Part shown: one piece after another, positions 1 through 64,000 of the stretch | Position numbering within the stretch: position 1 is the first letter of the stretch | Layout: the number at the start of each line of letters is the position of its first letter | Source: an uncultured bacterium | GTDB taxonomy: Bacteria; Verrucomicrobiota; Lentisphaeria; Victivallales; UBA1829 | Assembly: GCA_902778895.1 (NCBI GenBank) | Contig: CACYZF010000005.1 | Location: 62,001-126,000 of the forward strand | Reading direction: 5' to 3' | Length of the DNA: 64,000 nucleotides | The notes under the pieces: generated by a model | What the model was told of the DNA's origin: nothing | Seen by the model: only the letters and a program-made list of their open reading frames with translations | The model's database searches: none | Position numbers and translations under genes: made by a program

Positions 1-798
1 AATATTCGATATATCTCCAGAGAAAACAGAGGTGTTGCAGCATCAAGAAATGAAGGTTTGTTGGCGGCACAAGGCCACTATGTTTATTTTCTTGATTCGG
101 ATGATGAAATAACAAAAGGTACATTGTTGCATTATAAGAACCGGATCAACAAGTTTTTTGGATTTGATTTGATTGCATTTGGTTACAAGATGATCCGCAA
201 TAATGGGAATGAACACTTGTATGTAAATCATAAACTGAACGGTCTTGTCCTGAAAAATCAGGAATTTGCAGATCTTATTTTTCGGAGTCTTCTTTTTATG
301 CACATATGCAGCGTGCTGTTTCATAGGGATTTTCTGATACGGAACAAATTTTTTTTCAAGGAAGGCATCAGGATTGGAGAAGATTTCGACTTTCTGCAGG
401 ACGTTTCGCTTTGTTCAAAAAGAGTTTACTACGATGAGAGGATATGCTTCATTTACAAACTGAGAAGAGGTTCGGCGACAGATGGTCATCATAGATATAA
501 CTCCGATTTCTATAAAGCGCTGCTGCTATGTTTCAGGAAGGCGGATTCGGCAAAAGGGATACTGGAAGAGCAAACGATCAATTGTTTCCTGGCTACCAGA
601 TATTCGGCTCATTTGAGGTTGTACTTGCAATCGCGATACAAATCAAAAGAATTAAACGGCTTCTTTCTGCAGAATCGTTCATGCCTGTATAAAAAGATGC
701 ATAGAAGCAGACCCATAATAATGCTGGTCATCTATTTCTTTCGAGTTCTGCCGATAGGTTTTATTCTTAAAACATTGAAATCCACATCCCCGCAGTGA
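1..798 (+). CDS. Family 2 glycosyltransferase, 5' truncated
   Basis: The reading frame is open from base 1, so the true start lies outside the window and about 265 C-terminal residues remain. The first residues read NIRYISRENRGVAASRNEG, followed by YFLDSDDE, the sequence around the nucleotide-sugar/metal binding DxD of GT-A fold family 2 glycosyltransferases. Such enzymes transfer a sugar from a nucleotide-sugar donor, usually for surface polysaccharide or O-antigen. The C-terminal half is Lys/Arg/Phe-rich and ends in a hydrophobic stretch (IIMLVIYFFRVLPIGFIL), perhaps a membrane association helix. Base composition is clearly more AT-rich than everything downstream, which fits the edge of a polysaccharide locus of foreign origin. 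Family is confident; substrate unknown. Confidence 0.85.
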   Translation, partial: NIRYISRENRGVAASRNEGLLAAQGHYVYFLDSDDEITKGTLLHYKNRINKFFGFDLIAFGYKMIRNNGNEHLYVNHKLNGLVLKNQEFADLIFRSLLFMHICSVLFHRDFLIRNKFFFKEGIRIGEDFDFLQDVSLCSKRVYYDERICFIYKLRRGSATDGHHRYNSDFYKALLLCFRKADSAKGILEEQTINCFLATRYSAHLRLYLQSRYKSKELNGFFLQNRSCLYKKMHRSRPIIMLVIYFFRVLPIGFILKTLKSTSPQ

Positions 799-1130
799 AA
801 AAACATTTTTGTATACAATTGTGCTTCCCGTACAACATGGGGCCCGATTCCGCCAGGAAAAGACGTTTCGATTGAAATACAAATTACCATCCTGATTGGT
901 AAAAGTGAGGGAGAGAAATGATCCGCTTTTATTGTTGTTACCGTAAACATTGAAAACAGGTAGAAGTATACGAGGTTTTGGACAGTCTTTCACGGACGAC
1001 CCGAAATCTCGTTTTTTTTCCATTCTGAGAAACCTCTGGTTGTGTTCGTTCCTGCGTATCGGGATTCATTCTGATCCGGTATGAGTTGCCTCAGCTTCTG
1101 CCGTGAACGATAATTACATCTTCAGAAAAC

Positions 1131-1170
1131 AATCAGCCCCCGAAGCCGGCGATGGTTCCGGGGGCTGATT
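1131..1170. repeat. GC-rich hairpin, copy 1 of a recurring element
   Basis: Perfect 12-bp inverted repeat: left arm 1131-1142 (AATCAGCCCCCG) and right arm 1159-1170, loop 16 b containing GATGGTT. There is no T-run after it, so it may act as a weak terminator or processing site. Near-copies with the same loop word and arms occur at 3565-3591 and 36808-36841, with a decayed half at about 26971-26987. Confidence 0.7.
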
Positions 1171-1249
1171 GTGTTCAATCGGCTTTGTTTGCAAAAAATA
1201 TATAAATGAGAAAAATCCTTTTTTTTAACAGATTTGACAAAAGAACAAC

Positions 1250-1278
1250 TTGAAAAAATACATGACTGGATGTATAGT
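1250..1278 (+). promoter_or_regulatory. Promoter of HK1
   Basis: TTGAAA (1250-1255), 17-b spacer, TATAGT (1273-1278) preceded directly by TG. Transcription would start near 1285 and give a leader of about 90 b that contains the 13-C tract. A second TTGACA sits at 1234-1239 without a matching -10. Confidence 0.55.
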
Positions 1279-1327
1279 ATATTGTCAAGATGCAACCCTC
1301 CTTACAAGCATGAGAGCCGAATGATTA

Positions 1328-1340
1328 CCCCCCCCCCCCC
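1328..1340 (+). repeat. Homopolymeric tract of 13 C
   Basis: Thirteen consecutive C, 34 b upstream of the HK1 start and inside its predicted leader. Tracts of this length are prone to slipped-strand length change, so it could vary expression or RNA structure; it could also be a place of sequencing error. Confidence 0.9.
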
Positions 1341-1374
1341 GTTTTGAGTAACATGCCGTGCGTCAGGTGATATC

Positions 1375-3267
1375 ATGCAGGATTACCTTTATTCCGTAAT
1401 CGCATTCCTGGCGATCGTAATCCATCTGATTATCAACTTTGACATGTTCCCGTTCCACGGGCGGAGGATGTCGCATATCCGTTGCGCGCACGAGTATCGC
1501 GGCTTTCTGGCAGGCATCTTTTATCTCTACATAACGGATGCTCTTTGGGGCGTATTTGCGGGACTTGGCTGGACAAAAGCCCTGTACTTCGATACGATGT
1601 CCTTTTTCATCGCGACTGCCGTATCCATTCTCATGATGTGCCATTTCATCATCACCTATCTGGGGGCCAGCGGATGGAGGTCGCGGGTACTCGCCTGGTT
1701 CGGGTATGTGCTTTTGTCCCTGTACGTCTTGATGTTGTTCGTAAACGTCTTCAAACCCTGCCTGTTCTATTTTGATGCGGATGGCAGATATGTCACCGGA
1801 TCCCTGCGCAACTTCATGTACTATCCTCTGGTTGCCGCAAGTGCTCTGATGGCAATCAACGTGTTCGTAAAGGCCTTTGGCAGTCAGGGCACCATGCGCA
1901 GGCGATACATCGTGGTAGCCCTGTTCTGCCTCACGATGGGCGGAGCCATTCTCCTGCAGATCCTCTGGACGCTCTGGCCGTTTTACGCGCTCGGCTGCCT
2001 CATCAGCAACTGCTTCATCCATGTCTTCCTCATCGAGGACGAACGTTTCGAACTGCAGCAGGACATCATCCGGCACGAACAGAAAATGAAACACATGGAG
2101 GAGAGCGAGAAGGCCCGGAGCATGTTCTTCAGCACCGTGAGCCACGACATCCGCACGCCGCTCAACGCCATCATCGGCTACTCCGAACTCCTGCTCGACG
2201 GCATCGACGACCGGTATGAACGGTCCAAGGCGCTGTCCGCCATTTCCACCAGCGGGCACACGCTGCTTGAGCTCATCAACGATGTGCTTGACCTCTCCAA
2301 GCTCGAATCCGGCAAGATGGTCATCAAGAAGGAACCCACCGACGTCTGCGAACTCATTTCCTCCGTGGTCCATTCCTTCGAAGTGACCGTCAGGCACCGC
2401 AATATCGAGCTGAAGGAGGACTACGGCGAATTACCCGTGCTCGAGATCGACCCCCAGCGTGTCCGGCAGATCCTCTTCAACCTCATCGGCAACGCCGCCA
2501 AATTCACCGAGGAGGGGGAGATCTGTGTCAGGGCTTCGTTCCGGAACGATATCGACGACGAAAAGGGCGTGTTCACGCTTTCCGTTTCGGACACGGGCTG
2601 CGGGATTGCGGAGGAAGACAAAGACAAGGTGATGAACCCATTCGTGCAGGTGGGTTCGCAGGCGAAGATCAAGGGGACCGGCCTCGGACTCCCCATCTGC
2701 AAGCAGCTCGCCGCCAGCATGGGCGGACAGCTTTCGTTTGTGTCCCAGCTCGGGAAGGGTTCGACCTTCACCCTCGAACTCTTCAACGTGAAAAAAACGG
2801 AGGCTGACAAGGAGCAGCCCGATCTTTTCAGGGACGAAACCGCCCGCACGGGAGACACCACCGGCAGAATACGCATTGGGGAAGCTGGCGATGGGCGGAA
2901 ATCCGCGAAGAGCTGCCGCCTCCTGATCGTCGACGATGTCCCGCTGAATCTGTCTGTGCTGAAGGCGCTCCTCAAAAAAATCGGCGTGAACGACGTCGAG
3001 ACCGCCGTCGACGGCCGGGACGCTTGGGAAAAGATTCAAGACACAGAACGACCGTTCGACTGCGTCCTGACCGACATCTGGATGCCGGAAATGAATGGCA
3101 GGGAGCTGGTCGTGAAGATCCGGGCGGACGAACGCTTTGCAGAGCTTCCGGTCTATGCCGTCACCGCGGACGTCGAGGAGCAGAAGAACTTTGCTGAACG
3201 CGGATTCACAGGGGTACTCCTGAAGCCGCTCACCATTGAAACGCTTTCAGATTTTTTCAAGGGATAG
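1375..3267 (+). CDS. Membrane hybrid histidine kinase (HK1)
   Basis: A 630-residue sensor kinase. About seven hydrophobic segments fill residues 6-220 with no sizeable extracytoplasmic domain, so the signal is probably sensed in or near the membrane. A short linker leads to HisKA with the phospho-acceptor His257 in SHDIRTPLNA, then an HATPase_c domain (N-box LIGNAAKF, G-boxes DTGCG and GTGLGL), a linker rich in Asp/Glu, and a receiver domain with acidic pair DD near 524 and phospho-acceptor Asp567 in TDIWMPEMNG. Phosphate should move His to Asp in cis; the downstream phosphotransfer partner is not in the window. The kinase and receiver are strikingly similar to those of HK2 (27269-32014), while the sensor halves are unrelated. 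ATG at 1375 follows CAGGTGA. Confidence 0.93.
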   Translation: MQDYLYSVIAFLAIVIHLIINFDMFPFHGRRMSHIRCAHEYRGFLAGIFYLYITDALWGVFAGLGWTKALYFDTMSFFIATAVSILMMCHFIITYLGASGWRSRVLAWFGYVLLSLYVLMLFVNVFKPCLFYFDADGRYVTGSLRNFMYYPLVAASALMAINVFVKAFGSQGTMRRRYIVVALFCLTMGGAILLQILWTLWPFYALGCLISNCFIHVFLIEDERFELQQDIIRHEQKMKHMEESEKARSMFFSTVSHDIRTPLNAIIGYSELLLDGIDDRYERSKALSAISTSGHTLLELINDVLDLSKLESGKMVIKKEPTDVCELISSVVHSFEVTVRHRNIELKEDYGELPVLEIDPQRVRQILFNLIGNAAKFTEEGEICVRASFRNDIDDEKGVFTLSVSDTGCGIAEEDKDKVMNPFVQVGSQAKIKGTGLGLPICKQLAASMGGQLSFVSQLGKGSTFTLELFNVKKTEADKEQPDLFRDETARTGDTTGRIRIGEAGDGRKSAKSCRLLIVDDVPLNLSVLKALLKKIGVNDVETAVDGRDAWEKIQDTERPFDCVLTDIWMPEMNGRELVVKIRADERFAELPVYAVTADVEEQKNFAERGFTGVLLKPLTIETLSDFFKG

Positions 3268-3279
3268 AGAGATTCCCCT

Positions 3280-3534
3280 ATGGCAGACTTCTCTTCCGGA
3301 AAGCAGTGTGACAGATGCGGAGCCAAGCTCGCCGCGGGCAGGCTCTTCCGTATCCCGTGGACGGGCGATCTTCTCTGCAAAGATTGCATCGGCAGGGACA
3401 GCAGTCTTCAGCAGATGTTCGCCGAAATCGATTCCCTGGCGTATGACCGGCATCTGCACGATCTCGGTATCCCGACCGATCTCCCTGACGGGACGGACAT
3501 GCCCGTGTATATCCTCGAGCCGGACGAAAATTGA
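3280..3534 (+). CDS. Small zinc-ribbon-like protein
   Basis: 84 residues, starting 12 b after the HK1 stop and probably co-transcribed with it. Two Cys pairs, CDRCG near residue 10 and CKDC near residue 33, are spaced as in a treble-clef or zinc-ribbon knuckle and likely bind one zinc. The acidic C-terminus (ILEPDEN) and lack of any membrane segment suggest a cytosolic protein. No family is recognised. Co-location with the kinase suggests a partner or regulator, but that is inference. The ribosome binding site is weak (AGAGAG), so translation may be coupled to HK1. Confidence 0.65.
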   Translation: MADFSSGKQCDRCGAKLAAGRLFRIPWTGDLLCKDCIGRDSSLQQMFAEIDSLAYDRHLHDLGIPTDLPDGTDMPVYILEPDEN

Positions 3535-3564
3535 ACTGCCTCATCCGCTCCTGAATCAGCATCA

Positions 3565-3591
3565 GCCCCCGAAGCCGATGGTTCCGGGGGC
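3565..3591. terminator. GC-rich hairpin, copy 2, after HK1/zinc-ribbon genes
   Basis: GCCCCCG (3565-3571) pairs with CGGGGGC (3585-3591); the loop again contains GATGGTT. It lies 30 b after the zinc-ribbon stop, where a terminator is expected, but no T-run follows. Confidence 0.5.
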
Positions 3592-3985
3592 GGCCTTATG
3601 TGTTACCGGTTTTTGCAAGGTGTGCACGTGCATTCGAACAAACACCTGGTGACTCATAAAATGAGACGGACTGAGCTTTTTTCGAGATTCCTTCGAGATT
3701 TGAAGGTTTTCCCGATAACGCTGTAAGGCAAGCCGAACTGTCGACTTGTTTTTCATTGCTGTTTTCGTTTCCGGGGATAATGTGTCATGCGGCGGCAGTC
3801 TGTATGTGCTCCGCGGGGGGTGTATTCTCAGCGTTCGATATTCGGGCGAAACAGCAACCGGCTGGATCGCTATTTTCTCCAAAAGCATGTTTGAGCATAC
3901 GAAGGCGGGTTACAGGAAAAAAACGCTGGGGGGAAGCGCATTTATGAATTTACGAAATATGTAGGCTGATTCATAAGAAAAGCGC

Positions 3986-4014
3986 TTGACAAACGATAAA
4001 ATGTGTGATATGGT
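3986..4014 (+). promoter_or_regulatory. Promoter upstream of the propeller gene and redox-terpenoid operon
   Basis: TTGACA (3986-3991), 17-b spacer, TATGGT (4009-4014). It is the only good promoter seen before the 20-kb gene run that ends at 24621, so it may drive the whole set, although an unseen promoter in 5456-5675 is possible. Confidence 0.6.
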
Positions 4015-4186
4015 AATGTTTAGCGAATAAAACATGCCGTTGCGATGCGTTTCGGTTGAGCTTGAATCGTATGAAAACGAAACAGGAATCTGCAAACACG
4101 TTGTGGCGGCTGGATTGAACAGAAACACCTTCAGTCCGTTCAGAGAATCGCGACTGACTGTCTTCATTCACAAGGAGCAAGACATT

Positions 4187-5455
4187 ATGAACAAGACACT
4201 GTTGGCTGCCGCACTGGTCGTCGTTGGCGGAGCATCCCTTTTCGCAGGGGATATCTTCCGTTTCCGCGGCGAGAACTCTCAGGGGATGTACATGCAGGAA
4301 AAGGGGCTTCTGAAGACCTGGCCCCAGGAAGGACTGACCCCGAAATGGACCTATACCGGCCTCGGCGAAGGCTGGTCCAGCCCGATCAAGGTCGGGAACC
4401 GCCTGTACATCACCGGGACAGGCACGGGACGTCCGAGAAAGGAATCCGTTATCTGCCTCGACCTGGACGGCAAGGAAATCTGGAAGACCGTTACCGGTTC
4501 GGCTTGGGAACGTTCGTATCCTGGCGCCCGCAGCACCCCGACCTATGTGCCCGGCGAGAAGGAAGGCGAAGGCCGCCTGGTCGTGACGACCGGTTCCGGC
4601 GAGCTTTTCTGTCTGAACGCCGCCGACGGGAAGATCCTGTGGCAGAAAAACATCGCGAACGAGTACGGCTCCAAGTTCGGTATGTGGGCCATGGCGGAAT
4701 GCCCGGTCGTGAAGGACGGCGTGGTCTTCGTGACCGCGGGCGGCAGCAAGGCGCTCGTCGTGGCACTGAAGGTCGCGGACGGTTCCGTGGTCTGGACAGC
4801 AAAATCCAATGATGACACGCTCGCCTATGTGACCCCTGTCATCGTCGGCGATCAGCTGATCGTGATGACCGCCGGAAAAGTGAACGGCATCAACCTCAAA
4901 GACGGAACCGTGATGTGGGAAGACAATTACGCGAAGACGTCCGGTACGAACGGACGCGGCGGCGTGAACTGCAACTCCCCCACAGTTGAGGATAATCGTT
5001 TCTTCGTGTCCGCCGGATACGATCAGGGCGGTGTCCTGTACGAGTTGAAGAAAGACGGCAAGGGTGTAAATGTCATCTGGACCAATAAAAAACTGGACCC
5101 GCACCACGACTGCACCGTGCTGGTCGACGGCAAGCTCTACGGCTCGAACTGGACCAGCAACAACAGCGGGAACTGGATGTGCGTGGACTGGGAATCGGGC
5201 GAAACGCTTTACGAAACGCCCTGGAGCAACCTTGGCAAGGGATGCGTGATCTATGCCGACGGCCTGATGTACATCTACGAGGAAAAACGCGGCACGCTCG
5301 CATTGCTGAAACCCGGCGAAAAATTCGAGGTCGTCAGCAGTTTCCAGATCAAGTTCGGCGACAAGGAACACTGGGCGCATCCCGTGATCTGCGACGGCAT
5401 CATGTACGTCCGCCACGGAAACGTCCTCGGCGCATTTGACGTCAAGGCGAAATAA
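4187..5455 (+). CDS. Secreted PQQ-like beta-propeller protein
   Basis: 422 residues. Residues 1-21 form a classic Sec signal peptide (MNKTLLAAALVVVGGASLFAG). The mature protein carries repeated blades ending in W-docking motifs (GKEIWKTV, DGKILWQKN, DGSVVWTAK, DGTVMWEDN), the signature of PQQ/BamB-like eight-bladed propellers. Nothing shows the extra residues that bind PQQ itself in quinoprotein dehydrogenases, so a structural or ligand-binding role is as likely as catalysis. ATG 4187 is chosen because AAGGAG lies at 4172-4177. It is the first of four propellers associated with the following operon, separated from it by 220 b that hold a stable inverted repeat. Confidence 0.85.
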   Translation: MNKTLLAAALVVVGGASLFAGDIFRFRGENSQGMYMQEKGLLKTWPQEGLTPKWTYTGLGEGWSSPIKVGNRLYITGTGTGRPRKESVICLDLDGKEIWKTVTGSAWERSYPGARSTPTYVPGEKEGEGRLVVTTGSGELFCLNAADGKILWQKNIANEYGSKFGMWAMAECPVVKDGVVFVTAGGSKALVVALKVADGSVVWTAKSNDDTLAYVTPVIVGDQLIVMTAGKVNGINLKDGTVMWEDNYAKTSGTNGRGGVNCNSPTVEDNRFFVSAGYDQGGVLYELKKDGKGVNVIWTNKKLDPHHDCTVLVDGKLYGSNWTSNNSGNWMCVDWESGETLYETPWSNLGKGCVIYADGLMYIYEEKRGTLALLKPGEKFEVVSSFQIKFGDKEHWAHPVICDGIMYVRHGNVLGAFDVKAK

Positions 5456-5476
5456 GCCTGCCGCATTTACGTCGCT

Positions 5477-5524
5477 CCGGCAAGGTCGAACTTAGGCATG
5501 CTGTGCCTCCGTCTGCCTTGCCGG
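5477..5524 (+). repeat. Nested inverted repeat between propeller and ferredoxin genes
   Basis: Outer arms CCGGCAAGG (5477-5485) and CCTTGCCGG (5516-5524) are perfect complements; between them AGGCA (5494-5498) and TGCCT (5504-5508) form an inner hairpin with a 5-b loop. No T-run follows, so it is unlikely to be a simple terminator. It may be an RNA processing or stability element, or a protein site. Confidence 0.6.
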
Positions 5525-5675
5525 GCTTCCGGTCGTATTTCATTCATCCCCGTGCGCTGAACTCATTCCTCGCAGGAATCCGGCATCTCGCAAATTCGTT
5601 TTCCGTGTTTCCTCTCACGCGCGCACGTGTGCGACCTCAATCTGAATCCGTTTTCTCCCCCCAAAAAAACAGACC

Positions 5676-6308
5676 ATGACCAGCGAAGAACCGATCAAAA
5701 AAAGCAAACTCGTAATCTGCGCCTGCCGGAAGTACAGGAAGATCCCGCAGAACGTGCTGGACGAAGCAATAAAGACCGCGACGGAGGCGGGCGTCCCGTG
5801 CGAGATCGTGCCGGATCTCTGCCTCGACGGCGCATCCGGCAGGAGCATTGACGCGAATACGCTCGTCCTGGCCTGCCAGACGCGCGCCATCCGCGCGATG
5901 TTCGGCCCGGATACCGGCTGCACGGACGTCCGGGCGGCCGATCCGGCTCAGGTTTGCGATACGGTTCGATCTCTTGCAGGGCCGATGGTCTGGATCCCGT
6001 GGTTCCCGGTGATCGACGAAACGCGCTGCGTCAATTGCGGCAAATGCGCCGATTTCTGCATGTTCGGCGTGTATGAGAAAGTCGACGGGCGTTTCCGCGT
6101 CGTGCACCCGGCGGCGTGCAAGACGGACTGTCCCGCCTGCGCCCGGATCTGCCCCGCGAACGCGATCATCTTCCCGAAATCCAAAGAAGACCGCCTGAAC
6201 GGCGCTCTGTCCGAACCCGTCCAGCCGTCGCCCGACGACCAGACGTCATTCCGGGAGCGCCTGGAGTACCGCAAAAAAGTCCGGCTCTTCCGTGACAAAA
6301 TGAGGTAA
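5676..6308 (+). CDS. Ferredoxin-like protein with two [4Fe-4S] motifs
   Basis: 210 residues, no signal peptide. The C-terminal half has C118-x2-C121-x2-C124-x3-C128 and C148-x3-C152-x2-C155-x3-C159-P, a dicluster ferredoxin. The N-terminal half has a predicted alpha/beta unit with its own cysteines (C15, C17, C42, C49, C67) that I cannot assign to a family. The last 40 residues are charged and helical. It lies 9 b before the radical SAM gene and is a plausible electron donor for it or for the diaphorase further down. ATG is preceded by a C6-A7 tract (5657-5669) instead of a clear Shine-Dalgarno site, which is unusual. Function beyond electron transfer is unknown. Confidence 0.8.
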   Translation: MTSEEPIKKSKLVICACRKYRKIPQNVLDEAIKTATEAGVPCEIVPDLCLDGASGRSIDANTLVLACQTRAIRAMFGPDTGCTDVRAADPAQVCDTVRSLAGPMVWIPWFPVIDETRCVNCGKCADFCMFGVYEKVDGRFRVVHPAACKTDCPACARICPANAIIFPKSKEDRLNGALSEPVQPSPDDQTSFRERLEYRKKVRLFRDKMR

Positions 6309-6317
6309 TGGACCGAT

Positions 6318-7514
6318 ATGAACCCTTCCGCCATCACACGCATCCTGACGGGCTGTTCGTGGCGCGCGCAGCGGCATCTGCTGCGGTTCGCCTGGGACGG
6401 ACACCGGACCGTGCGTGCGTTCGAACGGCGGATGAAGGAGGGGAAACCGTTTTTTCCGGCGTTTCTGATGCTGTCGATCACGAATCGGTGCAACCTGAAA
6501 TGCCGCGGTTGCTGGGTGTCGCAGACGACCCCCGTCCGTCAGCTCACGCTGGCGCAGATGCAGGGTATCATCGACACCGCCGCAAAGTATCAATCGCGCT
6601 TCTTCGGGATCCTCGGTGGCGAACCGCTGTTTCACCCGGACCTTCTGACCTTGTTCCGGCGGAATCCGGGCGCGTATTTCCAGCTGTACACGAACGGGAC
6701 GATATTCGACGCGAAGCTGGCCGGAGATCTCGCCGCGCTCGGCAACGTGACGCCGCTCATCAGTATCGAAGGGCTGGAAACCGAATCCCGCCGCAGACGC
6801 GGCCGGGACGACGTTTTCGCGCGTTCGCTCGCCGGACTGGACGCGGCGGTGAAGGCCGGGCTTTTCACCGGCGTGACGGCGAGCATCAACATGAAAAACT
6901 TCGACGAACTCGTGAGCCGGGACTACCTCGATTTTCTGGTCGGCAGGGGCGTTCACTACATCTGGTATTTCATCTACCGTCCGTGCGGCCCCGACCCCGA
7001 CTGCGCGAATGCGCTGGACCGCGCACATGTGCTGGAACTCCGGCGGTTCCTGGTGGAACAGCGCCGGACGGCGAAGATCCTGATCCTGGACGCCTACTGG
7101 GACGCGGACGGACGCGCGCAGTGTCCCGGCGCGATGGGCCTTTCCCATCATATCGCGCCGAACGGCGCAGTGGAGTTCTGCCCGATCATGCAGGCCGCCG
7201 GAGGCATTCTGAACGAAACGGCGTCCAATCTGGAAGCGATCTTCCAGCAGGAAACCGTTCTGGCAAATCTGCGGAAGTTCAGCCCGTCGCAGGGCCGCGA
7301 CTGCATGGTGATCCATTCGCCGCGGGAACTGCTCGATACGCTGAAAGAGAACGGCGCGCAGGATTCCTCGGGACGTGACGGGTTCTTCCGCGAGCTTGCG
7401 GAACGCCCCCCGATGTGCTGTCACGACGTCCCCGGCGGCGAGATCCCCGAACAGTCCGCGGCCTACCGTTTCGGAAAACGCAACTACTTCTTCGGATTCG
7501 GAGCGTACGGATGA
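6318..7514 (+). CDS. Radical SAM enzyme with SPASM-like tail
   Basis: 398 residues. The [4Fe-4S]-SAM motif is C58-x3-C62-x2-C65 (CNLKCRGC), followed by the LGGEPLFHPD segment that binds SAM and by ISIEG. The C-terminal third has a SPASM-like run (QCPGAMG, then PNGAVEFCP, later MCCHD) that could hold auxiliary Fe-S clusters. Members of this superfamily abstract hydrogen from unreactive positions of peptides, cofactors or lipids. Flanked by a ferredoxin and a polyprenyl synthase fusion, with a 4-b ATGA overlap to the latter; a lipid or terpenoid substrate is a reasonable inference. It does not look like the hopanoid enzyme HpnH (no matching C-terminal domain). Confidence 0.85.
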   Translation: MNPSAITRILTGCSWRAQRHLLRFAWDGHRTVRAFERRMKEGKPFFPAFLMLSITNRCNLKCRGCWVSQTTPVRQLTLAQMQGIIDTAAKYQSRFFGILGGEPLFHPDLLTLFRRNPGAYFQLYTNGTIFDAKLAGDLAALGNVTPLISIEGLETESRRRRGRDDVFARSLAGLDAAVKAGLFTGVTASINMKNFDELVSRDYLDFLVGRGVHYIWYFIYRPCGPDPDCANALDRAHVLELRRFLVEQRRTAKILILDAYWDADGRAQCPGAMGLSHHIAPNGAVEFCPIMQAAGGILNETASNLEAIFQQETVLANLRKFSPSQGRDCMVIHSPRELLDTLKENGAQDSSGRDGFFRELAERPPMCCHDVPGGEIPEQSAAYRFGKRNYFFGFGAYG

Positions 7515-8992
7515 GCGAGGTCAAACAGACAGTCCCGCAGGACGCCGCGATCCGCGAAACGGTCCGCCGCGCGGCGGAGGACCTCGTGCGCTCGTCCGGC
7601 CTGAAGCCGCCGCTCGACCTGACGCACCTGAAACGGCATGCGGCGGCGCTGACTGCGTCGCTGGAGCTGGACGGACGCGGATTCGACCATTACGCCATGA
7701 TCGTGCTGAACAATGCGCTCTGGGCGCCGTATTTCCCCCACATCGCGCTCGAACAGCGCCTCCTGCTTTTGCCGTTCTGCCTGCGGAAACAGCCCGGCTG
7801 TACCGCCGATCACGACGACCTCGGATTGATCTGCCGCAGCTGCGGCCAGTGCAGTATTCCGGTTCTTTCCGCCGAGGCGGACGAGCTCGACATGCCCGTG
7901 CTGGTCGCCGAGTCGAGTTCCGCCGTGGCCGACTGGGTGGAACAGGGCATGATTCAGGCCGTCGTGGGCGTATCCTGCCTCGATTCGCTCGAAAAATCGT
8001 TCCCTTCGATGATCCGTTCCGCGGTGCCCGGGATCGCGGTCCCTCTGCTCCGCGACGGCTGCAAGGACACGATGTTCGATTCCGCCGACCTCGAACGCGC
8101 CATGTCCGTGCCGCAGGACGCGGAAATCCACGCGTTCCCCTACAGGCTGATCCGGAAGACGATCGATGATCTGTTCACGCCGGACGGGGTTTCCGCGTAT
8201 ATCCCGGACAACAGGCTCCGGGAGGAGGCCGTCCGCGCCCTGACCGCGCACGGGAAGCATTACCGTCCGAAGATCACGGCGGGATGCTATGCCGCGCTGA
8301 ATCCGTCCCGGGCGGACCTGCCGGAATACCTGAAACCCGTTGCGCTGGCCGTGGAGTGTTTCCACAAGGCGTCGCTGATCCACGACGACATCGAGGACGG
8401 CGATGCGGAACGTTACGGCGAACCGGCGTGCCATGTGCGGCTGGGGCTCGCTTCAGCGCTGAATCTGGGCGACTATCTGATCGGTGCAGGGTATAGGCTT
8501 TTCTGCCACGATTCGGTCCCGCCGGAAATGCGCGCCGTGCTCGCGTCCGAGGCCGCGCAGGCGCACTGCGAACTCGCGCTCGGACAGGCGACGGAATTCG
8601 AGGCGCTCCGGCAGCCGGTGTTTACGGTTGAGGAATGCCTGCTGATCCACCGGCTGAAAACGGCTCCGGCGTTCCGGGTGGCGCTCTACGCCGGCGCGGT
8701 CGCGGCCGGACGCTTCGACGAACTCCGCGATCTACTCCATGACTTTTCCGACCGTCTCGGCGCGGCCTACCAGCTGTACGACGACCTGGAGGATGCGGCG
8801 GACAATCCGGCGTCGGCGGTCGATGTGCTCATGAGGGCGAACGGCTGGGACCGCGAAACGGCGCGCGCGGAAACGGTCCGTCTGTACCGGGCGCAGCGCG
8901 ACGGCATTTACGATTTGCTTGAAACGGTCGGCGACGTGCCGCTGAAGATATACCTGTACCGCCTCTCCGGAAAGGTGCTGAACGATGTTTGA
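7511..8992 (+). CDS. DUF116-polyprenyl synthase fusion
   Basis: 493 residues, two domains. Residues 1-200 resemble DUF116: C108-x2-C111-x2-C114 in LICRSCGQCS and C156 in VGVSCLDSLEK, probably an Fe-S or metal site of unknown role. Residues 220-493 are a trans-isoprenyl diphosphate synthase: a GKHYRP segment (248-253) replaces the usual GGKRLRP, the first Asp-rich motif is D292-D293-I-E-D296 and the second D424-D425-L-E-D428. Both Asp-rich motifs look usable, so prenyl diphosphate chain elongation is likely. The start ATG 7511 overlaps the upstream stop; an in-frame upstream extension runs through the radical SAM gene and is not coding. The fusion ties a cysteine-rich domain to prenyl chain synthesis in one polypeptide, which I have not met before. 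Confidence 0.85.
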   Translation: MSEVKQTVPQDAAIRETVRRAAEDLVRSSGLKPPLDLTHLKRHAAALTASLELDGRGFDHYAMIVLNNALWAPYFPHIALEQRLLLLPFCLRKQPGCTADHDDLGLICRSCGQCSIPVLSAEADELDMPVLVAESSSAVADWVEQGMIQAVVGVSCLDSLEKSFPSMIRSAVPGIAVPLLRDGCKDTMFDSADLERAMSVPQDAEIHAFPYRLIRKTIDDLFTPDGVSAYIPDNRLREEAVRALTAHGKHYRPKITAGCYAALNPSRADLPEYLKPVALAVECFHKASLIHDDIEDGDAERYGEPACHVRLGLASALNLGDYLIGAGYRLFCHDSVPPEMRAVLASEAAQAHCELALGQATEFEALRQPVFTVEECLLIHRLKTAPAFRVALYAGAVAAGRFDELRDLLHDFSDRLGAAYQLYDDLEDAADNPASAVDVLMRANGWDRETARAETVRLYRAQRDGIYDLLETVGDVPLKIYLYRLSGKVLNDV

Positions 8993-9767
8993 TCTGGATT
9001 TCCTGAGGACATGCACCGCCGGATTCGGACGGATGACCGACGAGGCGCAGGCCGTGCTCCGTCAGACGGTTTCGCTGGCGCAGAGGCCGGACGGGCTGTT
9101 TCCCGACCGCGGCGGACAGGGCGACCTGTACTACACCCTGTTCGGGCTGTGTCTGGCGTACATTTCCGGCGCAACGGTCGAACGCGACGCCTGCGCCCGG
9201 ACACTGGAGCACGCCGCGCCCGCCGATCTCGTGCATCGGGCGGCGCTGGCGCACAGCCGGAATCTGCTGAAACTGATGAAACTGCCTCGCACAATTCGGA
9301 AAATGCCGTTTCCCGCGCCGGCACTTGATTTCCCCGACCTGCCGGATGCCGCATTTCCGCAGGGCGATCGGTATTCGCCGTATTCGTGTTTCCTGCGGAA
9401 CGACACCGCGACCGACCTGAGCGCGTACCGTCTGCCGGACGGTCTGTATTCCAACCTGAAAGGCGCTTCGGAATACGGCGTGGCGGCGACCTCGGCGGCG
9501 TTGTGTCTGCACCCGGACGAAACGACCGCGGCGGCGCTCGCCGGACTTCAGGACCCGGACGGGACATTCCCCGGCGGCGACCTGCTTTCGACCGCCGTGT
9601 CCCTGTACGCGCTCCATCGGACCGGGCATGCGGCGCGATACGACGTGTGCGGTTTTCTGAGCGGGTGTTTCCGTCCGACCGGACTTTTCGCGGCGGTCCC
9701 CGCCGACCCGTTCGGCGACCTCGAATATACGGTTTACGGGCTTCTTGCCATGGGGGCGACGGCATGA
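8985..9767 (+). CDS. Single-toroid prenyltransferase/squalene-oxidase-repeat protein
   Basis: 260 residues composed of repeats such as RPDGLFPD, GDLYYTLFGLCLAY, DPDGTFPGGD and GDLEYTVYGLLAMG, which are alpha/alpha-toroid repeats shared by prenyltransferase beta subunits and class II terpene cyclases. No DxDD motif is present, and the D-x-C...H zinc ligands of protein prenyltransferases are not visible, so catalysis by either known chemistry is doubtful. It overlaps the prenyl synthase gene by 8 b and the full cyclase gene by 4 b. A non-catalytic partner of the next protein, completing a cyclase assembly, is the most economical reading; a prenyl-chain binding protein is an alternative. Confidence 0.75.
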   Translation: MFDLDFLRTCTAGFGRMTDEAQAVLRQTVSLAQRPDGLFPDRGGQGDLYYTLFGLCLAYISGATVERDACARTLEHAAPADLVHRAALAHSRNLLKLMKLPRTIRKMPFPAPALDFPDLPDAAFPQGDRYSPYSCFLRNDTATDLSAYRLPDGLYSNLKGASEYGVAATSAALCLHPDETTAAALAGLQDPDGTFPGGDLLSTAVSLYALHRTGHAARYDVCGFLSGCFRPTGLFAAVPADPFGDLEYTVYGLLAMGATA

Positions 9768-11374
9768 CGGACACGCTGAAACGATTCATCCTGTCGCACT
9801 GTTGCGAAGACGGCTTCATCGAGGGGCATCTTTCGAGCTCGGCGGTCTCGACCTCGGTCGCGTGCGTGGCGCTGGAACTCTTCGGCGGACACGACGACGC
9901 GGTCGAAGCCGGCAGAAAGTGGCTGCTGGAACATAAAAACGCGGACGGCCTGTACGGCGACTCCCCGGAATCCCCGGCCAACCTGACTGCGACATTTCTG
10001 GCCTATTCCGCGCTGCGGAACACCCATGCCGACGACGTGCGTGAAGCCGAAGCATACCTCAGCAAAACGTTCGGCGGACTGACGTTCGGGGCGGTCAAGG
10101 CGGGACTCCTGAAAGAATATGGCGAAGACCTCACGTTCTCCGTGCCGCTGCTGGCGCTCGCGACCGCGTCCGGGTTCTTCCCCGACGCCACGCACGCCTG
10201 GCGCAATATGCCGAATTTCCCGTTCGAAGCCTCGCTCCTGCCGGAATCCTGGTTCAAATTCCTGAATCTCCCGGTCGTGAGCTACGCGATCCCCGCGCTC
10301 ATCTGCGTGGGACTGGCGCAGCTCCGGTACCGTCCCAATAAACTTCGTGCGCTCGCCGTGAAAAAAGCATTGCGCGTCCTGACCGAAAAACAGCCGGAGG
10401 ACGGCGGTTTCCTTGAAGCCGCGCCCCTGACCGGATTTTGTTTGATCTGTCTCTGCGCCGCCGGGTTGCGCGAACACCCCGCGGCAAAGCTCGCGGTCCG
10501 GTTCCTGAAGGAAAGTCAGCGCCCGGACGGCTCGTGGCCCATCGACCGCGATCTGCGCCTGTGGACGACCTCGCTTGCGCTGGATGCGCTTGCCCCGTCG
10601 CTTTCCAGGGAGGAAAAAGAATTCTACCGTGCCCGGATGCTGTCGGCGCAGACAAAAACGGTCCATCCGTTCACACGCTCGGAACCCGGCGGCTGGGCCT
10701 GGACGACGCATTCCGGCGGCGTGCCCGACGCGGACGACACGTCGGGGGCGCTCATCGCCCTCCACGGACTCGGCGAACCGGCCTCGGATGCGGTTTGCCG
10801 GGGCATCACATGGCTCCTGAACCTCCAGAATTCCGACGGCGGCATCCCGACCTTCTGCAAAGGCTGGGGAAAACTGCCGTTCGACCGCAGCTGCCCGGAC
10901 ATCTCCGCCCATGCGTACAAGGCATTCTCTCTGTTCGAAAACGAACTCCCGCCCGCCCTGAAACGCCGCGTGGCCCGCGCGAAACGGCGCATCCTGCGGT
11001 ATCTGCAGGATGTCCGGCGGCCGGACGGCTCGTTCGTTCCGCTCTGGTTCGGCGACCAGACGAATCCCGCGAAGGAAGCGCCCGCCTACGGCAGCGCGGT
11101 CGTGTTGTCGCACCTGAGCGGCGAGAATCTTCCGTTTCTGGAGAAGACGCGCGAATATCTGCGTTCGGCGCGGGGCGCGGACGGGCTGTGGGGAACAGTC
11201 TGCGTTTCCGCCCGCTGTGCCGTGGCTCTGAATATGGACGGTGCATTCCTGAACCCTTATGCGGATCATCCCGAATCGCTCCCGCTCGAGCCGATCGGGC
11301 TGTACTTCGCGCATCTCTGGTACAGCGAGGAGCTGTACGCCCCGGTCTTTCTGGCAAAGGCGGTGAGATCATGA
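9764..11374 (+). CDS. Class II terpene cyclase, squalene-hopene cyclase family
   Basis: 536 residues. The protonating acid motif of class II cyclases is intact: D322-A-D324-D325-T in GGVPDADDTSGA. QW-type repeats are frequent (QRPDGSW, QNSDGGIPTF, RRPDGSFVPLW, ARGADGLWG). The protein is about 100 residues shorter than typical squalene-hopene cyclases, and its wording around PTFCKGWGKLPFDRS resembles the planctomycete branch. It should cyclise a linear polyprenyl chain made by the upstream fusion; whether that is squalene, a polyprenyl diphosphate or a prenylated quinone cannot be told. ATG 9764 lies in an ATGA overlap; the in-frame frame extending upstream is a shadow of the toroid gene. Confidence 0.85.
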   Translation: MTDTLKRFILSHCCEDGFIEGHLSSSAVSTSVACVALELFGGHDDAVEAGRKWLLEHKNADGLYGDSPESPANLTATFLAYSALRNTHADDVREAEAYLSKTFGGLTFGAVKAGLLKEYGEDLTFSVPLLALATASGFFPDATHAWRNMPNFPFEASLLPESWFKFLNLPVVSYAIPALICVGLAQLRYRPNKLRALAVKKALRVLTEKQPEDGGFLEAAPLTGFCLICLCAAGLREHPAAKLAVRFLKESQRPDGSWPIDRDLRLWTTSLALDALAPSLSREEKEFYRARMLSAQTKTVHPFTRSEPGGWAWTTHSGGVPDADDTSGALIALHGLGEPASDAVCRGITWLLNLQNSDGGIPTFCKGWGKLPFDRSCPDISAHAYKAFSLFENELPPALKRRVARAKRRILRYLQDVRRPDGSFVPLWFGDQTNPAKEAPAYGSAVVLSHLSGENLPFLEKTREYLRSARGADGLWGTVCVSARCAVALNMDGAFLNPYADHPESLPLEPIGLYFAHLWYSEELYAPVFLAKAVRS

Positions 11375-12804
11375 CGGCCCGTGCCCTCAATTTCATTTTG
11401 AAAACGTTAGCCGTCGCCGCGGCCTGCCTCGGCATCTGGCATTACCTGACCTATACCACGTTGCGCCATGTGGAGTATGCGGAACCCGTCCGCGACAAAT
11501 CCGAGAACCGCGTCGTGAAGAAGATGACTACGCAGATCGGCGCGGACTTCAAAAAGTTCGAATCCGGGGCGAAGATTCAGACATTCGGGGCGGAATGGCC
11601 GTGCTTCCGCGGCGTGTCGCGCGACAATCTGGCGAAATACGACGGTCATCTGACCAGGACCTGGGACGAAGCCGGACCGAAAGTCCTCTGGCGGAAGCCG
11701 CTTGGCGAGGGATACTCCGGCGCGATCGTCGCGGGCGGACGCGTGTACGTGCTGGACTACATCGAGGAGGATTCGTCCGACGCCCTGCGTTGTTTCGAAC
11801 TGTTCAGCGGCGAAGAACTCTGGCGGCGCGGCTATAAGAACCCGATCCGGCGCAATCACGGAAAATCCCGTACGATCCCGGCGTTTTCCGACGGTGTGGT
11901 CGTCTCGCTCGGCCCTGCGGCGCATGTGATGGCGGTCGACGCGGTGTCCGGCGATCTGCTCTGGACCCGCGACCTGGTGGAAGCCTACGGAGCCGAGATC
12001 CCGCAGTGGTACGCCGGACAGTGCCCCCTGATCGAGGACGGCAGAGTGATCCTCGGCGTCGGCGGGGAAAAAGTCCTGATGACCGCGCTCGACCTGAGGT
12101 CGGGTGAAACGGTCTGGGAGATGCCGAACGAGCACGGGCTGAAGATGTCGCATTCCTCCGTCGTGTCCGCGACGCTCTGCGGCACGAAACAATACGTCTA
12201 TGCCGGCATCGGCGGAATCTGCGCCTGCGATCCGCAGGGGAAACAGCTCTGGATCTGCACGAAATGGAAACCGGCGGTCTGGGCTCCCACGCCGCTCGTG
12301 ATCGGCGACGGCAGGCTTTTCCTGACAGCCGGCTACGGCGCCGGGTCCGCCACACTCGCCGTGACGAAAGACGGCGATGCTTTCACCGCCTCGATCGAAC
12401 AGGAATGGAAGCCGACGCAGGGCCCGGCATCCGAACAGCAGACCCCGATCCTGATCGGCGACACGATGTTCGTGATCCAGCCGAAGGACGCCGGAGCGCG
12501 CCGCGCGGAGTTCATCGCGGCCGACGTTTCCGCGCTGCCGGCGGTCAAGTCGGAAAGCGGCAAGGACGCCCGGTTCGGGCTCGGCCCCTACATCTACGTC
12601 GACGATGCGTTCTGGATCCTGGACGACGAGGGCGTGCTCTCGGTTTACGAGTACAAAGACGACCGGTTCGAACGTCTGGCGACTCACAAGATTCTGCCCG
12701 GTGCGGATTCCTGGGGGCCGATCGCGTTCGCCGGAGGACTTATGATTTTACGGGACAGCACCTCCATGGTGTGTCTCGATCTGCGAAATGAGGTGCAGCA
12801 ATGA
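11371..12804 (+). CDS. Membrane-anchored PQQ-like beta-propeller
   Basis: 477 residues. A single hydrophobic segment at about 8-28 acts as an uncleaved anchor, placing the propeller in the periplasm. The propeller opens with EWPCFRGVSRDN, the W-P-x-F-R-G motif frequent in planctomycete-type propellers, and continues with blades marked by VLWRKPLGE, GEELWRRG, GDLLWTRD and GETVWEMP. It overlaps the cyclase stop by ATGA and is followed by another ATGA overlap. No haem or metal motif is visible. In this setting it may dock onto the periplasmic Fe-S proteins encoded next; that is inference. Confidence 0.82.
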   Translation: MTARALNFILKTLAVAAACLGIWHYLTYTTLRHVEYAEPVRDKSENRVVKKMTTQIGADFKKFESGAKIQTFGAEWPCFRGVSRDNLAKYDGHLTRTWDEAGPKVLWRKPLGEGYSGAIVAGGRVYVLDYIEEDSSDALRCFELFSGEELWRRGYKNPIRRNHGKSRTIPAFSDGVVVSLGPAAHVMAVDAVSGDLLWTRDLVEAYGAEIPQWYAGQCPLIEDGRVILGVGGEKVLMTALDLRSGETVWEMPNEHGLKMSHSSVVSATLCGTKQYVYAGIGGICACDPQGKQLWICTKWKPAVWAPTPLVIGDGRLFLTAGYGAGSATLAVTKDGDAFTASIEQEWKPTQGPASEQQTPILIGDTMFVIQPKDAGARRAEFIAADVSALPAVKSESGKDARFGLGPYIYVDDAFWILDDEGVLSVYEYKDDRFERLATHKILPGADSWGPIAFAGGLMILRDSTSMVCLDLRNEVQQ

Positions 12805-13427
12805 AAATGACCCGCAGGGAATTTCTCGTCTGGCTCAGTGGGACCTTCTGCCTCGGCCTGCTCGGCTGGCTGGTCGGCCGCAAACTCCAGGTTCCGCCCG
12901 AACCCGTGCCGGAGGCTCCGTTCGAGCTGCCGATGTTCGCCGTGAGGCCGAAACACGTCCTGAACGGAATGAGTTTCCAGGTGGACCGCGCGAAACGCAC
13001 CGTGCTGGCGAACATGGAGTCCGGCGGCCCCGTGTGGGAATCGCGCGGAGAGGACAAGTTTATCGTGCCCGGCGCGGCGTTTCCGCTGGATTTGTCGCCC
13101 GAGGGCGAACTCTGGGTGGCGAACATCGGACGCAAACGGCTGGAACAGCTTGACCCGGCCACGGGACGTTTCATCGCCTCGTGGGAACCCCGCGAAGCGT
13201 TCGGCGGCTGCTGCAATCCCGTCCGGTTCGCCGCGCTCCCCGGCGGACGGTTCGTGACCATGGAGAAAGGCGTCCGGCGCGCGTGCGTGTATCTGCCGTC
13301 CGGCGAACTCGAACGCGTCATCACGGACCAGCTTTCCGATTCCGAGTTCAATTATTACCTGGGACGCGACGCTGGTAAAGTGCATCTTTACGACACCGGC
13401 ACGAAACAGCACTGGGAGGTCTCCTGA
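12801..13427 (+). CDS. Tat-type secreted NHL-like propeller fragment protein
   Basis: 208 residues. The N-terminus MKMTRREFLVWLSG followed by a hydrophobic stretch is a twin-arginine (Tat) signal or anchor. The remainder has NHL/SMP-30-like strands (LDLSPEGELWVANIG, LDPATGRFIASWE) enough for about half a beta-propeller, so it may pair with itself or another propeller. A CC pair (FGGCCNP) is present. It is coupled on both sides: ATGA with the anchored propeller before, TGATG with the small Cys protein after. Function unknown; the Tat signal implies folding, or assembly with a cofactor-bearing partner, before export. Confidence 0.75.
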   Translation: MKMTRREFLVWLSGTFCLGLLGWLVGRKLQVPPEPVPEAPFELPMFAVRPKHVLNGMSFQVDRAKRTVLANMESGGPVWESRGEDKFIVPGAAFPLDLSPEGELWVANIGRKRLEQLDPATGRFIASWEPREAFGGCCNPVRFAALPGGRFVTMEKGVRRACVYLPSGELERVITDQLSDSEFNYYLGRDAGKVHLYDTGTKQHWEVS

Positions 13428-13678
13428 TGACGAAACATGACCGTACCATGTCCCGTCGCGAATTCATCGGCTGGAGCGCCCGGTTCCTGTTGCTGGGCGG
13501 ACTTGCCTCGCTCGTGTTCCGTCGCCGGGATACCGGATCCGGCGGAAAAACGCAGGACGTCTGCACGGACCCGAAGGGCTATTGCCGGACATGCTCCGCG
13601 CTGAAATACTGTGGCCACCCGACCGCGCGTTCGTTCAAGGCCGCGCAGGCGCAATCGCAGGAGGAACACCGTTCATGA
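13427..13678 (+). CDS. Small Tat-signal cysteine protein
   Basis: 83 residues. MSRREFIGW followed by a hydrophobic segment (20-31) is a Tat signal. The short mature part has four cysteines, C46-x6-C53-x2-C56-x5-C62-G-H-P, suited to one Fe-S cluster or a zinc ion. It is not a recognisable HiPIP or rubredoxin. Start overlaps the previous stop by one base (TGATG) and the stop overlaps the next gene by 4 b, so its synthesis is locked to the neighbouring Tat ferredoxin; a small electron-transfer subunit of the same complex is likely. Confidence 0.72.
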   Translation: MTKHDRTMSRREFIGWSARFLLLGGLASLVFRRRDTGSGGKTQDVCTDPKGYCRTCSALKYCGHPTARSFKAAQAQSQEEHRS

Positions 13679-14220
13679 CCCGCCGCGACCTGCTCAGACT
13701 GGGATTTCTCGCCGTGATCACGGCTCCGTTCGCCGCGCTTTTCCGGAAGCGCGCCGAAACGGGGATGGGGTATTTCTGGCAGATCGACCCGGACAAATGC
13801 GTGCAGTGCGGCAAGTGCGAGACGGAGTGCATCCTGCCCCAGTCCGCTGTGAAGTGCGTGCACCAGTACGCGTCCTGCGGCTACTGCCTTTTCTGCAGCG
13901 GATACTATCAGGACAAACGCATCGAGTTCAACACGGCGGGCGAGAACATGCGCTGTCCGACCGACGCGATCATCCGCACCTACGTGGAGGACCCGTATTT
14001 CGAGTATAAGATCGACGAGGAACGCTGCATCGGCTGCGGGAAGTGCGTGAAGGGCTGCCTGTCGTTCGGCAACGGCTCGCTCTTCCTGCAGGTCCGGCGC
14101 GACCTGTGCAAGAATTGCAACGAATGCCGGATCGCGAAAGCGTGTCCCGCTGACGCGTTCGTGCGCGTCCCCGCCGACCATCCGTACATCTACCGCAAGC
14201 CGCCGGAGGTGAAGTCATGA
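13675..14220 (+). CDS. Tat-exported polyferredoxin
   Basis: 181 residues. MTRRDLLRLGFLAV is a short Tat-like signal. The mature protein contains about four [4Fe-4S] motifs: CVQCGKCETEC, CGYCLFC...CPTDA, CIGCGKCVKGC and CKNCNEC...CPADA, an arrangement of the NapG/NrfC class of periplasmic or membrane-associated ferredoxins. ATG 13675 has GAGGAAC just upstream (within CAGGAGGAACACC). It precedes the NapH-like membrane protein with an ATGA overlap, reproducing the NapG-NapH pairing that moves electrons across the cytoplasmic membrane from quinol in nitrate reductase systems. No nitrate reductase is present here. Confidence 0.85.
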   Translation: MTRRDLLRLGFLAVITAPFAALFRKRAETGMGYFWQIDPDKCVQCGKCETECILPQSAVKCVHQYASCGYCLFCSGYYQDKRIEFNTAGENMRCPTDAIIRTYVEDPYFEYKIDEERCIGCGKCVKGCLSFGNGSLFLQVRRDLCKNCNECRIAKACPADAFVRVPADHPYIYRKPPEVKS

Positions 14221-15440
14221 TCCGGCATCTTTCCCTCCTGTTCGCGGCGCAGGCCCGGTTCCCGGCACCGGAGTTCGAATCCTACACGCTGCCCCAGATG
14301 TCGCTGGAGGAACTCGCCTCCGACTCCGTGTTGTGGCGCGTGCTGATCCTCGCGGTCTTTCTGGCCGCCGGGACCTGGTTCTTCTATAAACTCCGTTCGC
14401 GCCGCGCGCTTCTGGCGTATTCCGTCGCCGGGCTTGCCGTGTTCGGGTTCCTCTTCGCGTCCTGCCCGTGTCCTGTCGGGATGTTCCAGAACGTCGCCGA
14501 GGGGATCGCGAACGGTTCGTACATCCAGCCGGGTGTGCTGCTGCTCTTCGCGCTTCCGCTGGCGGTCGCACTGTTCGCCGGACGCGTTTTCTGCGGCGGA
14601 GCGTGTCCGCTCGGCGCGATCCAGGAGCTGCTGCACTGGAAAAGCGTTTTTATCCCGCGTCCGCTGGACCGCATCCTGCGACTGATCCCGGTGCTTCTGC
14701 TGCTGATCTTCTCGGTCTGCGCGGTCTACGGGATCGGATTCCCGCTGTGCTATCTGGAACCTTACCTTCCGGTCTTTCTGCTGGACTTCGCCACGCCGTT
14801 CGCGATCCTGAGCGCGGTCTTCCTGACGGCCGGACTTTTCATCTCGCGGCCGTTCTGCCGCTATGTCTGCCCCTATGGCGTCCTGCTCCGGTTCTTCTCG
14901 TACTTCTCCCTGCTCAGGCCGCAGATCACGTCGCGCGAATGCGTGAACTGCCGGCTGTGCGAACAGGGCTGTCCGAACGGCGCGATCCTGCCGCCGGAGG
15001 ACGCGGGAAGCACGTCGGATCACCGAAGCGGATTCCGGCGCATCTCGATGCTGACCGCCCTGATCCCGTTTGCACTGTTCGCGGGCGGGCTGTTCGGATT
15101 TTTCTGCGCGCCCGTCCTGAGTTCGTTCCACCGCGATATCCGGCTGGTCCGCGAACTTGACGCCGGAATCAGGAGCGAGGCCGTGGAAGCGTTCGAAAGC
15201 ACCACGACGACGCGCGAGGAACTCCGTGCCCGCGCCGTGAAACTTCAGAACGGCGTCCTGCTCGCCTCGACCTCCGCGGGCGTGCTGTTCGGCGCGGTCG
15301 TGATGGCCGAGCTGATTGCGGAGGCGCGCCGTCGCAAGGAAGAAGAAATCTATACCATTGACCCGTCGCTTTGTTTCTGCTGCGGCAGATGCTACGCCGC
15401 ATGTCCCCTGGAACGCAAGGAGAAGCACCATGAAAAATGA
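14217..15440 (+). CDS. NapH/NosR-like membrane polyferredoxin
   Basis: 407 residues with about six membrane helices. The membrane part carries the conserved loop motifs FCGGACPLGA (C126, C130) and FCRYVCPYG, which face the cytoplasm in NapH/NosR/CcoG-type proteins. A [4Fe-4S] motif follows (CVNCRLCEQGCPNGA), then two more hydrophobic segments (near 279-300 and 355-372) and a last motif CFCCGRCYAACP at the C-terminus. The family passes electrons between quinols or cytoplasmic donors and periplasmic acceptors. No FMN-binding domain is fused. It is expected to be the membrane core of the operon's electron route. The stop overlaps the next start by 11 b. Confidence 0.85.
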   Translation: MIRHLSLLFAAQARFPAPEFESYTLPQMSLEELASDSVLWRVLILAVFLAAGTWFFYKLRSRRALLAYSVAGLAVFGFLFASCPCPVGMFQNVAEGIANGSYIQPGVLLLFALPLAVALFAGRVFCGGACPLGAIQELLHWKSVFIPRPLDRILRLIPVLLLLIFSVCAVYGIGFPLCYLEPYLPVFLLDFATPFAILSAVFLTAGLFISRPFCRYVCPYGVLLRFFSYFSLLRPQITSRECVNCRLCEQGCPNGAILPPEDAGSTSDHRSGFRRISMLTALIPFALFAGGLFGFFCAPVLSSFHRDIRLVRELDAGIRSEAVEAFESTTTTREELRARAVKLQNGVLLASTSAGVLFGAVVMAELIAEARRRKEEEIYTIDPSLCFCCGRCYAACPLERKEKHHEK

Positions 15441-17123
15441 CGAAATACGCCGGACGCTGCGGTTCCTGCAGTGGACGGCATTGACATTCATCCTCACGCT
15501 CGGCCTGCTGCTGGCGTACGACATGTACCGGAGCCGCGCCCCGATCAGACAGGCGCAGGACGAGCTCGCCGAACTGAAACAGCAGGACCTGGCGGACGCG
15601 AAGCTCGCGCAAACCGTGCGCGATCTGGACTACCTGTACCGTTCCGCGTATTTCCAGACGAAGGACAAACAGCGCCGCGGCGTGCTCCTGCTCGGGATTG
15701 CGTTCTTCCTGCTCTGCGGCCTCTTCAGCGCGGAGATGTTCTGGTTCGCGCCGAAACTGAAGGTGCCGCGCGGCACGGGTGCGGCTCCCGAGAAAGAACG
15801 CCGCCAGCTGCTGGTGTTCGCGTCCTGCGGGATCATCGTGCTGGTCGCCGCGCTCGCGGTCCTGCGGATCGTGCTTGTCCCGGCGGAGACGAAAAAGCCG
15901 GTACAGCTTGCCGGAACACCGGACGGTGCGGCCATTCAGCCCGCCGCGACGAAGCCGGACATCCCGACGGAAACGATCGATCTGCTCGCGGCGCTTGAGG
16001 CGGAAAAGACGCAGTGGCCGCAATTCCGCGGGTCGATCCTGCCGAACGCCAACGCGCTCCCCGCGAAATGGGATTTCCAGGAGAAATGGAACAGCCCGGT
16101 GGCGCTCCCCGGCAACAACTCACCGGTGATCTGGGACGACCTCGTATTCCTGTCCGGCGGCGACGGCACCAGCCACGCCGTGTTCTGCTATGACGCCAAT
16201 TCCGGCGAGCTGAAATGGAAAACGGACGCGCCTCCGCCTGCGAAGATGCCCGAAGTGACGGAGGACACCGGATACGCCGCGCCGACCATGTGCGCGGACT
16301 CGAAACGCGTCTACGCGGTCTTCGCCACCGGCGAGGTGCTCTGTCTCGATCACGACGGCAGGATCCTCTGGCACAAACAGCTGCCCGATCCCGTCATCAT
16401 GTACGGCTACGCCTCCTCGCCGCTTCTGCTCGGCGACAAGCTGATCGTGCAGTACGATTTGGACGAAACACAGACGGTTTTCGCGCTGAACGTGTTCACC
16501 GGGGAAACGGTTTGGAAGACCGAACGGGAAGCCTCGGCCTCGTGGTCGTCGCCGCGCGGATTCGTGGCGGACGGCAAGGGCATGATCTTCGCGGCGGGCA
16601 ACCTCCTTGCCGAAGCGTTCAGCCTCGAAGACGGCAAGGTGCTCTGGTCGCAGGATTGCATGGGCGGGGAAGTCGCGACCTCGGCTACCTCGAACGACGG
16701 CGTGATCTATTTCTCGAACTCCGGCGCGTTCACCGGAGCGTTCCGTGCCGCGGACGGGGAGATCCTGTTCCGGAATGACGATCCGCCCGCGCCGGACGTG
16801 GCGTCGCCGGTCCTCTGCGGCGACCAGTTCCTGCTGTTCGGCAGCGGCGGCACCATCATCGCCATCGACGCGAAAGACGGCCGCGAGCTCTACGAGGAGG
16901 ATCTTGATAACGGGTTCTATTCCTCGCCGGTCGTCGTCGGCGGCAGGATCGTGGCGGTCAACCTGGACGGCGATCTGTATGCGTTTGCGCCCGGCGCGGA
17001 CAAGATCGAGACTGTGGGAAAATTCTCCCTCGGGAAGAAAGTCGTCTGTGTTCCGGCGTTCCACAAAGGCAACCTGATCCTCCGCACGGACGACAATGAA
17101 CTCATCTGCCTGGAGTCGAAGCC

Positions 17124-17127
<4 letters not shown>
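15430..17127 (+). CDS. Triple-TM PQQ-like beta-propeller
   Basis: 565 residues. Residues 1-145 contain three hydrophobic helices (about 13-30, 79-101, 119-142) with a charged coiled-coil-like segment (38-60) between the first two. The propeller starts near 195 with QWPQFRGSILPN (W-P-x-F-R-G motif again) and has docking motifs GELKWKTD, GRILWHKQ, GETVWKTE and GKVLWSQD. The membrane part has no known domain name to me. It sits between the NapH-like protein and the diaphorase, so it probably belongs to the same membrane complex. The in-frame region upstream of 15430 is inside the NapH gene and is not coding. Confidence 0.83.
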
Positions 17128-20048
<2,921 letters not shown>

Positions 20049-20054
20049 CCTGCC

Positions 20055-21146
20055 ATGAAGTTTTTTCGCATCGCTGCTCTGATTATTCTGTTCCTGCTGG
20101 GGGCCGCTTGTCTCGTGTGGTATTTCCGTACAGGCGACACGGATAATACAGAAAAAAAGGAGGCCTCCGGCATGCTCCTGACGGATACTTCCCCGCTCGG
20201 CGAACTTTCGGTCCTGTCCGACGGCACGCTCGCCGCCGGGAACGCACGCGGCGAGGTGAAGTTTTTCCGTACGGGCGAACCTGTGCAGACGGTCTCCGTA
20301 TCGAAGATTTCGATCTCCGCCCCGGTCGCGGAGTTCGACGGCGTCTGCTACGTCGGCGACGAGGGCGGCACGTTCGCGGCGTTCACGCCGGACAAAGGCG
20401 TGCTGTGGACGTTCCGCGCGGGCAACCAGATCACGGGCGGCGCGGTGCGGGATTCCGACGGTCTCGTCTGGTTCGGATCCCACGACCATTCCCTGTACGC
20501 GCTGGACGCCTCGGGGAAACTTGTTCACGAGGTCGAATGCAACGGGCAGATCAACGGCTCCCCGGTGTTCGACGGCGCCTTCGTGTACCTGGGCAGCTGC
20601 GACGGCAAGCTCCGCAAGATCGACATCCACACGGGCGAGGTCGTGAAGTCGCTGGATTTCGAGTCCTACATTCCGGAAACCCCGGTCCTGTCTGATGGCG
20701 TGCTGTTCATCCTCACCCACGGCGGCGAGCTCGCGGCGGTCAACGCCGACAGCTTCGAGCTCCTCTACCGGGTCAAAACCGAAAACACGTTTTTCACCTC
20801 GCCGTTCGTGACGGAATTCGACATCTTCCTGACGGATTCCAACGGGAAGATTCATGTACACAAGCGCGCGGACGGCACATATCTGGCCGATCTGCCTTCC
20901 GACGATTCTCTGAATCCGATCTGCACCGGCTTGGACCGCGGCGTCTACACGATTTCCCGCCGGGGCGTCCTGAGCCTTTTCGCCGTTCCATCGAGACTGC
21001 GCGGGGGCTGGAGCTGGAAGCAGTACGTCATCGCAAAGTTTCCGTCCGACTTCAAATCGGGCGTGATCGCGGCTGGCGGCATCCTTGCCGTCCCCGATGA
21101 ATACGGCAATGTTTTCTTCGCCGAAAAAAAGGAGTTAGAAAAATGA
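20055..21146 (+). CDS. Membrane-anchored PQQ-like propeller, short form
   Basis: 363 residues. A hydrophobic segment at about 5-24 anchors the protein; the rest contains propeller blades such as GVLWTFRAG, DHSLYALDASG, DGKLRKIDIHTGE and YVGDEGGTFAAF, the PQQ/BamB-like pattern. It is smaller than the other three propellers (six or seven blades at most) and lacks the W-P-x-F-R-G motif. It follows the diaphorase by 6 b, with AAAGGAACTG as ribosome binding site, and overlaps the ABC ATPase by ATGA. Role unknown; placement suggests a periplasmic accessory of the redox chain or of the ABC transporter. Confidence 0.8.
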   Translation: MKFFRIAALIILFLLGAACLVWYFRTGDTDNTEKKEASGMLLTDTSPLGELSVLSDGTLAAGNARGEVKFFRTGEPVQTVSVSKISISAPVAEFDGVCYVGDEGGTFAAFTPDKGVLWTFRAGNQITGGAVRDSDGLVWFGSHDHSLYALDASGKLVHEVECNGQINGSPVFDGAFVYLGSCDGKLRKIDIHTGEVVKSLDFESYIPETPVLSDGVLFILTHGGELAAVNADSFELLYRVKTENTFFTSPFVTEFDIFLTDSNGKIHVHKRADGTYLADLPSDDSLNPICTGLDRGVYTISRRGVLSLFAVPSRLRGGWSWKQYVIAKFPSDFKSGVIAAGGILAVPDEYGNVFFAEKKELEK

Positions 21147-21781
21147 ACTTGACCGTTACCGATTTGACCAAGACCTTCACGCGAGCGGACGAGCGCATCG
21201 AACTGTTTCGCCGTTTTAATTTGACATTGAACGCGGGCGAGGCGTTGACCGTGCTCGGCCCCTCCGGCAGCGGCAAGACCACGCTCCTGCGGATGATCGC
21301 CGGAATCGAGCCGTCCGACGGGGGCACGATCCTGTTCGACGGACAGGACATCTTCGGGATGCCCCCGGAAGAACGCCGGGCGTTCCGTCTGCGCCACATC
21401 GGATTCGCGGACCAGTACGCGCGCATGCTGCCGCAACTGACCGCGCTGGAAAATGTGCAGATCCCGGCGGCAGGCGAGGGAAAGGACTACTCCGCCCGCG
21501 CAAAAGAGCTCTTGACGGAATTCGGCCTTGCCAAACGCATGGACCATTTCCCCGCCGAATTGTCCGGCGGCGAACTTCAGCGGGTCGTTCTGGCGCGCGC
21601 TTTGATCCTCGAACCGGAATTCCTGCTGCTGGACGAACCGACATCCGCGCTGGATGCCGTCCGGAGCGATTCCCTGCTGGAACTCCTGCGCGACGTGAAC
21701 CGCACGCACGGGACCGCGATCCTGATGGTCACGCACAATACCCGCGTTCTGGACTTCTTCCCCCGTTCGGTGAGCTTATGA
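21143..21781 (+). CDS. ABC transporter ATPase, LolD/YbbA type
   Basis: 212 residues, the normal length for LolD/MacB/YbbA-class ATPases. Walker A GPSGSGKTT (39-47), signature LSGGE (140-144), Walker B LLLDEP with D164-E165, and H-loop VTHN are all intact. These ATPases power mechanotransmission permeases that extract lipoproteins or hydrophobic molecules from the membrane rather than ordinary solute channels. Overlaps the preceding propeller and the following permease by 4 b each. In this operon it would be suited to extract or move the lipid or lipidated product; this is inference from context. Confidence 0.9.
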   Translation: MNLTVTDLTKTFTRADERIELFRRFNLTLNAGEALTVLGPSGSGKTTLLRMIAGIEPSDGGTILFDGQDIFGMPPEERRAFRLRHIGFADQYARMLPQLTALENVQIPAAGEGKDYSARAKELLTEFGLAKRMDHFPAELSGGELQRVVLARALILEPEFLLLDEPTSALDAVRSDSLLELLRDVNRTHGTAILMVTHNTRVLDFFPRSVSL

Positions 21782-24621
21782 CCTCTCTCTCCCGTCTGTT
21801 CCTGCGCGATCTCCGGTATCACTGGAAAGGGCTTGCGTCGCTGACCGCGGCGGCATGCCTGATCTGCGCGGTCCTGACGGGCGCTTTCCTGATCGGCGAC
21901 AGCGTGCGCGGGACGCTGATGGACAATGTAAAACACAACGCGAAAGTCGCACGGTATCGCCAGAAATTCCCCATTCCGGTGTCCAGTCCGGTTCAAAACG
22001 CCCTGGGCGTGCTTCATGTGAAGGGCTTCACGAAGGACGGGATTCCGATCGATGTCTACGCGCTGCCGGACGATTCCATTTCCGGACGCGATGCCCGGGG
22101 CAGTTCCGCTCTGGAGAAGAAACTGAATTTGAAGGACGGCGAAATGCTTTCCGTCCGCATCCCGGAACTGAGTACGATCCCGGCGGAAAGCGCCATGGGA
22201 AAGCCGCCCGAGCTCAAGCAGATGCCGTTTGTGTGGCGCGGCGAATGGACCGGGGCTGAAAGCGAGCTCAATTTCGACGATCCGCAGTTGCCGCCGGACA
22301 ATCTTTTTGTCAGCCGGGAGGCGCTCGCGCAGGCGCTTGACCTGCCGGACAATGCCGTGAACGAGGTCTGGATGCAGGAACCGGAGCCGCCTTCCGACGA
22401 TCTCCTGTGGGAGCTTTCCGGGCTGACGCTGGACGAATGGGACGGGCGTCCCGTCCTGAAATGCAAATCCTATTTCCTGCCGAAAGCCGTTTCGGATGCA
22501 TTGCCGAAGGAGGCCACGCCGATCCTGACGCTGTTCGTGGAGACGCTTTCCGACGGCAAAACGAGCCTGTCGTACTGTTTCGCGGGGGCGATCCGCGGCG
22601 ATCCCGTCCCGGTCGAACGAGGCCATGTGCTGGTTTCGTCCGGCCTGAAGGAACGGTTCGCCGGTCCGGTCGGACTTTCTTACTTCACGTCCGGTTCCTT
22701 CCGCACGATTCAGCGGAAAACGGCGGAAATCGGGCATGCCGGAACGGTCGACGATTCCAGCATCACGGATGTGCTGTCGCCGGAGATACCCGGCCTGACG
22801 GATTCCGCAGACTGTTCCGGCTGGGAAGCCGCGATTCCGATCGACTTCGACCGGATCAGGGACGAGGACGAAGCGTACTGGAACGAGTACCGGAGCAAGC
22901 CGAAACTGTACCTGAACTTCGAGGAGGCGCAGGAGATGTTCGCGCCCGGACTCTGCACCGCCGCGCTCTTCCCGGCGGACTGGACCGCGGACCGCGTCCG
23001 GCAGGAGACGCTGAAGACGCTTCGGACCATGCCGGAATACAGCCGCGTGGAAGACATCACGAACAGGACGGCGGACAAAGTCTCGCGCGGCGTCCCGTTC
23101 GCGCCGCTGTTCCTCGGACTGAGCTTCTTCCTTATCGTCTCCGGTCTGCTCGTGCTGGCAATGCTTCTGAAACTGCATATTCAGGACCGTGCGGCCGAAC
23201 TCGCATTGCTGACCGACTACATGCCGCTCAAACGCGTGCGGAAATTTCTGCTCGCGGAGTTCGCCGCCGTGCTGATCCCGGGGATGCTCGCCGGACTCGC
23301 GGTCGGCACGCTCCTGTGCCGGTTCCAGATCTTCCTGCTGGAACACTCCTGGAACGGCATCGTGCTGATGGAGCGCATCCGGTTCCACGGACGGCCGGTC
23401 TCCTACCTCATCGCCTTTATTGTTTCGGCGGCGTGCGCGTGGGCGGTCGTAATGCTTTCCGTCCGGCGGACGAGCTCGAATCAAACGAAACTCGCCCGGC
23501 CTTATTCCTCCCTCGTGCGTCCGGTCTGGCGCATCGGGATGCTTTCCTTCGTCCGGCTCTGCCGTCAGTATTCGCTGTGCGCGGTACTGCTGGTGCTGGG
23601 GTATCTCGGCACGCTCGGCGTCGGGGCGTTCGGGATCAAGTCGCGCGGCGAGGACGCCTTCGGGTACGCCTATGTCGCGGCGACGCTTCTGCCCGTCGTC
23701 CCGGACTATGATGCGCCGTTCCCCGCGGGCGGTCTCCCCGTACGCGTCCATGCCGCCGACCGTGCAGACTGCTCCAATCTGCTGCTCGCGGCCAGTCCGA
23801 CCGTGTACGGCGCCGACCTCGAAGCGCTGACCGGCGATCCCGGATTCCTGAAGGACGGTTCGGCGGCGGTCGACGAAGGCTCGCTCGTGTGGATCCTGCG
23901 GAAAAAACAGCATGATTCCGTGGACTATCCGAACGGCCCGCTCACGCTGGACCGCGTGCTGAAAGCCTCGGTCTTCCAGGGCGGCGTGCTGACAGGACTC
24001 GACACCTTCGAACGTCTTTTCCCGGAAACGGAGGGCGCGCAGTTCTTCCTGATCAAAAGCGAAGCCGATGTCCCCGCCTGGCGCGAATATCTTGAACCGT
24101 TCGGCCTGAATTTGTGTTCGGCCGACGAATTCATGAACCGCGCCGAACGCTTCCAGAACCGCTATCTGGCGATTTTTTTGCAACTCGGGCTGCTTGGCGC
24201 TCTGCTTGGATTCGGGGCGCTGGTCCTGCTCATGATGCGGAACCTCCGAGCCCGCGAGGCGGAGACCGTCCTGCTCGCGGAAACCGGATGGTCCCGCAGG
24301 ATGCTCGTGATGCTTTATTTGACCGAAAACCTGTGTCTTTTCCTCGGCAGCGCGGGCGTTTCCCTGCTTCTGCTCCTGCTGCTGGCGGCGTTCGCCTCGC
24401 TGAATCTCGCCGTTCTGCTGGGAGGATTCGTGTTCCTGACCGCCGCGGGCATCCTGATGATCGCCGGGATGATCGAACTGTATTTCCTGCCCTGCAGCGG
24501 CGTTTACCTGAAACGTTTCTATCTGAAGTCGCTCTGTTACGGAAACACGTGTTTCCGGTACGAACAGCGGAGCAATTCTCCTTGCATCCCGCATAAAAAA
24601 GCGCGCGATCCTCCGCGCTGA
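21778..24621 (+). CDS. FtsX-type ABC permease with two modules
   Basis: 947 residues. One N-terminal helix (about 19-41), a periplasmic region of about 390 residues, three helices (about 442-560), another helix near 600, a second periplasmic region and three C-terminal helices (about 797-920). Two FtsX-like modules in one chain recall YbbP-type permeases, whose ATPase partner is also LolD-like. The stop lies inside a short GC hairpin (AGCGCG 24600-24605 with CGCGCT 24614-24619), and the last 25 residues after the final helix look unlike a conserved tail, so the natural terminus could have been altered. It ends the gene run; 135 b later an unrelated gene starts. Confidence 0.85.
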   Translation: MTSLSRLFLRDLRYHWKGLASLTAAACLICAVLTGAFLIGDSVRGTLMDNVKHNAKVARYRQKFPIPVSSPVQNALGVLHVKGFTKDGIPIDVYALPDDSISGRDARGSSALEKKLNLKDGEMLSVRIPELSTIPAESAMGKPPELKQMPFVWRGEWTGAESELNFDDPQLPPDNLFVSREALAQALDLPDNAVNEVWMQEPEPPSDDLLWELSGLTLDEWDGRPVLKCKSYFLPKAVSDALPKEATPILTLFVETLSDGKTSLSYCFAGAIRGDPVPVERGHVLVSSGLKERFAGPVGLSYFTSGSFRTIQRKTAEIGHAGTVDDSSITDVLSPEIPGLTDSADCSGWEAAIPIDFDRIRDEDEAYWNEYRSKPKLYLNFEEAQEMFAPGLCTAALFPADWTADRVRQETLKTLRTMPEYSRVEDITNRTADKVSRGVPFAPLFLGLSFFLIVSGLLVLAMLLKLHIQDRAAELALLTDYMPLKRVRKFLLAEFAAVLIPGMLAGLAVGTLLCRFQIFLLEHSWNGIVLMERIRFHGRPVSYLIAFIVSAACAWAVVMLSVRRTSSNQTKLARPYSSLVRPVWRIGMLSFVRLCRQYSLCAVLLVLGYLGTLGVGAFGIKSRGEDAFGYAYVAATLLPVVPDYDAPFPAGGLPVRVHAADRADCSNLLLAASPTVYGADLEALTGDPGFLKDGSAAVDEGSLVWILRKKQHDSVDYPNGPLTLDRVLKASVFQGGVLTGLDTFERLFPETEGAQFFLIKSEADVPAWREYLEPFGLNLCSADEFMNRAERFQNRYLAIFLQLGLLGALLGFGALVLLMMRNLRAREAETVLLAETGWSRRMLVMLYLTENLCLFLGSAGVSLLLLLLLAAFASLNLAVLLGGFVFLTAAGILMIAGMIELYFLPCSGVYLKRFYLKSLCYGNTCFRYEQRSNSPCIPHKKARDPPR

Positions 24622-24712
24622 TCCCGGCACGGGAATTCTGTTTCCCTCATCCCCTATTTGTTTCGGAAACGGACGCATTATGCTCGTCTGTTTCCGTCCG
24701 CTGCCGTGTTTT

Positions 24713-24720
24713 CCCCCCCC
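24713..24720 (+). repeat. Tract of 8 C upstream of the aquaporin gene
   Basis: Eight consecutive C, 36 b before the aquaporin start, in a position comparable to the C tract before HK1. Confidence 0.85.
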
Positions 24721-24756
24721 GGCATCCCCTCATTATTCCAATACGTTTGAAAACCT

Positions 24757-25566
24757 ATGAAATTACGAGATTTTATCGGTGAATTTTCGGGGACCTTCCT
24801 CCTGGTCCTCTTCGGCTGCGGCACCGTCGCGGTCGACACGCTCTTCGGCGAGCATAAAAGCCTGGCGCTGATCGCCCTGTTCTGGGGCATCGGCGTGACA
24901 CTGTCCATTTACCTGACACGGCACCTGTGCTGTGCCCACCTCAACCCCGCCGTCACGATGGCAATGGCCTGCAGCGGCCGGATGGCCTGGAAAAAGGTCC
25001 CAACGTACCTGGTCGCACAGTTCCTCGGCGCGTTCGCCGCAGGCTGGATCATTTATGTGCTCTTCTCGCCCGCGATCGCCGATTTCGAGACGACGCACCA
25101 TATCGTGCGCGGCTCCGCGGAATCGGTGAAGACCGGCCGGATGTTCGGCGAATACTACAATACGAAAGTCGTGTCGCTCGGCCTGGCGTGCTTCGGCGAA
25201 GGCTTCGGCACATTCCTGCTGGTATTCCTGATCTTCGCCCTCACGGAAGGCTGCAACGTCGGACGTCCCTCCAGCGACTCCGCGCCGCTCTGGATCGGCC
25301 TGACCGTCTCCTCCGTGATCTGCCTGATCGCGCCGCTGACGCAGGCCGGACTGAACCCCGCGCGCGACTTCGGCCCCCGCGTGGTCGCCATGATCATGGG
25401 CTGGGGCAAGGCCGCGCAGCCCGATGCCTGCGGCGGAGCATTCTGGGTGTACATCCTGGCGCCCGTTATCGGCGGCATCGTCGCCGCAATCCTCTTCACG
25501 AAACTCTACGAACCCCTGATGAACAGACAAAGCAGCGACTGCTGCTGCGGAAAAAAGAAAGACTGA
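24757..25566 (+). CDS. Aquaglyceroporin, GlpF-like
   Basis: 269 residues, six membrane helices plus two re-entrant NPA boxes: N63-P-A in HLNPAVT and N200-P-A-R203-D204 in LNPARDFGP. The Asp after NPAR is characteristic of glycerol facilitators rather than water-only channels, so passage of glycerol or similar small neutral solutes, possibly including metalloid hydroxides, is expected. The C-terminus ends in an unusual CCCGKKKD tail that could bind a soft metal. The next gene, a metallochaperone-type GTPase, begins 4 b after the stop, so the two are co-expressed. No glycerol kinase is nearby. Confidence 0.9.
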   Translation: MKLRDFIGEFSGTFLLVLFGCGTVAVDTLFGEHKSLALIALFWGIGVTLSIYLTRHLCCAHLNPAVTMAMACSGRMAWKKVPTYLVAQFLGAFAAGWIIYVLFSPAIADFETTHHIVRGSAESVKTGRMFGEYYNTKVVSLGLACFGEGFGTFLLVFLIFALTEGCNVGRPSSDSAPLWIGLTVSSVICLIAPLTQAGLNPARDFGPRVVAMIMGWGKAAQPDACGGAFWVYILAPVIGGIVAAILFTKLYEPLMNRQSSDCCCGKKKD

Positions 25567-25570
25567 TCCC

Positions 25571-26662
25571 ATGAGCAAAACCAAACTGATCCTCGTCGGC
25601 GGATTCCTGGCCGCCGGAAAAACCACCATGTTGAATACTCTCGCCGGACGCTTCACCGGGCGCGGCTTCAAGGTCGGCCTGATCACCAACGACCAGGCGG
25701 CCGACCTCGTCGACACCGCGATTCTGACCCGCACGGGCGTGGAAGTCCGCGAAGTCTCCGGCAGCTGCTTCTGCTGCAACTTCCCCGGATTCATGGCAGC
25801 CGTCCAGTCGCTGATCGACGCCGGCGCGAACCTGATCGTGGCGGAACCCGTCGGCAGCTGCACCGACCTCTCCGCCACCATCCTTCAGCCCATCAAGGAC
25901 AAATTTCCGGACCTCGACCTGGCTCCGCTGACCGTCCTGGTCGACCCCGTCCGCCTGAAAGAAGCTCTGGAGCTCGTACAGACGCTCACGCACCCGGACG
26001 CCCTCTACATCGTGAAACGCCAGCTGGAGGAAGCCGACCGCATCCTGCTGAACAAGGCCGATACGCTGTCCGACGCTCAGATTCAGGAGGAACTCACCCT
26101 GCTGAAGCAGAATTTCACCGCGCCCGCCACGGCGGTTTCCGCCCTTCAGGGGACCGGCGTCGACGTATGGATCGACGAGATCCTCGCGGGCGGACGTCCC
26201 GGCGCACATCTGACCGAGGTCGACTATGACCGCTACGCCCACGGGGAAGCCGTCCTGGGTTGGCTGAACGCCGCGATCGATCTTTCCGGCGCTGCCGGCA
26301 CCGACTGGAACGCGTTTGCGGAATCCCTGCTCGCAAAGCTCAAAGACGCCTTCCTCGCCGACAAGGCTGAGATCGGACACGTCAAGCTCTCGCTCACCTG
26401 CGATGGCAAAGTCATCCTCGGCAACGTCGGGTCCATCGGCGGTACCGTGAACATGCGCGGCGATTCCTCCGTGAAGGGCGCGTCCGCCGTGATGACGCTC
26501 AATGCACGCGTTCAGATGTCCCCGGACGACCTTCAGAAGACCGTTGAAACGATCCTCCCGGAAACGGCTGCGTCCTTCGGCGTCTCCGCGTCCATCGCAA
26601 ATCTGAAGTGCCTGATGCCCGGCCGCCCGAACCCGACCTACCGCTATCAGACTGTCATCTGA
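25571..26662 (+). CDS. COG0523/CobW-like GTPase
   Basis: 363 residues. Walker A is GGFLAAGKTT (10-19), the G3E-family metal-binding motif is C66-F-C68-C69 within GSCFCC, and the guanine specificity motif is N161-K-A-D164. This family of SIMIBI GTPases delivers metals such as zinc, cobalt or iron to target enzymes. The C-terminal 120 residues lack the His-rich stretch of many zinc members and differ from the standard CobW_C domain in what I can recognise (GHVKLSL, GGTVNMRG). Coupling to a channel with a Cys tail suggests a metal or metalloid task. A strong terminator follows at 26671-26718. Confidence 0.85.
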   Translation: MSKTKLILVGGFLAAGKTTMLNTLAGRFTGRGFKVGLITNDQAADLVDTAILTRTGVEVREVSGSCFCCNFPGFMAAVQSLIDAGANLIVAEPVGSCTDLSATILQPIKDKFPDLDLAPLTVLVDPVRLKEALELVQTLTHPDALYIVKRQLEEADRILLNKADTLSDAQIQEELTLLKQNFTAPATAVSALQGTGVDVWIDEILAGGRPGAHLTEVDYDRYAHGEAVLGWLNAAIDLSGAAGTDWNAFAESLLAKLKDAFLADKAEIGHVKLSLTCDGKVILGNVGSIGGTVNMRGDSSVKGASAVMTLNARVQMSPDDLQKTVETILPETAASFGVSASIANLKCLMPGRPNPTYRYQTVI

Positions 26663-26670
26663 TTGCGGAA

Positions 26671-26730
26671 CTTGTTCTGTCGGCGGAGGCACTTCCCCCT
26701 GTCTCCACCGACAGCAAGCCTCTTCCTTTT
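26671..26730 (+). terminator. Terminator of aquaporin-GTPase operon
   Basis: CTGTCGGCGGAG (26677-26688) pairs with CTCCACCGACAG (26703-26714) with one mismatch, extended by CTTG/CAAG, then a pyrimidine run ending in TTTTTT. Confidence 0.75.
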
Positions 26731-27058
26731 TTCCTGCATCGGCATTGAAAAACCACGGCAAAAAAACACAGTCAAGATAAAACGCTGTTTCAAACTGATT
26801 TCCCCTGAAAAAGGCCTTGCGGATGCCAGCGTCCCAGGTTTCTCCCGAAAATCCGCTTCACGACGCTTTCCGAAAACAATAACGGGTTCCAGAACCGTTT
26901 TTTTTGCTTCATATGCGGAAAAATACCTGCCGGTTCCGACCGTTTTCTCCAGAGGAGAAGCCTCGTCGCCAGCGATGGTTCCGGGGGAGGGCTGAATACA
27001 ATCGGAAGAGAACAGCAAAAAACACCCTTTTTTTCGGCCTCAAGTCAGTTTGCCGCAC

Positions 27059-27087
27059 TTGACAAAATATGAATACGCGTATATATT
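27059..27087 (+). promoter_or_regulatory. Promoter of HK2
   Basis: TTGACA (27059-27064), 17-b spacer, TATATT (27082-27087): near-perfect. The predicted leader is about 175 b and carries the 7-C tract. Confidence 0.7.
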
Positions 27088-27234
27088 TCAGGTGTATTGT
27101 GCTTAAACACTCTTTTCGGAATATGGCGGGAGTTCGGCCTGCAATCTCCTGAGGATGGCCGCAGGATGACTCCTGTTTATTCCGGGATAACATTCGGATT
27201 CACCGGTCAGGTCAATTTGAGTTCGGAGTTCCAT

Positions 27235-27241
27235 CCCCCCC
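27235..27241 (+). repeat. Tract of 7 C in the HK2 leader
   Basis: Seven consecutive C, 27 b upstream of the HK2 start. Confidence 0.85.
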
Positions 27242-27268
27242 TGTGGATCCGGGAAAGGCAGACGACAA

Positions 27269-30200
27269 TTGTTTCGTGAACTGTGTTCCAAATTCAGGGG
27301 CAGACCGTTCATCCTGATATCCGGCATCCTGACCCTGCTTCTGCTCGGCTTCCTCTTCTTCAACCTGAACCGGCTGAACCGCAACATGGACGAAACGAAG
27401 AGGACTCATGATTATCTTCAGGACTGCGACGAGGCCGGTGATCTGATCTGCAAGGGGTCGGATAACCTGACCAGTTCCGTGGAACGTTATGTCATCACGG
27501 GCAATCCTGTGTTCCGGGACCGGTATTTCCAGGAAGCGAAACACACGAAAAACCGGGAAGCCGGACTGGAAAGGGTCAAGAATTTCCCGAGCGCCGAAAT
27601 GCTCCGCCGCGATCTGGACGAAGCCATGCGGTATTCGGTCGAGCTGATGTCGCTCGAATATCACGCCATGCGCCTGATTACCGCGGATGCGGACATTTCC
27701 TCCCCGGATTGTCCGTCCGAGATTCGCGACTACGTGCTGACGGATGAGGAGAAATCCGCCTTGCCGGAAGCCCGCAAGGAAATGGCGCGCAGCATCATCT
27801 TCGGGCTGAATTACCTCACATACAAGGATCACATCTATTCCTCCATCGAACGCAGTCTGCAGGATGCCGGAGTATTCCTGAACCAGTACCGCACCAGCCT
27901 CACCGAACGGTACAAAGTCCTGTACTTTTACCAGCTCTGCACCTACGCGGGCTTCTTCCTGGTCCTCTTTGCCTTCGTGACATTCCTGATCCGTCAGCGC
28001 GGACGTGCGAACGCCTTCCTCCGTATCGTCCTCGACAACATCCCGATGCTGTTCTCCATCAAGGACGCGCGGTCTGAGCGTTATGTGGACTGCAACATGG
28101 CCTTCGCCCGTTATGCGTGCCGGAATACGGTCGCCGAGGTGATCGGCAATACCGACGCACAAATATTCGATGAAACTACGGCGAAACAGTTCGTGGAAGA
28201 CGACCGGAAAGCCCTTTCCGGAGATGATACGAATTCCTTCTTTGAAAATGCTCTCGACGCACACGGCAAGCCATGCAGTTTTCTGACGACCAAGCTCAAG
28301 ATCCAGGACATGGACGGCAATACATGCCTGTTCGGGATGTCCCAGGACGTAACGGAGGCGATGGAAAAGCAGCGTAGCAGTGAAGCGATCGCCGAGGCAC
28401 TGCTCGCACTTCAGTCCTACGATGCAGTCTCCCATCCGCAAAAGGTGATCGAGGTCATCCGCAAGCGCCTCAATGCGGATTTCTGCCATCTGATCCGGTT
28501 TGACGAGGCATCGGACGAAGCCGTTGTCGAACCAGACTGCCATGCGCACCTCGATCCCGCGACTCCGTGCGAGCTCGTGGTGGCCTCCCTGAACGACTTC
28601 CGCTACTATACCAGGCACTCCAATTCTCTTGAGCCGTTCGAGATCGAGGAAAGGGCTCCCCTTGAAATCCTGCGCATGTATGCCGTGCTGGACGCGCAGA
28701 CCGGCGCATGGCAGCCGACGACGACGTATTCCATGCCCGTAAACCGCCAGGGTGCACTGTTCGGCACGCTGGCCATCGGCTACGCGATGCGGCGCAGGCT
28801 CACCCCGTTCGAAAAGGAATTCATCGAAACGAGCGTGAAGATCCTGGAGAACGCGCTGGAACGCCAGAAGACCTACAGCGACCTGAGTGCGGCAAACGCC
28901 CGCATCAACCGCGAATACGATTTCGTGAACAACATCTTCGACATCATGCCCATCCCCTGCGTCATCAAGGACGTCGGCAACGATTTCCGGTGCATGCGCT
29001 GCAACGAGGCATACGCCAGGCTCTTCCAGAAGCCGCTCTCCGAGATCGTCGACCTGAACAGCGCCGACCTTTTCTCGCCGGAGATCGCACAGCGGCTCCG
29101 CAATGCCGACCAGGAGGCGATCCGCGAAAACAAGATGATCTTCGAGGAACTCGTCTGCAAGTTCCCGGATGGCGTGGAGCACACGTTCCTTTACCGCCGC
29201 GGCCCGATGACGCTTCCGGACGGACGCCTGGTGCTTTTCTGCGTGGCGGAGGATATTACCGAACTCCGGCTGCAGACGAACAAGGTGCTTCAGATCAACG
29301 AAAAGCTTCAGGGCGAATATCAGCGTGCCGTCAATGCCGAGGAAGCGGAGACCTTCTTCGCCAAGTCGCTCAAGTCCATCCTCGCAATGCCGCCCGATCA
29401 GGACGCCATCATTCCCAGTATCAAGGAAGTCGGCGAATACATCGGCGCCGACCGTTGTTTCATCTATTACCGGATCAAGGACGACGAGGGGAATTCCAGC
29501 TGGGAACTCACCTACGAATGGTGCGGCGAAGGGATCGAAAAGAAATTCAAGGCCAGGACGGATGTCGATATGTTCCCGGACGTGTGCGAGGCGCTGGAAC
29601 ACGGCGAGGATTTTCTGGCCACGGACATCCATTCGATCCATCCGGTCACGTGCGCCTGGCTTCAGGCGCAGAAAGTCCAGTCGATCATCATCACGCCGCT
29701 TCACGATGAAAACGGCGAGGTTTTCGGATTCATCGGATTCGATTTCGTCCTCAACGCTCAGGAGCAGTTCTCCGAACGCATCATCCGAAGCGTGCACGAG
29801 GCCGCCGACGTGATCTTGATCTGCCGGGAACGCAACAAGCGCCAGGCGACCATGTTCAAGGCGGCCGCGGAGGAGAAGCTCCGCTCCGAGATCTTCGAAA
29901 GCGCCGCCATCCCGCTTCTGCTCTTCAACCCGGACGGGACCATCGTCACCGCGAACTCCGCCGCACTCAAGGCGTTCGGCGGGTCCCTCTCCGAAGTCAT
30001 CGGCTGCAATTGCCACGATTATGTCTGCCAGCTCGAAACCAGACCGGATAAATGCCCCCTGCGCCATCCGGAACGCATTTCGCAGGAATTTCTGCTCCAT
30101 CGCCGCGACGGGCAGTATTTCGCGATCAAGACCCAGACGATCCGCGACGATAAAGGCGATCCGCTGTACATCCTCGAATGCGCGGTCGACATGACCGAAA

Positions 30201-32014
30201 CGCATGAGCTCCATGAAAACGCCGAGGCTATCGCGCAGTCGCTCCTCGCGCTTCAGTCCAAGAACGTCATTTCCAGCCCCATCCAGGTGCTGAACATCAT
30301 CCGCCGCCGCCTCGGTGCAAACGCCGTGTATCTGGCGCAGTACGACCGGAAGGCCGGAGTCGCCTTCCTGAACCCGGAATACACACTGCTGGACAACGGA
30401 GAAACGCTCGCGGGACGCGCCGAAGCGAGACTGGATGACCTCGCACCGTTCCTTGACAGATTGAAGGACGAAGGCATCTGCGAGTTCGACGGAAGCAGCC
30501 GACTGATGATCCGGAACGCCTATGCGAAACGGTCGCCCGGCATCAATATCCCGCCAAGCGAAATCATCGTCATGGTGCCGCTCGAAGTCAGGGGAGAAAG
30601 CTGGGGCAACCTCAGCATCACCTATGCGAAGCACAGAAATCTCGGCGAACGCGACAAAGATTTCTTCATCCGCTGCCGCGAAGTCCTGGAGGCGGCTTTG
30701 GAACGCAAGCTCAACGACGACGATCTGCATGCGGCGCTGGACAAGGAGATCGCCGCGGAAAAGGCGAAGAGCTTCTTCTTCTCCTCCGTCAGCCACGACA
30801 TCCGCACTCCGCTCAACGCCATCATCGGTTTCTCCGAACTGCTCATCGGCGGCATCATGGACGAACAGGAACGCCTCAAAGCGCTGTCGGCGATCTCCAC
30901 CAGCGGCCAGACGCTGCTCCAGCTCATCAACGACGTGCTCGATCTCTCCAAGCTCGAATCCGGCAAGATGGTCATCAACCCCGTGCTGACCGACGTCTGC
31001 GAACTGGCGTCCTCGGTGTTGCATACGTTCGACGTGTCCGTCATGAACAAGCCTGTCGTGCTGAAGGAGGAATTCGGCGCCCTGCCGCTTCTCGAGGTCG
31101 ACCCGCAGCGTATCCGCCAGATCCTTTTCAACCTCATCGGAAACGCCGTCAAGTACACGGAACGCGGCGAAATCTGCGTCCGGGCCTCGTTCCGGCAGGA
31201 CATCGGGGATGAAAACGGCATCCTCGTCATCTCCGTCAGCGACACCGGATGCGGCATCGCCGACGAGGACAAGGAAAAACTCGTGAATCCCTTCGTCAAG
31301 GCCGGCGTCGACGCCAAGATCAAGGGCACCGGGCTCGGTCTCACCATCTGCAAACAGCTTGCATCCCGAATGGGCGGGCATTTCTCGTTCTTTTCCGAAT
31401 TTGGCAAAGGGTCCACGTTCGCGCTTGAGCTCCGCAATGTGAAGAGTGTGGAAAGGACTCCGGAGTCTCAGAAGAAGATTGCCTCCGGACAGGAACTGAT
31501 CCGCCTGGAAATGAAACGTGAAGCCGCCAGCAAAAAAGCTTCCGGCGCCCGGATGAAATCTGCTGCCGAACAGAAGGCCGAAACAAAGAGTGAGGCAACG
31601 GATGCCGCTCCGACTCCGGTATCCGTATCCGTTCCCGCCCCCAAGCTCAAGAAACAGTTCCATGTCCTGATCGCGGATGACGTCGCCCTGAACCTCGCGG
31701 TTCTGAAGGCGCTTCTCACCAAGATCGGAGTCCGCGATGTCGTGAAGGCCGTCAATGGCGCTGACGCCTGGAACAAGGTCCAGACGGCGAAAAAGCCGTT
31801 CAACTTCGTCCTGACCGATATCTGGATGCCCGAAATGGACGGAAAGGAATTTGTCGCCAAAGTCCGTGCGGACAAACGTTTCGCCAATCTTCCCGTCTAT
31901 GCCGTTACTGCCGACATCGAAGCGCAGAAGGATTTCGTTGAGCACGGTTTCACCGGGCTGTTCCTGAAGCCCGTAACCATCGACAAGATTTCCGGGATCT
32001 TCCTGGATGAATAA
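27269..32014 (+). CDS. Multi-sensor hybrid histidine kinase (HK2)
   Basis: 1581 residues. Helix 1 (13-33), a periplasmic helical domain of CHASE3-like character (34-215), helix 2 (about 218-238), then alternating cytoplasmic sensor domains: PAS (about 245-365), GAF-like (375-520), PAS (545-655), GAF-like (680-850), PAS (870-985) and GAF-like (1000-1150). HisKA follows with His1176 in SHDIRTPLNA, HATPase_c (DTGCG, GTGLGL), an Ala/Lys-rich linker and a receiver with Asp1517 in TDIWMPEMDG. The predicted start is TTG at 27269, behind GGAAAGG at 27252-27258; no in-frame ATG sits nearer. Kinase and receiver are close to HK1. Six sensor modules imply integration of several cytoplasmic signals. No output regulator is adjacent. 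Confidence 0.9.
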   Translation: MFRELCSKFRGRPFILISGILTLLLLGFLFFNLNRLNRNMDETKRTHDYLQDCDEAGDLICKGSDNLTSSVERYVITGNPVFRDRYFQEAKHTKNREAGLERVKNFPSAEMLRRDLDEAMRYSVELMSLEYHAMRLITADADISSPDCPSEIRDYVLTDEEKSALPEARKEMARSIIFGLNYLTYKDHIYSSIERSLQDAGVFLNQYRTSLTERYKVLYFYQLCTYAGFFLVLFAFVTFLIRQRGRANAFLRIVLDNIPMLFSIKDARSERYVDCNMAFARYACRNTVAEVIGNTDAQIFDETTAKQFVEDDRKALSGDDTNSFFENALDAHGKPCSFLTTKLKIQDMDGNTCLFGMSQDVTEAMEKQRSSEAIAEALLALQSYDAVSHPQKVIEVIRKRLNADFCHLIRFDEASDEAVVEPDCHAHLDPATPCELVVASLNDFRYYTRHSNSLEPFEIEERAPLEILRMYAVLDAQTGAWQPTTTYSMPVNRQGALFGTLAIGYAMRRRLTPFEKEFIETSVKILENALERQKTYSDLSAANARINREYDFVNNIFDIMPIPCVIKDVGNDFRCMRCNEAYARLFQKPLSEIVDLNSADLFSPEIAQRLRNADQEAIRENKMIFEELVCKFPDGVEHTFLYRRGPMTLPDGRLVLFCVAEDITELRLQTNKVLQINEKLQGEYQRAVNAEEAETFFAKSLKSILAMPPDQDAIIPSIKEVGEYIGADRCFIYYRIKDDEGNSSWELTYEWCGEGIEKKFKARTDVDMFPDVCEALEHGEDFLATDIHSIHPVTCAWLQAQKVQSIIITPLHDENGEVFGFIGFDFVLNAQEQFSERIIRSVHEAADVILICRERNKRQATMFKAAAEEKLRSEIFESAAIPLLLFNPDGTIVTANSAALKAFGGSLSEVIGCNCHDYVCQLETRPDKCPLRHPERISQEFLLHRRDGQYFAIKTQTIRDDKGDPLYILECAVDMTETHELHENAEAIAQSLLALQSKNVISSPIQVLNIIRRRLGANAVYLAQYDRKAGVAFLNPEYTLLDNGETLAGRAEARLDDLAPFLDRLKDEGICEFDGSSRLMIRNAYAKRSPGINIPPSEIIVMVPLEVRGESWGNLSITYAKHRNLGERDKDFFIRCREVLEAALERKLNDDDLHAALDKEIAAEKAKSFFFSSVSHDIRTPLNAIIGFSELLIGGIMDEQERLKALSAISTSGQTLLQLINDVLDLSKLESGKMVINPVLTDVCELASSVLHTFDVSVMNKPVVLKEEFGALPLLEVDPQRIRQILFNLIGNAVKYTERGEICVRASFRQDIGDENGILVISVSDTGCGIADEDKEKLVNPFVKAGVDAKIKGTGLGLTICKQLASRMGGHFSFFSEFGKGSTFALELRNVKSVERTPESQKKIASGQELIRLEMKREAASKKASGARMKSAAEQKAETKSEATDAAPTPVSVSVPAPKLKKQFHVLIADDVALNLAVLKALLTKIGVRDVVKAVNGADAWNKVQTAKKPFNFVLTDIWMPEMDGKEFVAKVRADKRFANLPVYAVTADIEAQKDFVEHGFTGLFLKPVTIDKISGIFLDE

Positions 32015-32132
32015 CTCCGCGCCGCAATAATAAATACAGGAAAGCAGAAAAAACATTCGTCCGCTCATTTCCTCGCGGATATCGGCGTTCTTCTGTTTTT
32101 TTCATGGTATTTCCTGCCATGTTGCCATGTCA

Positions 32133-32159
32133 AGCCTGACGTTTCCGCCGGGCTTTTTT
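32133..32159 (+). terminator. Terminator of HK2
   Basis: AGCCTGACG and CGCCGGGCT form a 9-bp stem with one mismatch around a TTTC loop, followed by T5. Confidence 0.65.
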
Positions 32160-32468
32160 CATTTTCCAAGCATAACTCAGGGCATGAAACTGTTGTCCGC
32201 ATCATCTTTCATCCCCTTTCCCGATCCGTTTCCGGCTCCGGAATCGTTTTTTGTAGTAAAAACATTATGCATGTCCGGCCGTTTTTATGTCTTTGATCAT
32301 AACAAAGAAACGGGTGGAGCTTATATCTCCTTTTTTCAAGGGCACTCTTTGTGAAGCAAAGGACGCGAGAGATGTCCCCGGTCTTTATATCAAATTCATA
32401 ATCAGCGAATGATATCTTGTTCTTTTCGCCGATGGATCACTGAGGTCCGGGTGATTCAGGGGAATCCG

Positions 32469-32498
32469 GCCGGTTTCTCTTTCCGGCTTTCTTTTTTT
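32469..32498 (+). terminator. Weak hairpin plus T-run before HK3
   Basis: GCCGG (32469-32473) pairs with CCGGC (32483-32487), followed by TTTCTTTTTTT. It precedes the HK3 promoter and may insulate it. Confidence 0.45.
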
Positions 32499-32509
32499 AA
32501 ATGTGGCAC

Positions 32510-32538
32510 TTGATTTATTCTAATCTTCGTTCTATATT
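32510..32538 (+). promoter_or_regulatory. Promoter of HK3
   Basis: TTGATT (32510-32515), 17-b spacer, TATATT (32533-32538), giving a leader of about 40 b with GGAGA at 32570-32574. Confidence 0.65.
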
Positions 32539-32582
32539 ATAGAAAATTTTCACGAATGAGTCCCGCTTCGGAGAAATAAAAC

Positions 32583-35500
32583 ATGACAAACACTATCTTC
32601 TTGAAACTGTTTCGTCTTTTTGTTCATCGTGCCGTTCCGCTTTTATGCATGATTCTTTTCCTTATGTCCGGAGCAATTTCAGGCGCAGAGGATCATGCCC
32701 GGAAAGCCGTCCGGGTCCCCTGCACCGCCTTCGAAAGGCAGATGGTATTGGATGAACACAACCGTCCGGTATCGGGATTTGCCTACGAGTTTATTCAGAC
32801 GATCGGGTCCTACGCCGGATGGGATATCGAATATGTTTACTGCGACAGTTTTTCCACCAGCGTGGAAAAGCTTCTTGCCGGTGAAGTCGACCTCATGTAC
32901 GACATCAGCTATACCGAGGAACGCACAAAAGAGATCCTGTACCCGGACGAACCGATGGCATATGAATACTACTATCTGTACGCGTCTGACAAAAACAGCT
33001 CCATCACGCCCGGCGACCGAGCGTCTCTGAACGGCAAGAGCGTCGGCGTCACGATCGGAACGATGCAGGTCGAACTTCTGAAGGAATGGTGCAGAAAGAA
33101 GAGCGTGGATTTGAAGTTTGTCGAGTACAAATCCATTCCGGACAAGGAGGCGGATCTGATCGCCGGCAAGCTCGATCTGGATCTGGAAGTGAACATGCTG
33201 GCGAAGCCCAATATCTCGGCGATCGAAAAAGTCGGCTCTTCCCCCTACTATCTGGTCGCGAACAAAGCAAGACCCGATCTGATCGAAGACATCAATTCCG
33301 CGCAGGAGAAAGTACTCAACAACGATCTTTTCTATTTCTCCCGGCTTCAGGAGCAGTATTTTTCCGATACCGTATTAAGTCAGAATCTGACGGTGGAGGA
33401 AAGGGACTGGATCGCGAATCACAAAGTATTGCGCGTCGGGTTTTTCGACAATTACCTTCCGTTTTCTTCTCTGGACAGGAACGGCAACCCGACCGGCGCA
33501 TGCATCGAAGCGGTCAGGGAAATCGTCAAGAAACTGAATCTGGAAGACGATCTGAAAGTCGAATTCATCTGCTATCAGGATCAGAGAGCGGGATACAAGG
33601 CCGTCGAATCCAGGGAAGTCGATCTCATGCTTCCCGCCTACATCAGCACGTCGGTCAAACACGATTTCCGCATCATGGGCGGAAAGATCCTCGCCACGCT
33701 TACAAGCGACCTAGCTTTTTTGAACGATTTCGGGGACGGCAGGGGCAAACGCATCGGCGTCAACAGGCACAACCTGATGCAGTACTACAACAGCAAAGAT
33801 TCTTTCCCCTACTCGGAAATCGTGTTCTATGACAGTATCCAGGGATGTCTTGACGGACTGCTGGATGGGACATCGGACGGAACATTCCTGAACGGGCTCC
33901 GGTCCGAAGCGCTGTTGAAACCGGAAAAGTATCATTCTCTTAAAAAGGCACAGGCCCAGACCGATTATATCTTCTACATGGCGTTTGCGGAAGACAATCT
34001 TGGTCTGATGCTGCTGATGAACCGCGGCCTGACGCTGCTTGATTCCGCTTTCGTCAATAAGAGAGCGTATTCCTATCTGGGGCAGTTTTACTCCTACACG
34101 CTCATGGATTTTTTCCGTGACCACTTCATGGTGTTTAACGGCACGATCGCAGTCCTGATCATCCTGCTAGTTTTTATGATCGGCAACCGGATCAGCAACA
34201 GGAAACTGACGAGGATGAACCGGGAACTGGAGGTCGCATACCGGGAAATGAAGGAAAACTCCGAAACCATCGAAAAACAGCGGCAGGACCTCGAAAGGAA
34301 ACAGGAAGACCTCGAAGGCGCGTCCGATATAGCCCGTCTGGCGTCGTTCCACTATGAGATATACTCGCACAAACGCACCGGGTCCAGCCAGATTAACGAA
34401 CTGTGGCCCGTGGACGAGAACGGAGAAGCAATCCCCGAGGAACAATGGGTTCATCCGGAAGACCTTCCGGTCTTCAAAGAAAACATGAACTCTCTGATCG
34501 GAAAGAATGTGGCAAACGAGACTGTGCAGTTCTCGTTCCGGGTCGGCCCGACCGACAATATCCATTACTATCGCATGAAAGTCAAGCTTGATCTGAGCAA
34601 ACCCGGGGCACCCATGGTTACCGGTATCATGCAGGACGTGACCGAACTCGCGCTGAGTATGCTGAAGCTGAAAGAGACCCAGGCCCTGTGGGACGCCGCG
34701 ATCAATGCCATCCCCATCATGTTCACGGTGAAGGATATGGACGACGATTTCCGGTATCTACTTTGCAACAAGGCGTTCGCAAAAGGCTTCAGTTTTTCGC
34801 CCGACGAGATCATCGGCAAGACGGACCACGAAATCTTCCACGACAATACGATCCTCGGCTTCGCCGACCAGATCAATTCCTCGACGACCGGAACGGACGG
34901 CCTTATGGAGATTGCAGGCGAGCTTAAAGACGGAAACGGCGATCTCCGTTACATCAAGAGCATCCTGCGCGTGTTCGAGGACGCCCGCGGACACCGTCTG
35001 CTCCTGGCGGCGGCCAGCGACGACACGGACATGCACAGGCTCATCGAGAACCAGAGGCGCGTCAATAAACTGCTTGAGGACATCATCGGTGAAGAGGATT
35101 TCGACATGAGTATCCAGCGCACGCTGGAGAATGTCTGTAAGATCCTTGGCGCCAGCCGTGGCTGCCTGCTCCGGCATGAGGCGGACGATCCGAAATCGCA
35201 CTGTGTTTTCGAGTATGTCGAACCGGCTCATTCGCACGCGTCCCTCAAAATGCTCGGTCGTGCGTTCACCCGCGTCCAGAGCATTCTGGACCATTCGGAT
35301 GACAAGCGTACGTTCGCCTGCAGCGACATCGACTCCTTCGACTGGAGTATCGTCAAGGAGGACTGGCATCAGGCGGCCAAGGCGATCGACCTCCGGGCGA
35401 TCTTCTTTTCAAGCATCATCTGTGAAGGCGAGGTAAGGGGAAACGTCGTGTTCTCTTTCGAAGGCGTCGATCATACCTTCACGGACAACGATGTTTCACT

Positions 35501-36782
35501 GCTGCGCGCCACGGCCCACATGATCGAAGTCGTCCTCACAAGGAAAAAAGCGCAGACCCTCATCATGGATGCACTGAACCGCGCGCAGGCCGCCGATAAG
35601 GCGAAGAGCTTCTTCATCGCCAGCGTCAGCCACGAGATCCGCACGCCGCTGAACTCCGTCATCGGGTTCGCCGAACTCCTCCGCGAAGGCGGCGTTTCCA
35701 AGGACCAGGCGAAGGAATACCTCGACGCCATTTCCTCCTCGGCGAACGCCCTGCTCATGCTCATCAACGATGTGCTCGATCTTTCCAAGCTCGAGGCGAA
35801 CCAGATGAAGATCATCACCGCGTTCACCGATTTCAACGCCCTCTGCCGCGAGGTCCTGCTCATCTTCACGTTCCGTGCCCAGGAGAACGGCAACAAGCTC
35901 GTTTCCGACGTGCCGGAAGACCTGCCGGAGCTCGACATCGACAACATCCGCATCCGCCAGATCCTCATCAACCTGCTCGGCAATGCCGTCAAGTTCACGA
36001 AGAAAGGCTCCATCACGCTCCATGTCTCCTTCACTCCCGACTCCGATTCCGCGGACACCGGCACGCTCCGCTGCGCCGTCAGCGATACCGGCATCGGCAT
36101 TTCCGAGGAGGACCAGAAGAAGCTCATGGAACCGTTCGTCCAGCTCTCCAATATACGCGGAACGAATGCCGTGAACAACGGTACGGGCCTCGGTCTCTCC
36201 ATCTCCAAACGTCTGGCCGCGTGCATGAACGGCGAGCTGACCTGCACCAGTAAGATCGGCGAAGGCAGCACCTTCGGCGTAACGCTCAACGCCGTGCGCT
36301 ACCGGGCTAAGGCCGCTCCGGCGGTCAAGGCGCAGCCCAAGGCCAAATCCGGGGCGGAAACCATTGCGCGCGACATGAAGGCGATCCGCATTCTCATCGT
36401 CGACGACGTCCCGATGAACCTCCGCGTTGCGAAGGCGCTCTTCAACAAGATCGGGTTCGACAACGTCTTCACGGCCGGATCGGGCAAGGACGCTCTCGAA
36501 TTCCTCGACAAACAGCCGGTCGATCTGATCCTTTCCGACATGTGGATGCCGGAGATGAACGGCTCGCAGCTGTCCGCCGAAATCAAGAAGAATCCGAAGT
36601 TCTCCCACATCCCGGTCGTCGCGCAGACCGCCGATGTCGAAACGGGCGGCCATTTCGATATGTCGCATTTCGACGCCATCATCCTGAAGCCCATTACCAC
36701 GGAAAAACTCTCCAACATGGTCAAACGCATCATCGAGGACGGAGTCATGGGCAATGACGGGGGACCGATCAACCTCGGATGA
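32583..36782 (+). CDS. BvgS-like hybrid histidine kinase with two solute-binding domains (HK3)
   Basis: 1399 residues. A signal segment (about 13-33) is followed by two periplasmic SBP_bac_3 (Venus flytrap) domains, about 43-265 and 283-510; typical sequences are GEVDLMYDISYTEER in the first and REVDLMLPAY in the second. One helix spans about 518-540, then a coiled coil (545-590), two PAS domains (about 590-690 and 700-815), a GAF-like domain (830-1000), HisKA with His1017 in SHEIRTPLNS, HATPase_c and a receiver with Asp1319 in SDMWMPEMNG. This is the BvgS/EvgS plan without a C-terminal HPt. Amino-acid-like or other small ligands in the periplasm are expected signals. Its core differs from HK1/HK2 (SHEIR against SHDIR). 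Confidence 0.93.
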   Translation: MTNTIFLKLFRLFVHRAVPLLCMILFLMSGAISGAEDHARKAVRVPCTAFERQMVLDEHNRPVSGFAYEFIQTIGSYAGWDIEYVYCDSFSTSVEKLLAGEVDLMYDISYTEERTKEILYPDEPMAYEYYYLYASDKNSSITPGDRASLNGKSVGVTIGTMQVELLKEWCRKKSVDLKFVEYKSIPDKEADLIAGKLDLDLEVNMLAKPNISAIEKVGSSPYYLVANKARPDLIEDINSAQEKVLNNDLFYFSRLQEQYFSDTVLSQNLTVEERDWIANHKVLRVGFFDNYLPFSSLDRNGNPTGACIEAVREIVKKLNLEDDLKVEFICYQDQRAGYKAVESREVDLMLPAYISTSVKHDFRIMGGKILATLTSDLAFLNDFGDGRGKRIGVNRHNLMQYYNSKDSFPYSEIVFYDSIQGCLDGLLDGTSDGTFLNGLRSEALLKPEKYHSLKKAQAQTDYIFYMAFAEDNLGLMLLMNRGLTLLDSAFVNKRAYSYLGQFYSYTLMDFFRDHFMVFNGTIAVLIILLVFMIGNRISNRKLTRMNRELEVAYREMKENSETIEKQRQDLERKQEDLEGASDIARLASFHYEIYSHKRTGSSQINELWPVDENGEAIPEEQWVHPEDLPVFKENMNSLIGKNVANETVQFSFRVGPTDNIHYYRMKVKLDLSKPGAPMVTGIMQDVTELALSMLKLKETQALWDAAINAIPIMFTVKDMDDDFRYLLCNKAFAKGFSFSPDEIIGKTDHEIFHDNTILGFADQINSSTTGTDGLMEIAGELKDGNGDLRYIKSILRVFEDARGHRLLLAAASDDTDMHRLIENQRRVNKLLEDIIGEEDFDMSIQRTLENVCKILGASRGCLLRHEADDPKSHCVFEYVEPAHSHASLKMLGRAFTRVQSILDHSDDKRTFACSDIDSFDWSIVKEDWHQAAKAIDLRAIFFSSIICEGEVRGNVVFSFEGVDHTFTDNDVSLLRATAHMIEVVLTRKKAQTLIMDALNRAQAADKAKSFFIASVSHEIRTPLNSVIGFAELLREGGVSKDQAKEYLDAISSSANALLMLINDVLDLSKLEANQMKIITAFTDFNALCREVLLIFTFRAQENGNKLVSDVPEDLPELDIDNIRIRQILINLLGNAVKFTKKGSITLHVSFTPDSDSADTGTLRCAVSDTGIGISEEDQKKLMEPFVQLSNIRGTNAVNNGTGLGLSISKRLAACMNGELTCTSKIGEGSTFGVTLNAVRYRAKAAPAVKAQPKAKSGAETIARDMKAIRILIVDDVPMNLRVAKALFNKIGFDNVFTAGSGKDALEFLDKQPVDLILSDMWMPEMNGSQLSAEIKKNPKFSHIPVVAQTADVETGGHFDMSHFDAIILKPITTEKLSNMVKRIIEDGVMGNDGGPINLG

Positions 36783-36807
36783 CCTTGCGTTCCAGCACAA
36801 ATGAACG

Positions 36808-36846
36808 TCAGCCCCGGAACCGGTGATGGTTTCGGGGCTGAGTTTT
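36808..36846 (+). terminator. Terminator of HK3; hairpin family copy
   Basis: TCAGCCCCG (36808-36816) pairs with CGGGGCTGA (36833-36841), loop with GATGGTT as in the copies at 1131 and 3565, followed by GTTTTC. Confidence 0.65.
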
Positions 36847-36900
36847 CGGGGTATGATTGGACGAAGACATTTCGCCCCGGCCCGGAGACGCGGAATCAGG

Positions 36901-37500
36901 TCAGAACTTTTCCTTTTGCTCTTCCGGATTCAGACGGCGGATGATTCTGGCGGGATTGCCGCCCACAACGACATTTTCCGGCACGTCTTTTGTCACGACG
37001 GCTCCGGCGGCGACCACGCTGTTTTCCCCGATCGTCACGCCGGGACAGATCGTGGCATTGGTGCAGATCCAGACATTTTTCCCGATGGTCACATTGTGGT
37101 AAGTAAAGAACCGGTGGCGGTTGTTCACGTCGTGATTCACCGTCGCGATGCACACCCTCGGCGCGATAAGCACACCATCCTGTATCTCGATGCCGCCGCC
37201 CGCACATAAGTACACGTTGTCGTTGATGAAGACCTTGTGTCCGAGGCTGACCCGGATGCCCATATCGCAGTAGAACGGCGTGAGGATGGTCACATCGTCG
37301 AGCTTGCGCTGAAACAGTTCCTCCAGATACGTCCGGTACGACAGGTCGGTCGGGTCCGTCATGTTTGCCTTATGGCAAAGCGATTTCGAACGGTTGATCT
37401 CCGCCACGGCATCCTCGATATATGCTTCGCGGTCGTCGGTCGGCCCGCCGTTGTCCATGATTCGGAAGACGATCCCCCGATGCTTCGTGTGACTGTACAT
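36901..37500 (-). CDS. Maltose/galactoside O-acetyltransferase-like protein
   Basis: 199 residues, left-handed beta-helix acyltransferase of the Maa/NodL/LacA group. The hexapeptide repeats run through about 85-190 (VFINDNVYLCAGGGIEI, VTIGKNVWICTNATI, GVTIGENSVVAAGAVV) and end in the usual NPARIIRR tail. The catalytic His lies in TVNHD. It should transfer acetyl from acetyl-CoA to a sugar hydroxyl. ATG at 37500 is preferred because AACAGGG precedes it at good spacing; a TTG 18 b upstream is also in frame. Monocistronic, divergent from the deaminase gene. Acceptor sugar unknown. Confidence 0.85.
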   Translation of the reverse strand: MYSHTKHRGIVFRIMDNGGPTDDREAYIEDAVAEINRSKSLCHKANMTDPTDLSYRTYLEELFQRKLDDVTILTPFYCDMGIRVSLGHKVFINDNVYLCAGGGIEIQDGVLIAPRVCIATVNHDVNNRHRFFTYHNVTIGKNVWICTNATICPGVTIGENSVVAAGAVVTKDVPENVVVGGNPARIIRRLNPEEQKEKF

Positions 37501-37561
37501 ATTCGAACCCTGTTTCAATGTGTTTTCCCGTTTATGAGATTCGGGCTTTTTGATTCAACAT

Positions 37562-37589
37562 ACGATAGCATCTTCCGGCGGTATTTCAA
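37562..37589 (-). promoter_or_regulatory. Promoter of the acetyltransferase
   Basis: On the minus strand TTGAAA (37589-37584), 16-b spacer, TATCGT (37567-37562). It is back to back with the deaminase promoter. Confidence 0.5.
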
Positions 37590-37630
37590 GTCTGGTATAC
37601 TCCGGCGATATGACGGAAGAAGATCACGCC

Positions 37631-37659
37631 TTGAAATTCGTGCGATTGCCTGCTATATT
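37631..37659 (+). promoter_or_regulatory. Promoter of the deaminase
   Basis: TTGAAA (37631-37636), 17-b spacer, TATATT (37654-37659). Start codon 27 b downstream with GGAG at 37675-37678. Confidence 0.7.
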
Positions 37660-37685
37660 ATGCATAACTCCAACGGAGAAAAACA

Positions 37686-38375
37686 ATGAACCGCAGAACG
37701 AACATGAGAATCGCACTCCTTCCGGCAGTCGCATTGGCTCTCGGCATTACGCTCGGAGTGCTTGTCTTTGGAACCATAACAAACGACCGGAGGACACAAG
37801 AAATGGATCAAACGACCCGGAATCCGCTGCTGACCGCGCCCATCCCCATGCCGGACTGGCTTTGGGAAATGGAAAAAGCCTATGCCGACCGCGTTATCGT
37901 CGACGACGAGGAGAAAATGCGTTTTGTGGTGGACATCGCCGTGGAGAATGTCCGCCACGGGACCGGCGGACCTTTTGCGGCGGCGATCTTTGAGATCAGG
38001 ACGAATCGTTTGATTGCGCTCGGCATCAACACCGTTGTTCCGGCCAAACAGTCCTGGGCACACGCGGAAATGACGGCATTCGCCCACGCTCAGAACAAGC
38101 TGGATCAGGAATCCCTCAAGGGGTGCATGCTGGTGACCAGCTGCGAACCCTGCGCGATGTGCAGCGGCGCAACTCCGTGGAGCGGGGTCGAGCGTGTGAT
38201 CTACGGTGCGCCGCGCTTCATGGCCGAGAAAGTCGGTTTTGACGAGGGATACAAGGGCGAGCATTGGGAAGAGGAATTCGCCAAACGGAAGATTCAGGTC
38301 GTCGGTCCCATGCTCGGGGAAGACGCCTATGCCCCGTTCAAGCTCTATACGAAAAAACATGGAGAGATTTACTGA
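37686..38375 (+). CDS. Cytidine/guanine deaminase-like enzyme with N-terminal membrane anchor
   Basis: 229 residues. The catalytic zinc motif H126-A-E128 (SWAHAEMTA) and P155-C156-A-M-C159 (CEPCAMCSGA) place it in the CDA fold deaminases, nearest to guanine deaminase/TadA-like members. What is odd is residues 8-30, a hydrophobic segment (IALLPAVALALGITLGVLVFG) that looks like a signal anchor, absent in the cytosolic family. A second in-frame ATG at 37803 (MDQTTRN) would remove it and give a normal-length cytosolic enzyme, but the promoter and GGAG site favour the long form. Substrate unknown. Confidence 0.8.
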   Translation: MNRRTNMRIALLPAVALALGITLGVLVFGTITNDRRTQEMDQTTRNPLLTAPIPMPDWLWEMEKAYADRVIVDDEEKMRFVVDIAVENVRHGTGGPFAAAIFEIRTNRLIALGINTVVPAKQSWAHAEMTAFAHAQNKLDQESLKGCMLVTSCEPCAMCSGATPWSGVERVIYGAPRFMAEKVGFDEGYKGEHWEEEFAKRKIQVVGPMLGEDAYAPFKLYTKKHGEIY

Positions 38376-38496
38376 CGGGCCCTCGCACCCGGAAACCCTG
38401 TTTGTCAAACCGTCTCACGGACCGGGATCTTGTTCTGCCGCAAAATAAATTATATTTTAATTAATTGGCGAAAGCGGTTTTTTGACGGGAATCAAC

Positions 38497-38525
38497 TTGA
38501 TTTTTCCTTTTTCATGCGTTATACT
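38497..38525 (+). promoter_or_regulatory. Promoter of the glycine-rich protein gene
   Basis: TTGATT (38497-38502), 17-b spacer, TATACT (38520-38525). Confidence 0.65.
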
Positions 38526-38637
38526 ATTCATGAAAAATGCTCTCACTGGTCGTTTCCTGTTCAAAATGAGCAGTGATCCACGTTGAAAACCAATCGTTCC
38601 CTTTACCTTTATTAACCCCCAACATAATGGAGTTCTT

Positions 38638-39720
38638 ATGAATCGTTATGTGCATTCGACTGTGATTTCCTGCTCAATCCTCGCGGGAGCACTCTTACTC
38701 GCAACTTCTCTCTCCGCGCAGGCTCCGGCCGGCGGCGCAACGCCCGGCGGCGCGCCCGCAATGGGCGGTTTCGGCGGCGGCTTTGGCGGCGGTTTCGGCG
38801 GCGGTGCCCCTGGCGCTGGCGGCGCTCCTGCAATGGGCGGCTTCGGCGGCTTCGGCGGCGGTGCCCCTGGCGCTGGCGGCGCTCCTGCAATGGGCGGCTT
38901 CGGCGGCGGCGCACCCGGCGCTGGCGGCGCTCCTGCCGGTGGCATGGGCGGCTTCGGCGGTTTCGGCGGCGGCGCCCCTGGCGCTGGCGGCGCTCCTGCA
39001 ATGGGCGGCTTCGGCGGTTTCGGCGGCGGCGCACCTGGCGCTGGTGCTGCTCCTGCCGGTGGTATGGGCGGCGGTCAGCGTCCTGCCGGACAACAGGGCC
39101 AGGGCGGCGCGAATCGTCAGGGCGGCGTTCCTGCTGCCGGCGGTCAGCCCGGTAATCTTCCTGCCGGAGCTCCCGCTGTCGGAGCTGCTGCGGGCGGTCA
39201 GCGTCCGCGTCGTCAGGGGCAGGGTGGTCAGGGCCAAGGTCAGCCCGGTATGGGCGGTTTCGGCGGCGGCGCACCCGGCGCTGGTGCAGGCGGCAATCGT
39301 CCTGCCGGTCAGGGCGGCTTCGGCCAGGGCGGCCAGCGTCCTCAGGGCCAGGGCATGGGCCAGGGCGGCCAGCGTCCTCAGGGCCAGGGAATGGGCCAGG
39401 GCGGCCAGCGTCCGCAAGGACAGGGCATGGGCCAGGGCGGCCAGCGTCCGCAAGGACAGGGCATGGGCCAGGGCGGCCAGCGTCCTCAGGGACAGGGCAT
39501 GGGCCAGGGCGGCTTCGGCGGCGGTTTCGGCGGCGGCTTTGGCGGCTTCGGTCAGGGCGGCCAGCAGGGCGCAGCTCCGGGCACTCCCAGCGTCTCCAGC
39601 CAGATCCAGGAAAAGTATCCGGAAGAATACGCGGCGGCTCAGAAGCTCCGCGTTGAGAATCCCTCTGCCTACCGCGAGAAAATGCGCGAACTCCAGCGCA
39701 AGCTCAACGAGTCCAAGTGA
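38638..39720 (+). CDS. Secreted glycine-rich repeat protein
   Basis: 360 residues. A Sec signal (1-27, cleavage after LSA) precedes about 290 residues of low complexity built from GGFGG, GGAPGAGGAPAMGG and, at 229-288, five tandem GQGGQRPQGQGM units. The last 45 residues (from about SSQIQEKYPEEY) form a charged helical domain, the only globular-looking part. No enzyme motif. The same kind of signal peptide plus Gly-rich segment heads the esterase at 44521-46059, and a short version heads the peptidase at 46987, so the segment may be a surface or envelope-matrix tag. GGAG precedes ATG; a strong terminator follows, so the gene is monocistronic. The sequence reads through in all repeats without interruption. 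Confidence 0.85.
   Translation: MNRYVHSTVISCSILAGALLLATSLSAQAPAGGATPGGAPAMGGFGGGFGGGFGGGAPGAGGAPAMGGFGGFGGGAPGAGGAPAMGGFGGGAPGAGGAPAGGMGGFGGFGGGAPGAGGAPAMGGFGGFGGGAPGAGAAPAGGMGGGQRPAGQQGQGGANRQGGVPAAGGQPGNLPAGAPAVGAAAGGQRPRRQGQGGQGQGQPGMGGFGGGAPGAGAGGNRPAGQGGFGQGGQRPQGQGMGQGGQRPQGQGMGQGGQRPQGQGMGQGGQRPQGQGMGQGGQRPQGQGMGQGGFGGGFGGGFGGFGQGGQQGAAPGTPSVSSQIQEKYPEEYAAAQKLRVENPSAYREKMRELQRKLNESK
39322..39501 (+). repeat. Five tandem 36-bp repeats inside the glycine-rich gene
   Basis: Unit of 36 b beginning GGCCAGGGCGGCCAGCGTCC and encoding GQGGQRPQGQGM, five in-frame copies with only synonymous differences visible. Copy number is likely to vary by slippage or recombination without breaking the frame. 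Confidence 0.9.
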
Positions 39721-39757
39721 TCTGAGCCGGGTTTCCCCGATATAAGACACCAAACTG

Positions 39758-39796
39758 AAGTCAACCGGGTCGCGACAGATCCGGTTGACTTTTTTC
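39758..39796 (+). terminator. Terminator of the glycine-rich gene
   Basis: Perfect 11-bp stem AAGTCAACCGG (39758-39768) with CCGGTTGACTT (39781-39791), followed by TTTT. One of the clearest terminators in the window. Confidence 0.9.
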
Positions 39797-39931
39797 TTGC
39801 TGTTTTCAGTCTCCATTCCTTTTTTGAGCATTTTTGTTTGCTTTTTGTTTTTACGGCGGTATAGTATGATGTCATTTTCCAACAACGGAATTGCGTCTGC
39901 GATGCCGCACCAACCAAAGAAAGACCGCAAA

Positions 39932-41023
39932 ATGAACGTAAAAAGTCGTTACTCCATGCTTTGCACTGTTTCTGCCGCATTCATGTTGATTGCCGCAAAC
40001 TGCGCATCTCAAACTTCGTCGACGGATGAATCCGAGGCGCAGACTCAGGCCGCTCCGGCAGCCGCAGCCGTTCAGCCGACAGCTGTTCAGTCTCAGACTC
40101 CGGCACAGCCCGCGTCCGGCCTGAAAGAATACAAGCCGACCGGAAACCCGATGTTTTCCCACAAGTTCACAGCGGACCCCGCGCCGGTCGTGATCGGCGA
40201 CACGCTGTGGCTGATCACCAGCCACGACGAGACCGCGCCCAACGGACGCCTGAACCGGAATTTCAGAATGCGCGACTGGTGCCTCTTCTCCACGAAAGAC
40301 ATGAAGACCTGGACCGAATACCCGACTCCGCTTTCCGTGGATGAATTCAAGTGGGACGGCACGCACACGGCATACGCCGCGCAGATGATCCCCCGCGACG
40401 GTAAGTATTACCTGTACATCAGCACCAACGGCAACGGCATCGGTGTGGCGGTCGCCGACAAGCCGGAAGGCCCATACAAGGACCCCATCGGCAAACAGCT
40501 CGTGACGCCGGCGCAGTGTTTCGCGACGACCCATTCCTGGGCGTGTATCGACCCGACCGTCATGATCGATGACGACGGCCAGGCGTGGCTTGTGTGGGGC
40601 AACCGGAAATGCTATTACGCCAAGCTCAAAAAGAACATGGTCGAGCTGGACGGCCCGGTGAAAACGCTGGACATCGATTTGAAAGACATGCCGTTTGAGG
40701 AAGGCCCGTGGATCTTCAAGCACAATGGCAAATACTATCTGGTCTACGCCTGCGGCAACCCCGAAAAGCTTGCCTATGCGATCGGCGACAGGGTCGACGG
40801 TCACTTCGAGGCGAAGGGCATCCTGATGGAGCGTTCCGGCAACTGCGGCTCCAACCATCCGGGCGTCGCAAACTTCAACGGCGAATGGTTTCTTTTCTAC
40901 CACACCGGAGCCAACGGCGGCGACTTCAACCGCGCGGTCTGCGTCGACAGGATGACGTTCAACGAGGACGGCACCATCAATCCCGTGCCGTTCTCCAGCG
41001 AAGGCATCTTCGGCGGGAAATAA
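39932..41023 (+). CDS. GH43-family glycoside hydrolase, secreted
   Basis: 363 residues. An N-terminal signal (hydrophobic 8-22, then NCAS, possibly a lipoprotein although the residue before Cys is not typical) is followed by an Ala/Gln/Thr linker to about 64. The five-bladed catalytic domain shows the GH43 triad: Asp82 in ADPAPVV, Asp207 in IDPTVMIDDDG and Glu257 in EEGPW. The family cleaves arabinose or xylose units from hemicelluloses and pectins. ATG 39932 has AAAGAAAG upstream; an earlier in-frame ATG at 39785 lies on the terminator hairpin and is rejected. With the GH9 enzyme and two esterases it fits plant polysaccharide use. Confidence 0.85.
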   Translation: MNVKSRYSMLCTVSAAFMLIAANCASQTSSTDESEAQTQAAPAAAAVQPTAVQSQTPAQPASGLKEYKPTGNPMFSHKFTADPAPVVIGDTLWLITSHDETAPNGRLNRNFRMRDWCLFSTKDMKTWTEYPTPLSVDEFKWDGTHTAYAAQMIPRDGKYYLYISTNGNGIGVAVADKPEGPYKDPIGKQLVTPAQCFATTHSWACIDPTVMIDDDGQAWLVWGNRKCYYAKLKKNMVELDGPVKTLDIDLKDMPFEEGPWIFKHNGKYYLVYACGNPEKLAYAIGDRVDGHFEAKGILMERSGNCGSNHPGVANFNGEWFLFYHTGANGGDFNRAVCVDRMTFNEDGTINPVPFSSEGIFGGK

Positions 41024-41054
41024 TGACCGTGTCGCCAGCTCGCGCCGATTCTCC

Positions 41055-41762
41055 ATGCCAAATGTCCTGACAAACTATTTCGAGCGCGGATACCGGTTCC
41101 ATAAGCTCGAGTCGGTCCCGTCGTCGCACAAACACGGGACGAAGGCTGTCTTCCTCATTCACGGCTGGGGCGTGCGTGCGGTCGCAATGGCGCGCCTGGC
41201 GTCCGCTCTGGCGGATGAGGGATTCGCCGTGTACAATTACGACTATCCCACCTCAAAACGGAAGATCGGGGAACACTCCGGGATCTTCCTCTCGCTGTAC
41301 CGCCGCATCCTGAACACGGAAAAGCTGTCGGACGTGTTCTTCGTCACGCACAGCATGGGCGGCATTCTGCTCCGGGCGGCTTTGGCGCAGATGGACGAAG
41401 CCGAATGCCGCCGCATCGAAGCGGTCGTCATGCTCGGTCCGCCGAACAGGGGGTCCGTTCTCGCCTATCTGGGCAGGAGCCGGGTCGCCCGCGGCATCAA
41501 TGCCTCGCTCGCCGACATGACGCCGGTGGAGGATTCCTACGTCCGGAACATCCCGCCTCCGCCGTTCCTGCCGCCGGTCGGCATCGTCGCGGCCAAATAC
41601 GACGGCAAGGTGGCGATGGAGAGTACGCTCCTGCCGGACGGCCAGCCGTGTCAGCGGACCGTCGTGCCGTGTACGCATCCCGGCCTTCGCAATCCGAAAT
41701 ACACGCTCGTTCCGATTTTGAACTTTTTCACTTCAAAAAAGTTCAGCAGGCCTTTACCATGA
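41055..41762 (+). CDS. Alpha/beta hydrolase, lipase-like
   Basis: 235 residues, no signal peptide. The oxyanion segment FLIHGWG and the nucleophile elbow THSMGG (Ser100) are those of alpha/beta hydrolases close to LipA/PGAP1-like lipases; a candidate catalytic His lies in CTHPGL near the C-terminus. It begins 31 b after the GH43 gene and its stop overlaps the phosphatase start (ATGA), so the three may be one transcript. Likely an esterase on acylated lipids or small esters; substrate unknown. Confidence 0.8.
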   Translation: MPNVLTNYFERGYRFHKLESVPSSHKHGTKAVFLIHGWGVRAVAMARLASALADEGFAVYNYDYPTSKRKIGEHSGIFLSLYRRILNTEKLSDVFFVTHSMGGILLRAALAQMDEAECRRIEAVVMLGPPNRGSVLAYLGRSRVARGINASLADMTPVEDSYVRNIPPPPFLPPVGIVAAKYDGKVAMESTLLPDGQPCQRTVVPCTHPGLRNPKYTLVPILNFFTSKKFSRPLP

Positions 41763-42226
41763 TGAACCCGGTAAGAATCCTATTCGTCTGCCACGGAAAT
41801 ATCTGCCGCAGTCCCATGGCGGAGTTCGTGATGAAAGATCTGATCCGCAGGAGACACCTTGAGAACCGGTTTGAGATCGCTTCAGCGGCGACCAGCCGCG
41901 AGGAGCTCGGGAATCCGGTTTATCCGCCCGCCCGGAAAAAGCTCGCTGAAAACGGGATCGTCTGCGCCGGACATCAAGCCCGGCAGATGACGAGGGCGGA
42001 TTACGAGGATTACGACCTGATCGTCTGCATGGATCAGAGAAACATCCGCAATGCCCTGCGGATCACGGACGGGGACCCCGAGCACAAGATCGTGCTGCTC
42101 CTCGATTATGCGGGCCGTCCCGGCGAAGAAGTCGCCGATCCCTGGTATACGGGAGATTTTGATGTGACCTGGGATGATGTCGTCAGCGGGTGCGAAGGTC
42201 TCTTAAGACAGTTTGGCAGGGACTGA
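41759..42226 (+). CDS. Low-molecular-weight protein tyrosine phosphatase
   Basis: 155 residues, the normal family size. P-loop C11-H-G-N-I-C16-R17-S at the N-terminus (CHGNICRSPMAE) and general acid Asp127 in DPWYTGDF. It hydrolyses phosphotyrosine by a cysteinyl-phosphate intermediate; in bacteria such enzymes often control polysaccharide export kinases, but no such kinase is nearby. ATG 41759 overlaps the lipase stop; a second Met follows at once. Frames running further upstream are shadows. Confidence 0.92.
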   Translation: MMNPVRILFVCHGNICRSPMAEFVMKDLIRRRHLENRFEIASAATSREELGNPVYPPARKKLAENGIVCAGHQARQMTRADYEDYDLIVCMDQRNIRNALRITDGDPEHKIVLLLDYAGRPGEEVADPWYTGDFDVTWDDVVSGCEGLLRQFGRD

Positions 42227-42244
42227 CAGAACAGGCGTTGGCCG

Positions 42245-43732
42245 TCAGAGATTTTCCAGATCGAGCGTCATGTAGATGGACGTGTACTTGCGGGAAAGGG
42301 CATTGATCTCGCCCCTGTGACGTTTGGTGTCGATGACCTTGTCCGCGGCGGCTTTCCCTTCGGTATTGTTGAGCTGGAATGCGAATCCGTATTCCTCCAG
42401 AGGAATGGAAACATCCAGTTTTCTTACCTGCCTGCCGTCGAGGCTGACGATCTTGTCCGAGGCAAGGTCGGCCTCGCCGTCATCGTCGACATAGGCGTCG
42501 ACCTTATGCTCGAGGACTCCCAGGATGCCCTGCATGGCGTTGTCGAAGTGAACCGTCTTTTCCGCCTGAAGCTCGTCAAGGGCGAATTCCTCGCTTCTGG
42601 TTCCCTTTTTTGCTCCGATCACTTTCCCTTTCAGGTCGTCAAGCGTCGCATACGTGGAATCGGTGTTGACGAGGATCCGCCGGACCGTTTTCGCATACGG
42701 CTTGGAAAACAGTATGGTCTTTTCCCGTTCCGGCGTGATGGAGATGCCGGACGCGCCCATGTCGGCGGAACCGTTTGCAACGAGGGGAAGCACTTCGGTG
42801 AACGGCACGATTCTGAACCGGATCGGGCGTTTCAGCTCGCGGGCGATATCTTTGGCGATCTCGATATCTATGCCGACCAGCTGGTTTTTGTTCACGAGGA
42901 CGAACGGCGCAAACGAGGATTCGAGGCAGACGACGAAAGGTTTGCCGCTGTCTTCGTTGTTGCGGCCAGGAGAGGGATTGAGGGCGTCGAAGTGTTCCAC
43001 CCGGCTTTTCTGGAGCGCGCCGGACACTTTGAACGTTTCAATGACCGTGTTGGCGGCGGTCACGAGCTTGGAGCCTTTTTCCTTGTTGAAGATAAGGCCA
43101 TACTGGTGCCTGCTCAGTGGCTTCCCCATGATTTTGTACTTGCCCTTGTTTGCCTTGACCAGGGAATTCGCCTGCATGGCATCCAGGACGGCCGCATCTG
43201 CACGGTGGTTTTCAAAAGCCGTATTCACTTCTTCCAGCGTCAGGAACGGAAGGACGGCCTCCGGTTTGATCTCTTCGCGAAGGAGTTCAATATTGCTGGC
43301 TCCTTCCTGCACGGCAACTCTGGCTGTCTTAAGCGAGGATTGATTCCTGATGGCGGAACCGTTCGGCACAACGATTACTTGGGAGGACGTGTCGTAGGGC
43401 GAGGACATAAGAACGTCTTCGGAATGCTCCGGCATAATTATGATGCCCGCGGCGCCGATGTCGGCCTCCCCCTGGGTTATGAGCGTGAAAACATACTGGA
43501 ACGGGACGATCCTGATCTTGACCGGACGTCCAAGTTCTTTCCCGATTTCATTGATGATGTCGATGTCGATGCCTGCGACCGGCGCATTTGTTTCGCCGGT
43601 ATAATAACAGTAGGGCGAGGTGGAAACTCCGCATGCGACGATCAGAGGTTTGCCCTTGTCGTCAGAGCAGGACGTCAGGATCGTGATGCCAAGGAAAAGA
43701 ATCGCAAAAAGAGAAAACAGTTTTTTCATCAT
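42245..43732 (-). CDS. Lipoprotein with two tandem SBP_bac_3 domains
   Basis: 495 residues. Lipoprotein signal with lipobox L19-T-S-C22. Two homologous halves follow (about 30-250 and 265-485), each an amino-acid-type periplasmic binding domain: GIDIDIINEIGKELGRPVKI in the first and GIDIEIAKDIARELKRPI in the second, each followed by a G-x-A-D-(I/M)-G-A-(A/S)-G-I segment. No transporter permease or ATPase is adjacent, so it could act as a receptor that presents ligand to a sensor; HK3 in this window carries the same duplicated domain plan. Transcribed with the thioesterase gene, 36 b upstream; AAGGAAACTCAG precedes the start. Confidence 0.88.
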   Translation of the reverse strand: MMKKLFSLFAILFLGITILTSCSDDKGKPLIVACGVSTSPYCYYTGETNAPVAGIDIDIINEIGKELGRPVKIRIVPFQYVFTLITQGEADIGAAGIIIMPEHSEDVLMSSPYDTSSQVIVVPNGSAIRNQSSLKTARVAVQEGASNIELLREEIKPEAVLPFLTLEEVNTAFENHRADAAVLDAMQANSLVKANKGKYKIMGKPLSRHQYGLIFNKEKGSKLVTAANTVIETFKVSGALQKSRVEHFDALNPSPGRNNEDSGKPFVVCLESSFAPFVLVNKNQLVGIDIEIAKDIARELKRPIRFRIVPFTEVLPLVANGSADMGASGISITPEREKTILFSKPYAKTVRRILVNTDSTYATLDDLKGKVIGAKKGTRSEEFALDELQAEKTVHFDNAMQGILGVLEHKVDAYVDDDGEADLASDKIVSLDGRQVRKLDVSIPLEEYGFAFQLNNTEGKAAADKVIDTKRHRGEINALSRKYTSIYMTLDLENL

Positions 43733-43768
43733 CTGAGTTTCCTTGAATGAATGGGAAATAACGGGGGG

Positions 43769-44275
43769 TTACGAAGGGATCGGGAGCTCCGTGATTCTGC
43801 ATTCCGGACGGTAGGGCATTTCGTCATGGACCGAGGCCCCTTCGGAAATCTGATTGACGGGCAGATGAAGATAACGGAGGATTCCCTCCGCCAGCACCTC
43901 TCCGTCTATGGTCAGGATCTTTGCCTCCACGGCAAACAGCCTGGAACGGTCCTCGATCAGTTTCCCCGTGGCCAGAAGATCGGCGTCGTAGGGGACGGGC
44001 TTCCGGTAACGGGTCTCCAGGGAAATGGTGACGCCGAATTCCGTGTCGTCGTTTTTTGCCGCCCACAGACCCCGGAGCCCCATTTCGTCCAGCATGGCTG
44101 TGATCATGCCGCCGTGGACCCGTCCGGGATAGCTCTGGTGCCAGGCGTAATAGCGGAACGGCGAAGCGACGCTTCCATCTGTCATGTTATAGAAGGGCGC
44201 CCGGACGCCGAACTGGTTGTCCAATCCGCAGATCACGCACATCCGGCTGTTGCGCTGTTGCCCGATCACTTTCAT
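43769..44275 (-). CDS. Hotdog-fold thioesterase, PaaI-like
   Basis: 168 residues. The core (about 40-145) is a hotdog fold of the PaaI/4HBT type: WHQSYPGRVHGGMITAMLDEMG carries the HGG and the acidic active site residue region, followed by SLETRYRKPVPYD. An N-terminal CVICG and a C-terminal extension are additional. It should hydrolyse acyl-CoA or acyl-carrier thioesters. GGAG lies 8 b before ATG. First gene of an operon with the tandem binding lipoprotein; no shared function is obvious. Confidence 0.83.
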   Translation of the reverse strand: MKVIGQQRNSRMCVICGLDNQFGVRAPFYNMTDGSVASPFRYYAWHQSYPGRVHGGMITAMLDEMGLRGLWAAKNDDTEFGVTISLETRYRKPVPYDADLLATGKLIEDRSRLFAVEAKILTIDGEVLAEGILRYLHLPVNQISEGASVHDEMPYRPECRITELPIPS

Positions 44276-44362
44276 GTTTGTTCTCCAAATTCATGGTCTC
44301 TCCTCTCAGAACATCCCTGCGATCCGGTTTACTGAAGCACGGGACGAGAGAAACACTGTAAT

Positions 44363-44390
44363 AATATACTGTTTCTTCCATTTTTTTCAA
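44363..44390 (-). promoter_or_regulatory. Promoter of thioesterase-lipoprotein operon
   Basis: Minus strand TTGAAA (44390-44385), 16-b spacer, TATATT (44368-44363). Confidence 0.65.
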
Positions 44391-44410
44391 CCGGATTATT
44401 TTGATAGAGA

Positions 44411-44452
44411 ATATAAAAAAACTCAACCCCCCGCGATTTGCAAGGGGTTGAG
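44411..44452 (-). terminator. Terminator of the glycine-rich esterase gene
   Basis: GGGGTTGAG (44444-44452) pairs with CTCAACCCC (44422-44430); the A-rich run 44411-44421 becomes the T-run on the minus strand. Confidence 0.85.
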
Positions 44453-44520
44453 GCGATGTGTGAGAATCGGTCATGTCTCCCCGGAACGGCTTTTTGAGGC
44501 CGTGCCGGAGGAAAAGACGC

Positions 44521-46059
44521 TTATTCGAACATCTTGGGGAGACCGTTGTAGATGATGTTCATGATGGTGGTATTGTCATGACCGCTCTTCTCGGAGAAGG
44601 CCTGATACAGGTTGCCATCCTTGAAGTTGTCGCAATACTTGAAGATTTCGGTATGCTTCTTCATGGCGTCGATCTGGGGAGTCAGGTTCCCGTAGGCCAT
44701 GTCGGAGGGGCTGCCGCAGCCGGCGTAGACGCGGAAATCCGTGGGCTTGTAGCCGCTCTGGGTGAAGGTCTCCGCGAGATACTTGGCGGAGCCTTCGCCA
44801 TTGCCCATGCCAGCGATCCAGCTGTCGCCGCTGATCGGGATGTAGCAGCCGATCTGATCGATGCAGTGATCGAAGACGCCCCAGGTGCAGACGCCGCCCA
44901 TGGAGAATCCGCTGAACGCGCGATGCCACTTGGAGTCGTGGATGCCTTCCTTGGTGACGTCTTTGGCGTAGGTGTGATACTGCTTCTCGACGGCCGGGAT
45001 CAGGTCCTTGACGAGCTCGAGGTGGAAGTTCATGCTGGTGCTGTTCATATCGCTGCTGTACGGCACGTTGTAGGTGGGCGTGACGACGATGAGGGGCTTG
45101 ACGTCGCCCTTGGCGATCATGTTGTCGAACACGTTCTTCATCTGGCTGTTCTGGTCCACGCCATGGAAATACTGGTTCTCGTTTCCGCCGCCGCCGTGCA
45201 TCAGGTACAGGATGTTGTACTGGGTCTTGGTATCCTTCTCATCGTAGCCGTAGGGCAGATAGATGAGAGCGGTCTTCTCGACCTCGGTGCTGTCCGCTTT
45301 CGAATTGTCGCGCGTTTTGTACTTGAACGACACGATCTTGCCGGCTTTGTCGCAGACGTTGTTGTATTCCTGCGGCATTTCTTTGAACTTGTTGTCGGGG
45401 AACTCTTTCCGGGTGGAGGCGATGGATTCCATCTTTTCTCTCTTTTCGGGTTTCGCTTCGCGCGCCTGGCCGCCCATACCGCCCATACCGCCCATGCCGC
45501 CCATGCGGGGCATACCGCCGCCCATTCCGCCCATACGGGGCATGCCGCCCTGGCCGCCGCCCATTCCGGGGAAGCCACCCTGGCCGCCCATCGGGGGCAT
45601 CTGACCACCCTGGCCGCCGCCCATTCCGGGGAAGCCACCCTGGCCGCCGCCCATTCCGCCCATACGGGGCATGCCGCCCTGGCCGCCGCCCATTCCGGGG
45701 AAGCCACCCTGGCCGCCCATCGGGGGCATCTGACCGCCCTGGCCGCCGCCGAAGCCGGGGAATCCGCCCATGCCACCGGCAGGAGCGCCGCCGGGTGCCG
45801 CACCGGCGCCGGGTGCTCCACCAGGAGCGCCGCCACCGAATCCGCCAAAGCCACCCTGGCCGCCGCCGAAACCACCCATGCCGCCGCCGAAGCCGCCCAT
45901 GCCGCCGAAGCCGCCCATCGCGGGAGCGCCGCCGGCAGGAGCCGCGCCGCCAGCGGGAGCGCCGCCGGCAGGAGCCTGAGCGGAGAGAACTGTGGCGAGG
46001 AGCAGGGATCCGGCGATGATCGAGCCGGAAGCCAGCATTTTGTTAAAACCGTGTTTCAT
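44521..46059 (-). CDS. Secreted esterase with glycine-rich N-terminal half
   Basis: 512 residues. Sec signal (1-27, ending VLSA) and about 170 residues of Gly/Met/Pro-rich repeats (GGFPGMGGGQGG, MPRMGGMGG) precede an alpha/beta-hydrolase domain (about 215-512) of the CE1/feruloyl esterase group: LYLMHGGGGNE, nucleophile Ser386 in GFSMGG and His494 in SGHDN. It probably removes acyl groups (acetyl, feruloyl) from plant polysaccharide. The signal peptide and the beginning of the Gly-rich part closely resemble those of the protein at 38638, so the segment has been shared between genes. AAAGGATTTTCGT precedes the start. Transcribed alone. Confidence 0.87.
   Translation of the reverse strand: MKHGFNKMLASGSIIAGSLLLATVLSAQAPAGGAPAGGAAPAGGAPAMGGFGGMGGFGGGMGGFGGGQGGFGGFGGGAPGGAPGAGAAPGGAPAGGMGGFPGFGGGQGGQMPPMGGQGGFPGMGGGQGGMPRMGGMGGGQGGFPGMGGGQGGQMPPMGGQGGFPGMGGGQGGMPRMGGMGGGMPRMGGMGGMGGMGGQAREAKPEKREKMESIASTRKEFPDNKFKEMPQEYNNVCDKAGKIVSFKYKTRDNSKADSTEVEKTALIYLPYGYDEKDTKTQYNILYLMHGGGGNENQYFHGVDQNSQMKNVFDNMIAKGDVKPLIVVTPTYNVPYSSDMNSTSMNFHLELVKDLIPAVEKQYHTYAKDVTKEGIHDSKWHRAFSGFSMGGVCTWGVFDHCIDQIGCYIPISGDSWIAGMGNGEGSAKYLAETFTQSGYKPTDFRVYAGCGSPSDMAYGNLTPQIDAMKKHTEIFKYCDNFKDGNLYQAFSEKSGHDNTTIMNIIYNGLPKMFE
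45521..45750 (-). repeat. 129-bp tandem duplication in the esterase gene
   Basis: Copy A 45521-45649; copy B 45650-45750 is identical over 101 b except one base. 129 b is 43 codons, so the frame is kept. The near-identity points to a recent recombination event. Confidence 0.85.
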
Positions 46060-46369
46060 ACGAAAATCCTTTCATGTTTTGGTTGGTTAGGAAAGTTCGG
46101 TTGAAATGTTTGAATCAAAGGGACACATTTTTCTATTTAACGTTTCCTTTTTTATAATTATTGCAGTAAAAGGCGAAAAAAACATCTTTTTTCTGACTTT
46201 TTCTGACAAAAACACTTCGTGCGGATGCCTTGTATTGTCCGGGTATACGGTTTCTTTTTGTCCGCGAGCCGGCGATTTCTCCTGTTTCCGGCTTGCATTA
46301 TCGCACGGCCGGATGTATTTTGTAGGAGTTTTTTTCGGAATACGGATTTGAAAAAGGTCTTACGGAATC
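46060..46369. other. Divergent intergenic region
   Basis: AT-rich leader of the minus-strand esterase and promoter region of yigZ. TTGCAT/TATTTT at 46293-46321 faces yigZ. I see no clear minus-strand promoter by eye, and no gene. Confidence 0.5.
46293..46321 (+). promoter_or_regulatory. Candidate promoter of yigZ operon
   Basis: TTGCAT (46293-46298), 17-b spacer, TATTTT (46316-46321) with TG directly upstream of the -10. Confidence 0.45.
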
Positions 46370-46990
46370 ATGCTGATCCTGCGTCAAAGCACACGCGCCG
46401 AACTCATCGTGCGGAAATCGCGTTTCCTCGCCGAAGCGGATCCTGTCGCCTCGCCCGAGGCGGCGCGCGAGCTTCAGCGCGAACGCAAACGCGTCTATGC
46501 CGGATGCAATCACGTCGTCTTTGCGTTCGTCTGCGGGCCGCGGGGCGGCGTGATGGGGTGTTCCGACGATGGGGAGCCCTCCGGGACAGCCGGACGCCCC
46601 GTGATGGAGGTACTCAAAGGAAGCGGGATCACGAACGTGCTGCTCACCGTGACCCGCTGGTTCGGGGGAACCCTGCTCGGCACGGGCGGGCTGGTCCGCG
46701 CCTACACCGAAAGCGCGCAGCTGGCGCTCGCCGACGCACCGACCGCCGAACTCGTTCCGCTCACGCGTTTTACGCTCGCGCTGACGTATCTCCAGTACGA
46801 GACCGTGCGCCGCCGTCTCACGGAATTCGCGGCGGCGGTTCTCGGCGAGGAGTTCGGCGCCGGGGTGACGCTTTCCGGCGAGCTCCCGAGCGCGAACTTC
46901 GCCGCGTTTTCCGCCATGGTCCGCGACCTCACCAACGGCGCGGCCGTTCCCCGCGAACAGCCCGTGAACGAGGAAAGCGTGTTGCCATGA
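46370..46990 (+). CDS. yigZ: YigZ/IMPACT family protein
   Basis: 206 residues, typical length. The family signature is present: DDGEPSGTAGRP followed by GGTLLGTGGLVRAY. YigZ-type proteins have an IMPACT N-terminal domain with an RNase-PH-like fold and a ferredoxin-like C-terminal domain, related to the eukaryotic translational regulator IMPACT; molecular role in bacteria is not settled. Its stop overlaps the start of a secreted peptidase gene (ATGA), an unexpected coupling that may only reflect compact packing. Confidence 0.9.
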   Translation: MLILRQSTRAELIVRKSRFLAEADPVASPEAARELQRERKRVYAGCNHVVFAFVCGPRGGVMGCSDDGEPSGTAGRPVMEVLKGSGITNVLLTVTRWFGGTLLGTGGLVRAYTESAQLALADAPTAELVPLTRFTLALTYLQYETVRRRLTEFAAAVLGEEFGAGVTLSGELPSANFAAFSAMVRDLTNGAAVPREQPVNEESVLP

Positions 46991-48603
46991 GACGGATTCA
47001 AACGATATTGTACGCCGTGATCCTGTTCTGCTGCATGGCTGCATTTGCGCAGGGGAACCGCGGAGGTTTCGGCGGACGCAACAGCTTCGGCGGACGCAAC
47101 GGCTTTGGCGGCGGACAGTGGAACCGTCTGCCCGAGGGGAATCCAGCGAATCAAAATATGCTCCCGGCAACCTCAGATTCGAACGCGGAAAGCACATTGA
47201 AAAAGCGTGCGTTCGGGGCGGGGCAATTCGACACCGCGGCGTTCATGGCGGGCGAGATCTACGTCAATGTCGTCCTGTTCGAATCCGACGGCAGGACGGA
47301 TCCCGACACCGAGAACTGGAGCAAAGACGAGATCGAAAAGATCGTCGCGCATGTGAAGGAAGCCTGCGCCTGGTGGGAGGAGATGTGGAAACGCAGAAAC
47401 TACGTCGGCGAACTGCATTTCACCATCGGCCTCGATCATGCGACCACGCCGTTCCGGACCGCCTACGAACCGGTTACGCACAGCGCGATGCGCGACGACA
47501 GGCTGTGGATCGGCGAATTCCTGAACTCGCTGGGGTACACCGGCGACAAGAACCGGATGCTGTACCGGTACACCAACGACACCATCGTGAAGCACGACGC
47601 CCATTTCGCGTTCACGATCTTCGTGGTGAAGGCGGACAATGACGCGGATCACTATTTCCGGGATAACTACCGTTCCTACACCTGGGGCTCGCAGGCAAGA
47701 GGGTGTTCCGACACCTATATCCTCGTGGCATATTCCAAAGCCTACGACTGGTACTCCACCCCGTCGTTCATCCACGAGACGGCGCATATCTTCGGCGCGC
47801 TCGACGAGTATCCCGGTCAGGGCAGATACACCGACGTCGGCGGGTATTACGGCGTGCAGAACACCAACGCCCCGGACGGCAATCCGAACCCGCGTAGCAT
47901 CGTCCCAAGCATCATGAACAGTTCGCTCACGACCGTGGTCAAGCAGTACACCTCCTCGCCGCAGTCGCTCGAAATGATCGGCTGGCGGGATTCCGACGGC
48001 GACCGCATCATCGACGTGCTGGACGCGCCGATCGAGGTCACGGACTTCTCGTCCAAACTGAAGCTTTCCGATTCGAGCTACGAATTCAGCGGCACGTTCA
48101 CGGTTCAGAAGGTCAGGAATCACAACAACACGAAGGCGATCACGCTGAACTCCGTCGACAGGTTGCTGTACCGGAACGGCGAATCCGGCGAGTGGAAGCA
48201 GGTCAACGACAAGGACTGGGGCGAGGAAAGCAGGACTGTTTCCCACCAGTTCAAGATCCCGAAAGGGGGCGTGCTCCAGTGGAAAGTCGTCGACGCGGAC
48301 GGGACCGCCGAATCGAAGACCTATACGATCGGCGGTATGCGCGATCCGAAGGTCGGAATCAACCGCGGAACGCATTCCGCCAGGTTCAGTTTTACCCCCG
48401 CTACGCCCGACACCGGGATCGTGAAGTACAAGCTCCGCGTGGACGAAAAGGTCTACGACCTCGGCGAACAGAGCACCCATACGCTGTCCGGCATTTCAAA
48501 CGGCAGGCACGCGTGGGCGGTCCAGGGCGTTTATGCCGACGGAAGCGTCACCGACTGGCTTTCCTGCGGCACGTTCACGATGTCCTCCGAAACGCGTCCA
48601 TGA
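46987..48603 (+). CDS. Secreted zinc metallopeptidase
   Basis: 538 residues. Sec signal (1-22), then a short GGFGGRNSFGGRNGFGGG segment reminiscent of the larger glycine-rich proteins. The catalytic domain has H263-E264-T-A-H267-I-F-G270-A-L-D273-E, an HExxHxxGxxD zinc site of metzincin-like type. After about 345 comes a beta-rich C-terminus, probably two Ig/FN3-like domains (GVLQWKVVDADGTAESKTY; HAWAVQGVYADGSVTDW). It likely digests extracellular proteins or glycoproteins. ATG 46987 sits in the yigZ overlap; upstream in-frame sequence is antisense-like shadow of yigZ. Confidence 0.83.
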   Translation: MRRIQTILYAVILFCCMAAFAQGNRGGFGGRNSFGGRNGFGGGQWNRLPEGNPANQNMLPATSDSNAESTLKKRAFGAGQFDTAAFMAGEIYVNVVLFESDGRTDPDTENWSKDEIEKIVAHVKEACAWWEEMWKRRNYVGELHFTIGLDHATTPFRTAYEPVTHSAMRDDRLWIGEFLNSLGYTGDKNRMLYRYTNDTIVKHDAHFAFTIFVVKADNDADHYFRDNYRSYTWGSQARGCSDTYILVAYSKAYDWYSTPSFIHETAHIFGALDEYPGQGRYTDVGGYYGVQNTNAPDGNPNPRSIVPSIMNSSLTTVVKQYTSSPQSLEMIGWRDSDGDRIIDVLDAPIEVTDFSSKLKLSDSSYEFSGTFTVQKVRNHNNTKAITLNSVDRLLYRNGESGEWKQVNDKDWGEESRTVSHQFKIPKGGVLQWKVVDADGTAESKTYTIGGMRDPKVGINRGTHSARFSFTPATPDTGIVKYKLRVDEKVYDLGEQSTHTLSGISNGRHAWAVQGVYADGSVTDWLSCGTFTMSSETRP

Positions 48604-48617
48604 ACGGAGGAGACAGA

Positions 48618-49358
48618 ATGAAGAACTCGTTCACAACATTTTTATCGAAGCTTCGGATCAGGCATCTGGTCTATCTGCTGATCCTCGCCGTTGCCTTTGC
48701 CGTTTTCCCGTTGCTGGGGCTCGTTGCCGTGATCGTGATCATCGCGGCGGAAACGCGTTTCGAATCCAGGGCGAAAAAAACGGAAGAAGAGGCGTCGGAT
48801 CGGGCGCAGACGCCGCCTCAATCAATGGCGGAAAACGTTACGAAACTGGTCCTCCTGCTGCTTCTGGGAACCGTTTTTATCGTTATCGCCGCATATATCA
48901 TCCTGTGCGTCGGAGATGCCGTGCTCAAATCGGATAACGCGCTCACGACAAAAAACATGCTGCTCGTTTCAAAACGCCTGGAAGCCTATAAGACGGAACA
49001 CGGGAGATATCCGCCTCAACAGAACATGCGTTCCCTGCTGGAGACACTGGGGCTCCAAAAGAGTGATTTCCGGAAGACTTTTTTCTATGACCTCTATTCC
49101 GCGGAATATCTTGCTCCGACCGGGGTTTTGGAATATCCCGAGGACAGGGTGATCACGATGCGCGTCAAGTGGCATTTGTTCGAAGGATATGACGCGCTGA
49201 TCCATCAGTGCGACCATCTTCTCTTTTTGAGAAGAGATGGTACTGTCGGCACCGGTATCCGTCGCATCGACGCATCCGGGAGTACGGTTATCGAATATCT
49301 GGAAGACAAGACGCAGCCGCCTGAAGGCAAACAGGACTCCGGCCGGTCTGTCCCCTGA
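48618..49358 (+). CDS. Membrane protein with GspG-like C-terminal domain
   Basis: 246 residues. Two hydrophobic segments (about 18-42 and 75-100) separated by a charged linker, then a periplasmic domain beginning VSKRLEAYKTEHGRYPP, which resembles the conserved start of the C-terminal part of major pseudopilins (GspG). It lacks a prepilin peptidase site and two helices replace the usual single one, so it is not a standard pseudopilin. The start is ATG 48618 behind GGAGGAG (48606-48612), 14 b after the peptidase stop. Perhaps an accessory for secretion or display of that peptidase; unproven. Confidence 0.7.
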   Translation: MKNSFTTFLSKLRIRHLVYLLILAVAFAVFPLLGLVAVIVIIAAETRFESRAKKTEEEASDRAQTPPQSMAENVTKLVLLLLLGTVFIVIAAYIILCVGDAVLKSDNALTTKNMLLVSKRLEAYKTEHGRYPPQQNMRSLLETLGLQKSDFRKTFFYDLYSAEYLAPTGVLEYPEDRVITMRVKWHLFEGYDALIHQCDHLLFLRRDGTVGTGIRRIDASGSTVIEYLEDKTQPPEGKQDSGRSVP

Positions 49359-49555
49359 AAAAACAGCCCATTTTGTTTTTCGGGGAGCTTGAAAAATGGC
49401 ATCCCGCCGTTATTGTATATATCGCGAACAGCGCGGGAAAAGGACCGCATCCGGCGGCCCGTTCCCGATCACACCCTGACCGTCTGCCAAAAACACGGAC
49501 CGACGGGATTTCCGCCCCGTTTCCGGGGACAACAAACAGAAAGGCTGAGCACATC

Positions 49556-50668
49556 ATGAAAATCGGATGCGTCAAAGAGATCAAGAACAATGAATTCCGC
49601 GTCGGGCTCACGCCGGACAACGTCCGGGACTATGTCGCCGCCGGGCATCACGTGTACATGGAACGCGGCGCCGGGGTCGGCTCCGGGTTCTCCGACAACG
49701 AATACGTGGACGCCGGGGCGAGCATCATCGACAATGCGGCCGACGTGTGGCATCTGGTCGACATGATGGTGAAGGTCAAGGAGCCGCTCGCGAGCGAATA
49801 CGGCCTCTTCCGCGAGGGCCTGATCCTCTACACCTACCTGCACCTCGCCGCCGACAAAGAGCAGACCGACGCCCTGCTGAAGGGCAAGGTCAAGGCCGTC
49901 GCGTACGAGACGCTCCAGGAAACCGACCGCTCCCTTCCGTGCCTTGCCCCGATGTCGCAGATCGCGGGCCGTCTCTCCATCCAGGAGGGCGCGAAGTATC
50001 TGGAGAAGAAGTTCGGCGGCGAAGGCATCCTGCTGGCGGGCGTCCCCGGCACGCCGAAAGCGAACGTGGTGATCCTCGGCGGCGGCACGGTCGGCATGAA
50101 CGCCTGCAAGATCGCGGTCGGCATGGGCGCGAATGTGACGATCCTCGACATCAACCTGAAGCGCCTCGAAGAGCTCGACAACATGTTCGGCGCGCACATC
50201 CAGACGCTGGTGAGCTCGGACAGCAACATCGAACGCGTGCTGAAGGACGCGGACCTGGTGATCGGGTCCGTGCTGATCCCCGGCGGCTCCACGCCCAAAC
50301 TCTTCAAACGGCGCTACCTGCCCGAGATGAAGGACGGCGCTGTGTTCGTGGACGTGGCGATCGACCAGGGCGGCTGCGGCGAATCCTCCCACGTGACCAC
50401 GCACGACGATCCCGTGTTCATCGAGGAAGGCGTGGTGCATTACTGCGTGGGCAATATGCCCGGCGCCGTGCCGCGTACGAGCACGATCGCCCTCACGAAC
50501 GCGACCCTGCGCTACGGCCTGCAGATCGCGAAGGGCGGCCTGGAGGAAGCCTGCAAGCAGAGCCTGGTCATTTCCTCCGGTGTGAACTGCTACCTCGGCA
50601 AGCTCACGAACAGAAACGTGGCGGCCGCGCACGGCTACGAGTTCACGGAGCTCGCCTCCCTGATCTGA
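49556..50668 (+). CDS. ald: Alanine dehydrogenase
   Basis: 370 residues, full length. Conserved substrate and catalytic residues are present (R15, K75, H96) and the Rossmann loop reads VILGGGTVGMNACK. The enzyme interconverts L-alanine plus NAD+ with pyruvate, ammonia and NADH in the cytoplasm. ATG 49556 follows AGAAAGGCTGAGC; an in-frame ATG earlier would add unrelated residues. Alone in its transcript and ended by a strong hairpin. The NADH formed could feed the diaphorase described above, but there is no direct link. Confidence 0.95.
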   Translation: MKIGCVKEIKNNEFRVGLTPDNVRDYVAAGHHVYMERGAGVGSGFSDNEYVDAGASIIDNAADVWHLVDMMVKVKEPLASEYGLFREGLILYTYLHLAADKEQTDALLKGKVKAVAYETLQETDRSLPCLAPMSQIAGRLSIQEGAKYLEKKFGGEGILLAGVPGTPKANVVILGGGTVGMNACKIAVGMGANVTILDINLKRLEELDNMFGAHIQTLVSSDSNIERVLKDADLVIGSVLIPGGSTPKLFKRRYLPEMKDGAVFVDVAIDQGGCGESSHVTTHDDPVFIEEGVVHYCVGNMPGAVPRTSTIALTNATLRYGLQIAKGGLEEACKQSLVISSGVNCYLGKLTNRNVAAAHGYEFTELASLI

Positions 50669-50690
50669 GGAAGCCGCACAAATCAGGCCA

Positions 50691-50740
50691 AGCAAAAGCC
50701 CCCGGACCTCGAGCTGGATCCGGGGGCTGCTTTTCTCTTT
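50691..50740. terminator. Bidirectional terminator between ald and GH9 gene
   Basis: AGCCCCCGGA (50697-50706) and TCCGGGGGCT (50719-50728) form a perfect 10-bp stem; AAAA before and TTTT after serve the minus and plus strands. Confidence 0.9.
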
Positions 50741-50745
50741 CCTGT

Positions 50746-53400
50746 TTATTTCTTCTTCGCCATCGTCTTGAGGGCTTCGCCGAAGATCAGGTAACCGCAA
50801 TTGCCCGCGATCGTGCCTTCGTTCTGGCCCCACAGGAACGGCCAGTCGTCGAAGTTCTCGAAGTGGTCGGGCCTGCGGAACAGCACGCCGGGCGCCACGT
50901 TGCCCGGGATGAACGAGAAGTCGGCGCGGTTGTTGCCGTAGAAGACTTCCTTGGGACGCGCCGCGCCGACCGCCGCCACGAGCGAGTAGTTGTGGTACGG
51001 ATGGCAGCCGAACATGAACGACGCGGCCTTGTAGGCGTAGCTCTTGTCGATGATGTCGGGGAAGTAGATGTTGGCGAGGCATGCCGTGGCGCCGAAACTG
51101 ACCACGGAGCCGCTGCCCGCCCAGTTGCCCTCGCCGATGGGGACGCCGTACGGATTGAGCCGGTCGAAGTTGTCCATGTATTCCTTGAACTGCTTCACGT
51201 AGGGCTCGAGTTTCTTCTTGTAATCGTCATCCATATACGGGATCGCGTCGAGCGCGGTCCGGATGCCGCCGTTCGCGCTGCGGCCCATGGACTGCCAGAT
51301 CTGCTGCTCGAACAGGTCGCGGTACTCCTTCTCGCCGGTCGTCCGGTACAGCTGCAGGAGGAGGTTCATATTGCCGCGGGGGTTCGTCCCCATGAGGCGC
51401 TGCGACTGCTTCAGGCAGCGTTCCGCCAGCTCGTCGTTGTAGCCTTTCAGCACGCGTGCTGCGGCGGCGAACATGGCGGCCGTGCCGGGATCGGGGCCGG
51501 GGTTGCGGTTGGTGAACGCCCACATGTCGTCCGGGGTGCCGCTGCGCTTGCCGTCCTCGGAGACCTCGAAGCGTTTCAGCGAGGGATCATAGTGCAGACC
51601 GTCCGTGATGGCGGCGGCGTCGCCCAGATGGTGGTAGTTGTCGAGGACCGAGTTGGAGAGCGTCGAGGACATGAACCCGATGTTCTCGGCCTGCGCGACC
51701 AGGTTCAGCACGCCGTGCTCGATGTACTGCAGCAGGTCGGGCTTGCCGTCCGGGCGGTGCAGGTCGACGTAGCGCTGTTCCTCGCTCACGAACGTCTCGT
51801 CGCGCTTGTTGCGGAAGAGTTCCCAGGCGGAGATCAGGGTTGAGACCACGTTGATGTTCGCGCCGGTCTCGATGTCGAAGTCGCCCGCGTCGAAGTAGCC
51901 GCCCACGTTCAGCCCGGGGATCAGCTCGTAGGGCTCGTAGTGGGTGCCGTCGGGCTTGATACCGGTGTTCTGGCCCTGGAAATGGTTGTCGAAGTGATTG
52001 CTCGGCGGAGCCTGCAGATAACCTTCCTTGAAGGGTTCGCCGTGCCAGATGCGGTACGCCTCGTTCACGGTCATGTGGTTCATGTGAATGGGGATCCAGA
52101 CGTCGCTGGTGGCGTTGGTGATCCAGTTGTAGACCGAGTCGTCGATGATGAAGTTTCCGGTCTTGTGCTCGCCGTAGCGGATGTAGTAGATGCCGGGCTT
52201 TTTCACTTCGCTGAAGTCGAACTTCAGGTATTTGTACTTGTAGTATTCGCCCCAGACATTGGTCTTGCCCTGATAGGCGAGTTTCTCCGTGCCGTCCTCG
52301 CCGATCCGGAAGAGTGCCGCGTTTGCGATCACCCGGTCGTTCTTGTCGAGCTCGATCACCGCCACCTTGGGCTGGTCGGGGACGTATCCCACCTGGGAGA
52401 ACCCGATGTTCGGCTCGCGGATCCAGCCGGGAACGGCATGCGGTTCGACGGTCCAGGTGATCACCTTGCCGGTCTTATTGGCGGGCAGCGGACTGCGGAG
52501 CACATACCAGCCGTTCTGCGCGAGGATGCGTCCGTCGTACAGTTCCAGCGTGGCTTCGTCCGAGGTGATTTTGATCATGCGTTCGGGCGCGTCGGGCGCG
52601 ATGATGATGGAGTTGCCCTTCTCAAGCGGCAGCGGGTCCACGAACTTGCCGGTGCCGCGGTCGTCGTAGGTGCGGAATCCGCGGTACTGCATGGGCTTCT
52701 TCTCGTTCGGGACAGCCTCGGTATCGCTGGCGGCGTAACGCGGGAACCGTCTGATACGGCCGTCCATGATGTAGGTCTTGTTCCAGTACTGGGACGGCAG
52801 AAACTCGAGGTTGAAGCCGGCCTGGCCGACCAGCACCTCGGGAACCGGCTGGTCCAGATAGACGGAGATTTCCACGGCGCTGCCTTTTCCGGTCACCACC
52901 ACGCGGGAATCGAACCGGTAGTCGTTGTAGCGCATCGTGACCTCGATGGAGTTGTTCTCCGGGTTCACCCTGCGCGACGGAGACGCGGGGACCAGGTCCC
53001 ACTGTTCCGGGGTCTTGCCAAGGCGCACCGCGCCGCCCTGGACGGTGCGCACGCCGTGATGGATGATCTCGATGCCGGAGTTCTTCTCGTCGTTGAATCC
53101 GCCCGTAAACGCGTTGCTGAACACCAGGACATTGACACCCGGACGCTCAAAATACCCTTTGTCGTTCAGGAGGAGTTCTTTCTCCCGGCCCGCGGGACGC
53201 GGCGGCAGCTGCTGCGCCTGACGTTGGCCCTGCTGCCCCTGCTGACGGGGCTGACGCTGCCGTTGACCTTGATTCTGCCGGGGCTGCATTTGACCCTGCT
53301 GAGGCTGCTGGCCGGCGGCCGGGATTTGGGCCTGGGCAAATGCGAGGGGGAACGCGGCCAGAGCTGCCGCGACGAAGAGGGAACAAGAGCGGACGTTCAT
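50746..53400 (-). CDS. GH9 endoglucanase-type glycoside hydrolase
   Basis: 884 residues. Sec signal (1-24), a Gln/Arg-rich linker (about 25-70), a beta-rich region to about 340, a CelD_N Ig-like domain starting SQVGYVPDQPKVAVI, then the (alpha/alpha)6 catalytic domain from about 430. Catalytic landmarks: D504-A-G-D507 in GGYFDAGDFD, the H of CHPYHNYS, and acid Glu861 in NEGTIAGN. GH9 enzymes hydrolyse beta-1,4-glucans. The extra 270 residues before the Ig domain are unassigned, possibly substrate binding. A 7-C tract (minus strand) sits 21 b before the start, and the promoter is at 53479-53506. Monocistronic. Confidence 0.9.
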   Translation of the reverse strand: MNVRSCSLFVAAALAAFPLAFAQAQIPAAGQQPQQGQMQPRQNQGQRQRQPRQQGQQGQRQAQQLPPRPAGREKELLLNDKGYFERPGVNVLVFSNAFTGGFNDEKNSGIEIIHHGVRTVQGGAVRLGKTPEQWDLVPASPSRRVNPENNSIEVTMRYNDYRFDSRVVVTGKGSAVEISVYLDQPVPEVLVGQAGFNLEFLPSQYWNKTYIMDGRIRRFPRYAASDTEAVPNEKKPMQYRGFRTYDDRGTGKFVDPLPLEKGNSIIIAPDAPERMIKITSDEATLELYDGRILAQNGWYVLRSPLPANKTGKVITWTVEPHAVPGWIREPNIGFSQVGYVPDQPKVAVIELDKNDRVIANAALFRIGEDGTEKLAYQGKTNVWGEYYKYKYLKFDFSEVKKPGIYYIRYGEHKTGNFIIDDSVYNWITNATSDVWIPIHMNHMTVNEAYRIWHGEPFKEGYLQAPPSNHFDNHFQGQNTGIKPDGTHYEPYELIPGLNVGGYFDAGDFDIETGANINVVSTLISAWELFRNKRDETFVSEEQRYVDLHRPDGKPDLLQYIEHGVLNLVAQAENIGFMSSTLSNSVLDNYHHLGDAAAITDGLHYDPSLKRFEVSEDGKRSGTPDDMWAFTNRNPGPDPGTAAMFAAAARVLKGYNDELAERCLKQSQRLMGTNPRGNMNLLLQLYRTTGEKEYRDLFEQQIWQSMGRSANGGIRTALDAIPYMDDDYKKKLEPYVKQFKEYMDNFDRLNPYGVPIGEGNWAGSGSVVSFGATACLANIYFPDIIDKSYAYKAASFMFGCHPYHNYSLVAAVGAARPKEVFYGNNRADFSFIPGNVAPGVLFRRPDHFENFDDWPFLWGQNEGTIAGNCGYLIFGEALKTMAKKK

Positions 53401-53420
53401 GCTGATGATCCTTATGAGGC

Positions 53421-53427
53421 GGGGGGG
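53421..53427 (-). repeat. Tract of 7 C in the GH9 leader (minus strand)
   Basis: Seven G on the plus strand, hence seven C on the transcript, 20 b before the start codon. Confidence 0.85.
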
Positions 53428-53478
53428 TACCGCCTTGGTTTGAGGTTACCGGACCTGATGGGATTTAGTTTAACGAAT

Positions 53479-53506
53479 AATATATCCATGCATGAAACGA
53501 TTTCAA
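53479..53506 (-). promoter_or_regulatory. Promoter of the GH9 gene
   Basis: Minus strand TTGAAA (53506-53501), 16-b spacer, TATATT (53484-53479); leader about 75 b. Confidence 0.65.
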
Positions 53507-53592
53507 GTGAAAGATATGGAAAATATGATTCCTTTTCAATCTCTTTTGCAAAGAAGCTGTTATCGGCTGGCCCTGTCCCGGAAGCCGGAACG

Positions 53593-53628
53593 AAAAAAGC
53601 CGCCGGAGTCGCAAAGGACTCCGGCGGT
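53593..53628 (-). terminator. Terminator of the flavodoxin-fold reductase gene
   Basis: GACTCCGGCGGT (53617-53628) pairs with GCCGCCGGAGTC (53599-53610, one G-T pair); A6 at 53593-53598 gives the minus-strand T-run. Confidence 0.88.
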
Positions 53629-53666
53629 TGGAAAAACGGGGGAAAGATGGGAAAAGCGGGCGGGGA

Positions 53667-54215
53667 TCAGAGTTTTCCCGCAGTGGCTTTGAGTTCGGCG
53701 AGACGGGCGGCGTCTTTCGCCAGATCGTCGGCCGCGGCGGCGCAGACGGATTCGTCCAGTACGACTTCCCAGCCGAGGAATTCCGCGATGCATCGGAACT
53801 GGTCGGAAATGAGCTTGTATTCGGGATTGCTGAGGGAATCCGCGCCGCAGGCCACGACGCCGATCTTCTTCTTCGTGCGCAGCGTGGGCTTCGCGGAGGC
53901 GTCGTCGCGGGAATAAAACTTGTCGACGACGTCCTTCAGCTGGGCGGAGATGCCCCACCAGTAGACGGGCGACCCGAAGATCACGAGGTCGGCAGCGGCG
54001 ACTTTGCTGATGACCGGGACCGTGTCGTCGGGCAGGACGCAGCTGCCGCCGTTGCGCTTGCAGGCGTCGCAGTTGCGGCAGGGCTTGAACGTGAAGTCAT
54101 AGACGTTCAGCGATTCGACCGTGTGGCGCGCTTTCAGACCGTCTTCGATGGCGCGCAGGGCGTGGGAGGTGTTGCCGTTCTTGCGGGGGCTTCCGTTCAG
54201 GATCAGGACGTTCAT
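53667..54215 (-). CDS. NADPH-dependent FMN reductase / iron-sulfur flavoprotein
   Basis: 182 residues, flavodoxin-like fold. MNVLILNGSPRKNGNT is the FMN phosphate loop of this family, and CRNCDACKRNGGSC is the cysteine cluster found in iron-sulfur flavoproteins and related quinone/FMN reductases; SPVYWWGISAQLK is the second flavin contact. The start at 54215 is chosen because AGGAGAAC precedes it; a longer frame adds 15 residues without support. It stands alone with its own terminator and probably reduces quinones or small oxidants in the cytosol. Confidence 0.87.
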   Translation of the reverse strand: MNVLILNGSPRKNGNTSHALRAIEDGLKARHTVESLNVYDFTFKPCRNCDACKRNGGSCVLPDDTVPVISKVAAADLVIFGSPVYWWGISAQLKDVVDKFYSRDDASAKPTLRTKKKIGVVACGADSLSNPEYKLISDQFRCIAEFLGWEVVLDESVCAAAADDLAKDAARLAELKATAGKL

Positions 54216-54283
54216 TGTAGTTCTCCTGTGGTAGTTGGATACGGTGAAAAGGGAAGGCATGAAAACGGAAAACGGGGCGTTTC

Positions 54284-55300
54284 TCAGCGTTTTTTACCGT
54301 CTTTTTCGTCTTCGTCGGATTTCGGTTTTTTCTTGCCCTGGAGCAGGGAGGCCGGATCGCTGTCGATGTACTGGATGAACTCGATAATGGCGTCGACGCC
54401 GTTGTCGACGTTGAAGAGCGTTTCGTCGAGCGTCTTGCTGGTGCGGATGGCGGTGGAGAGGAAGGACCGGAAGTTCTCGGCGATCTTGCTGAACTCGATG
54501 GACTTGATTTCCACCTCGACGGACTTCGTGAGGGATTCGACCGCGGAGACGGCGGTGTTGACGTTCTGCGAGATGGTGTCGATCTTGTCGCGGATGTCGG
54601 AGTTGGTGAGGTTTTCGAGGTTTTCGATGCTCTTGCGCGCCTCGTTGACCATAGCGTTCACGTTGTCGATCGTCTCGTCGAATTTCGGCGAGTTGACGCG
54701 TTCGTTGATGGAATCCAGCACGGCGTTCGTGCGGTCGCTGATGCCCTTGTAGTCGATGCTTTCAAGCTTGGCGAAGATCGTGGTGACGCTGCCGCGGAGG
54801 TCGCTGATGAGGGACGGCTGGCTGGGAACATAGGTGTATGCGAGCCCGAACTCCACCACGTCGTATTCCGGCGGCGTGGCGTCCTTTACCATCTGGAGTT
54901 CGATGTATTTGCCGCCGGTGATGCCTTCGAGTTCCATGCGGCAGCACAGGCCTTTTTTCACAGCGTCGGCGACATGCATGTTGAAATCTTCAAGCGGGAT
55001 GGTGGTCGGGGCATGGCCGGACTGCTGGACTTTGAACTTGGAAATATTGATCTCCATGTCGATGCGGATGACGTTGTCGATGGGGTAGATCATGATCTCG
55101 CACACGCTGCCGATGGGCACGCCCTGGTATTTCACGGAGGACCCGATCGAAAGCCCCTGCACCGATTCCGAAACGAGCGTGGAAATGTGGGCTTTTTTCT
55201 TGAACCGGTCCATCGTGCCGAGGATGAAGAGCGCGGCGAAGAAGACGACGGTGGCCAGAATGATGAACACTCCGAGTTTGAATTTGCTGTTGTCGTTCAT
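54284..55300 (-). CDS. mlaD: MCE-domain protein, MlaD-like
   Basis: 338 residues. One N-terminal helix (9-27), the MCE domain (about 38-115; VQGLSIGSSVKYQGVPIGSV) and a long helical, coiled-coil C-terminus (about 165-310) ending in a Lys/Asp/Glu-rich tail. It binds lipid in the periplasm as part of the MlaFED transporter that moves phospholipid between membranes. The helical extension is longer than in E. coli MlaD (183 residues) and may build a bridge or tunnel across the periplasm. Third gene of the mlaE-mlaF-mlaD order; no MlaC or MlaB gene follows. Confidence 0.88.
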   Translation of the reverse strand: MNDNSKFKLGVFIILATVVFFAALFILGTMDRFKKKAHISTLVSESVQGLSIGSSVKYQGVPIGSVCEIMIYPIDNVIRIDMEINISKFKVQQSGHAPTTIPLEDFNMHVADAVKKGLCCRMELEGITGGKYIELQMVKDATPPEYDVVEFGLAYTYVPSQPSLISDLRGSVTTIFAKLESIDYKGISDRTNAVLDSINERVNSPKFDETIDNVNAMVNEARKSIENLENLTNSDIRDKIDTISQNVNTAVSAVESLTKSVEVEIKSIEFSKIAENFRSFLSTAIRTSKTLDETLFNVDNGVDAIIEFIQYIDSDPASLLQGKKKPKSDEDEKDGKKR

Positions 55301-55345
55301 GATGCGGGATTCCTTCCTGAAAATGACATGGAAACGGCCGGCGTG

Positions 55346-56170
55346 TCAGGCATGATCCGGCTCCGTGCTGTTGCTTTGGTAAGTGCCGCCGCGCGAAAGG
55401 AACGTGCGGACGTATTCGTCGGTGCTGTGATCGCGAAGCCAGGCGGGCGAACCGTCGTCCACGATGCCCTTCTTCTCTGCGGAGAGCATGATCACGCGGT
55501 CGGAGACGCGGAAGATGCTGGGGAGCTCGTGCGTGACCATCATGATCGTGGCGTGAGTTTTCTCGCGGATCTCCAGGATTACGTTGTCCAGCATGTCGGA
55601 GGTCAGCGGGTCGAGCCCGGCGGATGGTTCGTCGAAGAAGAGGAGTTTCGGGTCGAGAGCGAGGGCGCGCGCGAAAGCGGCGCGTTTGATCATGCCGCCG
55701 GAGAGGTCCGATGGCATGTATTGTTCGAAGCCGTTCAGATGGACGAGCGCGAGCTTTTCGGATGCGCGTCTTCTGATCTCGTCGCGCTTCCAGGTCGTCA
55801 GCTCCTCCATGGGGAGGGCGATGTTCTCTGCGAGGTTCATCGAACGGAACAGTGCGCCGCCCTGGTAGGCCACGCCGAATTCGGACATGATGGAACGCTT
55901 TTCCTGTTCGTTCGCGGTTACGATGCTGCGCCCGTTGATCAGGATGTCGCCGCGGAGCGGTTTGTAGAGGCCTATGATGTGCTTGAGCAGAGTGCTTTTG
56001 CCGCAGCCGGAACCGCCGAGGATCGTCACGATCTGTCCCGCTTCGATGCGGAAATTCAGGTTTTCGAGCACGACGCGCGAGCCGTAGCCGATGGAGAGGT
56101 CGCGGACCTCGATGGCGGGTGCGGCGCTTTGATTCGTGGCGGGGGCGGGAGTTGTGATGTTGTCAGGCAT
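55346..56170 (-). CDS. mlaF: ABC ATPase of Mla lipid transporter
   Basis: 274 residues. Walker A GGSGCGKST, signature LSGGMIKRAA and Walker B LLFFDEPSAGLDP are typical of the Mla/Ttg2A group, where the signature is followed by M instead of Q. It powers lipid movement by MlaE/MlaD. An extra N-terminal Ala/Thr/Pro-rich stretch (1-18) precedes the domain. Starts 3 b after the mlaE stop. Confidence 0.92.
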   Translation of the reverse strand: MPDNITTPAPATNQSAAPAIEVRDLSIGYGSRVVLENLNFRIEAGQIVTILGGSGCGKSTLLKHIIGLYKPLRGDILINGRSIVTANEQEKRSIMSEFGVAYQGGALFRSMNLAENIALPMEELTTWKRDEIRRRASEKLALVHLNGFEQYMPSDLSGGMIKRAAFARALALDPKLLFFDEPSAGLDPLTSDMLDNVILEIREKTHATIMMVTHELPSIFRVSDRVIMLSAEKKGIVDDGSPAWLRDHSTDEYVRTFLSRGGTYQSNSTEPDHA

Positions 56171-56173
56171 GGC

Positions 56174-56992
56174 TCAGCTTCCCCATCCGTAGAACACTGT
56201 GAAAAGTTTTGCAAGGAAGGCGTCCGCCAGCACGATGAAGAGGATGCTGGTCACGACCGCCGAGGTCGTGGAACGTCCGACCGCGATCGCGTCGTTTCCG
56301 GTGCGGAAACCGCGCCAGCAGCCGGTCATGGTGATGATGTAGGCGAAGACGATGCTCTTCAGGATGCCTTCGATGAAATACTTGACCGCGACGCCCTGCC
56401 GGGTCAGCTGCAGGAAGACGTCCACAGGCATGCCGAGCTCGGAGCGCATCACCATGTAGCCGCCCGCGCATCCGACGAAATCGCCGATGACGGTCAGGAG
56501 CGGCAGCATGAACAGCATGGCCCACATCTTCGGGACCACCAGGAACCGCGTGGGGCGGATGCCCATGGTGCGGAGGGCGTCGAGCTCCTCCGAGATCTTC
56601 ATGGTGCCGATCTCGGCGGCGAACGCGGATCCGCTGCGTCCGGTCGCGACGATGGCGACCATCAGAGGACCGAGCTCGCGAAGGATGGTACAGCCGATGA
56701 CCATGGGCAGGAAGTTGTCTGCGCCGTATTTGTGCGACTGCACCTCGGCCTGGTACGCCAGCACCACGCCCATCAGCGCGCTGATCATGATCGTGATCGG
56801 CACGCCGTCCGGTCCGCAGGTGTTCATGTAGAAAAGAAAATCCTTCCAGCGGAGGCGTTTCGGGTGGCAGAGGCCTTCCCATACGGCGGCGGTGACGTCG
56901 CCCAGGAACGAAATCATGGATACGAGCTCTTCTTTGAACTGGAGTACCATGTCTCCGCACTGATGAATGAAGCTGTCCGCCGGATTCTTCAT
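56174..56992 (-). CDS. mlaE: Mla permease
   Basis: 272 residues with the conserved MlaE core: GAxMGVVLAYQ-like helix, CTILRELGPLMVAIVATGRSG and EELDALRTMGIRP, the segment that couples to the ATPase. Five to six helices. Together with MlaF and MlaD it forms the inner-membrane lipid transporter of Gram-negative envelopes, which supports a double-membraned host. First gene of the operon. Confidence 0.92.
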   Translation of the reverse strand: MKNPADSFIHQCGDMVLQFKEELVSMISFLGDVTAAVWEGLCHPKRLRWKDFLFYMNTCGPDGVPITIMISALMGVVLAYQAEVQSHKYGADNFLPMVIGCTILRELGPLMVAIVATGRSGSAFAAEIGTMKISEELDALRTMGIRPTRFLVVPKMWAMLFMLPLLTVIGDFVGCAGGYMVMRSELGMPVDVFLQLTRQGVAVKYFIEGILKSIVFAYIITMTGCWRGFRTGNDAIAVGRSTTSAVVTSILFIVLADAFLAKLFTVFYGWGS

Positions 56993-57094
56993 GAAATCTT
57001 CACTTGTTTATTCTCGAACCGGGACGCCCGTAAAACTCTGTTGCGCCCGGCGCATTTGTTCAATACGGTTTTTCAGAAAGGATATGTTCCCGAA

Positions 57095-58108
57095 TCAGAT
57101 AGTCTGGTCGTTTCCGTCATCCTGTTTTTCCTCGTTTTCCTGAGGAGCCGGAGCGGCGTAAGGAACGCCGTCCTGATCCAGCCAGAGGACCTTGCGGGCG
57201 CATTCGCCGCGGTCGTTGGTGCCGACTTCGAACTCGACCTTTTCGCCGATCTTGAGCTCGTCGAACTCGCAGTTGTCGAGGTCTTCCCACAGGAAGAAGA
57301 AATCGTGGTCGCCCCGCTCCGGCGTGATGAATCCGTAGCCGCTCTTCAGCTGGACCACGGTGCCGCGGCGGCGTTCGGCCGGGAAGCTCTCGTCGTACTC
57401 GTCTTCTTCCTCCTCGTAGCCGTCTTCGGGGTCGCCGCCCTCGGCAGCGGAGTAATTGGCGGCGTTGCCGGAGACAAACAGCGCGTCGATCTTGTCCTGC
57501 GGATAAAGCTGTTTTTCGATGATGTCCTGCATCCAGATGCCGTAGGTGGCTTCGGCCATCAGCCGGCCGGACGTCATGGTCTGGCGGCGGCCGCCGTTGT
57601 CGTCTTCGTAGGCGTACTCCCAGCCGATCACCATGACGCGCGCGCCGAGGGAGTTGAGTTTGCGGACCAGCGGGACATAGTCGCCGTCGCAGGCCACCAG
57701 GACCACGACGTCGAATCCGACATGGACCATCTGCTCGTAGGCTTCGAGAGCGAGCGAAATGTTCGCGCCTTTTTCGGAGCCGTGGCTGACGGGGAGGAAA
57801 TGCGCCACGACGCCTTCACGCGTCAGGACGTCGTCGAAATTGCGTTCGGAGAAAAGCAAATGCCGAAGATTCGCTTCGGCGGCGGTCAGGCGGCCGCGGA
57901 AATAATGGCTGTCGACGATGCGGCAGAGATTTTCATTTACATGTTCGCGTTCCGCCACCATGGTGCGGATGAGACTGTGCAGGCCGGGGACGCTGATGCG
58001 GCTCTTGCGGGGATGGCCGTGATAATAATAGTTGCTGACGTGGTAGAAATAATTTCCATCGTAGAAGATGCCGATCCGGATCAGTTTAGAGTCATTTTTC
58101 GTGTCCAT
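57095..58108 (-). CDS. NYN-domain protein fused to a cold-shock-like domain
   Basis: 337 residues. Residues 8-200 form a NYN/LabA (DUF88) PIN-like domain with the acidic positions expected for metal-dependent RNase activity: Asp17 in IFYDGNYF and the ACDGDY motif near 139. An acidic linker (about 225-243, EEEEDEYDES) leads to an S1/cold-shock OB-fold domain (about 248-312): GTVVQLKSGYGFITPERGDHDFFF contains RNP-like aromatic residues. Nuclease plus RNA-binding domain in one chain suggests targeted RNA cleavage or silencing. Short acidic C-tail. No partner gene; it lies between mlaE and a TPM gene. Confidence 0.87.
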   Translation of the reverse strand: MDTKNDSKLIRIGIFYDGNYFYHVSNYYYHGHPRKSRISVPGLHSLIRTMVAEREHVNENLCRIVDSHYFRGRLTAAEANLRHLLFSERNFDDVLTREGVVAHFLPVSHGSEKGANISLALEAYEQMVHVGFDVVVLVACDGDYVPLVRKLNSLGARVMVIGWEYAYEDDNGGRRQTMTSGRLMAEATYGIWMQDIIEKQLYPQDKIDALFVSGNAANYSAAEGGDPEDGYEEEEDEYDESFPAERRRGTVVQLKSGYGFITPERGDHDFFFLWEDLDNCEFDELKIGEKVEFEVGTNDRGECARKVLWLDQDGVPYAAPAPQENEEKQDDGNDQTI

Positions 58109-58369
58109 GGCGGGCCAGTCCTTTCCATTTTTCGTTCTGTTCAGATAATACGGAATAATACTGAAACTGTTTCACTCTCGAAACATTTCCAAGCTTAACA
58201 TAGCACGTTTTTTCTAAAATGCCAGTGCCTTTTCTGAAAAAAACGCCGAAATAATTAGATTCCTGCCGTTTTTGTTCCTTTCTTCCAAGTCGCTCTGTGC
58301 TATCTGCTAACATGTTTCCTATGTTGTCGTTTTCCGAGGGGCAACTGTCACGGAAACCGTTTCCCGGTT

Positions 58370-59281
58370 TTACCATTTCCCGGATGCGCCGCCTCCGCCG
58401 AACCCGCCGCCACCGCCGCCGCTCCGGCTGCTTCCTCCTCCGCTGCTTCCGCCGCTTCGTCCCGAGCTGCGGAGCGCCAGGATCAGGATCCGGAGTGCGA
58501 CCCATCCGATGACAAGCATGATCGCCAGTCCAATGGATTTTTTCGCGTCCGGGTGAATCAGAATCTTTGCTGTGAGCAGGCTGATCGCGATGATAAGGAT
58601 GCCGAGACTGAAGACGAGGTACCAGGTCTCCTCCGGGCCGGACGATGCGTAGTACTCTTCGAACTCTTCGTCGTCTTCTGTCTCAGCGGGCGTTTCCGGG
58701 CCGTTTTCATGCAGAACGAACGCCGAAACTCTGCCGATCGCCAATGAGATCGCCTGCGCGTATTTGCCCTGACGCAGATACGGCGCCATATCGCGGAGGA
58801 TGTCGCCCGCGCGGGCGTCGTTGATGACGCCCTCCAGCCCGTAGCCGATCTCCAGACGGTTTTCGCGGTCCCCGATGGAAAGCAGCAGCAGGACGCCGTT
58901 GTCCTCGCCGCTCCATCCGATCTGCCACTTTTCGGCGACTGCGAGGGAGAATTCCTCGATGGCGTCGCCATGGAGCGACTGAATGATGAAGACGGCCATC
59001 TGGGCCTTGGACGCCGCTTCGTACGCGTCGATCTGCGCGGTCAGGGAATCGATCTCGGGCTGCGTCAGGACGCCGGCCTCGTCGACCACACGGCGCGTGC
59101 CGAGAGCGGGGATGCGTTCGTCCGTGGACCTGAAATCGTCCGGGTCGAAGATGTTGAGGTCGAAGACGGTGAACAGGGCGAACTGCGCGACCAGGAGGAT
59201 GAAAAGAAGAAGACACAGATTTCCCAGCTGGTTCGGGAATGTCGAACGCCAGAAACCGAATCGTCTGCCCTTGCTTCTCAT
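58370..59281 (-). CDS. TPM-domain membrane protein
   Basis: 303 residues. Helix 1 (about 21-42), TPM domain (about 62-195; VVDEAGVLTQPEIDSL, GVLLLLSIGDRENRLEIGYGLEG), two further helices (about 222-270) and a Ser/Gly-rich tail (GGSSGGGSSRSGGGGGGFGGGGASG) typical of YgcG-type TPM proteins. Roles in photosystem repair or membrane maintenance are known for plant relatives; bacterial members commonly sit beside LemA, as here. A hairpin with a T-run (59334-59362) separates it from lemA, so it may be expressed at a lower level. Confidence 0.88.
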   Translation of the reverse strand: MRSKGRRFGFWRSTFPNQLGNLCLLLFILLVAQFALFTVFDLNIFDPDDFRSTDERIPALGTRRVVDEAGVLTQPEIDSLTAQIDAYEAASKAQMAVFIIQSLHGDAIEEFSLAVAEKWQIGWSGEDNGVLLLLSIGDRENRLEIGYGLEGVINDARAGDILRDMAPYLRQGKYAQAISLAIGRVSAFVLHENGPETPAETEDDEEFEEYYASSGPEETWYLVFSLGILIIAISLLTAKILIHPDAKKSIGLAIMLVIGWVALRILILALRSSGRSGGSSGGGSSRSGGGGGGFGGGGASGKW

Positions 59282-59333
59282 CGTTCTCTTCCTTCCTGCC
59301 CCGGTCCGCTGCTTCCTGTCAGATTAAGAAAAA

Positions 59334-59362
59334 CCCGGGCAGACGGGAAATATCTGTCCGGG
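59334..59362 (-). terminator. Hairpin between lemA and the TPM gene
   Basis: TCTGTCCGGG (59353-59362) pairs with CCCGGGCAGA (59334-59343, one G-T pair), followed on the minus strand by TTTTTCTTAA. Either ends lemA transcription or attenuates it before the TPM gene. Confidence 0.75.
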
Positions 59363-59372
59363 AGAAAAGAAC

Positions 59373-59963
59373 TTAGTCAAAACTCACTTTTGGCGCATTG
59401 ACCACCGCGTCATGCCCTTGCGGGGGCTCGAAGTAGTCGCGCGGCTCAAGATTCAGGCCGATGAACGGGAGATTTCCGGCGAAGAGAGAGCCGGGGAACT
59501 GGCGGATCGTCCGGTTGAAGGTCTTGACATCTTCATTGTAGCGTTTCCGGGTGACCTTGATGCGGTTTTCGGTGCCGGCGAGTTCATCCTGAAGGCGGAG
59601 GAAGCCTTCGTTTGCCTTCAGTTCGGGGTAGTTTTCCGCGATTGCGAGCAGGCGGCCGAGTCCGGCTGTCAGGGTTGCGTCGGCTTCGGCTTTCTCCTGC
59701 ATGGTCGTGGCGCCGGCAAGCTTGCTGCGGGCGTCGGCGATGCCGGTGAAGACGTCTTCCTCGTGCGTGGCGTAGCCCTTCACGGTGGAGACCAGGTTCG
59801 GGATCAGGTCGTTGCGGCGCTGGAGGTCGGCGTCGATGTTCGACCATGCCTCGTTCACATTTTCATCCAGGGCGATCAGCGCGTTGCGCTGGCCGACGAT
59901 GTAGCAGCCGGCGAAAAGCACGACCACGGCCAGGATGCTGACAAAGAGCATGAATTGTTTCAT
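59373..59963 (-). CDS. lemA: LemA family protein
   Basis: 196 residues. An N-terminal hydrophobic segment (4-19, followed by GCY, possibly a lipobox) and a long helical-bundle core: VNEAWSNIDADLQRRNDLIPNL is the family hallmark, followed by GFLRLQDELAGTENRI. LemA proteins are membrane-associated with an extracytoplasmic or N-out helix bundle; molecular function unclear. Neighbouring TPM gene is the usual partner. Confidence 0.92.
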   Translation of the reverse strand: MKQFMLFVSILAVVVLFAGCYIVGQRNALIALDENVNEAWSNIDADLQRRNDLIPNLVSTVKGYATHEEDVFTGIADARSKLAGATTMQEKAEADATLTAGLGRLLAIAENYPELKANEGFLRLQDELAGTENRIKVTRKRYNEDVKTFNRTIRQFPGSLFAGNLPFIGLNLEPRDYFEPPQGHDAVVNAPKVSFD

Positions 59964-60293
59964 TGAGAGGTATCCTTTCTTGATTCAAAAAGTTTGGTCG
60001 GAAAACATGGGTGCGGACGGCGCAGGATCGAACGGCCTGCTTCGCCCTCGAATATTATCCATATAAAATACAGTCTTTTCAGGGAAAAGCAAGCCTGTTT
60101 CAGTCAAAAAAACGGATTTTCTTTCATGTTTTTCGTGGAGTTCTTCCAATAGAGCGACCGATGCCGTGCCGCCATTTGCTTTTTGCGCGTGAATTGAGGA
60201 TAGCGGATTTGACAAAGACCGGAAGATGCGGTATATTAGTCGAAAAAATCGTTTTGTTTCATACTTCATCCACATTTCTGTAAGGAGTTTTCC
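59964..60293. other. Divergent intergenic region
   Basis: Leader of lemA (AAAGGA before its start on the minus strand) and promoter of the esterase gene (60209-60237). No gene is evident. Confidence 0.55.
60209..60237 (+). promoter_or_regulatory. Promoter of the secreted esterase
   Basis: TTGACA (60209-60214), 17-b spacer, TATATT (60232-60237), followed by TAAGGAG before the start. Confidence 0.75.
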
Positions 60294-61193
60294 ATGCGTC
60301 ATCCGTTCAAACTCATCGGTTCCGCCGTCTGTCTTTCCGCCTCCGCCATGCTTGCCTCGTGCTGCTGCGGCGACGGCAGCGCCTGCGACGAGTACAATAA
60401 GCCCGTCAATACCTATGCACCCGGCCAGGAACAGCCCCTCTTCCCGCTGCTCCCGAACGGCGCATCGCAGCAGCAGAAGGACGACGCCATCTTCAAAAAT
60501 ACCCGCGTGAACGCGAAGACGTTCGACGCCGACGGCATCAAGATCAATTACTGCGAGGGCACGTACAATATGGACGCGCCGGGCAAGCCGACCGTGCTGG
60601 TCTTCCTGCACGGCGTGGGCGAGCGCGGCAGCGACAACAAGTCCCAGCTCCGTTACGGGTTCGCCGAGATCGTCTCCTACATCCTCGCCCACAAGGACAC
60701 CAAGGTCGTCCTGCTCGCGCCGCAGTGCCCCGCGAGCGAGGGCTGGGGCAACAACGTCCAGCGCGGCGGCGACGGCATCATCCGTCCGGAAAGCGTGTTC
60801 GCCAACCTGCCGAAGCTGGTCCGCGCGAAGATGAAGGAGTTCGACGCCGATCCCGCGCGCATCTACGTGACAGGGTTCTCCATGGGCGGACACGGCACGG
60901 TCGAGCTCGCGGGCCGCAATCCCGACCTGTTCGCCGGCTGCGTGGCGATCTGCTGCGGCGGCACGCGCGAGGAGGCCGAACGCCTGAAGGACATGCCGAT
61001 CGCGCTGTATCAGGGCGACTACGACGAGACCGTCCGCACCGAGCTCACGCGCGACTTCTTCAAGTTCCTGCAGGAGGCCGGCAACACCCAGTGCAGCTAC
61101 CGCGAATATCCGCTCATCGCGCATAACGCCTGGGACGTCTGCTACAACGATTACACCACGCTCGACTGGCTCTTCGCCCAGAGGAAAAAGTAA
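60294..61193 (+). CDS. Secreted alpha/beta-hydrolase esterase lipoprotein
   Basis: 299 residues. Lipoprotein signal ending LASC (Cys23) followed by CC. The fold is that of PHB-depolymerase/CE1-like esterases: VFLHGVGERGSD, VLLAPQCPASEGW, nucleophile in GFSMGG and a candidate His in IAHNAWD. Likely removes ester groups from polysaccharide or other polymers at the cell surface, in line with the GH9 and GH43 enzymes nearby. AAGGAG precedes ATG. Transcribed alone with its own promoter and terminator. Confidence 0.87.
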   Translation: MRHPFKLIGSAVCLSASAMLASCCCGDGSACDEYNKPVNTYAPGQEQPLFPLLPNGASQQQKDDAIFKNTRVNAKTFDADGIKINYCEGTYNMDAPGKPTVLVFLHGVGERGSDNKSQLRYGFAEIVSYILAHKDTKVVLLAPQCPASEGWGNNVQRGGDGIIRPESVFANLPKLVRAKMKEFDADPARIYVTGFSMGGHGTVELAGRNPDLFAGCVAICCGGTREEAERLKDMPIALYQGDYDETVRTELTRDFFKFLQEAGNTQCSYREYPLIAHNAWDVCYNDYTTLDWLFAQRKK

Positions 61194-61239
61194 GCGCGGC
61201 TTCTCCGGCTTCCTGCCGGAATCACAGTCTGAACAAACA

Positions 61240-61281
61240 AAAGCTCCCGTCAGGATGAACCGTCCCGGCGGGAGTTTTTTT
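61240..61281. terminator. Bidirectional terminator between esterase and putP
   Basis: CTCCCG (61244-61249) with CGGGAG (61269-61274), extended by partial pairing, then T7; AACAAAA before it serves the minus strand. Confidence 0.75.
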
Positions 61282-61295
61282 GCGGAAAAAGTGGC

Positions 61296-62768
61296 TCAGT
61301 CTTCGTATGCGTAGATGTCGTAGTATGCGATGGAGTCGTCGTACAGCTTCAGGACATCTTCGGACGGGGGTCCGGCGAGCTTCGCGGCGACGAAGGCGGC
61401 GATCCATCCGGCAACGAATCCGGGCAGGATCTCGTAGATGCCGGTCTGCTTCAGGAAGACGAGCCAGCAGATGTCGACCGCCGCGCCGACCACGATGCCC
61501 GTCACCGCGCCCGCGAAGTTGAATTTGCGCCAGAAGAGCGACAAGAGGATGGCGGGGCCGAACGCCGCGCCGAAGAGCCCCCAAGCATTTTCCACCAGGC
61601 CCATGATGGAGCCGGAGTTCGGATTGGCCGCGATCACGAGCGCGACGACGGCGACCGCGAGCACGACGAACCGCCCGACCCACAGGAGTTCGCGGTCGGA
61701 CGCCTTGTTCTTGCGGACGATCGGCTTGTAGACGTCGCTGGCGAGGGCGGACGAGGCGGAAAGCAGCTGGCTGTCGGCGGTGCTCATGGACGCCGCGAGC
61801 ACGGCGGAGAGCAGGACGCCGGAAATCAGGGCGGGGAAGAGAGTGCGGACCATCTGGATGAAGACCAGCTCGTTTTTCGCCATATCGTCATCCATGCCGA
61901 AGTTCAGGCGCCCGACGATGCCGATCAGCGCTGCGAAAACCAGGATCAGGACCGTCCACGTGATGCCGATCCAGGCGGACCGCTTCAGCGTCTTCTGCGT
62001 CTTGATCGACATGAACCGGATGATGATGTGCGGCATCCCGAAGTAGCCGAGCCCCCACGCCAGCCCGGACACGATGTCGCGCCAGTCCGCGGCGGGATTC
62101 CAGTAGGGGCTGGAGGAATCGATGGAATCGCCGAAGAAGTCCAGCATGAGGAAAGCGAACAGGGGGGCGAGCATCATCGCGCCGAGGATGAGAAGCCCCT
62201 GGAAGAAGTCGGTCCAGCACACGGCGGAGAATCCGCCCAGGAACGTGTACCCCACGATGATGAACACGGCCAGGAACATCGCCGCCATCGGGTCCATGCC
62301 GATGACCTTGTGGAACAGCGTGCCGCACGCCTTGATGCTGGACGCCGCGTAGACCGTGTACGCCAGCAGGAACACCACGGCGCAGATTACTTGCAACGCC
62401 TTCGATTTCGCCAGAAACCGGTTCGAGAGGTACTGCGGGATCGTGATCGCGTCCCCGGCCACGATGGAGAACTTCCTCAGGCGCGGCGCTTCGATCAGCC
62501 AGCTGGCCGTATAGCCCGCCACAAGCCCGACCGGGATCCAGATCTTGCCCAGCCCGAACGCATAGACCGAAGTCGGAAGCCCCATCAGCACCCATGCGCT
62601 CATGTCCGACGCGCCCGCGGAAAGCGCCCCGACCCATGCGCCTATCCTGCGGTCGCCCAGGAAGAATGTCTTTTCGCCGCCCTTGCGGTCCTTGATAAAA
62701 AAGTAAACTCCGATTCCGAGCATGCAGAGAAGGTAAAGGACAAATACGATGACTTCAGCAGGGTTCAT
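61296..62768 (-). CDS. putP: Sodium/proline symporter
   Basis: 490 residues, about 13 helices, SSS family. The N-terminal landmark LSAGASDMSAWVLMGLP is that of PutP, and MSTADSQLL in helix 9 fits. It imports proline with sodium. The start at 62768 (MNPAEVIVF) gives a normal PutP N-terminus with its first helix; a longer in-frame extension of 55 residues is not membrane-like and crosses the promoter. The C-terminus ends in an Asp/Tyr-rich tail (YDIYAYED). Monocistronic. Confidence 0.92.
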   Translation of the reverse strand: MNPAEVIVFVLYLLCMLGIGVYFFIKDRKGGEKTFFLGDRRIGAWVGALSAGASDMSAWVLMGLPTSVYAFGLGKIWIPVGLVAGYTASWLIEAPRLRKFSIVAGDAITIPQYLSNRFLAKSKALQVICAVVFLLAYTVYAASSIKACGTLFHKVIGMDPMAAMFLAVFIIVGYTFLGGFSAVCWTDFFQGLLILGAMMLAPLFAFLMLDFFGDSIDSSSPYWNPAADWRDIVSGLAWGLGYFGMPHIIIRFMSIKTQKTLKRSAWIGITWTVLILVFAALIGIVGRLNFGMDDDMAKNELVFIQMVRTLFPALISGVLLSAVLAASMSTADSQLLSASSALASDVYKPIVRKNKASDRELLWVGRFVVLAVAVVALVIAANPNSGSIMGLVENAWGLFGAAFGPAILLSLFWRKFNFAGAVTGIVVGAAVDICWLVFLKQTGIYEILPGFVAGWIAAFVAAKLAGPPSEDVLKLYDDSIAYYDIYAYED

Positions 62769-62858
62769 AGGGCTTGTTTCCGGGGAATATGATGTGTCAG
62801 AAATAATGCGTGAGTACAGGGGAAAAACGAAAAAAGCGTCCGCCTGTTTTTTTATAGT

Positions 62859-62887
62859 AATGTAATCCGGAAACGGCGGGGATTCAA
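62859..62887 (-). promoter_or_regulatory. Promoter of putP
   Basis: Minus strand TTGAAT (62887-62882), 17-b spacer, TACATT (62864-62859). Confidence 0.5.
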
Positions 62888-62953
62888 GCCGGAAAAAGCA
62901 TTTTATCGGATATTTTTCCGGCTTTGTGTACATGGTTTCCGGTGGAAAGACGC

Positions 62954-64000
62954 TCAGGCGAGAGCGTCCAGCAGCTTCGAGACTTTGTCCACGCCGGGGA
63001 AATCCCGGAACAGGAATCCGTGCGTCTGGAAATAGTTGCTCGCCTCAAGGCGTTCCTTCAGCACGCCGTCCTTCTTCAGCAGGGCGCGGTCCACGCCGAG
63101 CAGGAGGTTGCGTTCCGGGTGCTCCTCGCACCAGGCGAGACGCTGTTCGAGCTGGCCCGCGTGCCACAGGTGGAAGAGCTCCATCGGGTATTCGCGGCCG
63201 GAGGCGTCGCGGAATATGAAATCGGGGAACAGTAAGGCCTGTCCGCCGAGCGGGATCCAGCCGGGCATATCGTCGAGCGTCCAGCCAGTCTGCGAGGTGC
63301 GGAAATAGTCGGAAAACATGCGGATCTCCTCCGGCTGATAGGCCACGAAGTTGGCGTAATGGCTCACGAGGCCGCTGGATTCGTCGAGTTTGAGCTTGCG
63401 GTAGTGTTCCTTCCACATGACCTCGGCGGCGATGCTCCATTGCGGGAGCTGACAGACCGCGGGGAAGAACGACGCGATCTGGAGACCGTATTTCGCGCTG
63501 TGCTCCAGCACGCTCGCGGGGCCGTCGAACGTGAGGCGGATCGCGTCCTTTCCGGTCATTTCGGCGGTGAAGAGCAGCCGGAAGAACTTCATGTAGCGGA
63601 AGAGGCGGCGCAGGAACGCCGGTTCCGGTTTCGCCGGGATCGTCACGGTCAGCTTCGAGGCGAAGAGCAGGAGCGACTGAACGAGCGAGACGTTGTAGCG
63701 TTCCGGCACCTCGCGAACCAGCATCTTCTTCATCGGCAGGAGACGTTCGCACTCCGGCAGGTCGCAGTAGATCCCCTGCGCGAACGTTTCGTGGGTATTC
63801 GGAACCGAGGCGAACACGGCGGTTCGGACGTCGTCGAGCGATTCGGGCGCGTTGCCCGAACGCAGCAGCGCGGCGGTCCCGCGGAAGAGTTCGACGCGGG
63901 CGGCGGGGTAGTCGCAGTCGGCAGGCAGGGAGAATTCGGCGCGGTCGCGCACGGTCTTGTGCAGTCCCTCTGCGAGTTTCTTGTCGCGGAACGCGGCGGC
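62954..64000 (-). CDS. DUF790 (Bax1-like) nuclease, cut by window end
   Basis: About 349 residues visible; the frame stays open to base 64000, so the N-terminus is missing. Sequence RDKKLAEGLHKTVRDRAEF, then VREVPERYNVSLVQSLLLFAS and the C-terminal PDFIFRDASGREYPMELFHLWHAGQLEQRL match the DUF790 family, whose archaeal member Bax1 is a nuclease partner of the XPB DNA helicase. PDF...E...F/W-x-W is the restriction-endonuclease-like active-site region (here VELFHLWH in place of the usual VEIVGFWT). A GTG at 63952 is not the true start. An XPB-type helicase gene would be expected just beyond the window. Confidence 0.75.
   Translation of the reverse strand, partial: AAAFRDKKLAEGLHKTVRDRAEFSLPADCDYPAARVELFRGTAALLRSGNAPESLDDVRTAVFASVPNTHETFAQGIYCDLPECERLLPMKKMLVREVPERYNVSLVQSLLLFASKLTVTIPAKPEPAFLRRLFRYMKFFRLLFTAEMTGKDAIRLTFDGPASVLEHSAKYGLQIASFFPAVCQLPQWSIAAEVMWKEHYRKLKLDESSGLVSHYANFVAYQPEEIRMFSDYFRTSQTGWTLDDMPGWIPLGGQALLFPDFIFRDASGREYPMELFHLWHAGQLEQRLAWCEEHPERNLLLGVDRALLKKDGVLKERLEASNYFQTHGFLFRDFPGVDKVSKLLDALA

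Follow-up and report, generated by a model that had tools for sequence, protein, structure and literature searches.

Several described systems come close to parts of the locus studied here: the NapGH quinol dehydrogenase, the NADH module of complex I and of HoxEFU-type diaphorases, the flavin-based extracellular electron transfer (EET) locus of Listeria, and the squalene-hopene cyclase or hopanoid loci. The membrane part of NapH carries CX3CP motifs, and the Listeria locus combines electron export with its own prenyl synthase, an FMN_bind protein and a UbiA-type enzyme. NapH is described with four transmembrane (TM) segments, and MLMS-1 has a NapH-NapG fusion polyferredoxin (PMC5449189). In the literature searched, we found neither a pairing of an NADH electron relay with a cyclic-terpenoid pathway nor a described function for either gene set.

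The window, that is, the whole stretch of 64,000 nucleotides that was analysed, comes from an uncultured bacterium of the Victivallales, class Lentisphaeria. We tentatively read its operon at 5676-24621 as having two parts: a relay running from NADH through a NapH-like protein to predicted exported Fe-S proteins, and a pathway to a cyclic terpenoid which would serve the relay as a dedicated membrane lipid. We favour this reading with somewhat less than even confidence. If the two halves act together, they would provide a route for electrons into the periplasm that is independent of the usual quinones, along with a squalene-free terpenoid pathway, spread over Lentisphaerae, planctomycetes and Bacteroidales.

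Organization of the gene block

All genes discussed lie on the + strand. The initial annotation had described fourteen genes with overlaps at 12 of 13 junctions. The single strand and the overlaps of 1-11 b hold, while the ORF reading of the window gives 15 open frames in one packed block, with overlaps of 1, 4, 8 or 11 b at 12 of 14 junctions and the two gaps already noted, 9 b at 6308/6318 and 6 b at 20048/20055. The 18 proteins of the region (a-r) were scanned against Pfam, and family matches were judged at E <= 0.01. Gene a (4187..5455) is set apart from the block by 220 b and encodes a secreted PQQ_2 beta-propeller with a signal peptide-like N-terminus (1.4e-31); its homologues in relatives stand 5' of b or 3' of p. 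At the other end the unit probably extends to 26662, taking in two probable extra members at 24757-26662: q (24757..25566), a MIP channel (MIP 2.9e-44), and r (25571..26662), a CobW-family GTPase with CxCC (cobW 3.9e-19). An r homologue is present in 23 of the 80 best d loci, which were kept from at least 542 confirmed ones, and in L023 and L024 it adjoins a q homologue, both upstream of b.

The redox half

The redox half comprises g to m. A membrane-anchored PQQ_2 propeller, g (11371..12804; 4e-23; TM-like 5-23), is followed by h (12801..13427), a 208-aa anchored protein with twin arginines at 5. The Pfam scan gave no match for h; its homologues stand between g and j in relatives, and one relative weakly matches SGL/NHL. 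Gene i (13427..13678) encodes an 83-aa twin-arginine protein with four Cys and has a homologue in 5 of the 80 best of at least 542 confirmed loci. Gene j (13675..14220) encodes a predicted exported polyferredoxin with 17 Cys (Fer4_6 1.8e-12, three stretches) and has at least 7551 relatives. The twin arginines are close to the N-terminus in h, i and j, being present in 6 of 8 rows for j (alignment A5), and TatC was found in 8 of 8 genomes tested.

The next gene, k (14217..15440), encodes a NapH-like membrane ferredoxin (Fer4_5 2.5e-13). As in NapH, CX3CP motifs (two) lie in its membrane part together with 4Fe-4S motifs (two of ferredoxin type); C126/C130, C214/C218 and C242-C252 are invariant in alignment A4 (8 rows). 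The arrangement thus resembles NapGH, a membrane protein with 4Fe-4S motifs beside a twin-arginine polyferredoxin. It differs in that k has 7 TM-like segments, against the four described for NapH, in that an NADH module and terpenoid genes are joined to it, and in that the Pfam scan recognised no terminal reductase in the operon. The scores are also far under the NCBIfam cut-offs, and k and j were therefore rejected as curated NapH and NapG: k reached 48 bits against TIGR02163 (cut-off 213) and 43.9 against PRK09477 (cut-off 234), and j 26.6 against PRK09476 (NapG, cut-off 269). The Rnf complex was rejected as well, since RnfA, C, D, E and G are not encoded together and the RnfB/RnfC-like matches are all under cut-off.

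Behind l (15430..17127), a PQQ_2 propeller (5.9e-38) on a membrane anchor with 3 TM-like segments, comes m (17124..20048), a predicted NADH-oxidising module in which NuoE, NuoF, a dicluster ferredoxin and the N-terminal part of NuoG form one chain of 974 aa (Complex1_51K 1e-43, 2Fe-2S_thioredx 1.1e-42, NADH_4Fe-4S 1.2e-23, NADH-G_4Fe-4S_3 4.3e-7). The NADH, FMN and Fe-S cofactor domains are those of complex I and HoxEFU-type diaphorases. Unlike complex I, m is a single chain, and none of the 15 operon proteins matches a family of the proton-pumping membrane arm (E <= 0.01). The module can also be divided: Planctomycetales ZRK34 has a 792-aa NuoE-F fusion and a separate 529-aa flavin/Fe-S protein, and similar second genes occur in other planctomycete loci.

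How might electrons pass along these proteins? The domains of m suggest that it oxidises NADH by way of FMN and Fe-S clusters. The electrons are then predicted to be taken up by k at its cytoplasmic clusters, to pass the membrane by way of its Cys-rich transmembrane part and to exit on j outside, where i may also take them in some species. If m does oxidise NADH, input from quinol would not be needed.

The terpenoid half

The terpenoid half, b to f, begins with a 210-aa protein having a Cys-rich N-terminal part and a 4Fe-4S domain (b, 5676..6308; Fer4 matches), a homologue of which is found in 50 of the 80 best of at least 542 confirmed loci. It is followed by a radical SAM enzyme (c, 6318..7514; Radical_SAM 2.5e-19) whose CxxxCxxC is C58, C62 and C65; Cys 269, 288 and 329 are also invariant (alignment A7, 14 rows). 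Gene d (7511..8992) encodes, by Pfam and alignments, a DUF116 domain with 7 invariant Cys fused to a polyprenyl synthase. Both DDxxD motifs of polyprenyl diphosphate synthases are present, as HDDIED and DDLED-type (13 rows). Small residues ahead of the first motif go with longer prenyl chains, and the A and S found there suggest that d makes a longer chain.

Gene e (8985..9767) encodes a 260-aa alpha-alpha toroid. It had been called a companion of the cyclase; its presence is confirmed, and its description is corrected to the modelled fold of a protein-prenyltransferase beta subunit. Zinc protein prenyltransferases have an Asp-Cys-His zinc site with a conserved Cys ligand. No Cys of e is invariant or reaches 90% in alignment A3 (24 rows), so e is without that site; despite its fold it differs from beta subunits of the Rab GGTase type and was rejected as a zinc protein prenyltransferase.

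The last gene, f (9764..11374), encodes a class II (DxDD) terpene cyclase of the squalene-hopene cyclase superfamily (SQHop_cyclase_C 6.1e-22; E 2.4e-38 against a squalene-hopene cyclase in the PDB) with at least 7998 relatives; the motif is PDADD in 16 of 18 rows and PDGDD in 2. Is this a hopanoid locus? The SQHop domains with DxDD are shared. However, f scores 74.4 bits against the hopene cyclase equivalog TIGR01507 (cut-off 431), its neighbour is the DUF116-fused prenyl synthase, and no squalene/phytoene synthase (PF00494) was found in the window's genome (G000, 94% complete), nor in G011, G001 and G088. PF00494 was found in 3 of 11 genomes (G043, G215, G247), and the control matched in 7 of 14. 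We propose instead that d would make a polyprenyl diphosphate which f cyclises with the aid of e, and that c and b may then alter the cyclised product. We infer both this product and the electron path from sequence families.

Three further genes follow m: n (20055..21146), an anchored BamB-like propeller (PQQ_2 8.9e-18) whose position 5' of o is conserved in relatives; o (21143..21781), an ABC ATPase of the LolD/MacB type (ABC_tran 1.8e-34; 182 bits against TIGR02211, cut-off 308); and p (21778..24621), a 947-aa FtsX-type ABC permease (FtsX 8.1e-7). The ABC pair o-p is of a type that would extract lipids or lipoproteins from the inner membrane. With n and the propellers a, g and l, it might position both the lipid and the redox proteins, and the terpenoid may work with k, either as a bound lipid or as a carrier.

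Conserved order and co-occurrence of the halves

Do the two halves belong together? The order b-c-d-e-f-g-h-j-k-l-m is kept in 7 of the 80 best of at least 542 confirmed d loci, with flanks of up to 10 kb; these seven are from Lentisphaerota, Planctomycetota and Bacteroidota, and n-o-p stands 3' of m in all 6 of them for which further flank sequence was examined. L023, L026 and L030 are among the loci that run to g and then reach the contig end. The order is not always the same. In G115 and G116, which belong to the same order of bacteria as the window, g-h-j-k lies upstream of b-f. Among the genomes of the ZRK34 class, 16 of 44 carriers of both halves have them no more than 20 kb apart, and the 10 of these joined loci that were inspected have several gene orders: b-f followed by n-o-p-g-h-j-k-l, redox genes ahead of b-f, the halves back to back, and one interleaved. 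The halves have thus been joined repeatedly, though each is also found alone. Such repeated joining, in more than one order, points to a common task. The block is not chance packing.

For co-occurrence, j was taken as the marker of the redox half and d as that of the terpenoid half. Among 197 genomes of the window's class, 40 have both, 5 only j, 7 only d and 145 neither (Fisher p 5.9e-29, shared ancestry ignored); among 298 of the ZRK34 class the numbers are 44, 38, 19 and 197 (p 9.5e-16, likewise ignoring shared ancestry). Thus j is without d in 5/45 and 38/82, and d without j in 7/47 and 19/63, respectively, and in the window's class the absent partners may in part be due to the incompleteness of MAGs. 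In the planctomycete class, a lower-scoring subgroup of j has no significant link to d (6/17, p 0.22). In 45 genomes whose d locus has no redox half beside it, j was found in 18 (two weakly) and was absent from 27. Between j and d, pairwise distances are only weakly correlated (r 0.33 over 27 taxa, with 3 of 2000 permutations as high in a crude test; 0.89 for d-f, 0.36 for the neighbours j-k). Conserved order, co-occurrence and repeated joining suggest that two widespread gene sets are partners. The claim of the initial annotation that they belong together is thereby strengthened. The chance that the halves are generally apart elsewhere has a mixed answer, with the joint order and co-occurrence on one side and, on the other, the solo halves and the few of those 80 loci that reach m. 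Since each half occurs alone, some relays of this kind do without the terpenoid, and some terpenoid pathways of this kind do without the relay.

The same joining and co-occurrence would also fit a reversed dependence, in which NADH electrons reach j and the cyclic lipid is reduced or matured in the periplasm, to be carried on towards the outer membrane by the ABC pair and propellers. The n-o-p genes go with the redox half even where it stands alone (L180, L185, L186), and propellers a, g, l and n could scaffold the lipid or its partners. We consider this rather unlikely: the 38 of 82 redox-only genomes would have no such lipid unless it is obtained from elsewhere, 27 of the 45 genomes above have the terpenoid half without j, and the reductase for such a step was not recognised in the operon. 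Less likely still is co-selection by a shared niche or Fe-S economy, in which the halves would have no chemistry directly in common and would be an anaerobic NADH-disposal chain beside a hopanoid-like membrane stiffener. Fe-S proteins are abundant in both halves, each half is found alone, and f is similar to cyclases whose products stiffen membranes, but the overlapping frames and the several joinings in different orders are not readily explained in this way. The preferred reading remains a terpenoid serving the relay.

Quinone genes in carrier genomes

Then what kind of lipid would the relay use? The initial annotation likened the operon to the Listeria EET locus with its dedicated quinone. 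An electron-export locus carrying a prenyl synthase is indeed common to both. The analogy fails at the quinone: in place of FMN_bind and UbiA, neither of which matched among the 18 region proteins, there are a DxDD cyclase, a radical SAM enzyme and DUF116, and no usual quinone pathway was found in the window's genome in a search that covered MqnA/D (PF02621; not found) and UbiA. The genome has one UbiA protein, which is EboC/SCO3242-like at scores below the cut-offs of those families. Quinones from outside the cell are possible for this organism.

These results also bear on a NapGH-type quinol dehydrogenase or EET locus working with an ordinary quinone whose side chain the terpenoid genes make. 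The likeness of k and j to NapH and NapG, the polyprenyl synthase in d and the menaquinone-type genes of some carriers speak for it. It is nevertheless improbable, given the low family scores, the lack of a UbiA match in the operon, the window's genome with no MqnA/D found and a single, EboC-like UbiA protein, and the DxDD cyclase, which is part of no quinone pathway known to us. Could the cyclic terpenoid itself replace the isoprenoid quinone in a respiratory or electron-export chain? If so, anaerobes without menaquinone or ubiquinone would use a membrane electron carrier of a new class, made by a DUF116-prenyl synthase, a DxDD cyclase and a radical SAM enzyme. We regard this as a long shot. 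Among the operon's genes, none was recognised as providing a redox head group. Menaquinone-type genes occur together with both halves in syqfu, Rikenellaceae and ZRK34, so the terpenoid does not just stand in for menaquinone. The system is also carried by Oligosphaera ethanolica DSM 24202.

Gene content of the operon

The operon consists of fifteen open reading frames, b to p, on the + strand at 5676 to 24621 of the window, which lies within contig C5 of a 3.24 Mb assembly that is 94% complete. Consecutive genes overlap by 1-11 b at 12 of the 14 junctions and are separated by gaps of 9 and 6 b at the other two; the initial annotation described this layout correctly except that it counted fourteen genes. 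A secreted propeller (a) is encoded upstream at 4187-5455, and MIP and CobW genes (q and r) follow at 24757-26662. Hybrid histidine kinases with HisKA, HATPase and receiver domains are encoded on either side of the operon, three in all, at 1375-3267, 27269-32014 and 32583-36782. A long minus-strand frame at 27212-32068 has no Pfam match and is probably a shadow of the second kinase.

Genes b to f, including the radical SAM gene c, the DUF116-polyprenyl synthase fusion d, the alpha-alpha toroid gene e and the DxDD cyclase f, make up the terpenoid half, while the redox half was defined as g to p, plus a. Protein m has NuoE, NuoF and NuoG-type domains. The membrane protein k carries NapH-like motifs, yet scores far under the NapH cut-off. 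The predicted exported polyferredoxin j has 17 Cys; a twin arginine is seen in 6 of the 8 rows of its alignment, and TatC was found in all 8 genomes tested. Propellers g, l and n have a membrane anchor, and o and p are an ABC pair of LolD/FtsX type. The small Cys protein i is present in 5 of the best 80 of at least 542 d loci. Among the matches listed, named Bacteroidales (e.g. Parabacteroides, Macellibacteroides) carry close j relatives labelled ferredoxin or RnfB (P0173, P0186, P0198, P0214, P0235).

Conserved gene order around d

Is this arrangement kept in other genomes? The alignment of d was used to scan named genome contigs, giving at least 542 confirmed stretches, and the 80 best of them were taken further. 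Named relatives of d are labelled Lentisphaeria, Victivallales and Phycisphaerales, and the nearest loci among these 80 are RUG records, which we take to be rumen genomes. The genes b, c, d, e, f, g, h, j, k, l, m stand in this order on one strand in 7 of the best 80 of at least 542 loci (L022, L024, L025, L027, L031, L032, L099); each half is also met alone. Three of the seven are uncultured RUG bacteria; the carriers also include Oligosphaera ethanolica, a Lentisphaerae bacterium, 'Planctomycetes bacterium syqfu' (complete genome) and a Rikenellaceae record. With L032 left out, the other six have further flank, and m is followed by n-o-p in 6/6; in Oligosphaera and Rikenellaceae, a is located after p. 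Several other loci run out of contig partway through the order, e.g. L023, L026 and L030. At least 5 kb is available downstream of d in 50 of the best 80 loci, and among these e is found in 38 and f in 28.

The operon probably takes in q and r as well. CobW homologues occur in 23 of the best 80 of at least 542 d loci, and MIP-CobW lies upstream of b in L023 and L024. In several planctomycete, verrucomicrobial and acidobacterial loci (L033, L039, L056, L096, L097 and others) the terpenoid core is accompanied by CobW genes, a ~120-aa Cys protein and genes for cysteine desulfurase-like (10 loci) and GcvH-like (11 loci) proteins, a hint of sulphur or metal chemistry. At the position of c, planctomycete loci such as L037, L046, L077, L101, L190, L195 and L196 carry another radical SAM protein (c2, ~500-600 aa); it was seen in 10 of the d loci and in 8 of the 10 joined loci read.

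Co-occurrence of the two halves

With j (E <= 1e-20) and d (E <= 1e-40) as markers, we counted the halves across the window's class, called Lentisphaeria (197 genomes, Oligosphaera included). There j is found in 45 and d in 47: the two occur together in 40 genomes, j without d in 5, d without j in 7, and neither in 145. In the class of Planctomycetales ZRK34 (298 genomes), j is found in 82 and d in 63, with both in 44, j only in 38, d only in 19 and neither in 197. If the count is restricted to the 65 strong j matches, 38 genomes have both and 27 have j only (p 1.3e-14), while for the other 17, which are weaker (E 1e-30 to 1e-48), the link with d is not significant (6/17, p 0.22); these Fisher values take no account of shared ancestry and thus overstate the evidence.

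The repeated joining of the halves is independent of these values. In the ZRK34 class, j and d are at most 20 kb apart on one contig in 16 of the 44 genomes with both; they are 3.5 Mb apart in ZRK34 itself, and their best places are on separate contigs in the remaining 27. Gene orders were read for 10 of the 16 joined loci. Terpenoid genes are followed by n-o-p-g-h-j-k-l in L196, L198 and L199, redox genes by b-c2-d-e-f in L195 and L197; the halves stand back to back in L190, L191 and L194, and L192 and L193 have a-n-b-c2-f-d-g-j-k. Genomes G115 and G116, of the window's taxonomic order, have g-h-j-k ahead of b-f.

Two observations speak against a strict dependence of the halves on each other. 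One is that j was found in only 18 of 45 genomes tested (two weak), out of 68 whose d loci have no full adjacent redox half. The other is the redox-only genomes; when 10 of 27 strong redox-only loci were read, the order h-j-k-l-m was kept in 9, and L189, near a contig end, has g-j-k-l-o.

Possible function

What might the two halves do together? The proposed mechanism is an NADH-to-periplasm electron relay that would work with a dedicated cyclic terpenoid, and no such system is described in any title among the open-licence PMC papers searched. The relay part is plausible because the cofactor domains are present. The linkage of the halves says only that they share a task, whether the lipid serves the relay or the relay modifies the lipid. 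The latter is less preferred, because many genomes have the terpenoid half without j, and synthesis of the terpenoid thus seems independent of the relay. We prefer that the lipid serves the relay, although redox-only genomes weaken both readings. The ZRK34 redox operon encodes the NuoG-like part of m on its own, as a 529-aa protein (L143:2993-4582, minus strand) that combines Fer2 and Fer4_20 with a pyridine-nucleotide oxidoreductase domain; electron input may thus be different or bifurcating there.

As for the quinone background, neither a squalene/phytoene synthase nor an MqnA/D family protein was found in the window's genome, G011, G001 or Oligosphaera (G088). MqnA/D family proteins are found in syqfu, Rikenellaceae, ZRK34 and G247, and MqnP-like proteins in syqfu and Rikenellaceae. 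As far as MqnA/D and UbiA-family proteins show, the system thus lives in some genomes that have a visible menaquinone pathway and in others that have none. A UbiA-family protein is also present in G001. UbiA-family proteins that are EboC/SCO3242-like but under those cut-offs include one of the two in G011, whose second resembles decaprenyl-phosphate phosphoribosyltransferase, and those of G088 and G042. The window's genome yielded a single member of the family, at G000:C2:28781-29437, and it too is of this kind.
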